Shown: positions 1-64,000 of the stretch, in pieces
Position numbering within the stretch: the first letter of the stretch is position 1
Layout of the letters: every line of letters begins with the position of its first letter
IMG/VR virus record: IMGVR_UViG_3300006108_000016
Coordinates: 1 to 64,000 of that record
DNA length: 64,000 bases
Source of the DNA: a virus
Reading direction: 5' to 3' (one strand)
The notes under the pieces: model-generated
Told to the model about the DNA's origin: nothing
The model's database searches: none
Seen by the model: the letters and a program-made list of their open reading frames with translations, nothing else
Program-made: the position numbers and the translations under genes

Positions 1-3
1 CAT
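1..3 (-). CDS. Start codon of the next gene (large terminase gp17 expected), cut by window edge
   Basis: The first three bases read as an ATG on the minus strand and overlap the TAA stop of the gp16 gene by one base (TAATG). This is the same junction used elsewhere in the block. T4 gene order (13-14-15-16-17) predicts the large terminase gp17 here. No coding sequence is visible, so the identity rests on gene order alone. Confidence 0.45.
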
Positions 4-416
4 TACACTTTACCTTTTAGCAACTTATTAAAGTCTGCTGTTGTACCTACAAAAACTGCTTTGTCAATAGTTGTTTGAGCCGCTTCTGATTTTGTACCGC
101 TAATTTCTCTCATCTGTTTCTGTATGCTTAGAAGTTCTTTGTTTGCCTCAGTCATATTTTTTAAAAGAGTACCGTAAACTTCAAACGCTCTTGGGTGCTG
201 ACTGTTTTTTGCAATGTTTAGAATTTCTTCCATTGCATCTTTACCTTGGTCTATGATATGTTGTAGATTATCTTTAGACTGCTGATATGCATCTTCTAAG
301 TCGTGTTTGAGTTCTTCAGTTGCAACAGGTACTTGTGGTTTTTCAACCTTAACAATTTCTGTTGCTTTAGGTTCAATATCAAATATTTCAGTCATGTTCT
401 TATCAAGTTTGTCCAT
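3..416 (-). CDS. gp16: Small terminase subunit, gp16-like
   Basis: A 137-residue, mostly helical and highly charged protein with no membrane segment. It follows gp13, gp14 and gp15 in the T4 order, which is the main reason for the call. T4 gp16 is 164 residues and forms the ring that recognises DNA and stimulates the gp17 packaging motor. Residues ~35-110 look like long amphipathic helices, matching the coiled-coil core of T4-type small terminases. The N-terminal 30 residues are acidic and Pro/Glu-rich. It lies three bases after gp15 and overlaps the next start codon, so the genes are probably translationally coupled. It acts in the cytoplasm at the prohead portal. Confidence 0.75.
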   Translation of the reverse strand: MDKLDKNMTEIFDIEPKATEIVKVEKPQVPVATEELKHDLEDAYQQSKDNLQHIIDQGKDAMEEILNIAKNSQHPRAFEVYGTLLKNMTEANKELLSIQKQMREISGTKSEAAQTTIDKAVFVGTTADFNKLLKGKV

Positions 417-418
417 AG

Positions 419-1402
419 CTATGGTCTTTCAGTTATTACAGTATTATATGTATAATTTGAGTTTGCTGTTGCTGTGTTAGGTGAAGGTGTAGTTACAGAA
501 TTTGCATATAAATGCGGTGTCAATGCAAATGATATGAAATTTCTTTTTGTGTTTGTGACTGCACCAATGATTGGTTGATTTGAAATGAAGTTGCCGGAAA
601 CATCAGAAGCAACTAAAGTATGTGTCGTGTTTGACCAGTTGACGGCAGTAGCAGTTGCGGTAGCGGTATTTAAAGAATACCCCTGATATACTTTTTCGCC
701 TGGTTGATAGTCGCCAAGACCCGAAGAAGACATCGTAAACTGTACATCTTCACCAAAAGTCGGATTGCTAAAAATGTTTGTGATTGATGTCGTAATAACA
801 TTTGCAGACGTTGTACCACCATAGATGAAACCTTTTACAGTAAAATTAAGAGTCCAGATAATCATTCTAGGGTCTGCATCTCTGTTGCCCTCATAGATTA
901 TTTCTTGGTCTGTTGAGTTTAAAATAATTGGTATCTCTTTTGTGATACCCATTTCAGGTATTAAGTTTAACTTAATCGTATAGTCTGGTGTGAAATACGG
1001 TAAAATATGCTCAATCATTTGAGTACCGTCTTCGATATTTCTTACATATATGTTTAATGAGAAATCAAAATCGTATGGTACAGGATTGTATTGAGTTGAC
1101 AAAGAAGAACCGTTTTGGGAAAAGTTCTTGATGTTTGTATTTTGTTTTCTGCTTGCATCATACTTGAACCCTGTCATCTCAAATGACATTCTTGGTAAAG
1201 TTAGTTGAACTTTTTTGTCAAGGTTAGGATCACCTTCTAGACGTTGAACGTATAATTCTTTCTGTGCATAAGCAATCGGTACAAGAAATCTTTGAGCCTC
1301 TGATTCATCCGGATTGTATCTGACAAGCGTAATGTTATTAAACAAGTTGCCAAAACCGACAACAAGTTTTCTGATTACTCTATTATAAAATACGTTTGCC
1401 AT
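419..1402 (-). CDS. gp15: Tail sheath stabiliser / tail terminator gp15
   Basis: A 327-residue protein whose N-terminal ~195 residues look like the T4 gp15 family: 'VFYNRVIRKLVVGFGNLF' start, a central 'LPRMSFEM' block, and a segment describing displacement from flat strand to 'WTLNFTVKGFIYG'. T4 gp15 (272 aa) forms the hexameric ring that caps the finished tail and stabilises the sheath before head joining. Residues ~210-327 are an added Thr/Asn/Ser-rich region that includes a small beta module (around 'NFISNQPIIGAV') also seen in gp14 and gp8 here. It overlaps gp14 by one base (TAATG). Gene order 13-14-15-16 strongly supports the call. Confidence 0.9.
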   Translation of the reverse strand: MANVFYNRVIRKLVVGFGNLFNNITLVRYNPDESEAQRFLVPIAYAQKELYVQRLEGDPNLDKKVQLTLPRMSFEMTGFKYDASRKQNTNIKNFSQNGSSLSTQYNPVPYDFDFSLNIYVRNIEDGTQMIEHILPYFTPDYTIKLNLIPEMGITKEIPIILNSTDQEIIYEGNRDADPRMIIWTLNFTVKGFIYGGTTSANVITTSITNIFSNPTFGEDVQFTMSSSGLGDYQPGEKVYQGYSLNTATATATAVNWSNTTHTLVASDVSGNFISNQPIIGAVTNTKRNFISFALTPHLYANSVTTPSPNTATANSNYTYNTVITERP

Positions 1403-2289
1403 TATATACTACCAAAAGGATTTGATTCTGAGAAGTCGATAATAGTATTTGCGTTGCTTAGAATCAACTCATTATCATATACTTCTGTCTCTGTATTGTT
1501 TTGCATCTCATCATAAGTTGTGATGCTGTATGATGCATTACTTGTTTGACCTCTCACATTAGAACCAGATGTAAACTCACCAAAAATATTACTTACAGTC
1601 AACACGTTAGCACTTGGCACCCATTCTTGTACTGTACCATATGCAAAAGCGTTTAACAATGTATTGTCGAGTGACTGGAATGCAATTTCTTGATGTTGAT
1701 AAGTTCCGTTACCAGTGCTAATATTGACATCAAGGTCAATTGTATAACCAGATTGTGCAACAATAGAATCGACATCTGGTGCACCAGTCTGCAAAACTTC
1801 TTGTGAGTATTTGAATTTTTCCATTTCTAGTTCATAGAAATAAGGATACTTTCTACCCAACATAAAGAAGTCTTTTGTTTGATTGACAAATTTGATTTCA
1901 TAGAGTTCACCGGTACCGTTTAAAAATGGTATATAAACCAAGTCACCTTCACGAGGTCTGTTGTAAGTATTTTGTGGTACTCTTTCGTTGAATGAACGTC
2001 TTGAAACCAGAACTGTCACATTGTTTTTAATTTCTAAGCCAAACTTAGAAAAGAATTCTCTTTCACCGCCGTACTCTGTTGAGTTTTGAAGATACATCTC
2101 AACTGTAAATGCAGAGTTGAATTGTTTTACTGGGTCTTCACCGTATAGTAAATCTCTTGCTTGGTCGTTGTTGTTGGGTAAATACTGAGCATCAAAGCCC
2201 ATTGTTTTAATTGACTCAACGATTAAATCTTCAATAACTCTTTGTTCACCAATCGAGCCGTAGTTATTGAAGTAATGATTAGTTGCCAT
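1402..2289 (-). CDS. gp14: Neck protein gp14
   Basis: A 295-residue protein recognisable as T4 gp14 from the start 'MATNHYFNNYGSIGEQRVI', the 'EFFSKFGLEIKNNVTVLVSRRSF' region, and 'RPREGDLVYIPFLNGTGELYEIKFV'. T4 gp14 (256 aa) joins with gp13 to form the neck that seals the filled head and docks the tail. Residues ~205-250 hold an extra small beta module ('GTVQEWVPSANVLTV', then 'GEFTSGSNVRGQTSNA') repeated in gp15 and gp8 in this window. It lies between gp13 (one base away) and gp15 (one-base overlap). Function follows from the family and order; the module's role is unknown. Confidence 0.92.
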   Translation of the reverse strand: MATNHYFNNYGSIGEQRVIEDLIVESIKTMGFDAQYLPNNNDQARDLLYGEDPVKQFNSAFTVEMYLQNSTEYGGEREFFSKFGLEIKNNVTVLVSRRSFNERVPQNTYNRPREGDLVYIPFLNGTGELYEIKFVNQTKDFFMLGRKYPYFYELEMEKFKYSQEVLQTGAPDVDSIVAQSGYTIDLDVNISTGNGTYQHQEIAFQSLDNTLLNAFAYGTVQEWVPSANVLTVSNIFGEFTSGSNVRGQTSNASYSITTYDEMQNNTETEVYDNELILSNANTIIDFSESNPFGSI

Positions 2290-2290
2290 G

Positions 2291-3061
2291 TTAATTCATA
2301 AACCATTCTAACGGTGCACCATATTCATTCTGCATTTGTTCTTGTAGATACTTAATTTCATTGTCAGCATCTTCTTGAATCTTTTGTCCGTCTAGTTTAA
2401 CACCACCAGGTAATTGAAGACCTGAGAATTTAGCAAGATTATTACCCCATTGTTTTTTAATTAATGCTGTTGCATATAGTTTTAACCAACGGTCGTCCCA
2501 AACTTTATTATATTGGTCTGGATTAATAATTGCATATGCTTCTGCAACAATAACTTCACCTGCAGGAGCTTCTTCGTTACCCCATGCTTGGTCAATATAA
2601 AGACGTTGCATGTGTCTGTTAAAACGAATTGGTATTTCACCAGTGAACATAAGTTCTAGTGAACGAAGGTGCTGTTGTGTTAATGTGAAGTTAACGTATG
2701 AAGCTGATGTGAAATCGTACAGTTCATTTAAACGTAATTGGTATCTTAAGTCAAACATATTGACGTTTGCCTGTGAATCTGTATACGGAAAGATTCTTGA
2801 AACACCAATAATTTGAACTGAATTGTTATTTGAATCTACCGCATTTGAACAATCTAGATATTGATTAGCAATATCAGTAGAATCAATTTGTTTAATCCAA
2901 TAACATTTTTGAATACCATCATAGTGATAATCTTGCCAATATTGAAGAGCATCGTCAATACGGTCTTGTATTTGGTCTGGGTCAACGTTAATTTCAATTA
3001 CAGGTGCACCAAGCCTACGTAAGCAATAGTTAGTAAAATCGGTTCTGTTTTGCACTTGCAT
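2291..3061 (-). CDS. gp13: Neck protein gp13
   Basis: A 256-residue neck protein. Diagnostic stretches are 'RTDFTNYCLRRLGAPVIEIN', 'QIQDRIDDALQYWQDYHYDG', and the C-terminal 'KLYATALIKKQWGNNLAKF' through 'GGVKLDGQKIQEDA', all typical of T4-like gp13. T4 gp13 is 309 aa and acts with gp14 as the head-completion or neck ring after packaging. The ATG at 3061 is chosen because a strong Shine-Dalgarno AAGGAG lies just upstream and a late-promoter box sits 22 bases further back. This is the first gene of the neck/packaging module. Confidence 0.92.
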   Translation of the reverse strand: MQVQNRTDFTNYCLRRLGAPVIEINVDPDQIQDRIDDALQYWQDYHYDGIQKCYWIKQIDSTDIANQYLDCSNAVDSNNNSVQIIGVSRIFPYTDSQANVNMFDLRYQLRLNELYDFTSASYVNFTLTQQHLRSLELMFTGEIPIRFNRHMQRLYIDQAWGNEEAPAGEVIVAEAYAIINPDQYNKVWDDRWLKLYATALIKKQWGNNLAKFSGLQLPGGVKLDGQKIQEDADNEIKYLQEQMQNEYGAPLEWFMN

Positions 3062-3083
3062 TTAATTAATCTCCTTGTTCTGG

Positions 3084-3091
3084 TATTTAGT
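3084..3091 (-). promoter_or_regulatory. Late-promoter-like box ACTAAATA before gp13
   Basis: On the minus strand ACTAAATA lies 22 bases upstream of the gp13 ATG and touches the stop codon of the glycine-rich adhesin gene. It resembles the T4 late -10 element TATAAATA, and its spacing matches the other boxes in this window. AAGGAG sits between box and ATG. Confidence 0.55.
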
Positions 3092-4203
3092 TAAGCAGTA
3101 TAAGTACCAGAACTCGTAAACTTAAACCATGTATTTCCAGCACCATCAGGTCCACTTGTAAATACGCTTGGCGGACCAGCAGTTCCAGCTAATGGAGTTG
3201 GAACAGAAACATACACTACACCAGAACCTCCTGCACCACCTATACTAGGAGTTATAGGTGCTCTACATGAGCCTGCACCACCTCCACCTCCAGTATTAGT
3301 ACCGCCATTTTGTCCTGGTAATGGTGTCGGACTTCCCAATCTTGGGTATGCACATCCATAACCTGAACCATTACCACCACCTCCAGGACCACCAGGGCCT
3401 CCTACGAAACCGTTAGGTGGTTGAGTTGCACCATAACGTCCACCAGCACCTCCACCACCAGCTACGATGAAAGGACTTCCTGTTATTGAAACGGTCAGAC
3501 CGGAACCACCTGCACTCCCTGGTGTTGGAAATTGTGGAGTTCCTGTAAATGTTCTTGTTGATCCTGATGATGAAGCACCACCACCTCCACCATTATAATT
3601 ACCACCTGGATTACCGTAATTGGTCCAAACTATAGCAGGTCCGGATGGTGTTGGTTGTCCTGGTTGAGTACCTGAACCGCCTTGGTTGTTCGCATAAGGG
3701 AATGGTGCAACACCTGTTGGAGGACCAGTAGGTCCACCACCACCGCCACCTGAACCACCTGGTGCTACACAACCCCCTGTAGGAGCTGGTATGTAACAAC
3801 TATAACCTTTACCACCACCTCCACCTATTGCTGTAACACAAAATGCACTTGAGTTAACGCCTCGGAAAGTATAAGCATAACATATGGTTGTTGGATAAAC
3901 AGGTGCGGCACCTCCACCACCAACTGTTATTGCGTAGGGTGTTCCTTTTGATGCGGCCGCTACTGCACCAACAATAACACCACCACCTCCACCACCACCA
4001 GTCCAACGTTGTGCACCAGAACCACCACCCGCAACAATCACAAACGTTAATGGAACACCTACAGGACCGGTACTTCCACTGGGACCGCCAGGATATGCTG
4101 TTGATGTATTATTGATACAAGATGCTGATAATCTGCTTTTACTTGAATCGGCTAAGTTGGCAACATTTTTTGTGCTGAGTCTTTTTGTTTTAATAACTGC
4201 CAT
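3091..4203 (-). CDS. Glycine-island adhesin A (370 aa)
   Basis: A 370-residue protein made of polyglycine islands separated by variable loops. After a short basic N-terminus ('MAVIKTKRLSTKNVANLAD') comes 'FVIVAGGGSG', a hallmark of glycine-rich phage tail tips, then many GGGGG runs. Loops carry about seven cysteines (e.g. 'TICYAY', 'YSCYIPAPTGGCVAP', 'YGCAYP', 'GSCRAP'). The C-terminus 'GNTWFKFTSSGTY' is nearly identical to that of another glycine-rich protein 23 kb away. Architecture resembles T-even gp38 receptor adhesins, where glycine islands form a polyglycine-II core and loops choose the receptor. The homology itself is inferred. It is preceded by a ~107-aa beta protein, as in the other adhesin cassettes, and is the last gene of its module. 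Confidence 0.7.
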   Translation of the reverse strand: MAVIKTKRLSTKNVANLADSSKSRLSASCINNTSTAYPGGPSGSTGPVGVPLTFVIVAGGGSGAQRWTGGGGGGGVIVGAVAAASKGTPYAITVGGGGAAPVYPTTICYAYTFRGVNSSAFCVTAIGGGGGKGYSCYIPAPTGGCVAPGGSGGGGGGPTGPPTGVAPFPYANNQGGSGTQPGQPTPSGPAIVWTNYGNPGGNYNGGGGGASSSGSTRTFTGTPQFPTPGSAGGSGLTVSITGSPFIVAGGGGAGGRYGATQPPNGFVGGPGGPGGGGNGSGYGCAYPRLGSPTPLPGQNGGTNTGGGGGAGSCRAPITPSIGGAGGSGVVYVSVPTPLAGTAGPPSVFTSGPDGAGNTWFKFTSSGTYTA

Positions 4204-4218
4204 AACAATGCACCTTTG

Positions 4219-4542
4219 TTATGATATTTCGCAACCAAATACTGAGAATGAAACAGATGAATTATTAGCATAACATACAATAGCATCATTTGCACCCATT
4301 GTAATACCTGGTGTTAATGTCATTGTATCGTTTGCTGGCACGTTTGCACTATAAGCAATATAGTTTTTTGTTGAAAGTGTTTGTCCGTTAGGTACAACAC
4401 CTAATTGATAAGTAGCGAGAGAAGCACCTTGGTTTGCAATTAGAATTGATGAAATAATAGTATTCGCACCAGTCGATACCGCATACAATGTGGTATTTGT
4501 TGTTCCTGGTACTGCTTGACCTAAAACTCTATATGATAACAT
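4219..4542 (-). CDS. Small beta protein of the adhesin cassettes, copy 4 (107 aa)
   Basis: A 107-residue, beta-rich protein with no signal or membrane segment. It belongs to a family with three other members in this window (109, 109 and 116 aa). Shared pattern: short start 'YRVLGQ', a 'TLYAV' strand, 'ISSILIANQ', 'YIAYSANVPANDTMTLTPGI', a 'GANDAI' turn and the C-terminal 'FSVFGCEIS', equivalent to 'FGSEIT/FGSELS' in its paralogs. Each member sits directly upstream of a large adhesin gene, here the 370-aa glycine-rich protein. It may be a virion decoration, trimer cap or assembly factor for that adhesin. The fold (beta-sandwich) and role are inferred; I do not recognise a named family. Confidence 0.7.
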   Translation of the reverse strand: MLSYRVLGQAVPGTTNTTLYAVSTGANTIISSILIANQGASLATYQLGVVPNGQTLSTKNYIAYSANVPANDTMTLTPGITMGANDAIVCYANNSSVSFSVFGCEIS

Positions 4543-4551
4543 GAGTTGTTC

Positions 4552-4899
4552 CTACAAAAACGATAGTAAAAATGGATGAGGTATCTGAGACTCAACCCTT
4601 GTTGTTCCTACAAATACGTTTGAGCCTGTCGAAATATTAATTGAACCAGTGTATAAATTCGATGTAACATTCATAGTAACCGCATTTAATGTGACTGCAT
4701 TTAATGTAAATGCATTGAGTGTTAAAGTCGAAAGCACATTCATCGTTACTACATTTGTTGAAGGATTAAATGTTAATGAAGTAGCCGCAAACTCATAACT
4801 TGTTTTACCACCAACTTGCGTTGATGGTTGAACAGACATGTAAAAGGTAGTATTCTCAGATACTACCGGTAATACTGGAAGTTGTGCGGCTGTTTGCAT
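4552..4899 (-). CDS. Small adaptor-like tail protein (115 aa)
   Basis: A 115-residue Thr/Asn/Val-rich protein with short strand repeats 'TLNAFTLNAVTLNAVTMNV' and a tail 'TRVESQIPHPFLLSFL'. The C-terminus resembles those of the 183-aa and 533-aa proteins in the window ('QQNSFNPFFLAGM', 'QQNTIHPLMFVGL'). All three lie immediately upstream of a ~109-aa beta protein, which suggests the same structural slot. It starts one base before the end of the 1044-aa gene (ATG overlaps stop), so coupled translation is likely. No family is recognised; a fibre connector is an inference. Confidence 0.6.
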   Translation of the reverse strand: MQTAAQLPVLPVVSENTTFYMSVQPSTQVGGKTSYEFAATSLTFNPSTNVVTMNVLSTLTLNAFTLNAVTLNAVTMNVTSNLYTGSINISTGSNVFVGTTRVESQIPHPFLLSFL

Positions 4900-7800
4900 T
4901 ACGCTTGAGCTTCAGTCCATGAATAACGAGCTAAGATACTTGCAAGGTTCGTTGATGATACGTTCGTAGCAACAAGTGTCAATACGTCAGGTCCGTCAGG
5001 ATAGATACCGACACCAGTATTTGCAACACCACCAGATTGAATACTTGTACCAAGTGAAAGCAATTGTGTCAAATCGTTTTGAGTTGAACCGAATGTTCCT
5101 AAGTTGTTATTCAAGAAGAATCCGAAAACTGTTTCACCACCAGATACTGTTGTATTCTGTGCATGGAAAACATATTGAGACAAACTAGAACCACCAACGT
5201 TTTGCCATTGTGCTGTTGTATTTGAAACGCTACCGTTCAATACAAGAGTCATCAAACAAGCACCGTTAGAATAGGCATCAAGTTCAAATGGTAATTGTTG
5301 CATACGATTAACAATCTCACGAACACCAAGAGCAGAAGCTGGTATACCGTTTGATGCAGAAGGCGCAACACGGAAACTCCAAAGAGCCATTGTGTTAGCG
5401 GCACCACCGGCTGGATAAATTGTTAAAGGTGTTTGCATACCTTTTGAGAAAATGAACGATTTATCTGGTGTGAAACCGCCATCCATAATTGCTGAAGTAC
5501 CCCAATGGTTAATCTCAGGTCCGTATAATGGCGCATGTAACTCAACAGCAGTTGGAACTACAGCACCTTGATTGTTACCAGTGTATGTTAATGAGTTAGC
5601 ACCAGTTGCAGACAATACAACAACTGTTTGTGCAATGTTTGCTAATGGTGGAATAATAACTGCCGAGTTACCAGAAGCAGTTGGTGCTTGATTCAACACA
5701 ATATATGTGTTTGCAACAATGTTCTGAATAAACGTTTGTGGTGCAATGTTAGGACCAAACACGTACATACCGTTTGACAAACCATATGTTGTGTTACTTG
5801 CAGGTATAGTTACAATATTATTACCAGCAACTGTTGTTACATACAATGTATTACCAGTGTTACCCGTTTGATAAGCGGCACCACGTTGAGCGCCTGTTAA
5901 CTGTGCGGCACCGTTTGAAAGTGCTGTGATACCTGTATACGCAAAGTATTCAGTATTAGAGGTATTTCTAATTACTGCTACTCCGGTATTTGGCCATCCA
6001 GTTGCATTAGATATCGTAATTGTTGTATCTGTTGGTGCAACGTTTGCTGTTAGAACAGAAGTCTTAGAGAAAGAATTAGTTTCATAACGACCAGGTAAGT
6101 TACCTGAACGCATGTAAGCAAGATAGTTAACGTTATTATTAATTACTTTATGTGCATATATTACGTTACCATCAGGTCCACGAACACCCCAACGTTGAAA
6201 ACCAGCACCGTACCATGAATAGTCGATGTAGAACATTTGGTCTTTTGTCAAGTCAATCTTATAACCTGAAGGACCTGTTCCATCTAATCTATCAATGTTA
6301 AACTGTGAAACTGGTGTTTTAACGTCTTGAACTTTACTAATAACAGCAGAGTTGACGTTCTGAGTACCACGTAGTGTTGGTACAACTGTCAATACAGAGT
6401 CTGTAAGAATGTTGTGTACACGGTGTGGCATACCTTTGATTACAATAAAATCATTAGGTTGTAACTGCTTAGTAAAGATTGTATTGTTACCGTTTAATGT
6501 ATTTGAACCAGCATTAATCCAAGTGTTACCGGAAATCTGATAAACCGCATTTCGTCTTACTGCATATAATTGAGAACCGTCATATTCAAAGAACATGCCG
6601 TTTTGGTCATCGAAGATACCGATACGATTTGAAGAACCATACCATGTTGTTGCAGAACAAACATAGTTACCAGATGCAGGTGAATTTGCTGGTACAGAGT
6701 TTGCTGTATATGTGAACTGATATGGGTTCAATACGTTTGTGATTGCAAAGTTACCGTTATATGCCGCTTCGTTACAACCAGCGATTTGAATACCGATTGA
6801 AGCAGAAATATTGTGTGGGTCTTTTGTTGTAACTGTAACTGTTGTACCGCTTGATGTGATACCGTCTAAGTTAAACTGTGGTTGCAATGTTGTACCAGTT
6901 GACAACTGAATACCCTTACCAGATTGATAACGGAAATACTTACGTGTCTGACGAATAAACTGCTGATTGTGTGAACCAGAGTTTGTAGAGAAACGAATAC
7001 CACCGTCAAATGAACGATGTACTAGAGTACCGACTGGTCTTGCATATAAAGATGCACCTGATACTGTCATTGTACCAGAAGGTATTGAAGATGCGTTACA
7101 TTGATATACGAAGTTGTATGGGTTAATAATTGTTGAAACAACCCATGAACCGTTTGGTGGGTTTGTTCCTGTCACACCAGTAACTGCAATTTCATTACCA
7201 GGCATAAAGCCGTGAGCATTTGCTGTAGTTACAAATACGTTTTGACCAGAAGTTGTCATACCTGCAATTGTGATTGCAGAGTTTGTAAATGCATAACCTT
7301 GATAACCAATTGTTACGTTTTGATTATAAATCGTACCTGTTGTACCAGTATAATAGAATTTACCAGTATATGAGAATGTGTTAGCGGCACCTGAAGCGTT
7401 TGTGTTTGTCAGGTTGTTGTTTGAATCTACAACATAGTTACCGTCAGCACCAGCGTACAATGAATCTAAAATTGTGATTGGTGTTCCAACTGCTGGTGGT
7501 GTTGAACCTGTTGTATTTGCTGTGAAACTTCTTGAGCCGTTAACTGCTTGTAAGTCGATTAAGTTTAGGTTACCTGTTGAAGTAATATAATATGAAAACG
7601 GTCTCATATTGGTACGAGAAAGAGATTCCCACTTAGTCGCTTGTGTTGAATACTCAAAGTCGGTATCAATCAAAGACTGTGGTGTTGAAACTCTTAGTTT
7701 GTTAACTGGATCTAATAGAGTCTCAGAAGGCTGAAATGACTCATTGTATTCGTCAACTACAATACTTAACTTATCTGTAGCAGATAGTGCTGTCGTATTA

Positions 7801-8033
7801 TACGCTAAAGAAACAGTCGTAACGGTCGCATTAGGATAATTACCAGTCGTATCAAGACCGATAGTGTATGCAGTTGTAGTTAAGTTAGGGTCTGAGAAGT
7901 TAAAAATAACCTGATTTGTTGTCAAGTCAGTAATTAAAACTAGACGTTCTTTAGGTACAACGTGCGGTATAATAATCGTTCTAGATGATGGTATGAACGT
8001 GTAGTACGTATCAAGGATGACTTTTCTTGCCAT
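4899..8033 (-). CDS. Conserved virion structural protein (1044 aa)
   Basis: A 1044-residue protein starting 'MARKVILDTYYTFIPSSRTI', followed by 'PHVVPKERLVLITDLTTN' and 'ETLLDPVNKLRVSTPQSLID'. This start is familiar from large structural proteins of T4-like phages of marine bacteria. Residues ~235-440 contain two copies of a beta module with the pattern T-x-G-x-x-V-x-V-T-T ... H-G ... NG-x-(W/F)-x-V ... (Y/F)-x-F-x-Y. The second half has a sandwich-rich segment with 'ALGVREIVNRMQQLPFELDAY'. No enzyme motif is seen. It begins its own promoter module and is probably part of the baseplate rim or fibre base. ATG at 8033 has GGAG upstream. The exact role is unknown. Confidence 0.72.
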   Translation of the reverse strand: MARKVILDTYYTFIPSSRTIIIPHVVPKERLVLITDLTTNQVIFNFSDPNLTTTAYTIGLDTTGNYPNATVTTVSLAYNTTALSATDKLSIVVDEYNESFQPSETLLDPVNKLRVSTPQSLIDTDFEYSTQATKWESLSRTNMRPFSYYITSTGNLNLIDLQAVNGSRSFTANTTGSTPPAVGTPITILDSLYAGADGNYVVDSNNNLTNTNASGAANTFSYTGKFYYTGTTGTIYNQNVTIGYQGYAFTNSAITIAGMTTSGQNVFVTTANAHGFMPGNEIAVTGVTGTNPPNGSWVVSTIINPYNFVYQCNASSIPSGTMTVSGASLYARPVGTLVHRSFDGGIRFSTNSGSHNQQFIRQTRKYFRYQSGKGIQLSTGTTLQPQFNLDGITSSGTTVTVTTKDPHNISASIGIQIAGCNEAAYNGNFAITNVLNPYQFTYTANSVPANSPASGNYVCSATTWYGSSNRIGIFDDQNGMFFEYDGSQLYAVRRNAVYQISGNTWINAGSNTLNGNNTIFTKQLQPNDFIVIKGMPHRVHNILTDSVLTVVPTLRGTQNVNSAVISKVQDVKTPVSQFNIDRLDGTGPSGYKIDLTKDQMFYIDYSWYGAGFQRWGVRGPDGNVIYAHKVINNNVNYLAYMRSGNLPGRYETNSFSKTSVLTANVAPTDTTITISNATGWPNTGVAVIRNTSNTEYFAYTGITALSNGAAQLTGAQRGAAYQTGNTGNTLYVTTVAGNNIVTIPASNTTYGLSNGMYVFGPNIAPQTFIQNIVANTYIVLNQAPTASGNSAVIIPPLANIAQTVVVLSATGANSLTYTGNNQGAVVPTAVELHAPLYGPEINHWGTSAIMDGGFTPDKSFIFSKGMQTPLTIYPAGGAANTMALWSFRVAPSASNGIPASALGVREIVNRMQQLPFELDAYSNGACLMTLVLNGSVSNTTAQWQNVGGSSLSQYVFHAQNTTVSGGETVFGFFLNNNLGTFGSTQNDLTQLLSLGTSIQSGGVANTGVGIYPDGPDVLTLVATNVSSTNLASILARYSWTEAQA

Positions 8034-8075
8034 TATTAGTTTCTCCAGTTATTCGGATGTTTGGTAACAATCATA

Positions 8076-8083
8076 TATTTATC
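8076..8083 (-). promoter_or_regulatory. Late-promoter-like box GATAAATA before the 1044-aa gene
   Basis: Minus-strand GATAAATA in a 54-base intergenic gap, 42 bases upstream of the ATG at 8033. GGAG lies close to the ATG. The match to the T4 late element is seven of eight; the spacing is longer than for the other boxes. Confidence 0.55.
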
Positions 8084-8087
8084 TATC

Positions 8088-8594
8088 TTAAAAACCCATT
8101 ACTACGTCAAGCGGCTTGAATGGGTACGTCTTTATTGAGGTTTGAGGTGAACCTAGAACCGTTCTCACTAAAATCTGTGAATCTGCCGGTACTGAATCGG
8201 CAAACTTAAGGTATCCGTTAGTTGTTGGGTTACCTGAAAGGTCAATTGTGTAACCTTTTGAACCTGTAAGTATATTTGCTAACCATACTGTGTCGTATTT
8301 GTAGTCGAAAGCAGGCTGTAATATACCATTAACAGTTACTGAAATAGTAAAAGGTGAGTTACAAGTCACAGGTGAACCATTCCATCTCAAAGGAAATGTA
8401 TTTGTGAAACCGTCAGTTAGATATGAAACGTCATCAAAATCAAATATGTTTGTGAAGTTTGTCAGTTGCGTTGAGGTGTAAATATTCGCAACGTTTTGTG
8501 TCTTCTTCCAAGCATTAAAGTTTGAGTTGTAGGTATACAGTACACCATTGAGTGATGCTTGTTGACCGTTTGTTGGGTTTGTTGGAAATGCCAT
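8088..8594 (-). CDS. Tail-fibre-type adaptor protein with 'NGQ' N-terminus (168 aa)
   Basis: A 168-residue protein beginning 'MAFPTNPTNGQQASLNGVLY', a motif shared with the 183-aa and 110-aa proteins of this window ('FP..PTNGQ.A.VNG..Y.YNS....W'). The rest is beta-rich, with 'IFDFDDVSYLTDGFTNTFPL', 'ILQPAFDYKYDT' and 'QILVRTVLGSP', common in phage structural proteins that describe a deformable beta surface. It is the last gene of the module that also contains the 305-aa glycine-rich adhesin. No catalytic motif is visible. It is probably a minor fibre or baseplate component; its precise place is not known. Confidence 0.65.
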   Translation of the reverse strand: MAFPTNPTNGQQASLNGVLYTYNSNFNAWKKTQNVANIYTSTQLTNFTNIFDFDDVSYLTDGFTNTFPLRWNGSPVTCNSPFTISVTVNGILQPAFDYKYDTVWLANILTGSKGYTIDLSGNPTTNGYLKFADSVPADSQILVRTVLGSPQTSIKTYPFKPLDVVMGF

Positions 8595-8597
8595 TTA

Positions 8598-9515
8598 TTA
8601 TCCTGTATACGTAAACGTTCCAGTTGACGAGAATGTGTGAACCTGTATGACTGTTGAAGGTGATGTTGGCGGACTATAAGAAGTTACCGTACCGCCTGTA
8701 CCTTTTTGTGTCGGACTTACATATGAAATAATTACAATACCTGGTGAACCAGCTACTGAACCTGTTACTGGTGTACTTCTTCCAGGGCCGCCAGTTCCAT
8801 ATGTAGATAAGCCATATCCACCAGTTGCTGTAACGCCATTATTTACAGATGCACCACCACCACCACAACTGTAATATTGTACAGTTCCTGAAATATCGCT
8901 TATTGCACCGTAGCCACCTTGACCACCACCATAAACAGTCGGTGATGTAAAACCTGTTGCAGGAAATTTAAAACCTGGTGAACCTGCACCACCTCCTCCA
9001 CCATTTCCATAATTACAACCAGGATTTGTTGGTGCTAGAAAAAAACATGCAACACCAGGATTTCCTTGACCCGATACGCCTGTACCACCTAAACTATTTC
9101 CACCACCTCCAGAACCACCTGGTGTACCAGCAACTGCAGGACCGGCACCCCCACCTCCACCGCCATATGCAGTTACTGAAAATCCCGATCCACAAATAGT
9201 TGAGTTTGAACCAGTACCTCCTACGTGTGCACCACATGCTGATGGTGTTCTATTACCGCCGGAACCAACTGTTATAGTATAAGGCACACCAACAGTTAAA
9301 AGTGCTTGACTTTGTAAAAATCCGCCACCACCACCTCCTCCACCAACTGTAGTTTTTGGTGATCCTGGTGCGTAACCACCTCCACCTCCACCAGCTACTG
9401 CTAAGTAACGAATTTGATATGTAGTTGATGTGGTAGAACCACCTCCACCACCACTATTGATAGCAGAGATTGTTCTATTCTTAACAGAGTTTTGAGAATC
9501 TCTTTTAACTGCCAT
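8598..9515 (-). CDS. Glycine-island adhesin B (305 aa)
   Basis: A 305-residue glycine-rich protein. The basic N-terminus ('MAVKRDSQNSVKNRTISAI') is followed by 'YLAVAGGGGGG', 'PYTITVGSGG' and many GGGGG islands with variable loops. Five cysteines lie in loops ('SACGAH', 'TICGSG', 'VACFFLAPTNPGCNYG', 'YYSCGGGG'). The C-terminal strand 'VHTFSSTGTFTYTG' corresponds to 'WFKFTSSGTYTA' in adhesin A. The layout suggests a polyglycine-II fibre tip with receptor-choosing loops, as in gp38-like adhesins of T-even phages (inference from architecture). It overlaps the 109-aa beta gene by one base (TAATG), so the two are likely made together. Confidence 0.7.
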   Translation of the reverse strand: MAVKRDSQNSVKNRTISAINSGGGGGSTTSTTYQIRYLAVAGGGGGGYAPGSPKTTVGGGGGGGGFLQSQALLTVGVPYTITVGSGGNRTPSACGAHVGGTGSNSTICGSGFSVTAYGGGGGGAGPAVAGTPGGSGGGGNSLGGTGVSGQGNPGVACFFLAPTNPGCNYGNGGGGGAGSPGFKFPATGFTSPTVYGGGQGGYGAISDISGTVQYYSCGGGGASVNNGVTATGGYGLSTYGTGGPGRSTPVTGSVAGSPGIVIISYVSPTQKGTGGTVTSYSPPTSPSTVIQVHTFSSTGTFTYTG

Positions 9516-9844
9516 TAGGTTATTTCCGATCCAAACATTACAAATGAAACGTTAGGTGTATTGGCTTGAACTGTTACGGTATCTGTATTACCTAAAGCCA
9601 TACCAATAGTAAATGAAATTGAGTCGTATCCTGGTACTGTTGTGTTGAAAGCAACATACTGAGAGTTTGCTAATGATGCACCAGCAACTTGCGTTGAAAT
9701 AAAGAAAGATGCCGCATTTACGTTTTGATTACAGACTTGAAATGTTGAAACGACAGTCTGTGTATTTGCCGGTACTGTATAGATTACAGTAGGTGTATTT
9801 GCGGCAGGATTTGATTGGGCTAATGTTCTGTATTTTATTGGCAT
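9515..9844 (-). CDS. Small beta protein of the adhesin cassettes, copy 3 (109 aa)
   Basis: A 109-residue beta-rich protein closely related to the 109-aa product at 20,794-21,123. Shared blocks are 'QSNPAANT', 'VYTVPA.TQTVVSTFQVCN', 'AGASLANS.Y.A...T.PG.DSI', 'GNTDTV.V.ANT' and the C-terminal 'FGSEIT'. Its stop overlaps the start of the glycine-rich adhesin B gene. Paralogs of this protein stand before the other large adhesins too, which points to a dedicated partner role: connector, cap or folding helper. No known domain is recognised by eye. Confidence 0.72.
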   Translation of the reverse strand: MPIKYRTLAQSNPAANTPTVIYTVPANTQTVVSTFQVCNQNVNAASFFISTQVAGASLANSQYVAFNTTVPGYDSISFTIGMALGNTDTVTVQANTPNVSFVMFGSEIT

Positions 9845-9853
9845 AATGTACCT

Positions 9854-10405
9854 CTACATTCCCGCTAAGAAGAATGGGTTGAAAGAATTTTGTTGCATGT
9901 ATGATAATATGTATGTATTAGCATTTTGAGTTCCGATACTCAATGTATTTGCATTAACAGAATTAACATTTAATGTTGCCGATGCATATATACCGTTTGC
10001 TAAATTTGCGACAACATTATTTGCGTAATTTGAAACGTTTGCCGTTGAAAGCGTTTCTTGAGCAAGAACTAATGCGTTTGCTGTATTGGCAAATGTGTTT
10101 GCGCTATTTGCAATAGTACTTGTTAGAAATGGTGTCAACGCAACGTTTGAAACTACCGCAGAAGATGAGATATCTAACCAGAAGAAGTTACTTCCGTTGC
10201 TTGTAGTCCACTCATAGATAACATCGTCAGTCTGAGAATACCATTGAGTACCGACAACGTTAATTGACGGCGCAGTATTAGAAACAATTATTTGACCAAG
10301 GTAAGCCTGTTGGCGAGTCCAAGTGCCAATAGAAGAGTTCCAGACATACGTAATGCCGTTAACTAATGCTGTTTGACCGTTTGATGTTGCGACTGGAAAT
10401 GACAT
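9854..10405 (-). CDS. 'NGQ/GxxWY' fibre adaptor protein (183 aa)
   Basis: A 183-residue protein with three parts. The N-terminal 'MSFPVATSNGQTALVNGITY' matches the NGQ family. Residues ~38-75 hold the tail-fibre motif 'VSNTAPS....GTQWY......YEW......FFWLDIS'. An Asn/Ala-rich helical stretch with 'ANTFANTANALVLAQE' follows, then the end 'QQNSFNPFFLAGM'. The WY/WLD motif is widespread in phage side-fibre proteins. The C-terminal motif recurs in the 115-aa and 533-aa proteins, which likewise precede a ~109-aa beta gene. It is first in its module, 23 bases downstream of a late-promoter box. It is probably a fibre shaft or connector. Confidence 0.68.
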   Translation of the reverse strand: MSFPVATSNGQTALVNGITYVWNSSIGTWTRQQAYLGQIIVSNTAPSINVVGTQWYSQTDDVIYEWTTSNGSNFFWLDISSSAVVSNVALTPFLTSTIANSANTFANTANALVLAQETLSTANVSNYANNVVANLANGIYASATLNVNSVNANTLSIGTQNANTYILSYMQQNSFNPFFLAGM

Positions 10406-10428
10406 GATATCTTAGTTGAGTTATCTTC

Positions 10429-10436
10429 TATTTATT
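10429..10436 (-). promoter_or_regulatory. Late-promoter-like box AATAAATA overlapping the LamG-2 stop codon
   Basis: Minus-strand AATAAATA contains the TAA stop of the 1537-aa adhesin gene and lies 23 bases upstream of the next ATG (183-aa gene). Sequence and spacing match the box at 16,148-16,155, which lies on the stop of the other LamG gene. Confidence 0.6.
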
Positions 10437-13400
10437 GACCTAAAAATTGAAAGGCTGGTGGAGTAAAGTTACCGGTATATCTAGCAATACCATTCGTAAT
10501 TCTAAAATCATCCATATAACCGTTAAAAAAGTAAACTGGCGCACTACTATAATATGATGCACCAACATAATTAATAGTTCCTAATACAATAGAACCGGAT
10601 ATCGTGGTACTAATAATGCTATTTCCATTGAGATAAACCGTCATAGCAGTTCCGTTTCTCACTATCGCTATATGCGACCAACTGTTAAGTGATACTGCTG
10701 TACTACTTGTCGAATTGATAGCCCATGAACTACCACTTGTCGAAACTAATAATTGTACGTAATTTGAAGTGCCAACTATATCTGCTCGTATACCATAGCC
10801 AGATCCATTTCCATTTAACATGAATGGACTTTGAGTCGTTGATGTTGTTGGGTATAACCAATATTCGATTGTAAAATTGCTAGAACCGACCAACATAAAT
10901 GCTGAGTTTGGTATTAAAGCATAACCTGTACTACCATCAAAATACATTGAATTATTACCAAACTTAACTGTGTTGGCTTGTGTTTTCAGAGAACCATATG
11001 TTATAATATCATTTTTACCAGTAACATCTTGAATACCTGAATTTGTACCTAATAGTGCCAAAGAATTGTTTGATGCAACTGTAGTCAATGAGTTTGGAAT
11101 CGTAAAAGAAGAATTATATAATGAAACACCATTTGAAATTTTAACACCGTAAGCATAAAACGCACTCGCTGTTCCTACGTTTATTCCTCCTGTTGCACCT
11201 ATAGATGCTGTACTGCCTGTACCTGTAGTCATGTTACCGTTTACGAAGAATCTATAAGTTCCTCCGTTTCGACATACAACTAGGTGAACCCATTGTCCTG
11301 CATTTACTGTTTGAGAACTACCAAAATCTGTAACGCCTTGAAACACATAGTGTAATGTATTATCGGTATTCAAATACATGTTACCGCCTGAGGTATTAAC
11401 AAACGCTCTAGAAGTTCCTGCACCTGAAGGCATGAAAAAGAACCATCCTTCAATTGTAAAATCACCAGCAAATACCCAAGCAGTAGTTGAACCTTGTACA
11501 ACAGAGTCACTTGAACTACTAAAATACAATGACGCCCCATTGTTTGCGGTTGAGTACGTTACGCCTGGTGGAAATGGTGAAAACGGTTCAACTTGCACAC
11601 CACCATTAGGTTGAGTTAGAGTAAAAGTATTGTTTGAATTATCTATAAATCTATTACTTTGACAAGTTAATAATGCAGTATTTGCAACTGCTGTTAATGG
11701 TGTTGTTGATGGTGTAAAATTACTGGTATAAAGTGCCGTACCATTAATTACTCTAACATTACTTAAAATACCAGGGAAATAGTTACCAGCATTAGCCGCT
11801 CTTGCACCGACAGTTGCATTGCAACTAGAATTGTATGATAAAGCACCTGGTAATATAAATGTTGTTGGGTCTTGTACACCGTTTATGTAACAAGAAAATA
11901 CATTACCGTTACGTACATAAGCAATGTGTGTCCATTTATTCAACGACAATGTTGTTGAAAATAATCCAGGATTTGCATTACCTGTATAAGAACCGCCGGT
12001 AGTTGACAAATACATCACAGGTTGCATAGTAGGAGTATTTGTACCATTTATACCAATGAATACTCCATCTAAACCATTTGCTTCAACACTAAAAATAGTT
12101 GCAACGGACCAAGTCGGTGCGGCCGTCATAAAGAACCAACATTCTACTGTAAAGTTATTTGAACCTAATTGTAATTGTGTGGGGTTACCTGGTGTTGATA
12201 TAAATCCACCGATACCTTGGTCGAAATAATTACTCCATCCTGTTTGAGTGAATGGTGTAAATGTTCCTTGTGTTGCGGCACCGGTTCTAGTTAAAGGCCA
12301 ATTATTAACAGAATCATCGTAGAACACATTATTATTTGCTGAATTTTTATATTGCAATGATAATAATTGCGTATTAGAAATTGGTGTTACTGGTTGATTT
12401 GGTGGTAAAAAAGTATTCGTATATAGTGCAGTACCATTGACTATTCTAAAATTACTAATGTATCCTGCATACCAATATCTTTCAGCAATATTTTCATTTG
12501 TATTATTCCATCCGCCTAATACAGTAGTCGCAGTTGCTCTAGCTACAATAGAAGTGTAAGTGTTTGTAACTGTGCTTTTTATTCCATTTTTATAAGCTGA
12601 CAGTACTCCACCTGAACCAACTACTGCAATATGCGTCCAGTTATTTGGTGATATTACTAAATCAGTAAACGCTACTAATGTGCCGTTAGCATAAAAAGCT
12701 ATTTGGTTGCTAGTATTAATTTGCAAATTCCAACCATTGTTATACCCTCCTGATCCAGACCAACCATGAAACGCTATAACTTGTTGCGTTGAAGTTACTG
12801 TTGTATATATCCAGCACTCAACAGTAAATGCGTTACTACCAAAATCAGCATAACTTCCCGCTGGTGTTGTTAGATATCCAGTACTACCATCCAAATATCC
12901 AGAACCGTATATGTTAGGTGTTATAGTATTACTTGTAACTGTTGGTGATGCAAACGGTTGATTCTGAGACACATAAGGCAAACCTGTTGGAGTAAATACA
13001 TTATTGTTTGCTGAGTTGTCAATGAATGTTGAATTTTGTAATGTCAACATTGTAGTACCGGCAACAGCAGTTAATGGTGTCGTGCTTGGTGTAAAACTGC
13101 TTCCGGTATACAAGGCAGTACCGTTAACGATACGTAGATTTGACATGAAACCAGTTGCTGTACCATCACCAGTAGGGTCATTTAGAATTGTTTTTGAACT
13201 ACCAGAATTTGTAAAGTTTCTTGTAAAGTTTGCAGTCGTAGCACCTAAAACACCATTCACATACACTCTCATTGTACTACTAGAATCTCTAGTAATTGCT
13301 AAATGCGTCCATTGTCCTAGTGTTACTGAACTTGTTGAAGTTGCAGTATATATCCAACTACCTCCATCATAATGCCCAATTGCCCATCCGGGTCCGTTCC

Positions 13401-15045
13401 ATTGTACTGTCCATCTTGAACTGTTATTGATATAATCATACAAAAAATAAATGCCGCTATTACCAAGATTCGAAATATAGAACCAAAATTCAATTGTAAA
13501 TGGTGCAGTACCTAAATTTAATGAAGTTGGATAAGTTAGTAAATTGCTACCACCAAGAATTGCACCGCTATAATATCCTTGACCGTTTGTATTTGCTGTT
13601 GATGTTGTTGGTAATGTCGCAAATGGTTGACTTGCAACCACTTTTGGTGTTGAACTTAATGTTAATGCATAACTATTTGGACCAATGTCTGAAAATTGAT
13701 TTGATAGGCATGACAAGAAAGTAGTATTTGCTTGTGATGTTAATGGTGATGTTGGTGCGGTAAATGTTGTTGAATATAATGCCGTACTTGAAATTCTAAG
13801 ATTACTTAAAGTACCATTAAAACCATAAGAATTATATTCACCAACAGAAATATATGAAGTTGAACCTGTTGGTGTTGATGTCGTAGTTGTTCCTGTTATA
13901 GTTTGTAAAACACCATTCACAAATAATTTAATAGCACCGGATGAAATTGAAACTGCTACATGATACCAAGAACCAGGCACCATTACAGTATTACCAACTG
14001 CTGTTTGTACTGAACCGTTGTACCAATATAGTTGTAACTGTCCTGAAGTATTAATCTGAAATGACCAATAATTTAATGTTGATGTAACTTGCATATCACC
14101 AACAAGATTAACGCCCGTTGAAGCCGGCAATGCGTTCATTTTAACAAACGTCTCAATTGTAAACGTTGAGGTTGAAGTAAAACTTCCAGTAATATTTGTT
14201 AAACTACTTGCAGGTGTTTGAAAGCCACCATAAAAAAAATCAACACCATAATATCCATTTCCCCATAGAGGGCTAAATCTATTTGGTGTTGCCGCACCGA
14301 TGGGTGTCAACGCAAAATTGTTTGTACTTATATCTTGAATATATGTATTTGTATTAGTCTCACCGTTTAATAACAATGTTGTAGAATTAAAATATGTATC
14401 AGAAATAACATATGTAATTGTATATGTTATAGATGCCTGAGTTGCTTGTGCATATGAATCTGTTGCAATAACAGTAAAATTGTATACTGTTGTATTTGAT
14501 ACTGTCGTACTACCTGAAATGTATCCGTTAGCCGCTAAAGTCAATCCTGTTGGTAAACTCGAACCGCTTTGTAAACTAAATGTTAAACTTGGAGAACCAG
14601 TGACATTCAAACTAAAACCTACAGACGTTGTTGCTGATACAAATGTATTTGCATATGACGTTGAATTAAAAACTGGATAACTATTGTATACTACTCCAGG
14701 TAAATAAACTGCTGTACCACCACCAGGATTCGCAACATAAAGAGGATAAGAACCAGCACTCAAAGATGGTGCAGTAAATGTAATTCTATTTGGATCTAGT
14801 CTTGTGCTTGTTATTGTTGTGCCACCAATAACTACGTTAGCGTTACTTTGAAAGCCTGAACCGTAAATAACTATAGTTTCACCACCAGCAATAGCAGTAT
14901 CGGGATAAGGCACATAAGCACCATTAGTGTATGCCCAAGAAGTTATTTTAGGTTGTGGACTACTCTGCTGAACGGCAACATCTCTAGCCGAGACAAAGCC
15001 GGCGCCATCAGCCGCTCTTACACCTTTAAATCCACCATTAAACAT
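10432..15045 (-). CDS. Giant LamG-repeat adhesin 2 (1537 aa)
   Basis: A 1537-residue multidomain protein. After a short start, residues ~33-120 form an IPT/TIG-like Ig domain ('GGETIVIYGSGF' ... 'GSYPLYVANPGG'). Residues ~125-215 form a putative-Ig domain ('GLTLAANGYISGS' ... 'YNFTVIATDSYAQATQASI'). Six concanavalin A/LamG-like repeats then run to the end. Each repeat shows a 'FTIE.W.Y' strand, 'W.H.A..R' and 'NG', and ends with a line like 'SNLRIVNGTALYTGSSF', then 'PLTAVAGTTMLT'. LamG folds commonly bind glycans, so a receptor-binding or capsid-decorating role fits. It is a paralog of the 1547-aa protein and shares identical DNA stretches with it. It directly follows a 116-aa beta protein (one-base overlap). 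Confidence 0.78.
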   Translation of the reverse strand: MFNGGFKGVRAADGAGFVSARDVAVQQSSPQPKITSWAYTNGAYVPYPDTAIAGGETIVIYGSGFQSNANVVIGGTTITSTRLDPNRITFTAPSLSAGSYPLYVANPGGGTAVYLPGVVYNSYPVFNSTSYANTFVSATTSVGFSLNVTGSPSLTFSLQSGSSLPTGLTLAANGYISGSTTVSNTTVYNFTVIATDSYAQATQASITYTITYVISDTYFNSTTLLLNGETNTNTYIQDISTNNFALTPIGAATPNRFSPLWGNGYYGVDFFYGGFQTPASSLTNITGSFTSTSTFTIETFVKMNALPASTGVNLVGDMQVTSTLNYWSFQINTSGQLQLYWYNGSVQTAVGNTVMVPGSWYHVAVSISSGAIKLFVNGVLQTITGTTTTSTPTGSTSYISVGEYNSYGFNGTLSNLRISSTALYSTTFTAPTSPLTSQANTTFLSCLSNQFSDIGPNSYALTLSSTPKVVASQPFATLPTTSTANTNGQGYYSGAILGGSNLLTYPTSLNLGTAPFTIEFWFYISNLGNSGIYFLYDYINNSSRWTVQWNGPGWAIGHYDGGSWIYTATSTSSVTLGQWTHLAITRDSSSTMRVYVNGVLGATTANFTRNFTNSGSSKTILNDPTGDGTATGFMSNLRIVNGTALYTGSSFTPSTTPLTAVAGTTMLTLQNSTFIDNSANNNVFTPTGLPYVSQNQPFASPTVTSNTITPNIYGSGYLDGSTGYLTTPAGSYADFGSNAFTVECWIYTTVTSTQQVIAFHGWSGSGGYNNGWNLQINTSNQIAFYANGTLVAFTDLVISPNNWTHIAVVGSGGVLSAYKNGIKSTVTNTYTSIVARATATTVLGGWNNTNENIAERYWYAGYISNFRIVNGTALYTNTFLPPNQPVTPISNTQLLSLQYKNSANNNVFYDDSVNNWPLTRTGAATQGTFTPFTQTGWSNYFDQGIGGFISTPGNPTQLQLGSNNFTVECWFFMTAAPTWSVATIFSVEANGLDGVFIGINGTNTPTMQPVMYLSTTGGSYTGNANPGLFSTTLSLNKWTHIAYVRNGNVFSCYINGVQDPTTFILPGALSYNSSCNATVGARAANAGNYFPGILSNVRVINGTALYTSNFTPSTTPLTAVANTALLTCQSNRFIDNSNNTFTLTQPNGGVQVEPFSPFPPGVTYSTANNGASLYFSSSSDSVVQGSTTAWVFAGDFTIEGWFFFMPSGAGTSRAFVNTSGGNMYLNTDNTLHYVFQGVTDFGSSQTVNAGQWVHLVVCRNGGTYRFFVNGNMTTGTGSTASIGATGGINVGTASAFYAYGVKISNGVSLYNSSFTIPNSLTTVASNNSLALLGTNSGIQDVTGKNDIITYGSLKTQANTVKFGNNSMYFDGSTGYALIPNSAFMLVGSSNFTIEYWLYPTTSTTQSPFMLNGNGSGYGIRADIVGTSNYVQLLVSTSGSSWAINSTSSTAVSLNSWSHIAIVRNGTAMTVYLNGNSIISTTISGSIVLGTINYVGASYYSSAPVYFFNGYMDDFRITNGIARYTGNFTPPAFQFLGQ

Positions 15046-15395
15046 TAACCCATTACCTCGTATGTTGCAACTGCTTGAAGTGTGCCGTTGTTACTTGCTG
15101 TTAGACGAATTGCATCACCTTCATTTGCATAGAAGATTCTATCAAAGACACCGAAGGTTGTATTTGCCGGCATTGAAATATTTGAAACAATAATATAAGG
15201 TACATTGTTTCTGTATATGTCTGCGGTAATATATTGAACGTTCGTAGAATAATTTGCAACAACTAAACTGTCAATTCTAAACAATTGATTTGAATTATTT
15301 GCATTTGAAATAATAGCAGTTGCAGTTGTCGTAACGTTTTGTACTGCTGTATTGCCGTTTAGATAATTGATTTGAACTAGATTAGGGGTTGTCAT
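15045..15395 (-). CDS. Small beta protein of the adhesin cassettes, copy 2 (116 aa, divergent)
   Basis: A 116-residue beta-rich protein. Its plan matches the 107-109-aa family although the sequence is more distant: 'TATAIISN', 'RIDSLVVANYS', 'YIIVSNISMPANTTFGV', 'ANEGDAIRLTASNNG' and the end 'ATYEVMG'. As with the others, its stop overlaps the start of a large adhesin, here the 1537-aa LamG protein. The overlap with the 110-aa adaptor on the other side suggests tight coupling of all three. Function unknown; membership in the family is inferred from strand pattern, size and position. Confidence 0.62.
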   Translation of the reverse strand: MTTPNLVQINYLNGNTAVQNVTTTATAIISNANNSNQLFRIDSLVVANYSTNVQYITADIYRNNVPYIIVSNISMPANTTFGVFDRIFYANEGDAIRLTASNNGTLQAVATYEVMG

Positions 15396-15727
15396 TATTG
15401 TGCTCCGAATAATACCGACATAGCAAGTGATTTACCTGTCGATACTCCTGTAACTGTTGTTGCGTTTGAACCAACAAATGCTGGTGTCTGTATGTCTAAC
15501 CAATAAGATGAAACGGTATCGTTTGTGTATTCGTAAAGCACATCAGTCGTATTATTGTACCACTGGTCACCTTGAAGTGGATTTGTAGGTGGTGTAGGAC
15601 TCGCTGTGTATGTGATTCGGACACTTTGAGCAACTCTTCCCCACGAATTAGTCGTAGAGTTATAGGTATATGAAATACCATTTACTACTGCTGTTTGACC
15701 GTTAGTGGGTGAGGTTGGAAATGCCAT
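15395..15727 (-). CDS. 'NGQ/GDQWY' fibre adaptor protein (110 aa)
   Basis: A 110-residue protein with the start 'MAFPTSPTNGQTAVVNGISY' and the tail-fibre motif 'PPTNPLQGDQWYNNTTDVLY' leading to 'YWLDIQ'. The same motif pair occurs in the 183-aa protein, and the GDQWY half recurs at the C-terminus of the 533-aa protein. Such GDxWY...WLD segments are common in phage side-tail-fibre proteins and probably form a trimeric beta unit. It ends in an overlap with the 116-aa beta gene and lies in the adhesin-2 cassette. No enzymatic motif. Confidence 0.68.
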   Translation of the reverse strand: MAFPTSPTNGQTAVVNGISYTYNSTTNSWGRVAQSVRITYTASPTPPTNPLQGDQWYNNTTDVLYEYTNDTVSSYWLDIQTPAFVGSNATTVTGVSTGKSLAMSVLFGAQ

Positions 15728-15728
15728 G

Positions 15729-16124
15729 TTATTGTGTTACTGTTATTAGAATCCAAGAAGTGTTAGACTCTTCCCATCTGTAATAATTTGGTGGTACTGC
15801 ATCTGTAGGCATGTCAACAGGAGGTTTCCAAGCCCATGTGTTGCTTGAGTAAACCCAACTGTTCATACCTTCTGGTTTTGGTAATGCGAAAACGTCATTT
15901 GCTCTGTCATAAACCATACCGATACCAGCATATCTATATCTCAATGCAGTACCGCTGTCTTCTTGACCTGTAACAGGATCATAATGAATACCGTTTCTTG
16001 TATTGTATGAGGTCTGAATGAAGGTATTAGGCTCTCCAAATAGACCAGTGTTTACCATGTCTTGTTCAATGACAAGAACTCTGGTAACAATGTTGTTAGC
16101 ATCTATCTGTGCAAAATGACTCAT
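15729..16124 (-). CDS. Conserved phage virion-associated protein (131 aa)
   Basis: A 131-residue protein of a type frequent in T4-like phages of aquatic bacteria: 'MSHFAQIDANNIVTRVLVIE', 'IQTSYNTRNGIHYDP', 'LRYRYAGIGMVYDRANDVF' and a C-terminal Trp/Pro-rich part ('WAWKPPVDMP', 'YRWEESNTSW'). The pattern suggests a compact beta domain often found fused to, or next to, tail fibres. It is the first gene of its module, with AAGGAG before the ATG and a late-promoter box 23 bases upstream. No catalytic residues are recognisable and the role is unknown. Confidence 0.7.
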   Translation of the reverse strand: MSHFAQIDANNIVTRVLVIEQDMVNTGLFGEPNTFIQTSYNTRNGIHYDPVTGQEDSGTALRYRYAGIGMVYDRANDVFALPKPEGMNSWVYSSNTWAWKPPVDMPTDAVPPNYYRWEESNTSWILITVTQ

Positions 16125-16147
16125 CTCAATTTTCTCCTTTTATGTTC

Positions 16148-16155
16148 TATTTATT
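16148..16155 (-). promoter_or_regulatory. Late-promoter-like box AATAAATA overlapping the LamG-1 stop codon
   Basis: Minus-strand AATAAATA contains the TAA stop of the 1547-aa adhesin gene and lies 23 bases upstream of the ATG at 16,124. A strong AAAGGAGAA Shine-Dalgarno sits between them, leaving room for a short leader. Confidence 0.65.
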
Positions 16156-19100
16156 GTGTTAAAAAAGCTAATGATGTTGGGGTAAAGGTTGATGTATATC
16201 GTGCAACACCATTTGTGATTCTTAAATCGTCAATATAACAATTAGATAAATGACCTCCAGAGTTATCACCACCGACTGTTACCGGTGCAGTACTGTTATA
16301 TATTGAAGCCGATGACGTTACAGTATTGGTTAAAACACCATTTGAGAACAAATAAAAGTTACTACCTGAACGAGTTACTGCAATATGTGTCCAAGTATTT
16401 GAACTTAAATTTGAATTTATCGAAACACCATTTACAATATCCCATGCAGAATTATTTGAGCCTGCGTAAAAATAAATTTGAGGTGTTGTATTGTTGTAAT
16501 AATAAAACAAAAATGAACCATAACTTCCGGTCCATCCTTTAGTTAAAAATGCACTACCATTTGAAAAAGTTATAGGATATAACCAAAACTCAATTGTAAA
16601 ATTATTTGAACCAAGATTTAAATAAGGGCTGGTTGGAAATGCATTAGGGAATGAACAATATCCAGTTGAACCATCAAAATACAATGCACCAGTTCCAAAC
16701 TTAGTTGTGTTTGCTTGAGTCTTTGCAGAACCATAAGTTATAATATTATTTTTACCTGTAGCATCTTGAATACCTGTGTTAGTAAAATTCAATAGCAATG
16801 CTGTATTCGCAACAGCAGTTACAGGTGCAGTAGGTGGTGTAAATGCAGATGTATAAATTGGAGCACCGGCAATAAATCTCGGGTTAGCAATACTAAAATA
16901 ACTAACAAATGAACCACCGCTGAAACCACTATAACCTAATCCACCATTATCATATAATCCACAAATAATAAATGTTGTGCCTGAAGCGGCAGTTCCTGAT
17001 GTATTAGTTACAGTACCTTGAGAAGTACCATTAACCCACATTGTAATAACACCTGATGCGTTTTTAGTTATCGCAAAATGATACCATTGATTATAATTAT
17101 AAGTATTTGTTGTTGAATTAAGAGTTGCTACTGTTCCATTACTGCCATTACCCTGAGTAAAAGTAAATTGATTACCTTGAAATCCGCAATTGAATGAATT
17201 TCCATACGCACCACCGTTACCAATACAAAAGAAGAATGATTGATTTACTGGATAAACCCAACACTCAAATTGCCATTGCATTGATGGACTACTTACGTTG
17301 AATATCTGATTACTACCATAAATATAATTTCCGCTATAGTGATATGAACTTGCCCCATGTACTGCTGGATTGTATATGACGCCTGGTGCAAAAGGTGAAA
17401 CTGCTTGAACAGAGGCTTGTGTTGCAGTTAATCTATACCCGTTTGTCGAGTTATCAACAAAACCATTATTCTGGGCAGTCAAAAATACTGTACTAGATAT
17501 TGCAGTTAATGGTGCTGTGCTTGGTGTGAATGAAGAAGAATATAATGCGACATTCGATATTCTTAAATTACTAACATATCCGGCGTAATTAAATGAACCG
17601 CTATTCCATTGTCCCATAGTCAAATAACCTATAGAACCGCTTCTATTTACAATTGTCGAGCCGCCAGTTAATGTTTGCTGTACACCATTTACATACATTG
17701 AAACTGAATTTGAGTTTACCGAAACAGCAACATGATACCAAGTACCTAAAGACATTACTGTGTTTCCGGTAATAGTATAAGATGTTCCACCAACAACATA
17801 TAATTCTAAAACGTTTGAGTTATTAGGTCCAAAACTCCAATTACAAGTTCCCGCAGTTGGGTTCATGTCACCAATCAAAGCAGGATTTGCAGAACCTCCT
17901 GGCGTTGCCGACATGTTTATCCAACCTTCAATAGTGAATGTTGAAGTTGTTGTTGATATTGGGGTTGAATTTGAAACAATATAGTAACCAGAACCACCTA
18001 AGTAATTACTCCATCCTGTTGGACTAAATGGGCTAAATGTACCTTGTGTTGGAATGCCTGTTCTAGAAATTACTAAATTATTTGGGCTGTCATCATAATA
18101 CACATTGTTATTTGCTGAATTTTTATATTGCAATGATAATACTGATGTATTTGCAACTGCTGTTAGTGGGCTAGTTGGGGGTATAAAGTTATTCGTATAA
18201 ACTGCGGTACCGTTAATTACCCTAATGTTTGAAATATAACCAGCAAATAAACCTGTTTGTGAATGTGAATAACCGCTAATGGTTGGTAAGTATGTTGATG
18301 GTATTGATGTTGTATTTGTAACTGATGTACCACCAACACCATTTAAGTAGACAGTTACTTGTCCACTTTTTCTACAAACTGCTAAGTGATTCCATGAATA
18401 TGGATTTCCAACTGCCGCACTATTCTGTGCGGTGCCAGCACCACTCGTTGTTGCGGTAAATTGTGCGGCAGTTAATGTTGTAGTACTTGCACCAATAATA
18501 CACCAATTTGTACCACTTACAGTTTGTGCGTATATGTAACCACCTGATGTACCTGTTGGATAATACCACAATTCAATTGTAAAATCACCTGAAAGTGCAA
18601 ATGCAGGATTAGATGATTCTTGTACTTGCATGTATCCTGTTGATCCATCAAGCAATACGCTACCATAAACACTTGGTGTTATAGTATTACTTGTAACTGT
18701 CGGTGAAGCAAATGGTTGATTCTTAGATACTATAACTGAACCAGTCGGTGTCAAAGTAAATGCATTTGCAGAGTTATCAACAATAACAGAATTTTGTAAT
18801 GTTAATAGAGAAGTATTTGTAACTGCTGTTAGTGGTGTGGTCGGTGGGGTGAAGTTTGAAGTATATACTGCGGTACCATTAACAATACGAAAGTTAGAAA
18901 TATAGCCGTTAAAAATGTTTTGGCCTCTCGTATAGCCTAAACCTCCAATTACTGGAGCGTTGGCGCCATTAAGATAACTATTAGAATCTGAATACGTAGA
19001 ACCTGTTTGAACACCATTTAAATACATAATTGTACTTGTACCGTTCCTTACTACTGCAACGTGGCTCCATACGCCAGCAACTGGCGAGCTTCCTACAATA

Positions 19101-20794
19101 ACACCTGTGCCGTTTACCCAATAAGTTAAAGCACCTGAATTTAAATAAAATAATTGATATACTCCGCTACCTCCTGAGGGTCTAAAATCAGTTATAACAG
19201 ATGTTTGACTAGCGGTTAATGGGTATATCCAAGCCTCAATAGTAAAACTATTAGAGCCAAATGCAAATGTCGATTGACCCCCTAGATTTAAATACCCCGT
19301 ACTACCATCAAACTGAGCACTATAGTAACCAGTATTGTTTGTATTTGCTGTTGATGTTGTTGGTATTGAACCAAATGGTTGATTAGGTACTACTTTAACT
19401 GTACCTGACGGTGTTATTGCCAATCCGTTAGGACCATTATCAATAAATCTATTTGATTGACAAGTTAGGACAGCAGTATTTGCAATCGCTGTCAATGGTG
19501 TTGTAGGAACTGTAAAACTACTTCCTGTGTATATGCCGGTTCCATTTATATAACGTGCATTACTAATATAACCATTTAACCAATATTGATTACTACCGTT
19601 ACTATAGTATCTACCAAGACTTAACCCAAGACTATTGTAGCTAATTGCCGGCGAACTTGGTAAAGTTCCAACTTGAACACCATTCAAATAACAGTATACA
19701 GTACTTCCGACTTTTGACATTGCAACATGAAACCATCTGTTTAAAGGTGCTAATGTACCTGTATATGCTGTTGCACCAGTACAAACAAATTCTAAGTATC
19801 CTGATGAATTTATTGTGATTCCCCAACCTGTTGTTGAACCGGAATCTCTTGTACTCATTATACCTTGAAAGTTATTATTAATTGTAGTGTATGCCCAAGC
19901 CTCTGCTGTAAAATCTGCTGAAGGTGCAAGAATAGAATTGGCCGCTGTTATTAAAAACCCAGAACTACCATCAAAAGAATTACCATAATAACCATCGCCC
20001 CACATAGGGCTGAATCTATTTGATGTTGAAGAACCATATGGGGTTAGCGTAAAATTATTTGCACCGGCATCTTGTATATAAGTGTTCGAATTAGTCTCAC
20101 CATTCAACAACAATGTAGTGTAATCAAAATATGCATCAGCTACCGTAATTGTTAAACTGATTGATGCCTGTGTCGTTTCATTATAGATGTCTGTTGCGGC
20201 AACTGTAAATGTGAATGTTTGACCAGCATTAGGAATACCTGTAGCAGTACCACTAATTAAACCGTTAGCCGCCAATGTTGTACCTGTAGGTAACGTACCT
20301 GATACTAAAGAATATGTAATAGGCTGTTCGACAGCAGTAGAAGATGTTAAAAGTTGAACAGAAACTGTAGTGGCAGATGCATAACTCGTTGCTGTCCACA
20401 CAGGATATGGTTGAAATGTTACACCAGAATAATAGATTGCCGCTGAACCGTTAGGATTAAAAACGTACAATGCGTAGTTACCAGCAGTCACACTTACGTT
20501 TGCACGAATTTCAGTTGCACCTATATATGTTGTATTTGATGTGACGTTTGCAATGGTTCCTGAACTTGTGTTAGCTACCAAAACATTTGCACCTGGTGAA
20601 AAACCGGTACCTAAAATTCTAAACGTACCGTATGTTGTAGCGGCCGCATTAGCAGTTAGCGTATTATAATTGCTGTCAGTATAAACAACAGTTGTTATAC
20701 CAGTAGAAACAGCACCACCAGTCGGTAGCAATATGCTCTGATTTCTAACCGTTCTTTCGGCTGTCGTACCAATTGATGCTCTTCTAATTCCCAT
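16151..20794 (-). CDS. Giant LamG-repeat adhesin 1 (1547 aa)
   Basis: A 1547-residue paralog of the 1537-aa protein with the same order. A basic start 'MGIRRASIGTTAERTVRNQS' is followed by an IPT/TIG-like domain (residues ~35-125, 'FRILGTGFSPGANVLV'), a putative-Ig domain (~130-220, 'TTLAANGLISGTATGIPNAG') and six LamG-like repeats. Repeat ends read like 'GYISNFRIVNGTAVYTSNF'. The last repeat ends 'IDDLRITNGVARYTSTF', almost as in the paralog. LamG-type folds often bind carbohydrates, so this is probably a long receptor-binding or surface-decorating fibre. It is preceded, with one-base overlap, by a 109-aa beta gene. Tandem duplication of the whole cassette is the simplest explanation for the pair. 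Confidence 0.78.
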   Translation of the reverse strand: MGIRRASIGTTAERTVRNQSILLPTGGAVSTGITTVVYTDSNYNTLTANAAATTYGTFRILGTGFSPGANVLVANTSSGTIANVTSNTTYIGATEIRANVSVTAGNYALYVFNPNGSAAIYYSGVTFQPYPVWTATSYASATTVSVQLLTSSTAVEQPITYSLVSGTLPTGTTLAANGLISGTATGIPNAGQTFTFTVAATDIYNETTQASISLTITVADAYFDYTTLLLNGETNSNTYIQDAGANNFTLTPYGSSTSNRFSPMWGDGYYGNSFDGSSGFLITAANSILAPSADFTAEAWAYTTINNNFQGIMSTRDSGSTTGWGITINSSGYLEFVCTGATAYTGTLAPLNRWFHVAMSKVGSTVYCYLNGVQVGTLPSSPAISYNSLGLSLGRYYSNGSNQYWLNGYISNARYINGTGIYTGSSFTVPTTPLTAIANTAVLTCQSNRFIDNGPNGLAITPSGTVKVVPNQPFGSIPTTSTANTNNTGYYSAQFDGSTGYLNLGGQSTFAFGSNSFTIEAWIYPLTASQTSVITDFRPSGGSGVYQLFYLNSGALTYWVNGTGVIVGSSPVAGVWSHVAVVRNGTSTIMYLNGVQTGSTYSDSNSYLNGANAPVIGGLGYTRGQNIFNGYISNFRIVNGTAVYTSNFTPPTTPLTAVTNTSLLTLQNSVIVDNSANAFTLTPTGSVIVSKNQPFASPTVTSNTITPSVYGSVLLDGSTGYMQVQESSNPAFALSGDFTIELWYYPTGTSGGYIYAQTVSGTNWCIIGASTTTLTAAQFTATTSGAGTAQNSAAVGNPYSWNHLAVCRKSGQVTVYLNGVGGTSVTNTTSIPSTYLPTISGYSHSQTGLFAGYISNIRVINGTAVYTNNFIPPTSPLTAVANTSVLSLQYKNSANNNVYYDDSPNNLVISRTGIPTQGTFSPFSPTGWSNYLGGSGYYIVSNSTPISTTTSTFTIEGWINMSATPGGSANPALIGDMNPTAGTCNWSFGPNNSNVLELYVVGGTSYTITGNTVMSLGTWYHVAVSVNSNSVSMYVNGVQQTLTGGSTIVNRSGSIGYLTMGQWNSGSFNYAGYVSNLRISNVALYSSSFTPSTAPLTAISSTVFLTAQNNGFVDNSTNGYRLTATQASVQAVSPFAPGVIYNPAVHGASSYHYSGNYIYGSNQIFNVSSPSMQWQFECWVYPVNQSFFFCIGNGGAYGNSFNCGFQGNQFTFTQGNGSNGTVATLNSTTNTYNYNQWYHFAITKNASGVITMWVNGTSQGTVTNTSGTAASGTTFIICGLYDNGGLGYSGFSGGSFVSYFSIANPRFIAGAPIYTSAFTPPTAPVTAVANTALLLNFTNTGIQDATGKNNIITYGSAKTQANTTKFGTGALYFDGSTGYCSFPNAFPTSPYLNLGSNNFTIEFWLYPITFSNGSAFLTKGWTGSYGSFLFYYYNNTTPQIYFYAGSNNSAWDIVNGVSINSNLSSNTWTHIAVTRSGSNFYLFSNGVLTNTVTSSASIYNSTAPVTVGGDNSGGHLSNCYIDDLRITNGVARYTSTFTPTSLAFLTQ

Positions 20795-21123
20795 TATGAA
20801 AGTTCAGATCCGAATAAAGAGAATGTTATGTTCCCTGTGTTTGCTGAAACAGATACTACATCTGTATTACCAAGAGTTACACCTAATGTGTAATTGATTG
20901 AATCGTTACCAGGTATTGGTGTTTGATATGCAAGATACATTGAGTTTGCTAATGATGCACCTGCTTTTTGTGCCGCTATAGAAAAACTTGATGTGTTTGG
21001 TGAGAGATTGCAAACTTGAATAGTTGAAACGACAGTTTGAGTGGCCGCAGGAACCGTGTATACTGTTGTGGTAGTATTAGCGGCCGGATTAGATTGTCCT
21101 AAAATTTTATAATTAACTGCCAT
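20794..21123 (-). CDS. Small beta protein of the adhesin cassettes, copy 1 (109 aa)
   Basis: A 109-residue protein. Conserved blocks are 'GQSNPAANTTTTVYTVPA', 'TQTVVSTIQVCNLS', 'AGASLANSMYLAYQTPIPGN', 'LGNTDVVSVSANTG' and the end 'FSLFGSELS'. It is the closest relative of the 109-aa product at 9,515-9,844. Its stop overlaps the start of LamG adhesin 1, and it follows the 533-aa fibre-adaptor gene. I infer a beta-sandwich partner of the adhesin; no known family is recognised by eye. Confidence 0.72.
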   Translation of the reverse strand: MAVNYKILGQSNPAANTTTTVYTVPAATQTVVSTIQVCNLSPNTSSFSIAAQKAGASLANSMYLAYQTPIPGNDSINYTLGVTLGNTDVVSVSANTGNITFSLFGSELS

Positions 21124-21132
21124 TGATATCCC

Positions 21133-22734
21133 CTATAGACCCACAAACATTAGTGGATGTATCGTGTTTTGTTGAATGTATGATTGTATATATGAATTTG
21201 CATTTTGAGTTCCTATATATACCGAGTTCGCAAAGACCACATTAGTATTAACATTACCAGATGTAATTATGTTTACGTTTGCAGTATTTGAATATACTGG
21301 TGATATTGTGTCTAACCAGAAGTAACTTGTACCGTCAGTTGCCCATTCATACAATACATTAGTTGCAGTATTGTACCACTGGTCACCTTTGTTATTTCCT
21401 GATGCTGGTGGTGTCGTAGCGGCTGTATAGACTAAACTTGTGCCACCACCTCCACCAGTTGATATTGGGTTACCGTTAGCGGCATAATATAGTCCGTTTG
21501 TATAAATCTTATCTGAGTATACATTACCAGTTACACCTACACCACCTTGAACGAGCAGAGTGCCTGTAGTATTTGAACTTGATGCTGTGTTCGGTGCATT
21601 AAATGTTGTAGAAACGTTTGCTGATGTATAGCCACCAATAAACACTTTCATATTAGTACCAGGTGTATATGTACCTAGTAATAAGTTAACACCGTTAGAA
21701 TATAGATATCCGTCACCTGGTTGTGATGCTGTGAAACCGTTTAGTGTTGTATTATATGCTTTACTTGTGATACCTAAATCAATATAGTTATTAGTATCGG
21801 TACCAATATTATTGTACAACGCAAAATCGGTAGATGAATTTGCTGTGTTGGCGAAGTTCTGTGCACCAACTTGTATTGACTGGTCGGTATTACCAGAGAA
21901 TAAACCTAAAGTATATAAATGATTGAATGTGTTTGTTACATCACTTGCTGTCGCACTCTGAGAAACAACAATGTTTGATGACGAACCTGTAATACCTAGA
22001 GAACCAGTTAAAGTACCACCAGTATTTGCTAAAGCACTATTTGCTTTATTATATGCATTGTTTGCTTGTATAAATGCGGCATTCGCTTGATTAAAAGCGG
22101 GTGCAGAACTTGAACCTGTATTGGCTTGATTAAAGGCCGCATTAGCTTGAGCGAAAGCGGCATTCGCAAAACTTGCTGTTATGTTCTGTGCGCTATAAGC
22201 ACTATAAGCATAAACGTTAATTGTATTTGCAAAACCGTATGCACTATATGAGTATACATTTACTGTGTTTGCTAAAGTATAGGCGGCATTCGCAAAACCA
22301 GCGGTAATATTTTGAGATGCATAAGCGGCATATGCGTAAGTATTAACCGCATTAGCGGCAGTAAATGCACCGTTAGCGAACAACTGAGCAGAACTAATGT
22401 TTGTATTCTGAGTTGTATCAACACCTTGTGTAATTGCTATCTGTGCATTAGCATAACTAGAAATATTATTTGCTTGAGCAAAAGCGGCATTGGCTTGATT
22501 ATAAGCGGCCGCTGTACCTGAACTGCTATTAGCCGCATTGAAAGCGGCATTAGCTTGTGCAAAGGCGGCGTTTGCGAGAATTGAGTCGTTAGCCGAAAAT
22601 GCTCTGACACCTGTAGCATTAGCAAAATACAATAATCCATCGGTATAGTTAATTGCTAACTCACCCAATGCTAGTGAACCTGGTACGTTACCAGTTACAC
22701 CTGATTTTTTAATTTTTACTATTGTATTTGCCAT
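21133..22734 (-). CDS. Tail fibre with 'ANAAFxQAN' repeats and GDQWY C-terminus (533 aa)
   Basis: A 533-residue fibre-like protein. Residues 1-45 carry the phage fibre start 'IKKSGVTGNVPGSLALGELA'. Residues ~55-230 are seven-residue repeats of the type 'AAFAQAN' and 'NITAGFANAAYTLANT'. Residues ~255-390 form a beta part also seen in the 494-aa protein between gp7 and gp8 ('YIDLGI', 'DGYLYSNG.NLLLGT..PGTN'). Residues ~440-480 hold 'NNKGDQWYNTATNVLYEW' with 'FWLD'. The end is 'QQNTIHPLMFVGL'. The repeats suggest a long trimeric shaft. It is placed second in its module, before a 109-aa beta protein and LamG adhesin 1, as an adaptor would be. Confidence 0.72.
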   Translation of the reverse strand: MANTIVKIKKSGVTGNVPGSLALGELAINYTDGLLYFANATGVRAFSANDSILANAAFAQANAAFNAANSSSGTAAAYNQANAAFAQANNISSYANAQIAITQGVDTTQNTNISSAQLFANGAFTAANAVNTYAYAAYASQNITAGFANAAYTLANTVNVYSYSAYGFANTINVYAYSAYSAQNITASFANAAFAQANAAFNQANTGSSSAPAFNQANAAFIQANNAYNKANSALANTGGTLTGSLGITGSSSNIVVSQSATASDVTNTFNHLYTLGLFSGNTDQSIQVGAQNFANTANSSTDFALYNNIGTDTNNYIDLGITSKAYNTTLNGFTASQPGDGYLYSNGVNLLLGTYTPGTNMKVFIGGYTSANVSTTFNAPNTASSSNTTGTLLVQGGVGVTGNVYSDKIYTNGLYYAANGNPISTGGGGGTSLVYTAATTPPASGNNKGDQWYNTATNVLYEWATDGTSYFWLDTISPVYSNTANVNIITSGNVNTNVVFANSVYIGTQNANSYIQSYIQQNTIHPLMFVGL

Positions 22735-22738
22735 TTAC

Positions 22739-23305
22739 TTAGAAATTTCCACCGTCTTCTATTGATTGTGTCGGCAAAGTCTTTTGTTTAACAAACGACT
22801 TCGTTTTTTGTGGAGTTTGGTTAGCGGCAATTGTTGTTGCAATAGTCTGTTTCAAATTTTCAATTTCACCTTTAAGACTGCTGTTCTCAGTTTTTAATTG
22901 AGCATTTTCATTTTGTGCAGACGTTAGTGTACCATTAACTTGATTCAAATGTTCAACTTGATTTTTCAATCGTTGAATTTCATCACGCAATTCAATTTTA
23001 ATATTATCCAGTTTCGTTTGACTTTGAGATAAAGAATCATTCTTTTCAGATAATTCTTTTTTCAATTTCTCATTGTCAGCTTTTAATTGTGTTAATGTTT
23101 CATTTTCATCGTCACTTTTTTCAGCTTTTTCTTTTTCATAATCGGCAACCATCATCATGTATTTTTGAGTCTGCTCTCCTTGCTCTCTCAGAGCAGACTC
23201 TAAAAACTTCAAATTCGCTTGTAAAGTAAAATTATTATTTTGCAATTCACTTGATGCATTTTTTAATATGTCAACATAACCACTCAAATACTTTTCATTA
23301 TCCAT
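22739..23305 (-). CDS. Coiled-coil tail protein ending in DGGNF (188 aa)
   Basis: A 188-residue protein that is almost entirely coiled coil: long Glu/Lys/Gln/Leu heptads from residue ~15 to ~150, e.g. 'ENETLTQLKADNEKLKKEL' and 'NAQLKTENSSLKGEIENLKQ'. A short basic tail ends in 'IEDGGNF'. The C-terminal DGGxF-type motif recurs at the ends of the 936-, 73- and (weaker) 74-aa proteins nearby. Proteins of this plan are common in T4-like phages of aquatic bacteria, usually beside fibre genes, but no function is assigned. A rod or assembly factor is plausible. The coding DNA contains a perfect 11-base inverted repeat. AGGAG precedes the ATG. Confidence 0.7.
   Translation of the reverse strand: MDNEKYLSGYVDILKNASSELQNNNFTLQANLKFLESALREQGEQTQKYMMMVADYEKEKAEKSDDENETLTQLKADNEKLKKELSEKNDSLSQSQTKLDNIKIELRDEIQRLKNQVEHLNQVNGTLTSAQNENAQLKTENSSLKGEIENLKQTIATTIAANQTPQKTKSFVKQKTLPTQSIEDGGNF
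23167..23200. repeat. Intragenic hairpin, 11-bp perfect stem
   Basis: GAGTCTGCTCT at 23,167-23,177 and AGAGCAGACTC at 23,190-23,200 are exact reverse complements with a 12-base loop, inside the 188-aa coiled-coil gene. One mismatch outward, four more A-T pairs could extend the stem. There is no U-tract typical of a terminator directly after it on the minus strand. Confidence 0.7.
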
Positions 23306-23331
23306 TTCAAACTCCTAATATATTAATAATC

Positions 23332-23339
23332 TATTTAGA
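23332..23339 (-). promoter_or_regulatory. Late-promoter-like box TCTAAATA overlapping the 936-aa gene stop
   Basis: Minus-strand TCTAAATA contains the TAA stop of the 936-aa fibre gene and lies 26 bases upstream of the ATG at 23,305, with AGGAG between. It is a variant of the late element, with spacing like the other boxes. Confidence 0.5.
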
Positions 23340-26145
23340 ACGTGCCTCCATCAACAGCAGATGACCAAACTGGAACACCAGAGTTAGTAACTGTCAACAC
23401 TTGGTTAGTGTATGCTTGGTCTGAAGTACCAGCGGCTACTGTTGCTTGTAGAGCACCACCACCGTTACCGTAGATAATACCGTCAGATGTAAATGATGAA
23501 GCACCAGTACCACCGTATGCAGTACCAAGAGCAGTCGCTAATGAGAACATACCGTTAGATGCAATTGTGGCGGCATCTGTTGTACCGTTATTAACAACAA
23601 AGTGAATAGCATTTGATGTTGTAGTACCGATTGCTAAATCAACGTTAGCGGCATACAAGTAAACAGTATTAGCAGTATTCAATGAACCAGAACCAGAGAA
23701 GTTCTGACCGTTCATACCGAAGTCACCGTAGAAGGCTCCATCAGTTGAAATGCCGTTAGAAACAATGAAGTCTGCTGATGCTTGAGTACCTGTATTTGCG
23801 TTCTCAATTACAACTTGCTGATAGTTGTTAGCATTAGAAGAGAATCCAGCAAACAATCCTGAAGCGGTATATGTTAAACCACCACCGACTGAGACTGTAT
23901 TAGCGTATAATGTTCCAACGTTTGCTGTTGTAATATTAGCAGATGATGCATTAGCAACTGCGGCAACTATCGTGGCAACTTGTGTAGTACCAGTTAATGT
24001 TGGTGAAGCTGATAAGACAACTGAAGTACCTGTATTACCTGTCGTATTTGTAATTTGACCAGATGTGATAGCAATTGGTGTTGCTGTTATACCAGAAACA
24101 CGTCCGTATGCATCTGTTGTTGTAACTGCAATCGTATTAGCATTACCGTATGTACCAGCAGTTCCTGTGTTAGCAAGAACTTGTAATGCACCAGAACCGT
24201 TTCCGATAACAATCTGACCAGCAGAGAATGACGATGCACCAGTACCACCTTGTGTTACTGTTAGACCGGATATTGCTGTATTTGTTACGCCAGAAACACG
24301 ACCATAAGCATCTGTAGTTGTTACTGCAATAGTATTTGCATTACCATATGTACCGGCAGTACCTGTATTTGCAAGAACTTGTAGAGCACCTGTGCCGTTA
24401 CCAACTAAGATTTGACCAGCAGAGAATGTTGCGGCACCAGTACCACCAGAAGATACAGCAATTGCAGTATTTGATACGACAGAACCGAATGTTGCTTGGC
24501 CGCTAGATGATGTTTGATAAGAAACAACGTTAGCATACAATGTTGCTGAGTTTGCGGCAGTAAAGTCTGCGGATGGAATGTTGTTACCAGAAAGTTCAGT
24601 AGCATTGATATTATTAAACAAGTAGTAGTTACTTGTTCCTGGTCCTCTAACCAAACCGGTAAGTTTTGTAGTACCGTTAACATATGTTCCGTATAGACCG
24701 ATATCAATAACGTCACCAGTATTATTAGCGGCTAGACCAATTGTACCTGCTGTTGTTGTTTCTGTTGTAGTATCGACTTGTGTTGTTGTACCACGAACTA
24801 CTAAGTTACCAACGATGTTAACGTTACCATTAACTGTACCGCCAGTATTAACAAAGTTGTAACCAGTATTTGCGACTGATGCAATGTTAGACAATGGTCC
24901 AAATGATGTGCTTACTGCTAAATCAGTTACACCACCACCGATTGTTAATACACTACCTGTATTGCTTAAAGAAATACCACCAACATTCAATGAGTTAGAA
25001 GAAACATACAACTCTTGAACAGGGTTTGCAAATGTACCGATAGACATGTAAGCAGACGAAGGTATGATATTACCTGTTGTCAAGTTGCCTGTTATACTTA
25101 ATGAAGTATTAATATTTTGTGTAGCACCGATACCTGATGTTGTATTAGAACGTAATACTGTGTTATCTGTACCAAATGTTAATGTGTTTGCAGAAGCGAC
25201 TGCTGTTACACCAGTAGTTCCTGTAACTGTTAATGTACCGGATCTATAGAATGTATTAGAGTGTGTGCCGTCAGTAATTGTGAACTGGACAGCATTTGCT
25301 GATGCAAACGCACCGTTAGCAAATACAGCGGCAGAGTTAGCTTGACCAAAGGCGCTATTAGCAAAAGATGCTGTTGTATTTTGTGCAGTATAGGCACTTT
25401 GTGCAAGTTGTTGTGCTGTACAAGCGGCTGAATATGCTTGTGCCGCATTTGTAATACCTGTCTGAGCATCTGATTCTGCTGTGGTTGCTAAAGAATATGC
25501 GCTATTTGCTTGATTGTAGGCGGCATTTGCTCTTGCATAAGCACTAAATGCTGTATTACTTGAACTATTTGCCGCATTGTATGCAGAGTTTGCCCAATCA
25601 AATGCGGGTTGATAGTTTGCACTTACTGTTACAGAAGAAACGTTTAAAATTCTACCGTTTGCACCGTAAGTGATAACAGGAATAGAAGTATTAGAACCGA
25701 CTGTACCACCACTTAAACCGCTAACGTTATTAAGTGATGCGCTTAATATTACAGCAGAAGTACCGTTAAAAGCAATGTTTGAAGCAGTAATATCACCACC
25801 AGAAATACCAAAGTTCTGTGGTGATGCAAGTGCTGTTGCGTTATTAGAAGTACCTTGAATTGTACCGGTAATGAAACCAGAAACAACAACGTTACCGAAA
25901 TACGAATTACCTGCGGCATCTCGTCTAACGATTGTGTTCGCAACGTTTAACGGTGTTGCTGAATCAAGTTGTGATGTGTAGTACTGACCGCCAACGTTTA
26001 GTGTGCTAGTACCATCGGATGTACCGATAAAGATTGTGTTTGAGAGATATGAGTAAGCTAACTCACCGGATTTAAGCGAACTAGGACGACCAGTAGCCGT
26101 GGAACGTTTAATTAGAATACTTGAATTTGAGACTCCACCAGACAT
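23335..26145 (-). CDS. Large tail fibre with internal GGTGASSF repeats (936 aa)
   Basis: A 936-residue fibre protein. Residues ~10-50 show the fibre start 'SSILIKRSTATGRPSSLKSG' with 'ELAYSYLSNTIFIGT'. Then come 'LDSATPLNVANTIVRRDAAG', an Ala/Asn repeat zone (~190-285, 'AYTAQNTTASFANSAFGQAN') and a beta-rich middle. Two ~63-residue repeats follow ('GGTGASSFSAGQIVIGNGSG' ... 'TIAVTTTDAYGRVSG'), and a shorter GGTGASSF copy near the end. It ends 'SAVDGGTF'. The GGTGA and NVTGLSGG-type segments are common in phage side fibres such as T4-like gp37 relatives. Part of the Ala/Asn zone is almost identical to the 1512-aa protein. It is probably a trimeric fibre shaft; receptor specificity is unknown. 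Confidence 0.75.
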   Translation of the reverse strand: MSGGVSNSSILIKRSTATGRPSSLKSGELAYSYLSNTIFIGTSDGTSTLNVGGQYYTSQLDSATPLNVANTIVRRDAAGNSYFGNVVVSGFITGTIQGTSNNATALASPQNFGISGGDITASNIAFNGTSAVILSASLNNVSGLSGGTVGSNTSIPVITYGANGRILNVSSVTVSANYQPAFDWANSAYNAANSSSNTAFSAYARANAAYNQANSAYSLATTAESDAQTGITNAAQAYSAACTAQQLAQSAYTAQNTTASFANSAFGQANSAAVFANGAFASANAVQFTITDGTHSNTFYRSGTLTVTGTTGVTAVASANTLTFGTDNTVLRSNTTSGIGATQNINTSLSITGNLTTGNIIPSSAYMSIGTFANPVQELYVSSNSLNVGGISLSNTGSVLTIGGGVTDLAVSTSFGPLSNIASVANTGYNFVNTGGTVNGNVNIVGNLVVRGTTTQVDTTTETTTAGTIGLAANNTGDVIDIGLYGTYVNGTTKLTGLVRGPGTSNYYLFNNINATELSGNNIPSADFTAANSATLYANVVSYQTSSSGQATFGSVVSNTAIAVSSGGTGAATFSAGQILVGNGTGALQVLANTGTAGTYGNANTIAVTTTDAYGRVSGVTNTAISGLTVTQGGTGASSFSAGQIVIGNGSGALQVLANTGTAGTYGNANTIAVTTTDAYGRVSGITATPIAITSGQITNTTGNTGTSVVLSASPTLTGTTQVATIVAAVANASSANITTANVGTLYANTVSVGGGLTYTASGLFAGFSSNANNYQQVVIENANTGTQASADFIVSNGISTDGAFYGDFGMNGQNFSGSGSLNTANTVYLYAANVDLAIGTTTSNAIHFVVNNGTTDAATIASNGMFSLATALGTAYGGTGASSFTSDGIIYGNGGGALQATVAAGTSDQAYTNQVLTVTNSGVPVWSSAVDGGTF
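24077..24454. repeat. Two ~190-bp tandem repeats in the 936-aa fibre gene
   Basis: Two consecutive units (about 24,077-24,265 and 24,266-24,454) encode almost the same ~63 residues ('SAGQI' ... 'DAYGRVSG'). Their DNA differs mainly at third codon positions. This suggests an older duplication kept by selection on the protein. Boundaries are approximate. Confidence 0.7.
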
Positions 26146-26172
26146 GTGATGTTCCTTTTATGTTGTTTTATG

Positions 26173-26394
26173 TTAAAATGAGCCGCCGTCAACGTAGCCT
26201 ACCAAATTCGCATAAACATTACCAGAAATTGTCATCGCAGAGTTAACCGTCAGAGAGTTATTAGTGTTACTAACCGCTATATTATTTAGATAAAGTGTGG
26301 TTCCCACATTTATAGTGTTACCAGCATTTAAACTGCTAACAATATAACTTGCGGAATTATCTAAATTGAAGGGTTCTATTACAGTTAGTGACAT
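26173..26394 (-). CDS. Short fibre-like protein ending in DGGSF (73 aa)
   Basis: A 73-residue Asn/Ser/Val-rich protein: 'MSLTVIEPFNLDNSASYIVS', 'TINVGTTLYLNNIAV', 'MTISGNVYANLVGYVDGGSF'. It looks like a single beta segment of a fibre and ends in the DGGxF motif shared with neighbouring proteins. It sits between the 344-aa glycine-rich protein and the 936-aa fibre, with two bases before its own start. No known family. It could be a detached fibre tip or connector (inference). Confidence 0.6.
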   Translation of the reverse strand: MSLTVIEPFNLDNSASYIVSSLNAGNTINVGTTLYLNNIAVSNTNNSLTVNSAMTISGNVYANLVGYVDGGSF

Positions 26395-26396
26395 TT

Positions 26397-27431
26397 TTAT
26401 ACTCGATATGTACCAGAAGAAGTGAATTTAAACCAAGTGTTACCTAGGCCGTCAGTTCCTGTTGTGAAAACGGTTGGTGGTCCGGCAGTTCCTTTCTTTG
26501 CAGTATTCGCTGAAATGAAGACGACACCAGAACCACCATTCATACCAGGAAACCATTCCTCATTTGGAGAACATGAATGTGTTGGTGGTTGTATAAAGTT
26601 CCAACCTGTAAATCCGCCAGCACCACCCCCACCCCCAGTATTTACAGTACCAGCAGTACGTCCAGTCGCATATGCACCTTGCACACCTCCACTACCACCA
26701 TTACCGCCCCCACCAGAGCCACCTGTACCGCCTGCAGTATAAAAAAAATACGGACTAGGATAAAATGTTGGTCTGCACCCTTGGCAACCGCCAGCCGCAC
26801 CTCCACCACCAACTGTTACAGGTGAACTAGGACCCATAATAGTTATTACTCGTCCAGAACCACCATTTGCCCCTACACCTGAAGTCCCTGCACTTCCTGC
26901 TCCACCACCACTACCGAAAAACATACCTGAAGGGGTGGTTCCAGAACCTCCAGGATTTCCTTGACCTGGTACTCCGGGCGCACTTTGAGGATTACCGCCA
27001 GATGCACCACCACCACCAGACCCTCCACCTAATGCACCAAAACTTGAACACATACCTGGCCACCCACCACGTCCGGCACCACCGCCTGTTGAACTTACAG
27101 ATCCTAATGTGCAAGGATTCGATATTGTAGAACCTGAACCGCTAGTACCTCTCACATAATAACCTCCAGCATTACCAGGATATACTAAAGGTCCTCCATT
27201 ATTTGCGGCAACACCTCCACCACCAATAGTTACTGTTACAGTCGAACCTTTTTTAGGAAAAGTAACTTGACCAGACAATACACCACCAGCACCACCGCCA
27301 CCAAAAGTACCACCTGACCCACCACCGGCAACCAAAACATAATTAACAGTTACTGGAATCGGTTTTAAGTTGGCAGTAGCCATTCCAACACCTGAAAACC
27401 CAAAGCCACTTGACGATGATATTCTACTCAT
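26397..27431 (-). CDS. Glycine-island adhesin C (344 aa)
   Basis: A glycine-rich protein of 344 residues. The start at 27,431 ('MSRISSSSGFGFSGVGM') is chosen because it begins directly after the stop of the upstream 1512-aa gene. A longer reading would overlap that gene and begin with an unlikely Trp/His/Cys-rich leader. 'VNYVLVAGGGSGGTFGGGGA' opens the glycine core, followed by GGGG islands and loops containing 'NPCTLG', 'GMCSSFG', 'CQGCRPTFYPSP' and 'THSCSPNEEW'. The end 'GNTWFKFTSSGTYRV' is nearly the same as adhesin A. Architecture suggests a receptor-binding tip like gp38 of T-even phages. Unlike adhesins A and B it is not preceded by a ~109-aa beta protein but by a giant fibre gene. Confidence 0.7.
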   Translation of the reverse strand: MSRISSSSGFGFSGVGMATANLKPIPVTVNYVLVAGGGSGGTFGGGGAGGVLSGQVTFPKKGSTVTVTIGGGGVAANNGGPLVYPGNAGGYYVRGTSGSGSTISNPCTLGSVSSTGGGAGRGGWPGMCSSFGALGGGSGGGGASGGNPQSAPGVPGQGNPGGSGTTPSGMFFGSGGGAGSAGTSGVGANGGSGRVITIMGPSSPVTVGGGGAAGGCQGCRPTFYPSPYFFYTAGGTGGSGGGGNGGSGGVQGAYATGRTAGTVNTGGGGGAGGFTGWNFIQPPTHSCSPNEEWFPGMNGGSGVVFISANTAKKGTAGPPTVFTTGTDGLGNTWFKFTSSGTYRV

Positions 27432-27433
27432 AA

Positions 27434-30400
27434 TTAATAATATGTTGCGTATGAACCAAGAACAGTTATAGTACCACCAATATTTATGATGGCAAATGTG
27501 AGGAAATCCCATTGACTTGCATTACCAGTGTAAGAAGTTCCGCCTAACCATTTTGGTGTATAACCTGTTCCGTTAACTTGAATAGTACTTGGATAATATG
27601 CTGTGCTACCTTGATTGTTAATCAAAGTAACTAGAACTGATTTATTTTGTGTTGTTGGTACATTTGTAAAGTTTGCTGTCCAGTTTTGTGTCATACCGGT
27701 ATTATAGTATGTAGGTCCAGCATTGAAATCATAAGTCACAGAAGAACCAGGATTACCAGTGTTCGTAATATTTTCTGTAGTTTGTTGTATGGTGACAAGA
27801 CCAGTAGCAGTAAACGTGTTAGTTGTAATATTGTTACTTGCTGTTACGTTTGTACTTGTAAACGCACCGTTACTGTACACGTTTGCAACAGGAGTAGTAC
27901 CGACACCGCCAGTATAGAATGTTATGTAATCATTTGGACCGACTGAAATTCTACCGATACCATTTGTACCTTGAACGTAGTCCATAACAATACCGTCATT
28001 GAATGAACCTATCACAGGTTGGAATGTATTGCCAGAATAGACACCATTATTTGCAAATACATCACCACCGACATAAGTATTACCAGTAATACCCACACCA
28101 CCAGCAACTGTTAATGCACCAGTAGTTATTGAAGTTGATACTTGAGAATTCGTTATCGCAAATTGCGAAACACCGTTCACAGTTATTAAAGAACCAACGT
28201 TTGCAAGTGAATTATTTGCTTGTATAAAAGAAGCGTTTGCTGTTACAAAAGCACCATTAGCAAACAGACCAGCAGAATTTGCAACTGAGAATACTAAATT
28301 GTCTTGTGCAAATGCGGCACGTGCGTATACGTTAACAGAATTTGCAAAAGCATATGCTGAATATGCATAGGTATTTACGCTGTTAGCAAATGTAAATGCA
28401 CCGTTTGCAAATACAGCGGCAGAGTTAGCTTGACCAAAAGCACTATTTGCGAATGAGGCTGTTGTATTTTGTGCAGTATAAGATGCATTAGCGAAACCAG
28501 CAGTTATGTTTTGTGCTGAATATGATGCATATGCATAAGTGTTGACTGTGTTAGAAAAACCATAACTTGAAGTAATATAAGGATAGACATTCAAACCACT
28601 AAGAGTTAGTGTTGTTGTAATTGTTTCTGTCGTGTTAACAGTTACATTATTGAATGTTGTTACAGTACCGTTAACATACAAGTTACCTTGAATACTTACG
28701 TTACCGGTATAATATGCGTTTGGTACTAATAGTGTTGTATTAGATGTTAGATATACAAAGTTGGCATCAGAACCAATTATATTATTTGCCAATGCAAATT
28801 GAACGTTGCCGTTATTACCTGAACTTATTGAAGTATTAGTTGAAACAGTTTGAGTTGATACTGTAACTTCAATTAATGCTGTATTAGCAGGTGGGCTTGA
28901 GAAGACAATATTTGCACCAGACAATGTATAACTATTTCTTAGTAATGTAATACCGTTATAGTTAACAGACGTTGCATTGATAGAATACGGTGTAACGCCT
29001 AATGCAAATGATGTAGTTGCACCGTCACCAGTAAAATTAACAACTGTAATGCCTGAAGTTGTGAGAGAATTTGCTTTTGCAAATGCGGCATACGCATATG
29101 TGTTGACACTATTAGCAAAGTTATATGATGCATTTGCAGTTATAAATGCACCGTTAGCAAAAGATGCTGTTGTGTTTTGCGAATTGTATGATGCGTTTGC
29201 TGTTACAAAGGCACTATTAGCGAATGATGCGGTAGTGTTCTGTGCATTATAGGAAGCATTTGCAGTAGCAAAAGCGCCGTTAGCGAACGATGCGGTAATG
29301 TTTTGAGATGCATATGATGCATTTGCAGTAGCAAAAGCGCCGTTAGCGAACGATGCGGTAATGTTTTGAGATGCATACGATGCATAAGAATAAGCATTAA
29401 CAGTATTCGCATAAGCACCAAGTTCTACACCTGCAACATATATTGCTGGAGTCGTAATGTTACCGGTTTGAATCTTATCATAAATTAAATTGGCATCAGA
29501 CCAGTTGATTGTTGTTGAAGGTTCTGATGTTAGATTGCTGAACAGTCCCCAAATGCCTGTATTGTGATTACGAACAAAACCAGTTCTTTGATATCCGTTA
29601 TTTGTAAAGTGTCCGACAATACCCAAATCAACAACGTTAGATGTATTATTGGTACCAATTAAAATAATCGAATCGTTTGTTGATATATTATTTGCGTTAA
29701 CAAAAGTGGAATTACCAGCAATATACAAGTTACCAGTGACATGTAAATCAGTGCTGATAACAACAGAACCAGCAACTGTACCACCAGTTGAAACGAATGT
29801 ATTACCAACATTAGCGGCCGCATAAGCAGAGTACGCATATATGTTGATGCTATTAGCAAACGTGTAAGAAGCATTTGCAAATCCTGCTGTTATGTTTTGT
29901 GCATTGAAAGCACTATTTGCTTGAATGAAAGCGGCATTAGATGTGTTCCATGCTGATGCTACGTTTACTGCATTTAATGTATTTGCATAAGAAAAGGCGG
30001 CATATGCATAAGTATTAATTGAATTTGCAAAAGAATATGCGCTGTTAGCAAACGAAGCAGTTATATTTTGTGCCGCATAAGATGCATTAGCAGTAACAAA
30101 TGCACCGTTGGCAAATCCTGCCGTAGTATTTTGTGCCGTATATGATGCGTTTGCAAAACCAGCAGTTATGTTTTGAGCAGAATAAGAAGAGTTTGCTGTT
30201 ACGAAGGCACTATTTGCAAATGATGCAGTTGTATTTTGAGCATTGTAAGATGCATTTGCTTGTGCAAACGATGCTGTAATATTGGTGTTCTGTACATTTT
30301 CAATACCTTGCAATGTTACTGTATTAGAAGATGCAGAATTTGCAGTTGTAAACGAACCATTAGCAAAAGAAGATGCCGTATTTGCTTGATTAAAGGCCGC

Positions 30401-31972
30401 ATTTGCTTGTGTATAAGCAGAGTTGGCAAACGAAGCAGTAATGTTTTCTGCAACAAATGAACTGTTTGCGACTAAGAAAGCGGCATTAGCAAAACCAGCA
30501 GTAATATTCTGTGCAGTATAAGCACTATTAGCAGTCAAGAATGATGCATTAGAATATGCATAAGGTGCGGCCGCTGTGTACTGACTTGTACCATCAATAC
30601 CGAATGTGTGTTGATTTGCAGTTAATTGATATGCTACAGTTGTATTACCACCGATGAAAGCATTATTAGAAATACCAACACCACCAGTGACGATAATTGT
30701 ACCGCTAACAGAATTAGTTGAATCAATACCGGCATTTGCTGTTAAACTTGCAAAAGAACCTACAGAGTTTGCACCTGTACCAGAAACGGCAAACGTAGCG
30801 CCTGTTCCGCTGGTTAGTGAAATCGCATTACCTTGTGCTTGAATTAAAGCGCCACCAATATCAATCGTTGTACCAGTAACGTAGATTTTTCTCCAACGAC
30901 TTGTTGGGGAACCTAAATCATATCCTACACCAGTACCATCAGCATTAGCGGCAGGTAACATATGTCCTGCATATGTATTTCCTGCAAGGACAATTTGTCC
31001 TGTTGCTTGAGAGATTACAACGTTACCATTTGCATAAGCGGCAAGTGCAGTACCTACTGTTAAATTAGCACCAGCAATCACTAAGTTACCAGTCATTGTA
31101 TCACCGGCACGTCTTACAGCGGCATTGGCAACTGTGAAAGCACCATTAGCAAATATGGCCGCATTATTAGCTTGAGTAAATGCGGAAGAAATATTATTGT
31201 TCTGACTTGTTTCAACGCCTGTGATAAACGTTATGAACGTATTTGAATTAGCATAAGCAGTATTTGCTTGTGCATAAGCGGCATTAGCAGTATTAAATGC
31301 AGATGCCTCATTTGTTCCTAATGTATTTGCATATGCATATGCGGCATTAGCGAAACCAGCAGTTATATTTTGTGCATTATAGGAAGCATTTGCAGTAGCA
31401 AAAGCACTATTAGCAAATAATGCTCCCGAGTTTGCAACAACAAAAGCACCGTTAGCAAAAGATGCTGTTGTATTTTGTGCAGTATAACTTGAGTTTGCTT
31501 GTGTGTATGCTAAGTTAGCAGTATTAAAGGCTACGTTTGCTTGACTGAAAGCGGCATTAGCTTGATTAAAAGCTGGTGCAGAACTAGAGCCTGTGTTTGC
31601 TTGTGCAAAGGCGGCATTAGCTTGTGCAAAGGCGGCATTCGCTTGATTGAAAGCGGCCGCTGAACTACCGCCACCTGAACTATTGGCCGCATTAAAGGCG
31701 GCATTAGCTTGTGCATATGCTAAGTTAGCAGTAGGGTCAACTTTGTAAGTTAAATCACCATCTGCAATACCGTCACGAAACCAATACTCAATAACAGTAT
31801 TACCACCATTCGCACTTGCATTTGCAGAATTGATGCCAATTGTTAAACCTTGATAACGAACCGCAGACCCAACACTCGATAAAGCAATAGTTGTATTTAC
31901 ATATGGGCCAAAACGAGAATCAACTCCCTTAGGTGCCTGTATACTTAGATTGTCGTTTAGAATAATTGACAT
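27434..31972 (-). CDS. Giant tail fibre with 21-residue Ala/Asn repeats (1512 aa)
   Basis: A 1512-residue protein. Residues ~1-90 are a distinct N-terminal domain ('GVDSRFGPYVNTTIALSSVG', 'IEYWFRDGIADGDLTYKV') typical of fibres in T4-like phages of aquatic bacteria. Several long tracts of repeats follow, such as 'YNAQNTTASFANSAFVTANA' (21 residues, three heptads). Beta segments separate them ('TMTGNLVIAGANLTVGTALA', 'DSIILIGTNNTSNVVDLGIV'). The C-terminal ~100 residues hold 'SVLVTLINNQGSTAYYPSTI' and 'WLGGTSYTGNASQWDFLTFA', a beta domain common at fibre ends. It is probably a very long trimeric fibre. It contains a near-perfect 63-bp tandem repeat and shares DNA with the 936-aa gene. Confidence 0.75.
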   Translation of the reverse strand: MSIILNDNLSIQAPKGVDSRFGPYVNTTIALSSVGSAVRYQGLTIGINSANASANGGNTVIEYWFRDGIADGDLTYKVDPTANLAYAQANAAFNAANSSGGGSSAAAFNQANAAFAQANAAFAQANTGSSSAPAFNQANAAFSQANVAFNTANLAYTQANSSYTAQNTTASFANGAFVVANSGALFANSAFATANASYNAQNITAGFANAAYAYANTLGTNEASAFNTANAAYAQANTAYANSNTFITFITGVETSQNNNISSAFTQANNAAIFANGAFTVANAAVRRAGDTMTGNLVIAGANLTVGTALAAYANGNVVISQATGQIVLAGNTYAGHMLPAANADGTGVGYDLGSPTSRWRKIYVTGTTIDIGGALIQAQGNAISLTSGTGATFAVSGTGANSVGSFASLTANAGIDSTNSVSGTIIVTGGVGISNNAFIGGNTTVAYQLTANQHTFGIDGTSQYTAAAPYAYSNASFLTANSAYTAQNITAGFANAAFLVANSSFVAENITASFANSAYTQANAAFNQANTASSFANGSFTTANSASSNTVTLQGIENVQNTNITASFAQANASYNAQNTTASFANSAFVTANSSYSAQNITAGFANASYTAQNTTAGFANGAFVTANASYAAQNITASFANSAYSFANSINTYAYAAFSYANTLNAVNVASAWNTSNAAFIQANSAFNAQNITAGFANASYTFANSINIYAYSAYAAANVGNTFVSTGGTVAGSVVISTDLHVTGNLYIAGNSTFVNANNISTNDSIILIGTNNTSNVVDLGIVGHFTNNGYQRTGFVRNHNTGIWGLFSNLTSEPSTTINWSDANLIYDKIQTGNITTPAIYVAGVELGAYANTVNAYSYASYASQNITASFANGAFATANASYASQNITASFANGAFATANASYNAQNTTASFANSAFVTANASYNSQNTTASFANGAFITANASYNFANSVNTYAYAAFAKANSLTTSGITVVNFTGDGATTSFALGVTPYSINATSVNYNGITLLRNSYTLSGANIVFSSPPANTALIEVTVSTQTVSTNTSISSGNNGNVQFALANNIIGSDANFVYLTSNTTLLVPNAYYTGNVSIQGNLYVNGTVTTFNNVTVNTTETITTTLTLSGLNVYPYITSSYGFSNTVNTYAYASYSAQNITAGFANASYTAQNTTASFANSAFGQANSAAVFANGAFTFANSVNTYAYSAYAFANSVNVYARAAFAQDNLVFSVANSAGLFANGAFVTANASFIQANNSLANVGSLITVNGVSQFAITNSQVSTSITTGALTVAGGVGITGNTYVGGDVFANNGVYSGNTFQPVIGSFNDGIVMDYVQGTNGIGRISVGPNDYITFYTGGVGTTPVANVYSNGAFTSTNVTASNNITTNTFTATGLVTIQQTTENITNTGNPGSSVTYDFNAGPTYYNTGMTQNWTANFTNVPTTQNKSVLVTLINNQGSTAYYPSTIQVNGTGYTPKWLGGTSYTGNASQWDFLTFAIINIGGTITVLGSYATYY
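29256..29381. repeat. 63-bp direct tandem repeat, near identical
   Basis: Copies at 29,256-29,318 and 29,319-29,381 differ at about one base (catatgat versus catacgat) and encode 21 residues of the fibre shaft. Diverged copies of the same unit flank them. The near identity, including third positions, points to a recent duplication or gene conversion. Confidence 0.85.
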
Positions 31973-31975
31973 GTT

Positions 31976-34099
31976 TTATGAGAACTGTATTGAGCCGCTA
32001 GTTGTCGTTGAGTAACCAGAGATGTACATATTATAATTAACGCCAGACCAGAGAGATGTTGGTGAAGTGACTGCTTGTGTTACAGGACTCAATATAAATT
32101 GACCTGCACCAATACTACCGTTATTTAGAGCAGTATTATACCATGTTGTCTTTGTTGCATAGCTATTTTGTACTGCAAGCCAAACGTATTGAGAACTTGC
32201 ATTGAATGTGATTGTAAGTGTTCCTGAACCAACTGCAAGTACTTTGTTTGCTGTGCCTGCTTGAATTGCTGATGCAATACTTGCGGCTGTCGGTTGCGTT
32301 GATGATACACCCCAAAAGTATGGATAGATACCAGTTACTGAATAAGAACCTGAACCGAACGCTGAACCAGCGGCTTGAGGATAAACAGTTGAACGAAGTT
32401 GAGCACCGTTTGCATCTGTCTGTCCTTTGTTTGTTAACTTAGCAACACCAGCATTATAGTTACCGTAACCCGCCCATGTGAATGTACCAGTTGTTGCAAT
32501 AGCAGTATCTGTATTACTTAATGTATAGTAATAGTTTTGATTGTTAGGATCGCTATAGCCATACTGAGATGCAATATTAGTTGTTGCTGTACCTGATGGG
32601 TTACTAATCGTAGCAATGTTCGCACTATTACGTTGAATATACAATGCAAGGAATGCACCAGCATCGTTCTTAGTACCAGTCAGAGTCATTGTCTGAGTGA
32701 TTGTTGAACCGACTTCTACAGTACCAGAAGCAGTACCGCTTAAAGATATTGTAGGTATTGTATATGTAGGACCGATTGTTGGGAACAGAATTGCATCAAA
32801 GACTTGTGATACAGTTAGTGTAGACCATACTTGAGCGTTCTGTACAGGTGCACCACCAACAGCAATACTGTTTACCGAATTACTAATTGCCGTTTGATAT
32901 AGAATTGCAGAGTTTGCATTTGCAAAAGCGGCATTTGCAGTTGTCCATGAATACGCAATGTTTGTATTCTGTGCATTTTCAATACCTTGAAGTGCTACAG
33001 TATTTGATGATGCCGTATTTGCAACTGAGAAAGCAGAGTTAGAATAATAGAATACATCTACACCGTGACTTATTACATTACCTTTGAAGTAATTTGAGTA
33101 CACGTTTGCATATGCAAAACTAGGGTCACTAATATTAATTAGATTGTTTGAGCCAATAGGTGATGCATAGTTCTGAAAGAATATAAACTCTTTAAGGGTT
33201 GGGTTTCTAAACAAACCAGTAAACGCATTACCTGTTGCATTATAGTTACCAACAAAACCGATGTCAACTGTATCAGAAGATGTGTTATTGTTTGCTAAGA
33301 AGATTAACGGTGCGTTTGTTTCTTCTTGTGTTGTATTGATAGCAGTTAAGTTACCTAGTACATATAAGTTACCAGATACAGTTAGATTGTTTGAAACTGT
33401 TACGTTACCTGTTACAGTACCTCCAGTAGTAACAAATGTGTTACCTACGTTAGCGGCACCAAAAGCAGACTGTGCTAGAACGTTTGCTGAGTTTGCTTTG
33501 TTATATGCGTTATTTGATTGTGTAAAAGCAGAGTTAGCAGTTAAGAAGGCCGCATTTACAGTCGTAGAAGAACCTGCCGCATTAGCCGCCGCAAATGCTA
33601 CGTTGGCTTGATTGTATGCGCTGTTAGCTTGATTAAAAGCATATGATGCAGTTACACCACTATTAGCCGCATTGAAAGCGGCATTCGCTTGTGCAAAAGC
33701 TAAGTTAGCAGTTGCATAAGCATTGTTAGTTGTAGTAGATGAACCGGCGGCATTAGCGGCCGCATAGGCAAGATTAGCCTGACTAAATGCCGAGTTAGCA
33801 GTTTGATATGCTAAGTTTATTGTTGTTGATGAACCAGCGGCATTAGCGGCCGCATAGGCAAGATTAGCACGTGTGAAAGCAGAGTTTGCAAAATCACCTG
33901 AACTATTTGCCGCATTGAAGGCAGTTTGAATACGAGCTAAAGGTGTGACACCACCAATAGTAACAATACCATTACTATTTGTACCGATGTATAGTGTATT
34001 AGATTGAAAGGAATACGCTAACTGCCCATCAAGTAAGTTTGTTGGTTGATAAGATCCATAGGACCTTAGTATCTGTACATTAACTGTATTTGATGACAT
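31976..34099 (-). CDS. Tail fibre with 30-residue repeats and beta C-terminal domain (707 aa)
   Basis: A 707-residue protein. Residues ~5-50 are the fibre start 'NLLDGQLAYSFQSNTLYIGT'. Residues ~60-220 are Ala/Asn repeats that include a 30-residue unit 'LAYAAANAAGSSTT'. Residues ~240-330 are beta-rich ('GNVTVSNNLTVSGNLYVLG', 'DTVDIGFVGNYNATGNAF'). Residues ~430-707 form a separate domain with 'NYYYTLSNTDTAIATTG', 'QYVWLAVQNSYATKTTWYN' and 'LWSGVNYNMYISGYSTTTSG', of a type found at the tips of phage and some bacterial fibres. It starts by overlapping the 74-aa gene (TAATG). Probable receptor-facing fibre; specificity unknown. Confidence 0.73.
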   Translation of the reverse strand: MSSNTVNVQILRSYGSYQPTNLLDGQLAYSFQSNTLYIGTNSNGIVTIGGVTPLARIQTAFNAANSSGDFANSAFTRANLAYAAANAAGSSTTINLAYQTANSAFSQANLAYAAANAAGSSTTTNNAYATANLAFAQANAAFNAANSGVTASYAFNQANSAYNQANVAFAAANAAGSSTTVNAAFLTANSAFTQSNNAYNKANSANVLAQSAFGAANVGNTFVTTGGTVTGNVTVSNNLTVSGNLYVLGNLTAINTTQEETNAPLIFLANNNTSSDTVDIGFVGNYNATGNAFTGLFRNPTLKEFIFFQNYASPIGSNNLINISDPSFAYANVYSNYFKGNVISHGVDVFYYSNSAFSVANTASSNTVALQGIENAQNTNIAYSWTTANAAFANANSAILYQTAISNSVNSIAVGGAPVQNAQVWSTLTVSQVFDAILFPTIGPTYTIPTISLSGTASGTVEVGSTITQTMTLTGTKNDAGAFLALYIQRNSANIATISNPSGTATTNIASQYGYSDPNNQNYYYTLSNTDTAIATTGTFTWAGYGNYNAGVAKLTNKGQTDANGAQLRSTVYPQAAGSAFGSGSYSVTGIYPYFWGVSSTQPTAASIASAIQAGTANKVLAVGSGTLTITFNASSQYVWLAVQNSYATKTTWYNTALNNGSIGAGQFILSPVTQAVTSPTSLWSGVNYNMYISGYSTTTSGSIQFS
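33738..33890. repeat. ~90-bp direct repeat in the 707-aa fibre gene
   Basis: A stretch around 33,738-33,780 recurs around 33,828-33,870, 90 bases away, with few changes. Both copies include 'attagcggccgcataggcaa'. They encode the 30-residue unit with 'AYAAANAAGSSTT'. Confidence 0.7.
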
Positions 34100-34323
34100 T
34101 AAAAGTATCCGTTATCAATAGATGTAATAGCGTTGCCAATATTTTCAACGTAAAACAATTTCTGTGATTGCGAGTAAACAATAACGTCACCGTCTTGAGC
34201 ACCGGCAAGATTCAAATCTGTTGAACCTGCAAGCGAACGAAGACCACCATAAGAAACCGCAGTTACTTTTGGTGTGTTTTGACCAATGGTTACTTTGACT
34301 GATGAAGGTGGATTAGTTGCCAT
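34099..34323 (-). CDS. Short conserved tail protein ending in IDNGYF (74 aa)
   Basis: A 74-residue protein: 'MATNPPSSVKVTIGQNTPKV', 'GGLRSLAGSTDLNLAGAQDG', 'DVIVYSQSQKLFYVENIGN', end 'SIDNGYF'. The 'L..A.DGDV.VY....KLF.V' pattern is common in small fibre-associated proteins of T4-like phages. The C-terminal motif is a variant of the DGGxF ending of its neighbours. It is coupled to the 707-aa fibre by a one-base overlap. Function unknown; a fibre connector is likely from context. Confidence 0.65.
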   Translation of the reverse strand: MATNPPSSVKVTIGQNTPKVTAVSYGGLRSLAGSTDLNLAGAQDGDVIVYSQSQKLFYVENIGNAITSIDNGYF

Positions 34324-34326
34324 ATG

Positions 34327-34680
34327 TTACCCCGATGTTACACCAGGAGCAACTTCTGCAATTCCTTCAAGGATTCTAATGACTGTGTTCGCTTGACCAC
34401 TACCAGCGTAGAAAGAAAGCACAGCATCGTATACATAACGACCTGGTGTGATGTTTGCCGTATTGGCTGAGTCTAAAGAAAACGTAACTTGACCTGTATT
34501 TGCCGAAATTGTTGTGGCAAAAGTTGCCGCTACGTTAGGTGTATAGTAAGAATACCTCATTTTACTATACACATTGGCGCCAGAAAGAGAGTAGGCCTCT
34601 CCATATACATCATCTAATGTGATTGTAAATGCAAAAGATGCACCTTGTTCTAGGTAGAGATTTTGATATCCTGCGGCCAT
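34327..34680 (-). CDS. Beta-sandwich structural protein (117 aa)
   Basis: A 117-residue protein with the pattern 'LYLEQGASFAFTITLDDVYG', 'YSLSGANVYSKMRYSYYTP', 'GQVTFSLDSANTANITPGRY', 'VYDAVLSF', 'RILEGIAEVAPGVTSG'. This pattern (strand, 'TITL.D..G', 'L.GA', 'PGRYVYD', 'R.LEG...V.PGVT') is found in many phages as a small Ig-like baseplate or fibre-associated protein. It leads the adhesin region, 27 bases downstream of a late-promoter box. No enzymatic residues. Confidence 0.7.
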   Translation of the reverse strand: MAAGYQNLYLEQGASFAFTITLDDVYGEAYSLSGANVYSKMRYSYYTPNVAATFATTISANTGQVTFSLDSANTANITPGRYVYDAVLSFYAGSGQANTVIRILEGIAEVAPGVTSG

Positions 34681-34707
34681 GTTTTCTTATTCTAATTGTT
34701 CTTACTC

Positions 34708-34715
34708 TATTTAGT
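34708..34715 (-). promoter_or_regulatory. Late-promoter-like box ACTAAATA at the head of the adhesin region
   Basis: Minus-strand ACTAAATA, 27 bases upstream of the ATG at 34,680, in the 44-base gap after the S74 fibre gene. It lies within a short inverted repeat (CTTACT ... AGTAAG, 34,701-34,718). The box sequence is the same as that before gp13. Confidence 0.55.
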
Positions 34716-34724
34716 AAGAGAGGA

Positions 34725-37661
34725 TTACTTTGATTGCTTTAATGCTTCAACTTCTGCACGTAAATCTTTGATAGCGGCAAATGCTACAGCACATAATTTT
34801 TCATAGTCAACTGCAAGAGAGCCGTCTGGTCTTACCCTTGTTGCAACTGGGAAAACTTCTCTCAGGTCTTGAGCAACAACACCGAAATCAGATTTCTGCA
34901 TTGAATAATCATTCAGACCACCATTCTGTGCAATATATTCATCTGTCCAATCAAATAATTTACCACCAACAGCATCAACAATATCAAGAGCACCTTCAAT
35001 GTCTCTGATATTTTCTTTCCATTTTCTATCAGAACCAGAGTAAGCAATAATATTACCGACTACGCTGATTAATCCGCCACTATAATAGTTACCAGTATTA
35101 GTGATGAAACTTGCTGTGACGTTTGCAATATTTGCTGAAGTTGTTGCATTAATGCTAACTGCATTTACTGCATTGTTAGATGTTAAAGTTGAAAATATAC
35201 CAGCGCCAGATGCTGTGACTGAACTTTGCTGTACGGAACTTGACCACACTGGTGTTCCTGTACCAGCAGAAACTAAAACTTGACCAGCAGTACCGGCACC
35301 AATAAATGATGTCGCACCATATGCTGTGTTATATGGTATCTGACCTGCACCACCACCGGCAATATTAGATGTTGCATTTGCAAGAGTAGCGGCACCGACT
35401 GTCATAGAACTCATATTCAGCCATGATGGTGAAGTACCACCAATCAGAACTTGAGATGTTGCACCAGCGGCAGTAAATGCTGTTGTACCTTGAGCGGATT
35501 GATAAGGAACACTACCTGCTGTACTATATGTTGTTTGATATAAATTGTTTGCGTACTGAGCAGTACCGGTAATATTGTGAGAGAAATAATAACCAGAGTT
35601 TGCGAGAGCACCTACAAAGCCAGTAGTTGCAATAGTAGTATTCTGTGTTGTAGTTGCTTGAGTTACTGAATTAGGTGTTCCAGTAAACTGTGGTGATGCT
35701 AAGTTTGCTTTGTTAAAATACAAATCATTCAATGCTAGTTGAACGTTATTATTAGTTGCCGCAACACCAGTAGGTACTGTATAAGCAAGACTGTTAGCAG
35801 TATTAGAAATCCATCCAAAGTTACCAGGACCTGTTGTCTGCAAGAAGAAACCGATTTGATTAGTGTTTGCAGGTAATAGATTTTGAACAGCACCAGCGGC
35901 TGTTGTAGAACCTGTACCACCTTGTCCGACTGCTAAGTTGCCTGTTAGTGTTAGTGTGTTGAATGTTGGTGATGCAGAAGACCTTAAATCTTGTGAAGTG
36001 CCAATCGTAATTGTATTGCCTGAGGCATTGATAGACTCACCGTAAAGGCTTGCAAAAGATATACCGCCGTTGCTTGGTGATGCTGTATTACCGTTTGCAG
36101 TAAACAAATTAGCGGATGCATTTGCTCTTGCGTATGCTGAGTTAGTAGTGTTGCTTATTGTGTTTGCTAATGTGTATACAATATTAGCTTCTGCAAATGC
36201 TGAATTGGCAATATTTGAAGCAGAGTTTGCTTGATTAAATGCAGGTTGAATCTGTGGGGCAACGTTATTTGCAGATGTATATGCGGCATTTGCAACGTTA
36301 AATGCGGCTTGAGCAAATAGATTTGCAGTATAGACTGCTTGAGATGTTGCAATATTAGATGTACTATTTAATACTAGGCTACTGTTTGCAACTTCAGAAG
36401 TTAGAATTGAATAGAACTGATTTGTTGTTACATCATTAATCTGCCATTGTTTACCAGATTCATACCATTGAATTTGTGCAGTATTAGAACCTGTACCACG
36501 ATTGATAACAAACTGTGCAAAAGGTGTTGCTGTGGTATTGTTAGCGTTTAATGTAAATGAATTTGATGTTGAAACAATTGGGTAACTGATTGCAAGATTA
36601 CCACTCAATGTTAAGTTTGTTGCGAATACATTACTGAAGTATGCATTAGCAGTATTTGCTGTCAACGATACCGAAACATTTAATGCTGGTGTGAGAATAG
36701 ATGTATTAGCAACGATTACGTTTGCATATTCATTGTTAGCGTTTAAATTTTGATATGCTGTAATATTGTTAGCATACAAACTACCTGTTGTAATAGTAGT
36801 TGCATTTAAAGAAACAATATTACCAACAGATGCAGTTACAGTTGCAGTATTGACATTCAAGTTTCCTTGAATTGTATTTGCTGTGATGACATTTGACGTT
36901 ACAGATGTGTTAGCAACAACTGTATTAGAATAGTTTATATTTGCGAATGTGCTATTTGTTGTATAGATTGAATCACCAACATACAACTGAGTACCAATCT
37001 GACCAGTTAATGTTGTAGCTAAACGACCAGAGTTAGCATAACCGCTAATGTTTGCAAGAGTACCAGTAAGTCCGTTTGTCGCATTGAACCATAAAGCATT
37101 TACGTTACCGGTTGCAGTAAGAGTATTATTAACGTTTGTTGTACCGCTAATCGTCAAAGTGTTTTGTATTGATGTGGTACCTTGAACAGTTAATGCGTTA
37201 AGAGTAACAGGGCCGGTAACAAAAATTTGTTTACCAAAATATGCGTTACCTGTAATGTATGCGTTTGAATTTAAAGTTGCATTGTTAGCAACAAACAAAC
37301 CTGTATTAGCACCATTAGCATATACTGTATTACCGACTTGTACGACACCAGAAGCAATAATACTTGAGTTGGCATTTGAAACTACCAACTGTCCATAGTT
37401 CATTACAATATTATTATCAACTGTTAGATAAGAACCTGTACCAGTAATCTGAACTTGATTACCGAATTGTGCAACACCGTTACCTACAACTAAAGCAGTA
37501 GTAGCCTCATTAAGATACAGAGTACCTGTGTTTTTTGCATATGCATTAGCAGAGAAGTTATTAAAATCAACAACAATTGTATTCGTTGTTGTAAACCAAT
37601 CTACAAAAGTATTTGCATATGTTAGAGTTGGTAAAATTGTTGCTGTAAAAATCGTAGCCAT
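34725..37661 (-). CDS. Tail fibre with C-terminal S74 intramolecular chaperone (978 aa)
   Basis: A 978-residue fibre. A long Asn/Thr/Val beta-repeat shaft occupies residues ~1-450 ('NAYITGNAYFGKQIFVTG'). Ala/Asn heptads follow (~455-525), then standard fibre motifs 'NLAVGQGGTGSTTAAGAVQN' and 'TQATTTQNTTIATTGFVGAL'. From residue ~875 comes the endosialidase-type S74 chaperone: 'SDRKWKENIRDIEGALDIVD', 'DFGVVAQDLREVFP', 'VDYEKLCAVAFAAIKDLRAE'. The Ser877/Lys882 pair has the S-x4-K spacing of the self-cleaving dyad. The domain should trimerise the fibre and then be cut off. A second S74 domain ends the 1736-aa protein. Confidence 0.88.
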   Translation of the reverse strand: MATIFTATILPTLTYANTFVDWFTTTNTIVVDFNNFSANAYAKNTGTLYLNEATTALVVGNGVAQFGNQVQITGTGSYLTVDNNIVMNYGQLVVSNANSSIIASGVVQVGNTVYANGANTGLFVANNATLNSNAYITGNAYFGKQIFVTGPVTLNALTVQGTTSIQNTLTISGTTNVNNTLTATGNVNALWFNATNGLTGTLANISGYANSGRLATTLTGQIGTQLYVGDSIYTTNSTFANINYSNTVVANTSVTSNVITANTIQGNLNVNTATVTASVGNIVSLNATTITTGSLYANNITAYQNLNANNEYANVIVANTSILTPALNVSVSLTANTANAYFSNVFATNLTLSGNLAISYPIVSTSNSFTLNANNTTATPFAQFVINRGTGSNTAQIQWYESGKQWQINDVTTNQFYSILTSEVANSSLVLNSTSNIATSQAVYTANLFAQAAFNVANAAYTSANNVAPQIQPAFNQANSASNIANSAFAEANIVYTLANTISNTTNSAYARANASANLFTANGNTASPSNGGISFASLYGESINASGNTITIGTSQDLRSSASPTFNTLTLTGNLAVGQGGTGSTTAAGAVQNLLPANTNQIGFFLQTTGPGNFGWISNTANSLAYTVPTGVAATNNNVQLALNDLYFNKANLASPQFTGTPNSVTQATTTQNTTIATTGFVGALANSGYYFSHNITGTAQYANNLYQTTYSTAGSVPYQSAQGTTAFTAAGATSQVLIGGTSPSWLNMSSMTVGAATLANATSNIAGGGAGQIPYNTAYGATSFIGAGTAGQVLVSAGTGTPVWSSSVQQSSVTASGAGIFSTLTSNNAVNAVSINATTSANIANVTASFITNTGNYYSGGLISVVGNIIAYSGSDRKWKENIRDIEGALDIVDAVGGKLFDWTDEYIAQNGGLNDYSMQKSDFGVVAQDLREVFPVATRVRPDGSLAVDYEKLCAVAFAAIKDLRAEVEALKQSK

Positions 37662-37669
37662 TTGGACCT

Positions 37670-37888
37670 TTATTTGTTATTATTCATAGCCAAAAGTAAT
37701 TCTTTAATCTCTTTCATATCATTTTTGATTGAATCTATTTCATTCTTCACGGTATTTATTTCTTCTTTTTGAGTCTTCATCATTGTGATTTTAGAAAGAT
37801 AATCATTTTTTTCTGCGACATTAGTGTTAATGAGAGCCATCGTATTGATGTCTCTCACATAAGAAGTTCCTTCTACTTTTACTAACAT
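37670..37888 (-). CDS. Short conserved coiled-coil tail protein (72 aa)
   Basis: A 72-residue protein starting 'MLVKVEGTSYVRDINTMALI', with a coiled coil from residue ~25 to the end ('INTVKNEIDSIKNDMKEIKE'). Start at 37,888 is chosen because the N-terminal 'M.VKVEGT.YVRD..TMALIN' is a conserved start in T4-like phages of aquatic bacteria and sits directly after the stop of the upstream gene. A longer reading would overlap that gene. It lies between two baseplate or fibre genes. Function unknown; a short trimeric spacer or fibre-assembly factor is possible. Confidence 0.72.
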   Translation of the reverse strand: MLVKVEGTSYVRDINTMALINTNVAEKNDYLSKITMMKTQKEEINTVKNEIDSIKNDMKEIKELLLAMNNNK

Positions 37889-37889
37889 A

Positions 37890-40070
37890 TTAGATTCTCG
37901 TACCTGGTGGTAATGCAATCGCACGAATATCATTTAGATAAGGTACGTTTGTTGCATCGCTTGAAGCCATTACAACTTTGATTGCAAATTGAATGAAGTT
38001 ATTGTATGTCGTACCGTTTGTACTCAAATAAGAAATGCTGTTGTTTGCTTGACCAGAACCAAAAATACCAGGAGCATATTCATATTCAATTAATTGATCC
38101 TGAACGCTTGCAAAATTGTTGGCGTTTGTTGTTGGTGTCATTAATTGCCAATTTTGTGATGCAAATGTTGATGTATCTTGTGAACTTAGAATCTTATAGT
38201 ATACATAGATTGCTGTTCCTACTGGTTGATAAGCAGTACAATAAACTCTTAAGTCACCAGAATCATTTCCTGGTTGTAGGATAACTGGCTTAGTAAAATA
38301 CTTTGCACGACTGTTACCACCAGATGATGATGTTTCACCACCAACTACGATAGATGCGTTAGCGTTACCGCCACGTGTATTGTTTTGGTCGATAATTGTG
38401 ATTGTCGGTGTTTTAATATAACCGCTACCTTGAGTTTGAACATATACAGAAGTAACATTACCATTAGTGTCTAAGTTTACACCGACTGCGGATTGAACAC
38501 CACCGGCAACGTCAGGTGCTGAAACTGTTGCATATGTATTTGTTGAATAGCCTGTACCAGCATTTAAAACTTGAATAACATTGTTTGAAAGACCCATATT
38601 ATTGATAGCATATGTTATCGTATACAGAGTCATTCCGTCATCGGAGATGATAGGACTTACATTAGGATCATTAGATGACAATGTTGCAGTCATAACGAAT
38701 GAAGAATTAGAATTAGGATTTACAAATCTTGCACCTAAACCATCATTCAATTTAATATTTTGATATGTCGGTGTTGCATAATTACCAGGTATAACTGTTG
38801 CTGTAGTGGTCTTTGTACCATCAGCAAGTATTGATTGATATGTATAAGATGTTTTAGTTTGTGTCGGTACAAATTCTGTAGTAGTGACGTTGAATTCGTC
38901 AATTTCAGATACTTGTGAATAGTTACCCATAACTTGTGATACTATAGCAGGATCGCTCTTATGTCTAACATCATTAATACCAAGTTTTCTATAAGGAGCA
39001 CCATAAGGTAAATCGAATGGTATAATTCCTGTAATATTAGTATTGAAAACGCATTGGTCAATTACAAACATTAAATCTTTAGTTTGGTCAACAGACCATT
39101 GCAGAGCATTTTGTGATTCAAATAGACCACCAACATAAGGTGCGGCACCGATTCTTGTTGGGTTTGATGGATTTGGGTCTGAAGGTTTTGCTTTTGCAGT
39201 AGAAGGTAATGCAGAAGAATTCTGTTGACCGTACCATAAAGTATAATCTGATGTTCTAGAATTAATTAAAATAGCATACAATACACCAGGTTGTACATAA
39301 ACCGGAGCATTAAATGTAAATGTAGTTGCTGTATTAGCATCAAGATACTGTGGTGTTTGTGAAACTTTAACTTGATTTGGGAACAATGTGACTGTGGAAT
39401 AGTCTAACGTTTGACCGTTAGGTACACCATTTAAAGTTGCAACAAGAGAAACAGTAATCGGTATATTTGTTGCTGGTTTGTTTTGGAAAAATAACTTGAC
39501 AGAACTTAAAAATACACCATTAGGGTAATTATCTTTAGAAACAATGAATGATTGTGCAATAGGATCAAAAGGTGAGAATGCCGCTGTCTGATTACCTAAA
39601 ACTGATTGACTATTAATAGTAGTTGTCGGTACATATGTTGATGCACTAGAATCTAAAGAAGGCGCAAAATTTGCTTGAGTTGCATTGATTTGAAGACCAG
39701 ATGCAGTAAATGTTGCTTCGGCATAAGTTGTTGCTGAAGTACCATCAGTATCACCAACATTTAATCTATTATCAATTCGAAAAACTCTAGTACCAATCTG
39801 AAATGTGTTTGATGGTACATTGAAGATAGCATTAAAATTACCTTGCTCATCGGTTGACAACTGTGGCAATCCACCATTTGTTAAAGCATGAGACATATTA
39901 TAATTTGTACCAACAATATTATATGTCGTTGTGATATCACCAAAATTTTGATTATATCCTAATGATAAATTTACTGGCTGAGAAAGTGTTGCAACTCTCG
40001 TTGTCGGATCAAATGCAGTAATCGTTGCTGATTGATTTACTGTTGATTGCGTTGTTACGGCTGATGTCAT
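37890..40070 (-). CDS. Large baseplate/fibre structural protein (726 aa)
   Basis: A 726-residue beta-rich protein. Residues ~165-340 hold 'DPIAQSFIVSKDNYPNGVFL', 'SSVKLFFQNKPATNIPITVS', 'VYVQPGVLYAILINSRTSDY' and 'GGLFESQNALQWSVDQTKDL'. This segment in related phages belongs to the large structural protein that accompanies DUF4815. Residues ~505-575 contain the Gly/Tyr module 'VLNAGTGYSTNTYATVSAPD' and 'TQGSGYIKTPTITIID', also found in gp6, gp7 and gp8 here. It lies 15 bases after the 1736-aa gene, so the two probably form one baseplate element. No enzyme motif is seen. Confidence 0.7.
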   Translation of the reverse strand: MTSAVTTQSTVNQSATITAFDPTTRVATLSQPVNLSLGYNQNFGDITTTYNIVGTNYNMSHALTNGGLPQLSTDEQGNFNAIFNVPSNTFQIGTRVFRIDNRLNVGDTDGTSATTYAEATFTASGLQINATQANFAPSLDSSASTYVPTTTINSQSVLGNQTAAFSPFDPIAQSFIVSKDNYPNGVFLSSVKLFFQNKPATNIPITVSLVATLNGVPNGQTLDYSTVTLFPNQVKVSQTPQYLDANTATTFTFNAPVYVQPGVLYAILINSRTSDYTLWYGQQNSSALPSTAKAKPSDPNPSNPTRIGAAPYVGGLFESQNALQWSVDQTKDLMFVIDQCVFNTNITGIIPFDLPYGAPYRKLGINDVRHKSDPAIVSQVMGNYSQVSEIDEFNVTTTEFVPTQTKTSYTYQSILADGTKTTTATVIPGNYATPTYQNIKLNDGLGARFVNPNSNSSFVMTATLSSNDPNVSPIISDDGMTLYTITYAINNMGLSNNVIQVLNAGTGYSTNTYATVSAPDVAGGVQSAVGVNLDTNGNVTSVYVQTQGSGYIKTPTITIIDQNNTRGGNANASIVVGGETSSSGGNSRAKYFTKPVILQPGNDSGDLRVYCTAYQPVGTAIYVYYKILSSQDTSTFASQNWQLMTPTTNANNFASVQDQLIEYEYAPGIFGSGQANNSISYLSTNGTTYNNFIQFAIKVVMASSDATNVPYLNDIRAIALPPGTRI

Positions 40071-40085
40071 TTATTTTCTTCCAAG

Positions 40086-43000
40086 TTATACGGTTGTTGC
40101 TTCATATTCTTCAAGAGTCATCATATTAAAACCAAGTTTACTATAGTCAACTATGTAGATACCTATGTGTGTTTTAATAGCAGATTCGAATTCAGTACCA
40201 ATTAAATCTTGAGCCATCACACCAACAAAGGTTTGATTACTCCACAAATATTTGAAACTGTAAATTTTAATTCCATTATCAAGTGTCTTGATATATTTAA
40301 TAGAGCGTTTCAAACGTCTATCAGAGAACCATGATGAAACTTTGTTTACAATGTTAGTGACATCATGGGAAACAGTATTTACTACGTTGCTAACAGCACC
40401 AAGAACTGCTGTTCCGGCATGTACAATTGCCGAATCAACTTTAGTCCATGGTGAATTTGCTCCCCAAATTGCAGTATCTAATTGTATGAACCAACTTCCT
40501 GGTGCACCTGCAATTGATGTTGAACCACCAGAACTTCCAGATGGTGTGGCTGGTGGAGGAGTCCATGTAGTCAATGACTCTGTTTGAGTAACTTCTTTTG
40601 TAAAGAAGTTAATTTGTGAACCCGTGAAATCAAGTGTACTTGATATTGTAGGATCTAATTTAACTTTTGTTGCACCGGTAAATAATATACCGCCATATGG
40701 CATTGCAATTTGTTGACCAGAACCGGCATATGTCATACCTTGAGGTTGTGTTGCGTTCCAAATTACGGTATTTGTAGTTGGGTCTGTAACAACAACTGCA
40801 ATACTTGGCACACCATCTGAACATGTAGCAGAAATACTAATGTTACTTAATACGTTCTGTGTTGGGTTAAATGTGACTTTAGTTTGTTGATTTTGTCCAT
40901 ATGTTCCTGCTGATAATGTTACGATTGTTGCATTGTTAACACTAACCGTTGCAGTACCATTACATTGTGCAGTCATTACATATGTGTTTCCAGTTCCTAT
41001 TGGGAAGAAAATTGGGAAAGTGGCATTAAATGTTGTTAATGAACCAGTGGCATTACTTACATCCCAAACACCATTTGTGTTTAAGAAATCTGAGAAGTTC
41101 TGTGCACCATAGTTCATTTTATATAAGTTACCGCTATAAGTAGGTCCTACTGCTGTCGTGTATGCACCACCAACACCAGAGACTGTACCTGATGTTGCCA
41201 TAGAAATTACGGACGCATTTACTGGTGTACCATATGCGGTCCAACTGTTGGCAATATAATCACCATTAGCATCAAACATACCATTATACAACTGAGGTGA
41301 TGCTAAATTTGCTCTATTAGCAAGTCTCATAAAGTCTGACACATACAATCTAGTGTTTGATGTACCTGGATAGTTATACACGTTCATAACACGACCAGAT
41401 GGATAGAATGATTGTGAACCAGATTGATAATAACCTATAATGTCATCTACTTGGAAAGAACCATGTACATTCTGCAATTCGATTGTGTTTGGGGCAATCA
41501 TATACTTGTCAACATTTATACCATCAAACCAGCAATGTACGTTTTGGTTTGCTAACAGACCTTTTGCTTCAACAATAATTTGTTGTGGTCTAATATATGG
41601 TAAAATTGTGTCGTTAACCAAGTATCCGTTAACAGTATTCAATGCGGCTGGTGTGCTAATTGAAGACGTTGTTGTACTTAATTGACTTGCATATGTTGCA
41701 GTATTTCCAGTAGAATTCAATGATGTAATTGTTACACTTGAAGTACCAGGAATTGATGCAAAGTCGCCCATGTTAGTCAAGGTTTTACCAAAAGCCTGTT
41801 GATTAACTGCTGTGGCTTGTGTCTGTGTAACTACTGGCACAACTTGTTGATTATCAACCCAATTGTCAATAGGTGGTGTCAACGATGCAACACCTTTGTC
41901 AACAATAACGTTGAAAGGATTAACTGATACTGCACTACTTGCAAGAGGTTGAACAATAAGATTTGCTGTAGTATATGGTAATGTAAAGATGTTTGTTCCA
42001 GTACCAGAGATACTAGAGATTGCAAAATCATAAGTGTTTGCTAATGTACCTAATGAGGCCATTACTGTAGGATTTTGTAATTGATAGTTATCAACTAATG
42101 CGGCAGGAGACAAACGATTTGTTCGAATATTGATGTTTGCCGCAAAATCTGGATTGTATGTATCCGCTGTAGCAAATGATGTGAATGAATCAACAAGAAT
42201 ACCATAGTTTGGTCTTGAAATACCATTACTATCTGATACTTGGGTTGAGGCGGCAGTTGCTTCAAGTTGACTTAGTGCAGAATAATATTCTAAGTTATTG
42301 ATTCTTGTTTCTAAGTCCGTGATATCACTCTTAGCCCAACGTTTATGAACAACTTTCTGTATTGAAAGATTTGACTGACCATTAACAGTTTGATTACCAA
42401 CAATAGCAGTATATGGATCTAAAGTTAGATTTGCAAGAACTAGAGAACCTGTTGGCTCTGTTGGTGGTCTTGGATTAATTGATGGTACACCTTCAACAAT
42501 CTTAAAGCTGTTATCTTTTGTAAGAACAAGTTTATCTTTTCTACCAAGATAGAAATTATAAGAATTATTAAAGTAACTACCGTTTCTAGGTATAGCAACA
42601 CCAGCAGAACTTTGGCTTATTGTTGGGCTAGATGTATAGTTCCAAGTGTAAGAAGTCTGTGCATTAACTCTTGTAGGTCTGAAGTCAACTGAATCTCTTA
42701 GTTGATATGTGATACCGCTAGACTTTGAAGTGTAAGATGGTATGATTGTATAATCAGATTGTGGGTATGAATTACCAGTAAAGAATCCGTCACCACCGGT
42801 ATGTGAGTAGTAGTTCAAAACAACAATCAAGTTACCGATAATACCAGGAGCACCAGGAATTAGATTGACATAACCAAAATCATAGAACGTATCACGTTGA
42901 CCATTGTCTAATGTAAAATGATTTGTAACGTCATACAAAGGGTTGCCAATTATATTTCCTGCATTTATTTCTGAAGGTGTAATTAAGTTGACGTTTTTAG

Positions 43001-45296
43001 TATCATAGATTGCAACAATATTTCTAATATCGGAAATATACAAGCAATTTGAATTTGTAACGCCTGCTTTAGAAATAAAGACTTGACCGTTATTTAAATC
43101 GACATACGTATTTGTATTGAGTTGAGTACCTGAAGTACCACCGGTTGAACTAACACCTGTATTATTACCTGTAACAGTCGTTTTAACTTTTGTAATAGAT
43201 GTACTGTCACCGTTGTATACATTTACAGTTGCAATAACATCAACAGTATTACCAGCATAATATGACGAAGAAATGTTTGCCGTCACACCATCAGAACTAA
43301 CAACAACTGTGTTGCCTGATGTTGTGAAATCTAATAAAGCCCCTGATGAAGTATTGACAATGTTAAAATTGTTTTCAACAAAACCTACACCAGAACCTTG
43401 AATGAATTTATAAGGTGTACTTCCAAGACTTAAATTTAACTGACCAGATGAACCAGAAAGAACGCCAGAGCGGAAAATCTTAGTAGTAGTATAGCTAGTA
43501 CTATAAACGTTTTGAACCCATGGCGCACCTATTGGAAAGATTAACTCTGTTTGTCCAGGATTCTGAAGAATTGCTTGACCTGTCCATAGACCGGTAGTTT
43601 TACCGGTGGTAATATCAACATTAGCACCAGCAGTTAGATAATAACTACCGTTTGCAATAGCAATTGCATCGGCATCACCAATCTTGAAATTCAACGTAAA
43701 TGCTGATGATGCATCTGGTAAAACAGAGAATGGTTGATTGACTGTAAAATATTTGTTATTACCGCTTACTGTATAATTGGTAATTGTTCTGACATCACCA
43801 ACACTTGAACCAGAATTAACAGACAATGTTACACCATAATAGGCATTAGCAACACCTGAGAATTCACCTGTCGTATCAAAAACACCAATCGTGTTTGATG
43901 TACATAGTGAAGAATTACCATAAGCACCTAAAGTGTTTACTAATATATCTGATATTGATGCATTAAAAACATAAGAGCCTGTGTTTGAGCCGCCATTAGC
44001 CTGTTGAAACTGTAAGTTTCTTAAGAAAGCAGTACCAACTAATGTTGAGTTGTATTTTGTGCTACCTTGTCCTTGAGCAACATTATTCGTATTAACGCAA
44101 TGAATATTGATTTTTGGCAATGTTGTTACATTGAAGTCGCCATTAACACCAGCCACATTTAAATAATTACCATAATCAATAAATGTTTCGCTACCAGCAA
44201 TATTTGATGTTGCTAATGCTCTATCTGAAGTCAATGTTAATTGTGATTGATTCTCGACACGATAGCCCTGAACATACGCAACACCTTTACTAATACCCAA
44301 GTCATATTTTGCCGAATTGACTGTATTTGCAACCGGTGTAAGTTTGAAATCTTCTACAACATAATCACCATTTGTTTCAAAATCTCGTTTTGAGAAGTAG
44401 TCATCAATTGCTGAATACACAGTAGTATCATTCTGTTTTACGACACTACCGTTATCAATTCTTAACAATTCAATGAACTGACTATCACTACCAAGAGTCA
44501 ATGGTAATGTTGTTAGAGTTAAAGTTATTTGATATCTATCTGCACCTGGTGCTTGATAGTTTGATGCACCTACAGCAGGATCTAATAATGCTGGATCTGT
44601 GATGTAATCAATAATTTGTTCTGTGATTTCAAGGCCGACACGATAAGATGGTGTATTATCATACTTATCGAGAATGATTGTTTGTGGAGAAACGTTTACA
44701 AAGTTACCGATTGAGTACTCTGTTCCATCAGCCGCTTGTGAATAGCCGTTGACGATATAGAAAACACCGTTTGAAACTGATGCTGTAGAAGACTGACCTG
44801 TTGAAATTGATGTTGATGTTGATGCTTGAACAGTCGCAAATAAATTTGAACCGTCAATTGTTGTCAACACCATATTATCACCAAACTGTGGTCCTGATAA
44901 GTATGATACAACTAATGTTGGTGGATCACCTGCGGCACCGCCAGTACCTGTAGCCTCTGCTGTTGCAATAACTTTTGCTTGAATTGTTGCCGTATTTGCA
45001 TCGTTACCGGTAATAACTTTACCTAAAAAGTCTGATGCTTTAATTGTTGTTGAACCGTATGTTGTGTTCAATTTAATATAATAACATTGCAAGTTTGTTG
45101 TAACTTGCCCACCTGAAACCGGTGTGTTTGTTGAGTAGATTGCAGATGCAAAATCAGAAATTTGATTCTGTAAAATTGTTTGTGCTTGTGTTACTTCTCG
45201 TGCTTGAACTGCATAACCAGGTTTAAATAAAATGCGATGGTAGTTCTTTGATGGGTCAAAATCATCATAGTATGGAGAGACATTAAAATTCAGCAT
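40086..45296 (-). CDS. DUF4815-type giant baseplate protein with S74 chaperone end (1736 aa)
   Basis: A 1736-residue protein. The N-terminus 'LNFNVSPYYDDFDPSKNYHR', then 'ILFKPGYAVQAREVTQAQTI', is the signature of the DUF4815 family of large phage baseplate/structural proteins. A long beta middle follows. Residues ~1265-1370 contain 'NVHCWFDGINVDKYM' and 'DDIIGYYQSGSQSFYPSGRV'. Residues ~1658-1736 match an S74-like intramolecular chaperone: 'SDRRLKRSIKYIKTLDNGIK', 'FVGVMAQDLIG', 'VDYSKLGF'. Ser1658 and Lys1663 have the S-x4-K spacing of the dyad. DUF4815 joined to S74 suggests this protein trimerises like a fibre while anchoring on the baseplate. It follows gp8 and precedes the fibre region. 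Confidence 0.85.
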   Translation of the reverse strand: MLNFNVSPYYDDFDPSKNYHRILFKPGYAVQAREVTQAQTILQNQISDFASAIYSTNTPVSGGQVTTNLQCYYIKLNTTYGSTTIKASDFLGKVITGNDANTATIQAKVIATAEATGTGGAAGDPPTLVVSYLSGPQFGDNMVLTTIDGSNLFATVQASTSTSISTGQSSTASVSNGVFYIVNGYSQAADGTEYSIGNFVNVSPQTIILDKYDNTPSYRVGLEITEQIIDYITDPALLDPAVGASNYQAPGADRYQITLTLTTLPLTLGSDSQFIELLRIDNGSVVKQNDTTVYSAIDDYFSKRDFETNGDYVVEDFKLTPVANTVNSAKYDLGISKGVAYVQGYRVENQSQLTLTSDRALATSNIAGSETFIDYGNYLNVAGVNGDFNVTTLPKINIHCVNTNNVAQGQGSTKYNSTLVGTAFLRNLQFQQANGGSNTGSYVFNASISDILVNTLGAYGNSSLCTSNTIGVFDTTGEFSGVANAYYGVTLSVNSGSSVGDVRTITNYTVSGNNKYFTVNQPFSVLPDASSAFTLNFKIGDADAIAIANGSYYLTAGANVDITTGKTTGLWTGQAILQNPGQTELIFPIGAPWVQNVYSTSYTTTKIFRSGVLSGSSGQLNLSLGSTPYKFIQGSGVGFVENNFNIVNTSSGALLDFTTSGNTVVVSSDGVTANISSSYYAGNTVDVIATVNVYNGDSTSITKVKTTVTGNNTGVSSTGGTSGTQLNTNTYVDLNNGQVFISKAGVTNSNCLYISDIRNIVAIYDTKNVNLITPSEINAGNIIGNPLYDVTNHFTLDNGQRDTFYDFGYVNLIPGAPGIIGNLIVVLNYYSHTGGDGFFTGNSYPQSDYTIIPSYTSKSSGITYQLRDSVDFRPTRVNAQTSYTWNYTSSPTISQSSAGVAIPRNGSYFNNSYNFYLGRKDKLVLTKDNSFKIVEGVPSINPRPPTEPTGSLVLANLTLDPYTAIVGNQTVNGQSNLSIQKVVHKRWAKSDITDLETRINNLEYYSALSQLEATAASTQVSDSNGISRPNYGILVDSFTSFATADTYNPDFAANINIRTNRLSPAALVDNYQLQNPTVMASLGTLANTYDFAISSISGTGTNIFTLPYTTANLIVQPLASSAVSVNPFNVIVDKGVASLTPPIDNWVDNQQVVPVVTQTQATAVNQQAFGKTLTNMGDFASIPGTSSVTITSLNSTGNTATYASQLSTTTSSISTPAALNTVNGYLVNDTILPYIRPQQIIVEAKGLLANQNVHCWFDGINVDKYMIAPNTIELQNVHGSFQVDDIIGYYQSGSQSFYPSGRVMNVYNYPGTSNTRLYVSDFMRLANRANLASPQLYNGMFDANGDYIANSWTAYGTPVNASVISMATSGTVSGVGGAYTTAVGPTYSGNLYKMNYGAQNFSDFLNTNGVWDVSNATGSLTTFNATFPIFFPIGTGNTYVMTAQCNGTATVSVNNATIVTLSAGTYGQNQQTKVTFNPTQNVLSNISISATCSDGVPSIAVVVTDPTTNTVIWNATQPQGMTYAGSGQQIAMPYGGILFTGATKVKLDPTISSTLDFTGSQINFFTKEVTQTESLTTWTPPPATPSGSSGGSTSIAGAPGSWFIQLDTAIWGANSPWTKVDSAIVHAGTAVLGAVSNVVNTVSHDVTNIVNKVSSWFSDRRLKRSIKYIKTLDNGIKIYSFKYLWSNQTFVGVMAQDLIGTEFESAIKTHIGIYIVDYSKLGFNMMTLEEYEATTV

Positions 45297-45305
45297 TTTT
45301 TTCCT

Positions 45306-46694
45306 TTAGTACCCTAGTACAAATTTGAATTGTTCTATACCGTCAGCACTACGTTGTACTGCACTTCTATTTTCTATGTATGTGATGTAACCAGAGAACG
45401 CAACGAAATCTGGTTTTGAAACTGTTAACAAAACTCTAACTGCTTTTGAAGTCAGTCCTTGAACTGTTTGATTTGTTACGTAATTACCATTTGTATTTAT
45501 CACACTTAATACATTGGTTGTAACGTTATAGCTAACAACCTTAGCAGAAAATAATACTTTTCCGAATGAATCTATTTGTTGTATGATTTCGTCTGTTACA
45601 AATGTTCCAGGTCCTGGTGCTACAACAATTGATGTTGTTGTATTATATATGCTACCAGTTGCAGGATTGGGTGATAACGTGTATGTTGTTGGGTTAACCA
45701 TCAAACCTATCTGATGATATGATATATTTGTTGGAATATTACCGCTTTCATCAGAGTTAAATGCTACAGAGTACATTACATTAGTCGCACCCAAATCAGA
45801 AACAGGATCGAAACCATGGCCACCGACAGGTGAAACAGGTGCAATAGCAGTTGCAGAAGTACCCAAGCCAGATGTGATTGTCACATTAGCGTATGTGTAA
45901 TTGTAGCCAGGATTTGTGATTGTGATATCTGTAATAGCGCCAACATTGTTAACTTGAAGTGCGTTTACTGTTGCTGTTGCACCAGTACCGTCACCCGTGA
46001 TTGTTACCGTTATTGGATTAGTCGTAGGATTATAGCCGAAACCACCATTTGTAATGACAAGAGCATCTATACCGCCAACACCATAAGATGATTGAGATAG
46101 TGTTGGGTTTGGTGTATTGTAACCTAATGGTACCGGCATCCATGATGCGTCCATGAAGGTTGTCTTAAGTCCAGTATTAATTGTGTATAAATATTTCCAC
46201 TTATAGCCGTCAGCGCCTTCAAAAACATTGAAGGTGTTGTATTGGCCTGGCTGAAAATAAGGCATCGCAGTAGATGTCGAACCTACGCTATTGTTACTCA
46301 GGCACTTAAAGACTTGGTCGTAACTGTTTCTCACATAGAAATTATTCAGCAAAAACCCATTAGAATCAACGGCAAACATATCAATATTATCTTGATAGTA
46401 GTTATAAACTGTGTTTGCAGACCAATCTATACGTTGAACGACAGGGCAAATATCACCAGAAGTTACCTTTTTAACGGCAAATATATTATTAAAGACCTTC
46501 TTAATAGATTGCTGGTCTTGTGTAGGTGCCGGAGGATTGTTATCGTCTGTCCATGGGTCAACGTTTGCTAAGAAAGCATAAGTTGATTGTAATGGTATTG
46601 TATGCGCTGGTGGTAAAACCGCAACAGGACTATAGTAGTCCTGATTGATTGATGCAATTCTAGCGGCGTATGTGAGTAAATTTTGATTTGCCAT
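45306..46694 (-). CDS. gp8: Baseplate wedge protein gp8
   Basis: A 462-residue wedge protein. 'DQQSIKKVFNNIFAVKKVTS', 'VYNYYQDNIDMFAVDSNGF', 'NNFYVRNSYDQVFKCLSNN' and 'FEGADGYKWKYLYTINTGLK' are typical gp8 blocks. T4 gp8 (334 aa) is a dimer in the wedge, linked to gp6, gp7 and gp10. The extra ~130 residues come from inserted beta modules (residues ~205-290 with 'ITNGGFGYNPTTNPITVTIT', and ~365-430 with 'GNYVTNQTVQGLTSKA') that also occur in gp6, gp7, gp14 and gp15. A late-promoter-like box lies only four bases before the ATG. Confidence 0.88.
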   Translation of the reverse strand: MANQNLLTYAARIASINQDYYSPVAVLPPAHTIPLQSTYAFLANVDPWTDDNNPPAPTQDQQSIKKVFNNIFAVKKVTSGDICPVVQRIDWSANTVYNYYQDNIDMFAVDSNGFLLNNFYVRNSYDQVFKCLSNNSVGSTSTAMPYFQPGQYNTFNVFEGADGYKWKYLYTINTGLKTTFMDASWMPVPLGYNTPNPTLSQSSYGVGGIDALVITNGGFGYNPTTNPITVTITGDGTGATATVNALQVNNVGAITDITITNPGYNYTYANVTITSGLGTSATAIAPVSPVGGHGFDPVSDLGATNVMYSVAFNSDESGNIPTNISYHQIGLMVNPTTYTLSPNPATGSIYNTTTSIVVAPGPGTFVTDEIIQQIDSFGKVLFSAKVVSYNVTTNVLSVINTNGNYVTNQTVQGLTSKAVRVLLTVSKPDFVAFSGYITYIENRSAVQRSADGIEQFKFVLGY

Positions 46695-46698
46695 ATTC

Positions 46699-46706
46699 TA
46701 TTTATC
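46699..46706 (-). promoter_or_regulatory. Late-promoter-like box GATAAATA four bases before the gp8 ATG
   Basis: Minus-strand GATAAATA, then GAAT, then ATG. A promoter here would start transcription at about the start codon. The box may be chance in AT-rich DNA, may serve downstream genes, or may give a leaderless message. The same arrangement occurs at gp25. Confidence 0.3.
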
Positions 46707-46707
46707 T

Positions 46708-48192
46708 TTAAGATCCGACCCTAATAATACCAAAGTTAAGATTCATTGTGTATGCGGCATCGTTACCGGCACTTGAAGCATTGTAAACTGCAACATCAAA
46801 ACTTCCTGCTCTAGTATTTGCTGTAGAAACTTGAAGTACTGGGCAGTTTGTACTCTGAACAGAAACAATAACAATATCAGAAGGATGTAAAACTGAGCTG
46901 TTATACACAGTAAATACATAACCTGTTTGATGTTGTAATGCACTTGCATTGTAACCTACAATGACACCAGAAGTTCCGTTTGCATACACTAAAGTTGTTC
47001 TACTACCAGTTTGAATTGCAGTTGCTGTTGTATTTGAACTGTATGTATACGAGTTTGCAATAATAGTAGTTGCAGTAACAGAACCTGTCATGTAACTTTG
47101 ATTACCAAACATGTAAGCACCATTAATATTTCCTGATGAAACTACGTTACCTGATACATTTAAATTGTTTATTTGAATAGTTGATGTATTCTGAACTGCT
47201 GTATTTGCAATTGAGTTTGCAACGTTTGCTTGGGCATAAGCGGCAGTTATATTAGTATTCTGTGTTGCATTGATAGCATTAGCCCATGCAGATGCGGAAT
47301 TGGCTTCGGTGTATGCTAAATTAGCAGTATTAGCAATTGAATTTAAAAAAGTTGCGACTGAAATTAATGAAGAATATGTTGTATTTGCTTCTGTGAAAGC
47401 GGCATTAGCAAACGAAGCGGCATTATTAGCTTGTGTGTACGCTAAGTTTGTCGTATTAGCCATTGCATTTACAAAATTAATCGTAGTAACAAGACCAGAG
47501 GTATCTGTATTAGCTAAAGCAAAAGCGGCATTTGCAAGTGTCCATGCGGCGTTTGCTTCAGAATAAGCAGAGTATGCATATGTGTTTAAATTTGTAATTA
47601 CGTTTGCTGTTGTTATTTTTGTGCCATCTGCAAAAGTAATAAACGTATTAGTGTTCATTACAATACCGTTAGCGGCTACAACTGCAACGATATTGTTTGA
47701 CTGATAACCACCAACTGCAAATACAACATTAGTACCAGGATTTGCAGTACCTATTACAAGATTACCTGTAGAATTCGCACCAGGTCCATCGACAATCAAA
47801 TAACCGTCATGCGGAAACTGTGATGTTTGACCAACGGCATTAGCATTAAATTGAGAATTATTCAGACCCAAATCAATATAACCGCCCAAATCAGTACCAT
47901 CATCAGCAGTTAAAACGACATCAATAGACCCGTTAGGATTAAAGTTTTGTGCATTAATTTGCAAATAACTATTTGAATTGCCTGAGAACTGTGCAATAGT
48001 ATTTGGTAACTGAATAGTATTATTACCAACAACTAAAGAATTGTTTAGATACAATTGTTGAGCAAGAGTCGTTCCTGTGAATTGAACTGTTTTATCTTGC
48101 GATATATCAACACCAATAAAAGTTGCGTTGCCGGTGTTGGCACCAGCAAAAGCTGATAGTGATGGTAATGCTGTAATTTTTACTGTTGACAT
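46708..48192 (-). CDS. Fibre-like baseplate protein between gp7 and gp8 (494 aa)
   Basis: A 494-residue protein. Residues ~1-50 'VKITALPSLSAFAGANTGNA' begin a beta part. Residues ~85-190 ('SIDVVLTADDGTDLGGYIDL', 'FPHDGYLIVDGPGAN', 'GNLVIGTANPGTNVVFAVGG') resemble a segment of the 533-aa fibre. Residues ~205-340 are Ala/Asn repeats ('NAAWTLANAAFALANTD'). The last ~110 residues are beta-rich ('SGVIVGYNASALQHQTGYVF'). Position between wedge genes gp7 and gp8 suggests a fibre component tied to the wedge. It is not recognised as T4 gp9, gp10, gp11 or gp12. Confidence 0.68.
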   Translation of the reverse strand: MSTVKITALPSLSAFAGANTGNATFIGVDISQDKTVQFTGTTLAQQLYLNNSLVVGNNTIQLPNTIAQFSGNSNSYLQINAQNFNPNGSIDVVLTADDGTDLGGYIDLGLNNSQFNANAVGQTSQFPHDGYLIVDGPGANSTGNLVIGTANPGTNVVFAVGGYQSNNIVAVVAANGIVMNTNTFITFADGTKITTANVITNLNTYAYSAYSEANAAWTLANAAFALANTDTSGLVTTINFVNAMANTTNLAYTQANNAASFANAAFTEANTTYSSLISVATFLNSIANTANLAYTEANSASAWANAINATQNTNITAAYAQANVANSIANTAVQNTSTIQINNLNVSGNVVSSGNINGAYMFGNQSYMTGSVTATTIIANSYTYSSNTTATAIQTGSRTTLVYANGTSGVIVGYNASALQHQTGYVFTVYNSSVLHPSDIVIVSVQSTNCPVLQVSTANTRAGSFDVAVYNASSAGNDAAYTMNLNFGIIRVGS

Positions 48193-48195
48193 TTA

Positions 48196-51100
48196 TTATC
48201 CTAATAGAATATTTTGACCGTCTTCTGTCACCAATTGGTAACCGTCTTCTGTTATTATGTATGGTATGTATTGTACACCTATTGGTCCTGTTAGTAGAAT
48301 TTGATTTGCGTTTGCAACAGGAATCTTCTTAACTGCAATGTTTGAAGTAAACGTCAATGCTGAGTTTGAAGTTAAATATACGATACTGTTTGCATAATCA
48401 ACATACTGAACTTTACCGATATAATAACCATTACTACTTAAGACATCATTCGTTTGAATGACATCAATTATCGGATAAGAAGTGTTTGAATAGACACCAT
48501 CATTGATGATGTTATATACATCTGTGTATACGTTTGATATATTTATTATGCTTGAATTACTGTTACCGGTACCATAAGCAACATTCGCAAATCGTACCCA
48601 AACACTATCCGTTAATGTAACTGTATTAGCGGCAAAGTTTACATTAGCAAGACCTGAAACAACATTGAAATTGTTTGCGGTTGTCATAGTTACAAACGTA
48701 GAATAGTTTATATAGTTACCAGTTGGTAAATAACCAATAGAGATTGTATTTGCAGAGTAGTTTAGATAATCTGGTGCCAGATTAAACTGTGCAGTCGAAC
48801 CTGCCCCACCAGTAACTGAAACTGGATTTGTTGGGAATACGCTATAGTTACCGACATTACTTACCACAAATGAACCGATGTCATTTGCTGAACCGTATAC
48901 ACTTAAGACTTTAATTTGTGCAGGGTATACACTTGTACCGCCAGAGATTGTCAGAATATCGTTTGCTTGATAATTATAACCGTGATAGTATATATTAGCA
49001 GATGCGACATACTGATTGTCTGCAACGTTCATCGTACCTTGTACGTTATTTGTGCCTATAATCTTGTTCAAATATTCTTGTGTTGCTAGTGTATCTTCGA
49101 TATCATAATCAACTACTGTGTTAGATTTTAGCGCATATCTGCCAATTAAATTAACACCGGATGGGTGCAATAGATTTAATAGAGTACTTCTATAATCAGA
49201 GATTGCTTTCTCAACTGTAATTTGATATGTGAAATTATTATAGTCTTTACTCTGCAATACATCATAAGAACTTAGTTGACCTGATGATGTTAGATATTGA
49301 CCTTGTCCAATCACAAGACCGTTTAAATATTTTGTTGATGCTCTTGCGTTACCGTCACCATAGTTTCTTACACCATATTGATTATAAACTGACTGTGTAT
49401 ACTGAGTAGCACCGTAAGCAGTATTAACCATTGCCATATTAATATTTGTATTTTTAATTAATAATGGTAATGTTGGATTAGGTTGTGATGTATAATTGAA
49501 GACTCTTAAATTATAAACAGATTGTCTAGGGTTTCCGTTTTGCTGTAGCAATGAAATAGAGTTAACAGTTGCGATATATGATGCAACGTTTACGTTTGCA
49601 CCTTGATACAAGGTCTCACCAGATACTGGTAGAAGTGCAGGGATAAGATTTGAGACTACGATATCTTGTACGACTAATGATACATTCGGTGTTCCAGTAT
49701 AATCTTCACCGCCTTGCAGTACATTAATTAAACTTACTGCACCAATCTGATTCAATGTTAATGAGAATGTTGCACCAGAACCAAGTGTGCCAGGTACGTA
49801 TATAGTAGCATTAGAACCTGTAGATGTTTGTATTGAAACGTTAGGTAAAACACCACCAATATATCCTAAGCCGCCAGACGGTAAACCTGAAACTGCTTGA
49901 TACATTACGTTTATGATACTACCATTTGCATTAACACGAATTCTTGCATTTGCACCGTAACCGCAGCCACCGGTAAATACGATTGTGTCATTATTACTGT
50001 ATCCTGTTCCTGTATTTGCAATCTGAATAGGTGCAAGAATACCTAAAGAACTGATACTACCAAAAATATTGTTTGTAGTGTCGTTTGAAACATACTGTGA
50101 CTGTGCTGTTGCTACAGGAACATAATTAATACCACCGCCACCATTATTCAATACAACAGAGCCGATTGGGTTAGTTTGTATTGTCGTGAATGTTAGTGCG
50201 TTTGCAAGTGTTGCATTTGCAGTTGCACTTGTGTTTGCTGATAAGAAACTTAATGTGTTACCAATACTAAAACCATTAGAAACTGCAATAGAATCAATAG
50301 GTATAGTTATTGTCGCCTCACCACCAGATGCTACAGAAAATACTGTGGCATTTGCGCCTGATGTTTGCTGACCAGTAATAGAGATTAATGAAACTGCATT
50401 ACCTGGATACAATGATGTACCGCTTGGTGGAAATGTTGAATATCCATAACCACCGTTTACAACAGTAATATCTTGAATAGAACCTGTTGTAACTGAAGCG
50501 ACTTCAGCAATTGCACCGATAGGGTTTGCAACGTTAGAATTCAAACCACCATATACAATCACAGGGTCTGCTACGTTATAACCAAGACCTCTCGCTGTTG
50601 GGTTGATATTGATTTGACTAATCTGACCAAGAATAACAGCAGTTAAAGTTTCTGCACCAGATGTGCCTGCTGGTACCACTTTACCATTTAAAAAGTAAAC
50701 CGGTTGATTGTAAGCATCTACAATAGTTACTGATTCACCTGATTGAAACAAACGTTCAATATCAGAAATAAAAATTTCAATTTTATTGTCAGCTAAAATA
50801 ACATTTTCAATCGTAGCAAATGATTTTGATATTAAACCAAATACTTTATAGTTGACTGCGGCAAGAAAGTTTGTATCTGATGTTTCTAAAAGAATACTCT
50901 TAGGTACATACCATTTACCTGAAGATGCGGCAAGGACGGCATCTTTTGTATAGAAATAATCAAAGTCTGAATCAAACAAAACTCTGAATAAAAATTGATA
51001 CGATGCAGGAGTACCTTTAGACTGGTACAATTGTCTTGCAATTTTTACCGCAGTCGTAGGTGATATTAAAGATTCTGCTGGAAAGTATTGTAAGAAATCA

Positions 51101-51363
51101 TTAATGAAATACTGTTGAAAACCTTCAAGAGTATTGTCGATATCTGTATAATCCCATAGACTCTTTGATGCATATAGAGCACCTTGAGTACCGTTAGTGT
51201 CTGCTGTTACTGTATTAGCATTTGCAGTATTAGCGAGTTCCATCCATTCGTAATACGCTTGTAAAAACGTTACGAAGTTATTCCCATATACCGAAGTATC
51301 TAATAGATACTCAGGTAACTGCGATGGTATGAATAACGATGTTTTCTGATTACTTTGTATCAT
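48196..51363 (-). CDS. gp7: Baseplate wedge protein gp7
   Basis: A 1055-residue wedge protein (T4 gp7 is 1032). The start 'SLFIPSQLPEYLLDTSVYGN', then 'FVTFLQAYYEWMEL', 'GFQQYFINDFLQYFPAESLI', 'KIARQLYQSKGTPASYQFLF' and 'RVLFDSDFDYFYTKDAVL', is characteristic of gp7 in T4-like phages of aquatic bacteria. The middle holds several Gly/Tyr beta modules ('VVNGGYGYSTFPPSGTSLYP', 'IANTGTGYSNNDTIVFTGGC'). A later conserved block reads 'VYNQYGVRNYGDGNARAS'. gp7 links the wedge to the hub and periphery. It overlaps gp6 by one base. The only GCAGC/GCTGC pentamer I found in the window lies in this gene (49,973-49,977). Confidence 0.88.
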   Translation of the reverse strand: MIQSNQKTSLFIPSQLPEYLLDTSVYGNNFVTFLQAYYEWMELANTANANTVTADTNGTQGALYASKSLWDYTDIDNTLEGFQQYFINDFLQYFPAESLISPTTAVKIARQLYQSKGTPASYQFLFRVLFDSDFDYFYTKDAVLAASSGKWYVPKSILLETSDTNFLAAVNYKVFGLISKSFATIENVILADNKIEIFISDIERLFQSGESVTIVDAYNQPVYFLNGKVVPAGTSGAETLTAVILGQISQININPTARGLGYNVADPVIVYGGLNSNVANPIGAIAEVASVTTGSIQDITVVNGGYGYSTFPPSGTSLYPGNAVSLISITGQQTSGANATVFSVASGGEATITIPIDSIAVSNGFSIGNTLSFLSANTSATANATLANALTFTTIQTNPIGSVVLNNGGGGINYVPVATAQSQYVSNDTTNNIFGSISSLGILAPIQIANTGTGYSNNDTIVFTGGCGYGANARIRVNANGSIINVMYQAVSGLPSGGLGYIGGVLPNVSIQTSTGSNATIYVPGTLGSGATFSLTLNQIGAVSLINVLQGGEDYTGTPNVSLVVQDIVVSNLIPALLPVSGETLYQGANVNVASYIATVNSISLLQQNGNPRQSVYNLRVFNYTSQPNPTLPLLIKNTNINMAMVNTAYGATQYTQSVYNQYGVRNYGDGNARASTKYLNGLVIGQGQYLTSSGQLSSYDVLQSKDYNNFTYQITVEKAISDYRSTLLNLLHPSGVNLIGRYALKSNTVVDYDIEDTLATQEYLNKIIGTNNVQGTMNVADNQYVASANIYYHGYNYQANDILTISGGTSVYPAQIKVLSVYGSANDIGSFVVSNVGNYSVFPTNPVSVTGGAGSTAQFNLAPDYLNYSANTISIGYLPTGNYINYSTFVTMTTANNFNVVSGLANVNFAANTVTLTDSVWVRFANVAYGTGNSNSSIINISNVYTDVYNIINDGVYSNTSYPIIDVIQTNDVLSSNGYYIGKVQYVDYANSIVYLTSNSALTFTSNIAVKKIPVANANQILLTGPIGVQYIPYIITEDGYQLVTEDGQNILLG

Positions 51364-53435
51364 TATTTTGCGGTTACATTAACTGTGATAGCAGTCGGAT
51401 CATTAGGATCAACCGTGATAATCCTATTGTATGTAGATGAGAACATAGTCGATGCAGGATTAACTGTAATAGACAATTGAGCAAGAGCATTGTCAACATT
51501 TACAGGATTAAATGCATTTAATGTGACGATACCATTTATATAATCAATTACACCGATGTTTGGGTTTAAAATAGTTTTGACATTATTGCCGTTATAATAG
51601 TATAAACGTAATGTGCCATACTGACCTTCTAATGTAGCAACAGCGGCACCATTTGTACCTGAGGTGTCATTAATTGCGGGTGTGATTACGATTGAAGCGG
51701 CAGTATAACCTGAACCTGCATTAGTCACATTAATTGCACTCAGAGAGCCATTTGTAAGAATTGCCTCAGCAGTTGCACCTGTACCATCACCATAGATTGT
51801 GACAGTTGGTTGATACTGATATGAATAGCCAGGATTGATAATTGAAATGGATTGAATACCTGATGTCACTTCTGGCATTTCATCAATATAAACACCATCA
51901 ATTATATTTGTAATGTTTGTTGGGTCTGTGTATTGAATGCCAGGATAACTTGTAACACCACTTAGTAATACACCTCTTTGAAGTGGTACACCAAAGTTAA
52001 ATTTATAAGATTGAGAACCAGTTAAACTAGGATAGAATTTTTTCTGTAACTGAATTGCAATTTCATTACCTAAAATAGCTTGATTTGCATTTTGAACTGT
52101 TACAATTAAATCGGAGCCAGAGAATGTTGAATTGAATGTGTTTAATGTTGTGTTGGCAAAATTCTTAATTGAATTGAATACCAAAGAACCCATTTGTGAT
52201 GCACTATATGTTGTCTGTGTTGAATTAAACAAAACATTAGATGTTATCTTAATGTAATTGTAATCAGGATCAACGATTACCGGAACAACAGTCATCATTG
52301 AAATAGGTTTTAAAATCTGGTCGGTAATAACAGTCTTTTGTGTTTGAGTTAATGTATATGCACCTGAGGGCTTCAAGCAAACAAATACTTGTCCATATAC
52401 TGGCGGATCATTTTCTTGTCCACCCCAAACATTTACAGCATCAAAACCGAATAATGTATTCTGTTGAATAGCAGAGATGTAATCGTCTTTAGTTACTGCA
52501 CGACCTTGAGCGGCATATGCTTTAGGTGCTTGATACTTAATAGAAGAAATTGATTCTTTGTTCGAGCCTTTTGTTGCCGGTAAACGACCAGTAACAATAC
52601 CATTAAATCCACCAACGTTAGTCATTAATGAGAAACTATTTGCACCTGCCGCTGAAGAACCTTCTGTTGACAAATAAGAAACTGTAATAATATTACCATC
52701 TGTCAATTGTTTACCAAGAATACCGTCACCAAAAGAAATTTCATAGTTGCCGGTTAATGCTTCATTGATGAAATAAACAGTAGAAGAACCATTTAAATAT
52801 AAACTATTTGATGCTGGTTGATATACTTGAACTGCTGAATTTGATGAAGATTGTTGAACAACAACTTTCAATGTTGTGGTATCAATAGCATTATCAGGTA
52901 TTTCAAATGTATATGTTGGGTTACTTGTAGAATCTACGGTAAATGAGTAAGATGCAAGTACACCTTGATATATTGCAACATTAGAAAATGTACAAACATT
53001 AGTAATTAAATTTGTTGTTGCTGTTACAGGATTAATATTTGTAAAAACATAATTAACGCCATTGATTTGTTCAGACAAAAACGTTGAGAATGATGGTAAA
53101 GTTACAGTCGGTGTTGTAACTCCTGTAAATCTCATATTGACAAATGCAACAGGACATATTGCAGATTTGGGTGTATAGTCTAATAACTTTGCATGTGAAA
53201 CGACAGAACGTCTTTGCACAGCAGAATCTAAGAACATCTCATTAGCTACCATATTAAGATAGAAAGCATTATACTGTGTATTATAAGCAAAAACATCTAA
53301 TAGGGTATCAATAGCAGAACCTTCAAAGTTGTAATCTTTAAACTGAGACTGACCTTGTAGATAGGTAATAAAGTTCTGCTTGATTGTGTTAAAATCTAGA
53401 GCAGTTAGTTGAATGTTAGAATTGGCTCCAGCCAT
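51363..53435 (-). CDS. gp6: Baseplate wedge protein gp6 (gpJ-like)
   Basis: A 690-residue wedge protein (T4 gp6 is 660). Diagnostic stretches are 'LDFNTIKQNFITYLQGQSQF', 'DYNFEGSAIDTLLDVFAYNT', 'QYNAFYLNMVANEMFLDSAV', 'QRRSVVSHAKLLDYTPKSAI', and the gpJ-like centre 'SIKYQAPKAYAAQGRAVTKD'. gp6 dimers form the continuous inner ring of the baseplate. Residues ~530-610 contain inserted Gly/Tyr modules ('IINPGYSYQYQPTVTIYGDG', 'VTNAGSGYTAASIVITPA'). It overlaps gp25 and gp7 by one base each, in the order 25-6-7 typical of contractile systems. Confidence 0.93.
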   Translation of the reverse strand: MAGANSNIQLTALDFNTIKQNFITYLQGQSQFKDYNFEGSAIDTLLDVFAYNTQYNAFYLNMVANEMFLDSAVQRRSVVSHAKLLDYTPKSAICPVAFVNMRFTGVTTPTVTLPSFSTFLSEQINGVNYVFTNINPVTATTNLITNVCTFSNVAIYQGVLASYSFTVDSTSNPTYTFEIPDNAIDTTTLKVVVQQSSSNSAVQVYQPASNSLYLNGSSTVYFINEALTGNYEISFGDGILGKQLTDGNIITVSYLSTEGSSAAGANSFSLMTNVGGFNGIVTGRLPATKGSNKESISSIKYQAPKAYAAQGRAVTKDDYISAIQQNTLFGFDAVNVWGGQENDPPVYGQVFVCLKPSGAYTLTQTQKTVITDQILKPISMMTVVPVIVDPDYNYIKITSNVLFNSTQTTYSASQMGSLVFNSIKNFANTTLNTFNSTFSGSDLIVTVQNANQAILGNEIAIQLQKKFYPSLTGSQSYKFNFGVPLQRGVLLSGVTSYPGIQYTDPTNITNIIDGVYIDEMPEVTSGIQSISIINPGYSYQYQPTVTIYGDGTGATAEAILTNGSLSAINVTNAGSGYTAASIVITPAINDTSGTNGAAVATLEGQYGTLRLYYYNGNNVKTILNPNIGVIDYINGIVTLNAFNPVNVDNALAQLSITVNPASTMFSSTYNRIITVDPNDPTAITVNVTAK

Positions 53436-53824
53436 TATCTATTCCTTTGAAGTATTAGATTGATAGCAGTCGGTGTCGTATTATTACCAATAAAAACAGA
53501 AAGACTGACTTGAAAACTATCTTGGTCTGCATTTGCAGAAACGTTTAACTGATAAATTGTTGCTCTTGGCTCATAATTTGAAATGAGTCTGATAATTTCA
53601 TCCTCAATACTACTTGCGGTAAGTGGTGAAACTGGCTCAAACAATAATGCTGGTAGACCGCTACCGATTGTTGGGTCAAATAATCTTTCATACGGTGCAG
53701 TATAAAGAATATTTTTGATAGAACGAATGACTGCCTGCTCATTATAACTCATAGATATATCGCCCGTCACCGGGTTGGGAAGGAAACGTAAGTCTAAGTC
53801 TGAGTATATAATTGTACTTGCCAT
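53435..53824 (-). CDS. gp25: Baseplate wedge protein gp25
   Basis: A 129-residue protein (T4 gp25 is 132) with 'YSDLDLRFLPNPVTGDISMS', 'SIKNILYTAPYERLFDPTIG', 'LTASSIEDEIIRLISNYEPR' and a final beta strand pair. The EPR motif (Glu85-Pro86-Arg87) is the conserved core signature of gp25-like sheath-initiator wedge proteins. It forms the core bundle with gp6 and starts sheath assembly. It follows the gp5 needle gene by 13 bases, and a late-promoter-like box lies only four bases before its ATG. Confidence 0.94.
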   Translation of the reverse strand: MASTIIYSDLDLRFLPNPVTGDISMSYNEQAVIRSIKNILYTAPYERLFDPTIGSGLPALLFEPVSPLTASSIEDEIIRLISNYEPRATIYQLNVSANADQDSFQVSLSVFIGNNTTPTAINLILQRNR

Positions 53825-53828
53825 TTTC

Positions 53829-53836
53829 TATTTATG
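53829..53836 (-). promoter_or_regulatory. Late-promoter-like box CATAAATA four bases before the gp25 ATG
   Basis: Minus-strand CATAAATA, GAAA, then ATG. The distance is too short for a normal leader with a Shine-Dalgarno. It is parallel to the gp8 case. It may be chance, a promoter for downstream genes, or a leaderless start. Confidence 0.3.
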
Positions 53837-53837
53837 T

Positions 53838-54590
53838 TTAAACGGATGGGTCTAATGGTATTGGAGGTGCTGTTGGTGAGCCTAAACCAATTGCAATATG
53901 AGTATGTGTATCGTAGAAAGTTCTTAATGCAGAAAGTGTTGAGGTATCAGGTGTTGCTAAAGGTCCTGCATCATAAATGTTTCCTGGTACAAGAACCGCA
54001 GGTGTCAATGCTTTAAGGCCGACTGCAACTGAACCTAGAGGTGCAAGTATACTACCAGTTGAAGAAGATATTGAACTTACTGCTGAAATACCGCCTAGAG
54101 CTGTTACACTACCATTTACAGTCAAATCAGAATTTAAAAGTAATGAGTCTGCTGAAAGAGTTAACGCACCATTTGTTGAAATATCTAAATCACCTTCACC
54201 AATAATCTCAGCATTACCGGTAACATGAGTTATCATATCACCACCAACAGTCTGATTAACATTACCGTCAACTTGTATATAGGAATCACCTTGAACGTGC
54301 ATGACTGAAGGACCTACAACGGTAATATTACATTGTCCACCTATGTAGACATTGTTGTTTGCCATTGTAATTTGATAACCATTACCGAAAATCTTAGTAA
54401 TTCCTGTGCCGTCTGCTTGCCATTCTGTAAAATTGTTTGCCGTTCCATGTTGCAAACGAATTCTTTCTGCACCAGGTGTATCATCCATTTCAAATAGATG
54501 ACCACCCCTAGTCTGCTTTACATTGTTGTAGGGGTACTGTGGTTTTGCCGTTGAAAACGGTTCAGACCATGAACTATCAGGTATTGTCAT
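53838..54590 (-). CDS. gp5: Baseplate spike needle, gp5 C-terminal beta-helix part (250 aa)
   Basis: A 250-residue spike protein. 'KQTRGGHLFEMDDTPGAERI', then 'RLQHGTANNFTEWQADGT', then short beta-helix repeats ('SYIQVDGNVNQTVGGDMITH', 'GNAEIIGEGDLDISTNGALT') match the triple-stranded needle of T4 gp5 and gpV-type spikes. The C-terminal 'FYDTHTHIAIGLGSPTAPPI' has the His-x-His plus Pro-rich tip of self-capped metal-binding spikes, so no separate PAAR tip may be needed. T4 gp5 is one 575-aa chain with OB-fold, lysozyme and needle. Here the needle is its own gene and no lysozyme domain is present. Confidence 0.85.
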   Translation of the reverse strand: MTIPDSSWSEPFSTAKPQYPYNNVKQTRGGHLFEMDDTPGAERIRLQHGTANNFTEWQADGTGITKIFGNGYQITMANNNVYIGGQCNITVVGPSVMHVQGDSYIQVDGNVNQTVGGDMITHVTGNAEIIGEGDLDISTNGALTLSADSLLLNSDLTVNGSVTALGGISAVSSISSSTGSILAPLGSVAVGLKALTPAVLVPGNIYDAGPLATPDTSTLSALRTFYDTHTHIAIGLGSPTAPPIPLDPSV

Positions 54591-54602
54591 AATTTAATCC
54601 TA

Positions 54603-55334
54603 TTATGCTTTCGATGCGGAAACTGCTTTTGCCGCTGATGCTTCTGCTTCAGCAAGACATTGTTTAAATTGATCCACTAGATGTTGAAGACCGTTCTTAA
54701 TTGCATCTTCAATTGCCTTCTTAAGTGTCTCAATCAAATTTGTAATCCACTTTATGTATGCTTGAATGGTTTGAATTGTATCTTGTATTGTTTTAATTAC
54801 TTTCTTAACCCAAGCGGCGGCGGCCTTAGCCGCTTTAATTTGAGCCTCAACATCACCTAAGCCCAATGCTTTAAGAATTGCAGTTCTAAGTTCTTTCAAC
54901 GCTTTTAGAATTGCAGACCTTGCTTGTGCAATTGTACTCGCCATACCATTACAAATATCACATACGTGAACTGTTTTTGAATTTGCGTTTGCTACTGGCG
55001 TACCTTTTGTCACACCTGTTGCAGTAGCAGGTGTTGTTCCGCTTGTACCTGTTTTCTGTGCAATATTTGGGTTTGTATTATTACTTGCTGATGTCGCTGA
55101 TACATTAGGTACCTCAACGACTGTGGCATTACCCGCAATATCAAATGGATTAGTTCCTGCTGTTGCTGGTGCAGATACAGCTTCAAGATTCACACCTGCC
55201 GGTAGAACACTTGTAGCGGAGGCATTTGTATTTGCAAGAGGTGACAAAGGTTGAGCCGCATAGAACTCTCTTGCTTTTTGTAAATCTGAAACTGGTTGCG
55301 AACCTGTAGAACCTTGTGTTGTTGAATCTGCCAT
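54603..55334 (-). CDS. Helical hub protein between the gp5 OB-fold and needle genes (243 aa)
   Basis: A 243-residue protein in two halves. Residues ~1-115 are low-complexity Ala/Thr/Asn/Pro-rich and begin 'STTQGSTGSQPVSDLQKARE'. Residues ~120-243 are amphipathic helices with a CDIC pair at the junction ('HVCDICNGMASTIAQARSAI', 'AAAAWVKKVIKTIQDTIQTI', 'IEDAIKNGLQHLVDQFKQCL'). It sits exactly where the lysozyme and linker of T4 gp5 would be. Similar helical regions occur within gp5-type hub proteins of related phages (recalled, not tested). Possible roles: membrane-active hub component, or structural plug released on infection. No peptidoglycan hydrolase motif is visible. Confidence 0.6.
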   Translation of the reverse strand: MADSTTQGSTGSQPVSDLQKAREFYAAQPLSPLANTNASATSVLPAGVNLEAVSAPATAGTNPFDIAGNATVVEVPNVSATSASNNTNPNIAQKTGTSGTTPATATGVTKGTPVANANSKTVHVCDICNGMASTIAQARSAILKALKELRTAILKALGLGDVEAQIKAAKAAAAWVKKVIKTIQDTIQTIQAYIKWITNLIETLKKAIEDAIKNGLQHLVDQFKQCLAEAEASAAKAVSASKA

Positions 55335-55344
55335 TTATTACTCC

Positions 55345-55668
55345 TTATTCATTCGGTGTGATACCGTCTGTTGTCGCTTTAGGTAAAATACCCATCATTA
55401 TTGGAAATTGTCCTGACTCACCGTCCATAAAGAAACCCATCACCCATTCACCTATATCAGGCGTCTCAAATGAAGTCGAATTATTTATAGGTAGTAATGG
55501 ATGTGCCCAAGGCAAATCCGAATCAGGAAGCATCTCTTGTAAAGGTGAATGCCAACCAAAAATTCTAACTTGACATCTACCTATTGTTAATGGGTCTGAA
55601 TTGTTAGTGATGACACCAACCCACCAAACAAAACCATTGAAACCAAAAAAAGTATTACGATTCGACAT
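55345..55668 (-). CDS. gp5: gp5 N-terminal OB-fold protein, separate gene (107 aa)
   Basis: A 107-residue protein with the gp5/VgrG-type OB-fold pattern: 'FVWWVGVITNNSDPLTIGRC', 'QVRIFGWHSP', 'LPWAHPLLPINN', 'DIGEWVMGFFMDGESGQFPI', 'MMGILPK'. In T4 this domain plugs the gp27 hub and begins the gp5 chain. Here it ends after ~100 residues with 'TTDGITPNE' and a stop, followed 10 bases later by the helical 243-aa gene. It overlaps the hub gene upstream by 14 bases. This supports a genuinely split gp5 rather than a single missed stop, since the next two genes each have their own ATG. Confidence 0.85.
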   Translation of the reverse strand: MSNRNTFFGFNGFVWWVGVITNNSDPLTIGRCQVRIFGWHSPLQEMLPDSDLPWAHPLLPINNSTSFETPDIGEWVMGFFMDGESGQFPIMMGILPKATTDGITPNE

Positions 55669-57109
55669 TTTGTATTCCGTTCACGGCATTCTGAAAGCCT
55701 TGCGTTAAAGGATTTGGTGGTGCTGGCAAATAATGTTTATCATTAGTACCAAAACTTTCTTTTACCATTTCAATTATTGTTTTGTATTCTGTCTTACCGA
55801 CTATGTGTCTTACACCAGTAACAAGATATTTACCAGAATAGAATAAATCATATTTCTTTGCCTCACTATTCGGTGTAGATAATTGTGTCGGTGTCAAATC
55901 ATATGTTTTGAAATTCAAAACCATACCAACATAAATTTGACTGTCACCAGGAATAATAATCTTAATTTTCATATAGTTTGCAAGACCTAACTGAGCAACT
56001 CTATTCGGTATATATTGTTCAATATGTATGTCATGTGCGACAGATGAATTAGTTTCAGGTGAAGTGAAAAGTTGTTTCTCATTATAATTAGTTGGGGCAA
56101 GCCTTAAAGCACCGACTTCCATTCTAGAATCATTAGGTGAATGATACATTACATCACCCCAACGATTTTGTAATGATGTAGTTAACGGTGCTTTGTTTAA
56201 TGTTTGCGATAATGCAAAGTACTGGTCATAAAAGAAATCTGTTACATTAACATTTCGTGTCAATGGGTCAATACTTATCAAACGATTATTAAAAATACCT
56301 TGTGATGTCGCTTCTAAAACATCAAAAAACTTTACCACTTCCATATGATTTACCGCAACTGCTTGAGCAGAGATTTCAATTGAGACGTTCTGCGGATTGT
56401 AATAGAAAGTTTTGAATGGTTCTTTTGTAAACAGAGACTGCAATGACACAAAGTTATAACCATTAATGTTCTCGAAGAACAGATAATCTGCACCAGGATT
56501 TAATGTTGCCGGTCTTGCATACAATGTTAACCAATGTAAGGTCTCAAATATTTTTTTGTTTGGCAGAATAAAATCATACAGACCTAGTGTTGGGTCAATA
56601 TAAAAACGTTTCGTTTGTGCGTTCTTAGGTCTTGTTAAAGTTACCGACTGTGGTGTGAGTTTAAGATATGTGGTAAATATATCGTTTACGATATCACTTA
56701 TTTGAGAATTCTTAAATGATTTTGATATTCTGTATCTTTCAGATAACATTAATTCTTCAGAGCAGAAATATACAATGAATGATTCTTGATTCTTTGAAAC
56801 ATCCATAATACGTTCACCGATTTTATAAATCCTGAACGTTCTTTCGATTGCTACATTATCGTTTTTATGTTTTCTTAATTTAAATTCGATAAACTCTGTA
56901 CCGTTTAATCTCAAATTAGAGATAATATTCGTTGCATCAAACAATACCAATTCACCATAAATTGTGCTACTATAGATGTCTTCATAATAATTTAACTCTT
57001 TAAATTGTTCCTTTAATGGTAAAGGATTTGCTAAAGATGGAGTCAATAGATTGATGTAATCTAACTCAAAATCTATGACACTTTTAAGTGACGAAATTTG
57101 GTCTGCCAT
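55655..57109 (-). CDS. gp27: Baseplate hub protein, gp27-like (484 aa)
   Basis: A 484-residue protein placed directly before the gp5 OB-fold gene, as a hub protein should be. 'LNYYEDIYSSTIYGELVLFD', 'LRLNGTEFIEFKLRKHKNDN' and 'RTFRIYKIGERIMDVSKNQE' form a tail-tube-like first domain. 'YRISKSFKNSQISDIVNDIF' and 'PNKKIFETLHWLTLYARPAT' follow in a gp44/gp27-type region. T4 gp27 (391 aa) is the trimeric cylinder that carries gp5 and adapts threefold spike to sixfold tube. The call rests on gene order and general plan; direct similarity to T4 gp27 is expected to be weak. Confidence 0.75.
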   Translation of the reverse strand: MADQISSLKSVIDFELDYINLLTPSLANPLPLKEQFKELNYYEDIYSSTIYGELVLFDATNIISNLRLNGTEFIEFKLRKHKNDNVAIERTFRIYKIGERIMDVSKNQESFIVYFCSEELMLSERYRISKSFKNSQISDIVNDIFTTYLKLTPQSVTLTRPKNAQTKRFYIDPTLGLYDFILPNKKIFETLHWLTLYARPATLNPGADYLFFENINGYNFVSLQSLFTKEPFKTFYYNPQNVSIEISAQAVAVNHMEVVKFFDVLEATSQGIFNNRLISIDPLTRNVNVTDFFYDQYFALSQTLNKAPLTTSLQNRWGDVMYHSPNDSRMEVGALRLAPTNYNEKQLFTSPETNSSVAHDIHIEQYIPNRVAQLGLANYMKIKIIIPGDSQIYVGMVLNFKTYDLTPTQLSTPNSEAKKYDLFYSGKYLVTGVRHIVGKTEYKTIIEMVKESFGTNDKHYLPAPPNPLTQGFQNAVNGIQNVES

Positions 57110-57110
57110 T

Positions 57111-57740
57111 TTAACTATTCATTAACGAAGTAAATTGATTTTCAATATCGTTTGCGTATATACTATTGATTATGTTTATATTTCTTTTAGATTCATTCAG
57201 TTGATTTTCATAATCTAAAACTGATATGATATTTTTTGAAACAGTATACGTTACAGTACCGCTTGGGAACGTTGCAGTTGAACTTGATATTGCAGTATTT
57301 GCATACGTTGGTGCATCAATAGTTACCGTTTTAATTGACGTTTGTGTTGATGAACTATCGTATGTAGTTATAACTTTTTGATAGCTATATATTGTAGATT
57401 GACAATATGCAGTCACGGTTTGATTGTTTGCCGCCGCTAAAGTACCATACTTGTCATTCAAATATGCTGTAAAATCTCGATTGCTCATAGGCCAATCGCC
57501 TTTGGGATCCATAATATTATTTGCATAAAATATCATCCAGTATCTGTACTGGTCATTATAATATTTGTATGCAATATTTTCCGGTGTATCTTGCTCTTGT
57601 ATTGTATATTGATAGAACAATAAAGGCTGTAAAGATAACTTTGGTATTAATGATGCTCTTGCAGTTAAATCTACTGCACCAATAATATTATTGTTCTGGT
57701 CTAAGACTGCTGTTGCCGGCAAAGTACTAAAGTATTTCAT
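57111..57740 (-). CDS. gp53: Baseplate wedge protein gp53 (LysM-like)
   Basis: A 209-residue protein (T4 gp53 is 196). 'LSLQPLLFYQYTIQEQDTPE', then 'NIAYKYYNDQYRYWMIFYAN' and 'NIMDPKGDWPMSNRDFTAYL', is the LysM-like domain conserved in gp53, which clamps neighbouring wedges around the hub. The C-terminal part is Ser/Thr-rich, then helical ('LDYENQLNESKRNINIINSI'). It overlaps gp48 by four bases (ATGA). Confidence 0.92.
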   Translation of the reverse strand: MKYFSTLPATAVLDQNNNIIGAVDLTARASLIPKLSLQPLLFYQYTIQEQDTPENIAYKYYNDQYRYWMIFYANNIMDPKGDWPMSNRDFTAYLNDKYGTLAAANNQTVTAYCQSTIYSYQKVITTYDSSSTQTSIKTVTIDAPTYANTAISSSTATFPSGTVTYTVSKNIISVLDYENQLNESKRNINIINSIYANDIENQFTSLMNS

Positions 57741-59080
57741 GCGCCGTAACCTCCACCAAGATAATGTTGCTGGTCTTCAGCCGCTTGTTTTGCAAGTGCG
57801 GCTTGATAATCTTGATAGTTTTTACTAACTTTACTATTCTTAACGTCTGCTTTTGTAAAGATAGATGTTTCCATCATACTAAGTGTCATTGTAGTTTGAA
57901 CAGGATAACCATCACTAAATGCGGCCCAACCGTTAGGTGCATAATCAACCGCAACGTTTGTGATTACACATTCTTTAATATCAAAAATCTTTGCTTTTTG
58001 TCCGCTTGAAATTGTATCAGTTAGACTATGATTTGAATTTAAGAAACCTAATCCTGCATTATTTAATGCACTTTTGAGTTGAGTGATAACAGAACCAGTA
58101 ATACCATTTTGTCCTGTGAATACCATTTTTACAGACATTAGTTGTGGTGGTGTTAAGTATCTACCGGCATCTGTTGAACCAGCATTTATTAGACCAGGTG
58201 AAGAATAGTATGTGAATGTGTCAATAATATTTTGAACAGTCTCAGCCTCAGCAGAACTTTTTGGTGTGAATATAAAGGTCATCGTAAAGTTTCTGAAGTC
58301 TCTACCTTGATATATTAATTGAGTTTGAGGATTAACAAACTGACCTAGGGCTTGTTCTAATAATTGTGTTTGATTATCGGCAGAACCACCTAATTTACCA
58401 CCTAACGTACCTAATAGTGTTGATATTGCAGATTTAGCATTAGGATCGGATAGAATATCTGATGCAGTTATATTTGAAATACCATTCTTAGAAAGACTTT
58501 TAATAGAATCTGCCGCACTCGCTAAAAAACCAAGTTTGCCAAGTTCTTGAGTCATACTTACCGAATTGTAATTTGAATCCCAAGATGCAGTTAATGTATC
58601 CGGTAAATACAAAGATATTTTTGAAAGTATGTTTGATTTTTTTCTTGGCTTATATGTTGTTGCTGAATAACTAGATTGAAATAAACTGAAAAGTGCAGGA
58701 GCGGCACTAACTAATTTTGCTTCTAATGAAGTTGTAGCGGCTTGTAATGCTTCAAGATTAGCTGGTATCGAACCACCTTCTTTTGAATACGCACTTCTTG
58801 CCTCATTAAATTTTGTTACCGCTTCTTGATATGCACCGACAGCAGTTTGAGCGGCCGCACTTGCAGTATATGGGGCATTACTAATAGATTCTGCAAAAGG
58901 TGTGTTCCAATCGTAAATTGAAAACTGTACGGCATGACTCATTGCCGGATTTGTTGTTAAATCTGATGGATAAACAAAATTGCCAGAACCTTCTTTATTA
59001 AAAAGTTTTGCTAGAGGGCCTGCAAGTTGCTTAAATGGTACTTGTAGCCCGTTTTTGGCTGGATTGGTAATAAATGACAT
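57737..59080 (-). CDS. gp48: Baseplate tail-tube cap gp48
   Basis: A 447-residue protein (T4 gp48 is 364). Recognisable parts are 'MSHAVQFSIYDWNTPFAESI', 'KKSNILSKISLYLPDTLTAS' with 'WDSNYNSVSMTQELG', and the tube-like C-terminal half 'LIYQGRDFRNFTMTFIFTPK', 'VQNIIDTFTYYSSPGLI' and 'CVITNVAVDYAPNGWAAFSD'. gp48 sits on the hub and starts the tail tube with gp54. It is the first gene of the long minus-strand block, 25 bases downstream of a perfect late promoter. The Ala-rich insert at residues ~75-130 is helical. Confidence 0.9.
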   Translation of the reverse strand: MSFITNPAKNGLQVPFKQLAGPLAKLFNKEGSGNFVYPSDLTTNPAMSHAVQFSIYDWNTPFAESISNAPYTASAAAQTAVGAYQEAVTKFNEARSAYSKEGGSIPANLEALQAATTSLEAKLVSAAPALFSLFQSSYSATTYKPRKKSNILSKISLYLPDTLTASWDSNYNSVSMTQELGKLGFLASAADSIKSLSKNGISNITASDILSDPNAKSAISTLLGTLGGKLGGSADNQTQLLEQALGQFVNPQTQLIYQGRDFRNFTMTFIFTPKSSAEAETVQNIIDTFTYYSSPGLINAGSTDAGRYLTPPQLMSVKMVFTGQNGITGSVITQLKSALNNAGLGFLNSNHSLTDTISSGQKAKIFDIKECVITNVAVDYAPNGWAAFSDGYPVQTTMTLSMMETSIFTKADVKNSKVSKNYQDYQAALAKQAAEDQQHYLGGGYGA

Positions 59081-59105
59081 GTGCCTAGAGAATAGTTGTT
59101 AGAGG

Positions 59106-59113
59106 TATTTATA
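59106..59113 (-). promoter_or_regulatory. Late promoter TATAAATA driving gp48 and the baseplate block
   Basis: Minus-strand TATAAATACCTCT is an exact match to the T4 late -10 element, 25 bases upstream of the gp48 ATG. It forms one arm of a 17-base palindrome with the plus-strand box three bases away. Confidence 0.8.
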
Positions 59114-59114
59114 T

Positions 59115-59122
59115 CATAAATA
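59115..59122 (+). promoter_or_regulatory. Late promoter CATAAATA driving gp4 and the plus-strand block
   Basis: Plus-strand CATAAATA, 27 bases upstream of the gp4 ATG, matches the NATAAATA form of the late element. With the opposing box it makes TATTTAT-ATC-ATAAATA at 59,106-59,122, a perfect inverted repeat. Confidence 0.75.
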
Positions 59123-59149
59123 ACGGGACATTCAATAATTGGTAATAAT

Positions 59150-59590
59150 ATGGCTTATAGCGGAAAATTTGTCCCACGAAACCCACAAAAGTATCGTGGC
59201 GACCACAAAAACATCAGATGGCGTTCTACTTGGGAATACCGATATATGAAATGGCTCGATGAGACCGATGCCGTAGTATCTTGGGCAAGTGAAGAGATTG
59301 TGATACCGTATCGTGACCCATCTGATGGCAGACCTAGACGATACTTTGTTGATTTCTATGCTCAAATGAAAACAAAGGACGGCACTATTAAGTCTTATTT
59401 AATAGAGATTAAACCGAAGGTTCAGACTATGGAACCTAAGAAACAACAGCGAATCACTAAGAAGTATGTTAATGAAGTATATACTTATGGTGTCAATCAA
59501 AACAAATGGAAAGCCGCTACAGAGTACTGTTTAGACCGTGGTTGGGAGTTCAAAGTACTTACCGAAGATGACTTAGGCCTGTCTAAATAA
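59150..59590 (+). CDS. gp4: Head completion protein gp4 (gp50-like, PD-(D/E)xK-type fold)
   Basis: A 146-residue protein (T4 gp4/gp50 is 150). 'YSGKFVPRNPQKYRGDHKNI', 'RWRSTWEYRYMKWLDE', 'RRYFVDF' and 'YLIEIKPK' form the conserved plan. Glu29, Asp68, Glu86 and Lys88 line up as a PD-(D/E)xK-type nuclease core (E ... D ... E-x-K). The family acts in the cytoplasm to finish heads before tail joining. It is the first gene of the plus-strand block. The ATG is AT-flanked with no clear Shine-Dalgarno. Confidence 0.88.
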   Translation: MAYSGKFVPRNPQKYRGDHKNIRWRSTWEYRYMKWLDETDAVVSWASEEIVIPYRDPSDGRPRRYFVDFYAQMKTKDGTIKSYLIEIKPKVQTMEPKKQQRITKKYVNEVYTYGVNQNKWKAATEYCLDRGWEFKVLTEDDLGLSK

Positions 59591-59593
59591 TAG

Positions 59594-60193
59594 ATGGCAT
59601 CAAAACTAACAATACTCTCAAACGAAAGAAAGGCTCTTGGACATAAATCAATGTCCCAAGATTCTTTGAAATGGCTCGGACATAAGATTACCGAATTGCG
59701 TAATCCTACATTAATACCGGCCGCAATTAGAAAAGAAGATTCTAGGAATACCAAAACAGTTAGAAAAGGTGCGATGTACTTCTTCTACTATGATCCTAAG
59801 ATGAAAGAAGAGTTGCCGTACTACGATAAGTTTCCACTGGTATTAATGCTTGAAAAGTATAACGATGGTTTCTTAGGTTTAAACATGCATTACTTGCCGT
59901 TTAATTATAGAGTGGCATTGATGTCAAAACTGGTACGTCATGGAGCCGTTAAAAACGAGGAGGAAGAGATTAAGCGTTTGACCGTCACTTATGACATACT
60001 CAACGCCACACGCACTCTGAAAGAGTTTAGACCCTGTTTAAAACGATACCTGTACGAACATACTCGTTCAAGGATTTTGGCGGTACAACCAGAAGAATGG
60101 GATGTCGCTTTAGCATTACCAGTACAACAATTTAAGAAAGCCACGGCAAAAGAAGTGTGGCACGATTCATTAAACGAGATAAGGAACTCATAA
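59594..60193 (+). CDS. Conserved T4-like virion/assembly protein (199 aa)
   Basis: A 199-residue basic protein between gp4 and the tube initiator. The conserved-looking core is 'GAMYFFYYDPKMKEELPYYD', 'KFPLVLMLEKYNDGFLGLNM', 'HYLPFNYRVALMSKLV', followed by 'TYDILNATRTLKEFRPCLKR'. Phages of this group carry a protein of this plan next to gp4. One possibility is the DNA end protector gp2 role, given T4's order 3-2-4-53, but I cannot confirm it by eye. No catalytic motif is evident. Three bases separate it from gp4, and its stop is directly followed by the next ATG. Confidence 0.65.
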   Translation: MASKLTILSNERKALGHKSMSQDSLKWLGHKITELRNPTLIPAAIRKEDSRNTKTVRKGAMYFFYYDPKMKEELPYYDKFPLVLMLEKYNDGFLGLNMHYLPFNYRVALMSKLVRHGAVKNEEEEIKRLTVTYDILNATRTLKEFRPCLKRYLYEHTRSRILAVQPEEWDVALALPVQQFKKATAKEVWHDSLNEIRNS

Positions 60194-60778
60194 ATGCCGT
60201 CACCAATCAGTAATTTCATTAGCACTTTTGGCTCAGACGTAGCCAGAAAGTTTATGTTTGATGTGACAATACCAGTACCTCTTGCACTTGCAAGTTATGC
60301 TAGTACCGGTAGACAATTAACGTTTCGTTGCGACAATGCAATGTTACCAGGCAGAAACATTGCCATGATGGATAAGAAAATCGGTTCTGCACCGGTAGAA
60401 AAGTTTCCGTATCATACTTCTTATAACGATGTCGTATTAGATTTTATCGTTAACGGTAACATGGGTGAGAAAGTTTTCTTTGATGCATGGATGGATTTAG
60501 TAAACCCATCTACAGATTTCAATTTCAACTACAAATCAAGTTATGTGGTAGATATTTTAATTACACAATATGATATGTCTGGTAATAAAACATATCAGGT
60601 AAAATTGATTGATGCGTTTCCTACGACAGTCAATCAAATGGATCTAGCATGGAATTCAGAAGACTTTCATAGAGTTTCTGTAGATTTTGCATATACATAT
60701 TGGACAAACACTACTTCAAGCCCAATAAGCCTGAAGTCAATAGGACAAACAGCAAAACAAGCACTATTAACATTTTAA
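60194..60778 (+). CDS. gp54: Tail-tube-fold protein, probably baseplate tube initiator gp54
   Basis: A 194-residue protein with the T4 tail-tube (gp19) plan: 'ARKFMFDVTIPVPLALASYA', 'LTFRCDNAMLPGRNIAMMDK', 'YHTSYNDVVLDFIVNGNMGE', 'KVFFDAWMDLVNPSTD' and 'QVKLIDAFPTTVNQMDLAWN'. Both the tube subunit gp19 and the initiator gp54 have this fold. Position beside gp26/gp51 and gp4 rather than beside the sheath gene favours the gp54 role. It is shorter than T4 gp54 (320 aa). AAGGAA precedes the ATG, which immediately follows the previous stop. Confidence 0.75.
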   Translation: MPSPISNFISTFGSDVARKFMFDVTIPVPLALASYASTGRQLTFRCDNAMLPGRNIAMMDKKIGSAPVEKFPYHTSYNDVVLDFIVNGNMGEKVFFDAWMDLVNPSTDFNFNYKSSYVVDILITQYDMSGNKTYQVKLIDAFPTTVNQMDLAWNSEDFHRVSVDFAYTYWTNTTSSPISLKSIGQTAKQALLTF

Positions 60779-60795
60779 ATTGATTGGAGATTATT

Positions 60796-61518
60796 ATGGC
60801 ATTGCCTAAAATTGATACACCAACGTATACGTTGGTTTTACCGGTAAGTAAAAAAGAAGTTTTGTTCAGACCTTTTTTAGTAAAAGAACAAAGAAACTTA
60901 ATGATGGCTTTAGAAGCCGATGAAAAAGAAACTTTAGAGCGTAATGTTCGACAAGTATTAGTGAATTGTACTTTAACAAAAGATTTAGACATTGAAGACT
61001 TACCGGTTACTGATATTGAGTATTATTTCATAAACTTAAGAGCAAGGTCAGTCGGTGAGATTGTAGAGAACAAATATATCTGTACAAATACAGTTGGGGA
61101 AAGTCAATGTGGTAACAAGATGGAAATCAAACTCAACTTGCTCGAAGTCAATGTTGAGATGCCGGATCAACCAGATGTAATACAGTTGACAGATACCATG
61201 TCAATTAAATTGAAATACCCAAAGTTCTCAATTCTAACTAAACTTGCACAGAAAGATTCTGCGGTAGACGTTGCATTTGATATTATGATTGAATCTATTG
61301 AATACATCTTTGATGGGCAACAATACTTTTATGCGGTTGATAGCACAAAAGAAGAACTTACAGAATTTGTAGAATCTTTGAGTCAAGAACAATTCAGTAA
61401 ACTAGAAGACTTCTTTTCAAATTTACCAAGAATTAGACAACATGTTGATATGAAATGTAGTAAATGTGGTTTTGATCATTCAATGGATGTAGAAGGGCTA
61501 GAGAATTTTTTCGGATAA
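60796..61518 (+). CDS. gp26: Baseplate hub / tape-measure chaperone gp26
   Basis: A 240-residue protein of the T4 gp26 baseplate family: 'YTLVLPVSKKEVLFRPFLVK', 'EQRNLMMALEADEKETLERN', 'PVTDIEYYFINLRARSVGEI'. Start at 60,796 (ATG with GGAG six bases upstream) is preferred over an in-frame TTG at 60,784. Cys96, Cys105, Cys221 and Cys224 ('KCSKCGFDH') could bind zinc. Its last codons GAG AAT TTT TTC GGA TAA contain a slippery heptamer. A -1 shift would fuse it to the gp51 frame, as in the G/GT tail chaperones of lambda (inference). T4 gp26 (208 aa) works in hub assembly with gp51. Confidence 0.82.
   Translation: MALPKIDTPTYTLVLPVSKKEVLFRPFLVKEQRNLMMALEADEKETLERNVRQVLVNCTLTKDLDIEDLPVTDIEYYFINLRARSVGEIVENKYICTNTVGESQCGNKMEIKLNLLEVNVEMPDQPDVIQLTDTMSIKLKYPKFSILTKLAQKDSAVDVAFDIMIESIEYIFDGQQYFYAVDSTKEELTEFVESLSQEQFSKLEDFFSNLPRIRQHVDMKCSKCGFDHSMDVEGLENFFG
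61506..61512 (+). other. Candidate -1 programmed frameshift site T TTT TTC (gp26/gp51)
   Basis: In the gp26 frame the heptamer T-TTT-TTC fits X-XXY-YYZ. After a -1 slip the ribosome reads CGG ATA ATG TTC, which is the gp51 frame, giving a fused gp26-gp51. The alternative is simple TAATG stop-restart coupling, which is also present. No strong downstream hairpin is obvious. Confidence 0.45.
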
Positions 61519-61700
61519 TGTTCGGTTATGATAGTTTAAAAAACTACTATATGACAAATTTTTCCCTTTTGCAACACCACAAATATAGTTTAACCGAACT
61601 TGAAACAATGATACCTTGGGAAAGAGACATCTATATCACTTTGTTGATGCAATATATTGAAGAAGAAAACGAGAAAGCAAAACAAAGGGCTAAGAAGTAA
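61518..61700 (+). CDS. gp51: Short hub assembly protein, gp51-like (60 aa)
   Basis: A 60-residue helical protein 'MFGYDSLKNYYMTNFSLLQH', 'HKYSLTELETMIPWERDIYI', ending in charged residues. A short protein with 'L..Y...NF.L...H.YSL.EL..M.PWER..Y' follows gp26 in T4-like phages of aquatic bacteria and is usually labelled gp51. T4 gp51 is much longer (249 aa), so only a core is shared, if any. Its ATG overlaps the gp26 stop (TAATG), and the frame is -1 to gp26. It probably helps assemble the hub and tape measure. Confidence 0.65.
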   Translation: MFGYDSLKNYYMTNFSLLQHHKYSLTELETMIPWERDIYITLLMQYIEEENEKAKQRAKK

Positions 61701-61703
61701 TAA

Positions 61704-63089
61704 ATGGAAAAAGAAATATTCAACAAACTATTTGGTGGGGGTGAATTAGAAGTTCTCTATAGTAACTTAGAGACTCTCACACCCGAACAAAAAAGGTCTG
61801 TTGAAATTGGCTTGGGTATTCGTAAGGGACAAAAAGAATCACCGGTAATGAATGAGTATGTTGAAAACGTTCAACAAAAATTTGAACCTCAAAGAGTTGC
61901 AAAAGCAATGACCGGCAACTCTAAATTAAAAGGTAAGACTGATGATAATATGCAAGAAAATGAAGAAGAAGAGATTTCTAGCCCTAAAAAAGACCCACAA
62001 ATATCTAAAGTTGCACCCAACACACATTTAAAGTTGAAAAAAGGTGATTCGGAAGCCGACATTCTTGCCAAAATGTTAAACATGATGAACGAGAATTATG
62101 ATAAGAAAAGAAAATCGCAACTCGAAAGCGATAAAATGTTAAAATTAGAAGATGAACATAAGAATAATAGAAACAAAAAACTACTTGAAGCATTAGGTCA
62201 TCAACAACCTAAAAAGAAAAAACAAAAGTATGTTGAAAACTATTCATGGCTTAAGTATGCCGCTTTTGCTAGTTTAGCGGGATTAGGTTTATTTGGCATG
62301 GATAAAGCATTTGCGGGTTTTAAGAAAAATGTAAGTGACTTTAAATTTCCTGATTTAGGTGAGTTACTTAAATCAATGGAACAAAAAGTACCAAAATTTA
62401 GTAAACTCAAAACAGATTTTGGCAATCTTGTAGATAATTTAAAATCACCAGAAGCAGTTGCAGGTGGTGGATCAACACCAGAATTACTTGCCGTGATGAA
62501 TAAAATCAAAGAAATGCATCCTGATGTAAAAATCAATGCACTAAATGACAAATACCATCAAGATATATTACATCAAGATATGAGTCATCCGCACCCAGGT
62601 GGATTTGGTGCTGATATTAACATACCATCGGAAAAATTAACAAGTGAAGGTGCAATGAAACTTCAATCAGAACTTCAAAGCACAGTACCAGGTACAAAAG
62701 TTATATATGAGCCACCAGATAAAAGTGGTGCTAATCCGACTGGACATTACCATTTACAAACACCTAAGCCTATGGCACAGCCTGAGATAGAGTCAAAAAC
62801 TACTGACATTCAAGCACCAGAAACAAATGCCGTAAAACCTGAAACACCAACTAAACTACAATTAGTACCAAAAACAGCACCACTTGCAGATGCTGATGTT
62901 AAAGTTAAAGCGATGCAAGATGCAAAAGGTCAACCGAGAAAACCTAAAGTCACAATTATCAAACAAGATTTGTACAATATCTATAAAACTGAAGATGTGA
63001 AACAAGGTATACAAGATGTTGAAGCTAGAAACTGGCAAGCAAACAAAGAGATACCTGCTCACATAGTTAAACAATTTGGATTACAATAA
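61704..63089 (+). CDS. Tail hub / tape-measure-like protein with M15-like peptidase motif (461 aa)
   Basis: A 461-residue basic protein. Residues ~108-165 hold 'LKKGDSEADILAKMLNMMNE' and a charged coiled coil ending 'LLEALGH', shared with the next gene. Residues ~184-200 are a short hydrophobic helix ('YAAFASLAGLGLFGMDKAF'). Residues ~260-352 look like a compact domain with 'ALNDKYHQDILHQDMSHPHP', 'GGFGADINI' and 'GHYHLQ'. H297-x2-G-x-G-x-D304 and the late H348/H350 recall M15/VanY-type zinc peptidases. The usual Glu/Asp three residues before the last His is not obvious. The C-terminal 100 residues are Pro/Lys-rich. It follows gp51, where tape-measure and hub genes are expected. It could supply the cell-wall activity absent from gp5. 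Confidence 0.6.
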   Translation: MEKEIFNKLFGGGELEVLYSNLETLTPEQKRSVEIGLGIRKGQKESPVMNEYVENVQQKFEPQRVAKAMTGNSKLKGKTDDNMQENEEEEISSPKKDPQISKVAPNTHLKLKKGDSEADILAKMLNMMNENYDKKRKSQLESDKMLKLEDEHKNNRNKKLLEALGHQQPKKKKQKYVENYSWLKYAAFASLAGLGLFGMDKAFAGFKKNVSDFKFPDLGELLKSMEQKVPKFSKLKTDFGNLVDNLKSPEAVAGGGSTPELLAVMNKIKEMHPDVKINALNDKYHQDILHQDMSHPHPGGFGADINIPSEKLTSEGAMKLQSELQSTVPGTKVIYEPPDKSGANPTGHYHLQTPKPMAQPEIESKTTDIQAPETNAVKPETPTKLQLVPKTAPLADADVKVKAMQDAKGQPRKPKVTIIKQDLYNIYKTEDVKQGIQDVEARNWQANKEIPAHIVKQFGLQ

Positions 63090-64000
63090 TGGATTACGAA
63101 ACAGCACGAAGAGTCAGAGGTAGAAGTGTTAAAGAATTAACAATTCAAAATATTGCCAATGGAGGTAGTATTGTTGGTTCATATAAAACTGCTATCGGTT
63201 CTAAATTTAAAGCTAGAGCAACTAAGTTGCAAGAGAAATTTGACCCATTGAATTGGGTTAATATGCTTAACTCACCGTTGACTACTGCTATTGTTGGTAG
63301 ATTATTTGGTAGGAAATCTAGTACGATTAGATATTATCTCGACAAACAAAAACGTAATAAAAATCCAAACTATACCAAAGTTGGTCCTGGTCGTGCAACT
63401 AAATTACGTATTGGTGATTCTAGTGCAGATATTCTTGCAAAGATGTTTAATTTGATGCAAAAAGAACATGATGAAAGTCTAAAACGTTGGGAACTTGAAT
63501 CGGAACATTCACAACAAAGAAAAGATGATGAAGAAAAGAGACATCAAGAGTTATTAAAAGCAATTGCTGGTATGGGTCATACTACAGTAAAAGTTGATAA
63601 TGATGATGAAAAGAAAAAATCTAAATCACTCAAGGAAAAACTTGAGGCTCTATTTAAAGATATAATGAAACCGATTGAAGCAATTGGTGAATTCTTTAAA
63701 GATGTATTCAAGTTTGTCGAAAAAATCTTTTTGAATATTGGTAAAACTCTTTTTGAAATTGGTAAAGGTCTTGTTGATGTTCTTAAATTTGTGGGTGAAA
63801 TAGGATTAGATTTTGCTGAGATGGTTGGTAAAGCAGTTTTAAAAGTCGTAGGGTTAATAGGACCTATCTTCAATAAAACATTTGCCGCTATCGGTTTGGC
63901 TATTGAAGAAATTTTTAAATGGTTATCGAAACATGAGGCTAAACTTGGTGCTATGAAAGCCCTTCAAGCATTAACCGGTACAGGTGAAGGTGGTTCTCAA
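63089..64000 (+). CDS. Tape-measure-like tail protein, N-terminal part (cut by window end)
   Basis: An open frame from the ATG at 63,089 (overlapping the previous TAA) to the end of the window, at least 304 residues with no stop. It begins 'MDYETARRVRGRSVKELTIQ'. Residues ~105-140 repeat the module of the preceding protein: 'LRIGDSSADILAKMFNLMQK', then a coiled coil and 'LLKAIAGMGH'. Residues ~180-285 are long hydrophobic/charged helices ('PIEAIGEFFKDVFKFVEKIF', 'LFEIGKGLVDVLKFVGEIGL') of the kind found in tape measures. The tail end 'GTGEGGSQ' may begin a muramidase or linker region beyond the window. It probably sets tail length inside the tube, with gp26 and gp51 as chaperones. Confidence 0.65.
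   Translation, partial: MDYETARRVRGRSVKELTIQNIANGGSIVGSYKTAIGSKFKARATKLQEKFDPLNWVNMLNSPLTTAIVGRLFGRKSSTIRYYLDKQKRNKNPNYTKVGPGRATKLRIGDSSADILAKMFNLMQKEHDESLKRWELESEHSQQRKDDEEKRHQELLKAIAGMGHTTVKVDNDDEKKKSKSLKEKLEALFKDIMKPIEAIGEFFKDVFKFVEKIFLNIGKTLFEIGKGLVDVLKFVGEIGLDFAEMVGKAVLKVVGLIGPIFNKTFAAIGLAIEEIFKWLSKHEAKLGAMKALQALTGTGEGGSQ

Follow-up and report, generated by a model that had tools for sequence, protein, structure and literature searches.

A small jelly-roll connector seems to fit swappable host-recognition proteins to the tail fibres of a T4-like lake virus, its uncultured relatives, and unrelated phages

How a phage can change its receptor-binding protein without breaking its tail is an old question, and the known answer, gp37/gp38, comes from few enteric phages. 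In the distal long tail fibres of the T2/S16 type, a glycine-rich PGII adhesin is positioned on the fibre tip (Dunne 2018, PMC12892980), and function was recovered with a chimera bearing the T2 N-terminus (PMC12892980). The same question is raised by a region of the 64,000-nucleotide stretch of IMG/VR record IMGVR_UViG_3300006108_000016 that was analysed here (the window), in which genes for an adaptor, a small beta protein, and a large adhesin recur in this order. The small beta protein, called the connector below, seems to fit swappable host-recognition proteins to the tail fibre, not only in this lake-dwelling T4-like virus but also in hundreds of uncultured relatives and unrelated phages. 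Its partners carry short matching tags at their ends, and such docking peptides would explain how adhesins are changed without rebuilding the tail.

The region is located between baseplate and neck genes, as identified by phrog matches (gp13, gp14, gp15, gp16, and baseplate wedge proteins; Table 1). Megablast comparison of positions 8–23 kb of the window with cultured phages yielded zero matches. All open reading frames named in the first-pass annotation were recovered with identical positions and lengths, and its beta/adhesin junctions, three overlaps of one base and one gap of 15 bases, are exact. Its description of cassettes headed by late-promoter-like boxes holds for the boxes, but the adaptor comes first after a box only in the case of the 183-aa adaptor. 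Elsewhere, the 188-aa gene precedes adaptor 533, the 131-aa gene precedes adaptor 110, and the 1044-aa gene precedes adaptor 115. The named adhesins are all present, but a third glycine-rich adhesin without a connector had been overlooked; its true start is probably at 27431. This 344-aa gene is the only one in which a glycine-rich adhesin directly follows a fibre gene.

Table 1. Features of the adhesin region (window coordinates).
Feature	Position	Strand	Remark
Late-promoter-like box CTAAATAGA	34708..34713	-	5' of 117-aa chaperone-like gene
F1512 fibre-like protein	27434..31972	-	C-terminal domain adjoins Gly-rich adhesin; slot without connector
Third Gly-rich adhesin, tag MSRISSSSGFGFSGVG, 344 aa (probable start at ATG 27431)	26397..27431	-	Without connector
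Late box	23332..23337	-	Overlaps stop codon of 936-aa gene
Coiled-coil protein, 188 aa, C-tail DGGNF	22739..23305	-	Unit 1, first gene
Adaptor, 533 aa, C-tail ...QQNTIHPLMFVGL	21133..22734	-	109-type tail, precedes b109A
b109A connector, predicted jelly-roll, family A3	20794..21123	-	phrog_1276 match; AF2 pLDDT 93.7
LamG adhesin, 1547 aa, N-tag MGIRRASIG	16151..20794	-	Six Laminin_G_3 domains; overlaps b109A by 1 base
Late box	16148..16153	-	Overlaps LamG1547 stop
131-aa protein (phrog_7759)	15729..16124	-	Unit 2, first gene; G003 counterpart 80% identical
Adaptor, 110 aa, C-tail STGKSLAMSVLFGAQ	15395..15727	-	116-type tail
b116 connector, second subfamily	15045..15395	-	98% identity to G003 counterpart
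LamG adhesin, 1537 aa, N-tag MFNGGFKG	10432..15045	-	116-type tag
Late box	10429..10434	-	Overlaps LamG1537 stop
Adaptor, 183 aa, C-tail IGTQNANTYILSYMQQNSFNPFFLAGM	9854..10405	-	In G003 exchanged from codon ~93
b109B connector	9515..9844	-	L009 copy 87% identical, precedes different adhesin
Gly-rich adhesin, 305 aa, N-tag MAVKRDSQNSVKNRTIS	8598..9515	-	Pfam Gly_rich_2, E 3e-12
168-aa protein	8088..8594	-	N-terminus adaptor-like
Late box	8076..8081	-	5' of 1044-aa gene
1044-aa virion structural protein	4899..8033	-	phrog_5838
Adaptor, 115 aa, C-tail ...IPHPFLLSFL	4552..4899	-	Missing from L009/L010
b107 connector	4219..4542	-	Missing from L009/L010
Gly-rich adhesin, 370 aa, N-tag MAVIKTKRLSTKNVANL	3091..4203	-	Pfam Gly_rich_2; missing from L009/L010
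Late box	3084..3089	-	5' of gp13; lost with cassette in L009/L010

The late-promoter boxes are real. The sequence TAAATA is present 18–60 nt 5' of 7 of the 40 minus-strand gene starts in the whole window, compared with 0.48 expected from the in-gene TAAATA rate, and six of these seven starts are those with boxes already noted in the first-pass annotation. The relative G003 has the same motif 5' of late genes; the boxes at 16148 and 10429 are kept in G003, and that at 8076 in both G003 and L009. In three cases (the 936-aa gene, LamG1547, and LamG1537), the TAA is common to the box and the preceding stop codon. As in T4 late promoters, TATAAATA-like boxes are positioned 5' of late genes. Transcription from T4 late promoters starts about ten bases 3' of the box and depends on gp55. 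The boxes of the window are presumably used by a phage late sigma factor. A CTAAATA box is known from Aeh1 (PMC1524935).

Three of the four small beta proteins, b109A, b109B, and b107, form one sequence family, whereas b116 belongs to a divergent subfamily, joined to the other connectors by intermediate sequences, by a profile match that is in register (E 0.005), and by a shared order of the predicted strands. One or both of the profiles phrog_1276 and phrog_11338 match the first three, and neither matches b116. The model of b109A is an eight-stranded jelly-roll, and the possibility that the four proteins have unrelated folds was discarded because the predicted folds agree. Foldseek comparison of the connector model with the PDB gave weak matches, none with E below 0.001, to TNF-like proteins, trimeric cement proteins, and ring proteins; sequence searches of the PDB with connector alignments matched nothing. 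The models describe the beta proteins as small jelly-rolls of two subfamilies, the 109 and 116 types, each with its own tags.

Two cyanophages, Syn30 and S-SM1, carry the connector domain as a fused N-terminal part of a 'tail fiber' protein, encoded 6–9 bases 3' of a gene ending in LQQFFYAGF and with late boxes flanking both sides. The same domain was recognised by profile or fold in T4-GC 345 of S-SM1 and in M4QS96 of Synechococcus phage S-CAM1; in these and in the phrog_1276 and phrog_11338 proteins, it forms one protein with the tail-fibre body that follows. The collected loci contain no long fused connectors; the fusions come from cyanophages. The separate-gene 109-type connector is present in 3 of 50,697 phage records.

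Adaptors preceding connectors of the 109 type end in a PFLLMGA-like C-tail, and those preceding the 116 type in GKAIAMxIVFG; the b107 adaptor carries the variant HPFLLSFL. Viral contigs were searched by tail peptide alone; an initial b116 alignment, with 11 rows, proved too heterogeneous for scanning. PFLLMGA followed by a stop codon had a 109-type connector directly next in 97 of 98 nonredundant cases and a 116-type connector in none. GKAIAMxIVFG was C-terminal in 120 of 120 matches, and a 116-type connector came directly next in 95 of 101 cases and a 109-type connector in none, with six cases lacking a recognisable connector behind the tail. Among loci not selected for connectors, 5 of 7 open reading frames with 109-like tails precede a connector, compared with 4 of 1527 other frames. 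The two tail types were found on at least 14 and at least 19 sequence-unrelated upstream families. Two short peptides almost always predict the next connector gene in hundreds of environmental viruses; a literature search for them found no paper. The peptides provide a direct and cheap test of modular docking and may be used for finding adhesins and pairing them with fibres in metagenomes.

The N-termini of the adhesins follow the connector type as well. The 116-type tag occurs behind 63–73% of 116-type connectors, 2–4% of 109-type connectors, and in 3% of the background, whereas the 109-type pattern occurs behind 46–58% of 109-type and 2–8% of 116-type connectors, against a background of 10%. 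The tags were compared by positional frequencies; simple BLOSUM scoring of the Gly against the LamG N-termini proved indecisive because low-complexity stretches score alike. The percentages point to connector-specific tags. Among near-identical connectors followed by unrelated adhesin bodies, tag identity reaches at least 50% in only 123 of 1672 pairs, five times the control, and the tags form a loose pattern that is often replaced along with the body. In L009, b109B and its tag (MSVKRVSQNSFKNRTIA) are kept and the body of LamG1554 stands in place of the 305-aa glycine-rich one; in G003, the MSRI...GFxGxG tag is retained and the body is different. On another reading, which is highly improbable, the beta proteins would act as the receptor-binding heads, as lectin domains of the C1q/TNF kind, with the tags as mere linkers. 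A jelly-roll fold is predicted, and C1q-like genes beside tail fibres of marine phages are counted as receptor-binding proteins (PMC3909814), but one connector serves quite different adhesins, and connectors are among the better conserved cassette parts (75–98% identity to G003, compared with 41–42% for LamG).

We consider it probable that a docking chain of fibre tail, jelly-roll connector, and adhesin tag holds the exchangeable glycine-rich and LamG adhesins. The analysis itself shows the order of the genes, the enrichment of boxes, the predicted fold, the joint occurrence of tags and connectors, and the exchange points of relatives. The region would be a host-recognition cluster of late-transcribed units with the docking chain as its core, presumably located at the fibre tip. 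An adaptor or fibre protein would end in a short hydrophobic C-terminal tail bound by the connector, a jelly-roll of about 110 residues that is probably trimeric. The large adhesin, whose translated frame overlaps the connector gene by 1 or 4 bases, would dock on the connector by its N-terminal tag. Connectors of the 109 and 116 types would each recognise a C-tail and an N-tag of their own, which would allow unrelated fibres and adhesins to be combined if their tags match.

Alternatively, the small beta protein may be an assembly chaperone, as are T4 gp38, Tfa of Mu, and gp25 of Pam3, binding the fibre C-tail during folding and then leaving, with the adhesin placed directly on the fibre. Small genes placed, as here, directly 3' of a gene for a fibre-like protein often encode chaperones, and such chaperones can be missing from virions (PMC9608196). 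However, the predicted jelly-roll consists of strands only, without the C-terminal trimerisation helices that accompany the beta-sandwich in Tfa/gp38-type chaperones, the domain is fused to the cyanophage 'tail fiber' protein, annotated as structural in S-SM1, and the tags of both neighbours, not of the upstream one alone, are connector-specific. We regard a chaperone function as unlikely.

The proposed docking chain resembles gp37-gp38 in that an exchangeable glycine-rich adhesin gene lies behind fibre genes and its N-terminal part must match the fibre. Conservation of the tags is consistent with gp38-like docking of the adhesin N-terminus on a fibre tip. A glycine-rich domain, a feature of gp38, is present in Gly305 and Gly370, which match Pfam Gly_rich_2 above the cut-off; a phmmer search of the PDB with Gly305, taken up to E 1, recovered nothing, the solved gp38 included. 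The systems differ in that the four cassettes here place a separate gene for a jelly-roll connector between those for fibre and adhesin, matching relies on short tags that fall into two mutually exclusive types, and LamG adhesins share the same mount. In fibre gp24 of myocyanophage Pam3, a TNF-like jelly-roll is directly followed by a glycine-rich receptor-binding domain (PMC9608196). However, gp24 unites the two in a single polypeptide, which has a helical anchor of its own and a chaperone that is separate, whereas the jelly-roll and the glycine-rich part are separate genes here.

The first-pass annotation regarded each cassette as a self-contained, independently transcribed unit, open to duplication, loss, or exchange. 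Read as a promoter-to-promoter model, these events would take place at the late boxes, with the promoters themselves as recombination joints. The order adaptor, beta protein, adhesin indeed recurs widely and is bracketed by boxes in divergent phages: a box follows 11 of 14 LamG-type adhesins, precedes 9 of 13 adaptors, and lies between beta protein and adhesin in 0 of 14. Whole-cassette loss was confirmed in the two related contigs L009 and L010, where one cassette is missing, with an end 22 bp from a box, and gp13 and the 1044-aa gene are undisturbed. Slot contents are exchanged in relatives with neck genes remaining collinear, and the swapped-in LamG of L009 and Gly of G003 bring a box at the stop codon where the window has none. 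The boundaries of the exchanges, however, are not at the boxes. Swaps in near relatives start behind adhesin codons ~17–20 or within the adaptor, and upstream exchange points are at least 300 bp from the window boxes. About one breakpoint in seven lies no farther than 50 bp from a box of the window; this breakpoint belongs to the cassette loss, which removed the box. G001, G002, and G004 are near-identical to the window over this region and contribute no breakpoints. Breakpoints are largely unrelated to the boxes, which were rejected as exchange points for most breakpoints by positions inside genes. Tandem cassettes without an intervening box are present in L128 and L152. Intrinsic-terminator signals in the window are not above chance, with none at cassette junctions, and independent transcription of the cassettes is conjectural. 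The promoter-to-promoter unit is thus an unlikely account of the exchanges.

What is conserved and duplicated is a block formed of the last ~27 adaptor codons, the beta gene, and the first adhesin codons; the copy shared by cassettes 1 and 3 extends from the adaptor 3' end to the first adhesin codons and excludes the boxes. In the docking-chain model, evolution would exchange the parts on either side of this block, the adhesin body that follows the tag and the adaptor body that precedes the tail, and whole cassettes could also be lost. The tail/tag block would account for where adhesin swaps break, and promoter positions alone are a misleading guide to the exchange unit. The C-terminus of F1512 is 85% identical in G003 and is followed there by a different adhesin, MSRINQTGALGFIGIG... 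collar-like proteins replacing the third glycine-rich adhesin of the window. An adaptor and a glycine-rich adhesin adjoin without a connector in slot 3 of G003, so the connector is not always needed.

The block is mostly 70–97% identical in DNA among near relatives, with flanks at chance level, and could therefore act as a crossover region. That the block is maintained as matching DNA for recombination rather than because its products bind each other is nevertheless scarcely credible: distant phages spell the tails in 80 distinct ways among 101 cases (116-type set) and 69 among 98 (109-type set), and the spacing between tail and connector varies. Because of the many spellings, tail conservation is best described as that of a peptide rather than of DNA.

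On a tentative, broader reading, which we hold as possible, tailed phages, mostly uncultured and both T4-like and others, share a coded plug-and-socket adhesin system in which families of small jelly-roll connectors each recognise one short C-terminal peptide, whatever fibre carries it, and one N-terminal tag, whatever the adhesin. If true, receptor-binding proteins would be assembled by a general code, which has escaped notice because isolates almost lack the form with a separate connector gene. The cited parts of the description of the host recognition cluster (HRC) of pelagimyophages and cyanomyophages (PMC7029224) present a hypervariable island of tail-fibre genes, flanked by baseplate genes on one side and neck genes on the other, with concanavalin-A-like domains and, in pelagimyophages, glycosyltransferase genes, and state that no late promoters were identifiable in the pelagimyophages. 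The window region shares the position described there and is non-syntenic among relatives with flanks kept, but the rule linking C-tail, connector, and N-tag is not in those parts of the description. No glycosyltransferase is among the matches from the general domain and phrog searches of the region.

Promoters tied to module shuffling in T4-type genomes have a precedent in PeSL, reportedly early promoters with a stem-loop at module borders. These 'mobile regulatory cassettes' (Arbiol 2010) are referred to in PMC3797505. The boxes of the window differ from PeSL in being of late type, with exchange points elsewhere and no terminator-like hairpin at the cassette borders. The box at 34708 lies within a weak hairpin (z -1.4), and one stem-loop adjoins a box in G003.

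The window covers 64 kb of the 65.4 kb virus record, the neck, terminase, and baseplate genes of which point to a T4-like myovirus as its source. The open reading frames named in the first-pass annotation and its six TAAATA late-promoter-like boxes are present at the positions assigned to them. In the minus-strand gene block, a box is positioned 18–60 nucleotides upstream of seven of 40 gene starts, compared to 0.48 expected from the rate within genes (Poisson estimate near 1e-6). In three boxes of the window, the TAA doubles as the stop codon of the gene upstream. The T4 late promoter motif is TATAAATA, and that of Aeh1 is CTAAATA (PMC1524935). Late genes of the related virus G003 have the same TAAATA motif as the window, and the cassette boxes are kept in G003 and the related locus L009 wherever the sequence is present. 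In G003, the stretch separating the 936-aa homologue from the coiled-coil gene holds an additional hairpin of approximately 60 bp (AAAGTGGGATAACATCCCACTTTT) next to its late box; the corresponding stretch of the window has no hairpin.

Across this region, the viruses G001, G002, and G004 hardly differ from the window, and the informative relatives are G003 (gp13 85% identical) and loci L009 and L010 (gp13 88%). It had been proposed that cassettes of adaptor, connector, and adhesin genes are lost or swapped with breakpoints at the boxes. Cassette loss does occur: L009 and L010 lack the entire 115/107/Gly-370 cassette, nine bases separate the 1044-aa gene from the gp13 start, and the box at 3084 is also gone. 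However, exchange is not focused on the boxes: of seven exchange points, only the gp13 side of this loss falls less than 50 bp from a box of the window, and there the box itself disappeared. Slot 3 of L009 retains the connector b109B (87%) but encodes a 1554-aa LamG protein instead of Gly305. High DNA identity extends from about 27 codons ahead of the adaptor stop to approximately codon 20 of the adhesin (MAVKRDSQNSVKNRTIS compared to MSVKRVSQNSFKNRTIA) and falls to chance level beyond. In slot 3 of G003, identity ends near adaptor codon 93, and a different adaptor end and a different Gly-rich gene replace the connector and Gly305. Behind F1512, a fibre-like protein preceding a connector-less Gly-rich gene, G003 has collar-like proteins in place of the Gly-rich one, with the tag MSRI...GFxGxG retained. 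The paralogous DNA of cassettes 1 and 3 starts 85 bp before the end of the adaptor, spans the connector, and reaches approximately 15 bp into the adhesin. The swapped-in adhesins of L009 and G003 carry a CAATAAATA box at the stop codon, absent from the window counterpart, indicating that boxes move with adhesin 3' ends.

A scan of viral contigs with the connector alignment identified at least 580 connector relatives. In divergent loci, a LamG or Gly-rich adhesin comes next after the connector, mostly with a 1- or 4-base overlap. Boxes follow 11 of 14 LamG adhesins and precede 9 of 13 adaptors of LamG cassettes; none of 14 has a box between connector and adhesin, and one of 14 has a box before the connector (3% expected). 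In Gly-rich cassettes, boxes occur after the adhesin in 8 of 20 and before the adaptor in 8 of 15, with none between connector and adhesin or before the connector. Because boxes flank the cassettes and are almost absent inside them, the three genes tend to form one unit with late boxes at both ends. No terminators were found between the units, so their proposed independent transcription is at most putative.

Proteins upstream of 109-type connectors end with PF[LF][LM]xG[AM]- or LMLMGG-like tails, and those upstream of 116-type connectors with STGKAIAM[AS]IVFG (56 of 59, loose pattern). In loci not chosen by connector, a connector comes after five of the seven ORFs that have a 109-like tail, compared to four of 1527 other ORFs. 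Viral contigs were also searched with the tails only; the counts rest on the first 120 matches per scan, with redundancy removed by the last 60 residues only. Among the matches listed, PFLLMGA-stop is directly followed by a 109-type connector in 97 of 98 nonredundant cases and by a 116-type connector in none of the 98. GKAIAMxIVFG is C-terminal in all 120 matches listed, and among the 101 nonredundant ones the next gene encodes a 116-type connector in 95 and a 109-type connector in none. The tail-bearing proteins are approximately 50 to 1600 residues long and belong to at least 14 (116) and at least 19 (109) unrelated families, and the DNA spellings of the tails are distinct in 80 of 101 (116) and 69 of 98 (109) cases. 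Such unrelated bearers and varied spellings point to selection on the tail peptide. The peptides were not found in the literature searched.

Adhesins behind 109-type connectors tend to start with M-[AGS]-hydrophobic-[KR]-x-x-[ST]; two or all three of these positions match in 46–58%, compared to 10% in the background and 2–8% behind 116-type connectors. The 116-type tag (NGGxIG or ASGxW) is present in 63–73% of adhesin starts behind 116-type connectors, compared to 2–4% behind 109-type connectors and 3% in the background. The window fits this rule, with 109-type tags in LamG1547 and Gly305 and a 116-type tag in LamG1537 (MFNGGFKG). Where connectors are at least 75% identical and adhesin bodies unrelated, half or more of the tag is kept in 123 of 1672 non-independent pairs (7%), compared to 1.4% of controls; tags are also replaced along with the bodies.

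Connector b109A is predicted by AlphaFold2 to be an eight-stranded jelly-roll (pLDDT 93.7), and the predicted strand order of b116 (86.1) matches it closely. The sequence profiles of b109 and b116 can be aligned in register (E 0.005), and iterative search links the two types through intermediates. The predicted structures of b109A and b116 thus have related folds, as the first-pass idea of repeated cassettes implied. Matches in the PDB are weak and include TNF-like proteins, a trimeric phage cement protein, endospore-appendage subunits, and nucleoplasmin-like domains. Predicted viral structures provide many close matches, most of them uncharacterised, and also match a domain of cyanophage tail-fibre proteins. 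Separate-gene 109-type connectors are present in three of 50,697 deposited phage records and in five contigs of metagenome-assembled cellular bins. The connector domain of Syn30 and S-SM1 forms one fused protein with a tail-fibre body; boxes lie on either side, and the gene 6–9 bases upstream ends LQQFFYAGF.

The simplest account is a docking chain, in which the C-tail of the fibre or adaptor would join the jelly-roll connector, and the adhesin N-tag would join the connector by putative binding and complete the chain. A structural precedent is Pam3 gp24, in which a TNF-like domain bears a Gly-rich receptor-binding domain within one chain (PMC9608196). A functional precedent is gp38 of T2 and PP01, the N-terminus of which has to match gp37 (PMC12892980). 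The island is the host recognition cluster, which was already known (PMC7029224); the tag code, two-sided and specific to the connector, is new so far as our searches reach.

Several further features were observed (Table). The C-terminus DGGxF, possibly a third docking tail, ends three consecutive window genes and homologues in other T4-like loci (L012, L032, L044, L107, L144, L147), and of 3326 nonredundant ORFs, 27 have it, almost all of them members of this trio. Hydrophobic C-tails of other kinds precede further connector-like proteins in T4-like loci L068, L070, L082, L083, L048, L063, L098, and L115, for example FFLSNLLSGG ahead of an adhesin with the start MSRYLKDSSA, which suggests that more connector subfamilies may exist. 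Four proteins share an N-terminal element of approximately 45 residues, M[AS]FPxxxTNGQxAxxNGxxYxWN, which probably serves the short adaptors as proximal anchor. Compared to relatives, the LamG adhesins alternate conserved and variable segments of approximately 50 residues with a period of approximately 200 residues, resembling the constant/hypervariable pattern of gp38. The G003 collar-like series looks like tandem short receptor-binding proteins.

Table. Positions of additional features in the window and in locus L107 (virus G003)
Location	Feature	Observation
8088-8594	M[AS]FP element	
9854-10405	M[AS]FP element	
15395-15727	M[AS]FP element	
L107:16923-17702	M[AS]FP element	
26174-26394 (minus)	73 aa	DGGxF
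23335-26145 (minus)	936 aa	DGGxF
22739-23305 (minus)	coiled-coil, 188 aa	DGGxF
10432-15045	LamG adhesin	alternating segments
16151-20794	LamG adhesin	alternating segments
26397-27512	Gly-rich ORF listed at 371 aa	79-base overlap with F1512; start probably ATG 27431 (344 aa), 2 bases past F1512 stop
4899-8033	1044-aa structural gene	homologue in virus G015 (locus L116), 59-63%, behind gp15, not before gp13
L107:6219-6307	extra hairpin	
L107:2037-3046	two more collar-like genes (175, 160 aa)	directly behind swapped 193-aa one; HTH-motif 'PPHTH/ASHTH' type
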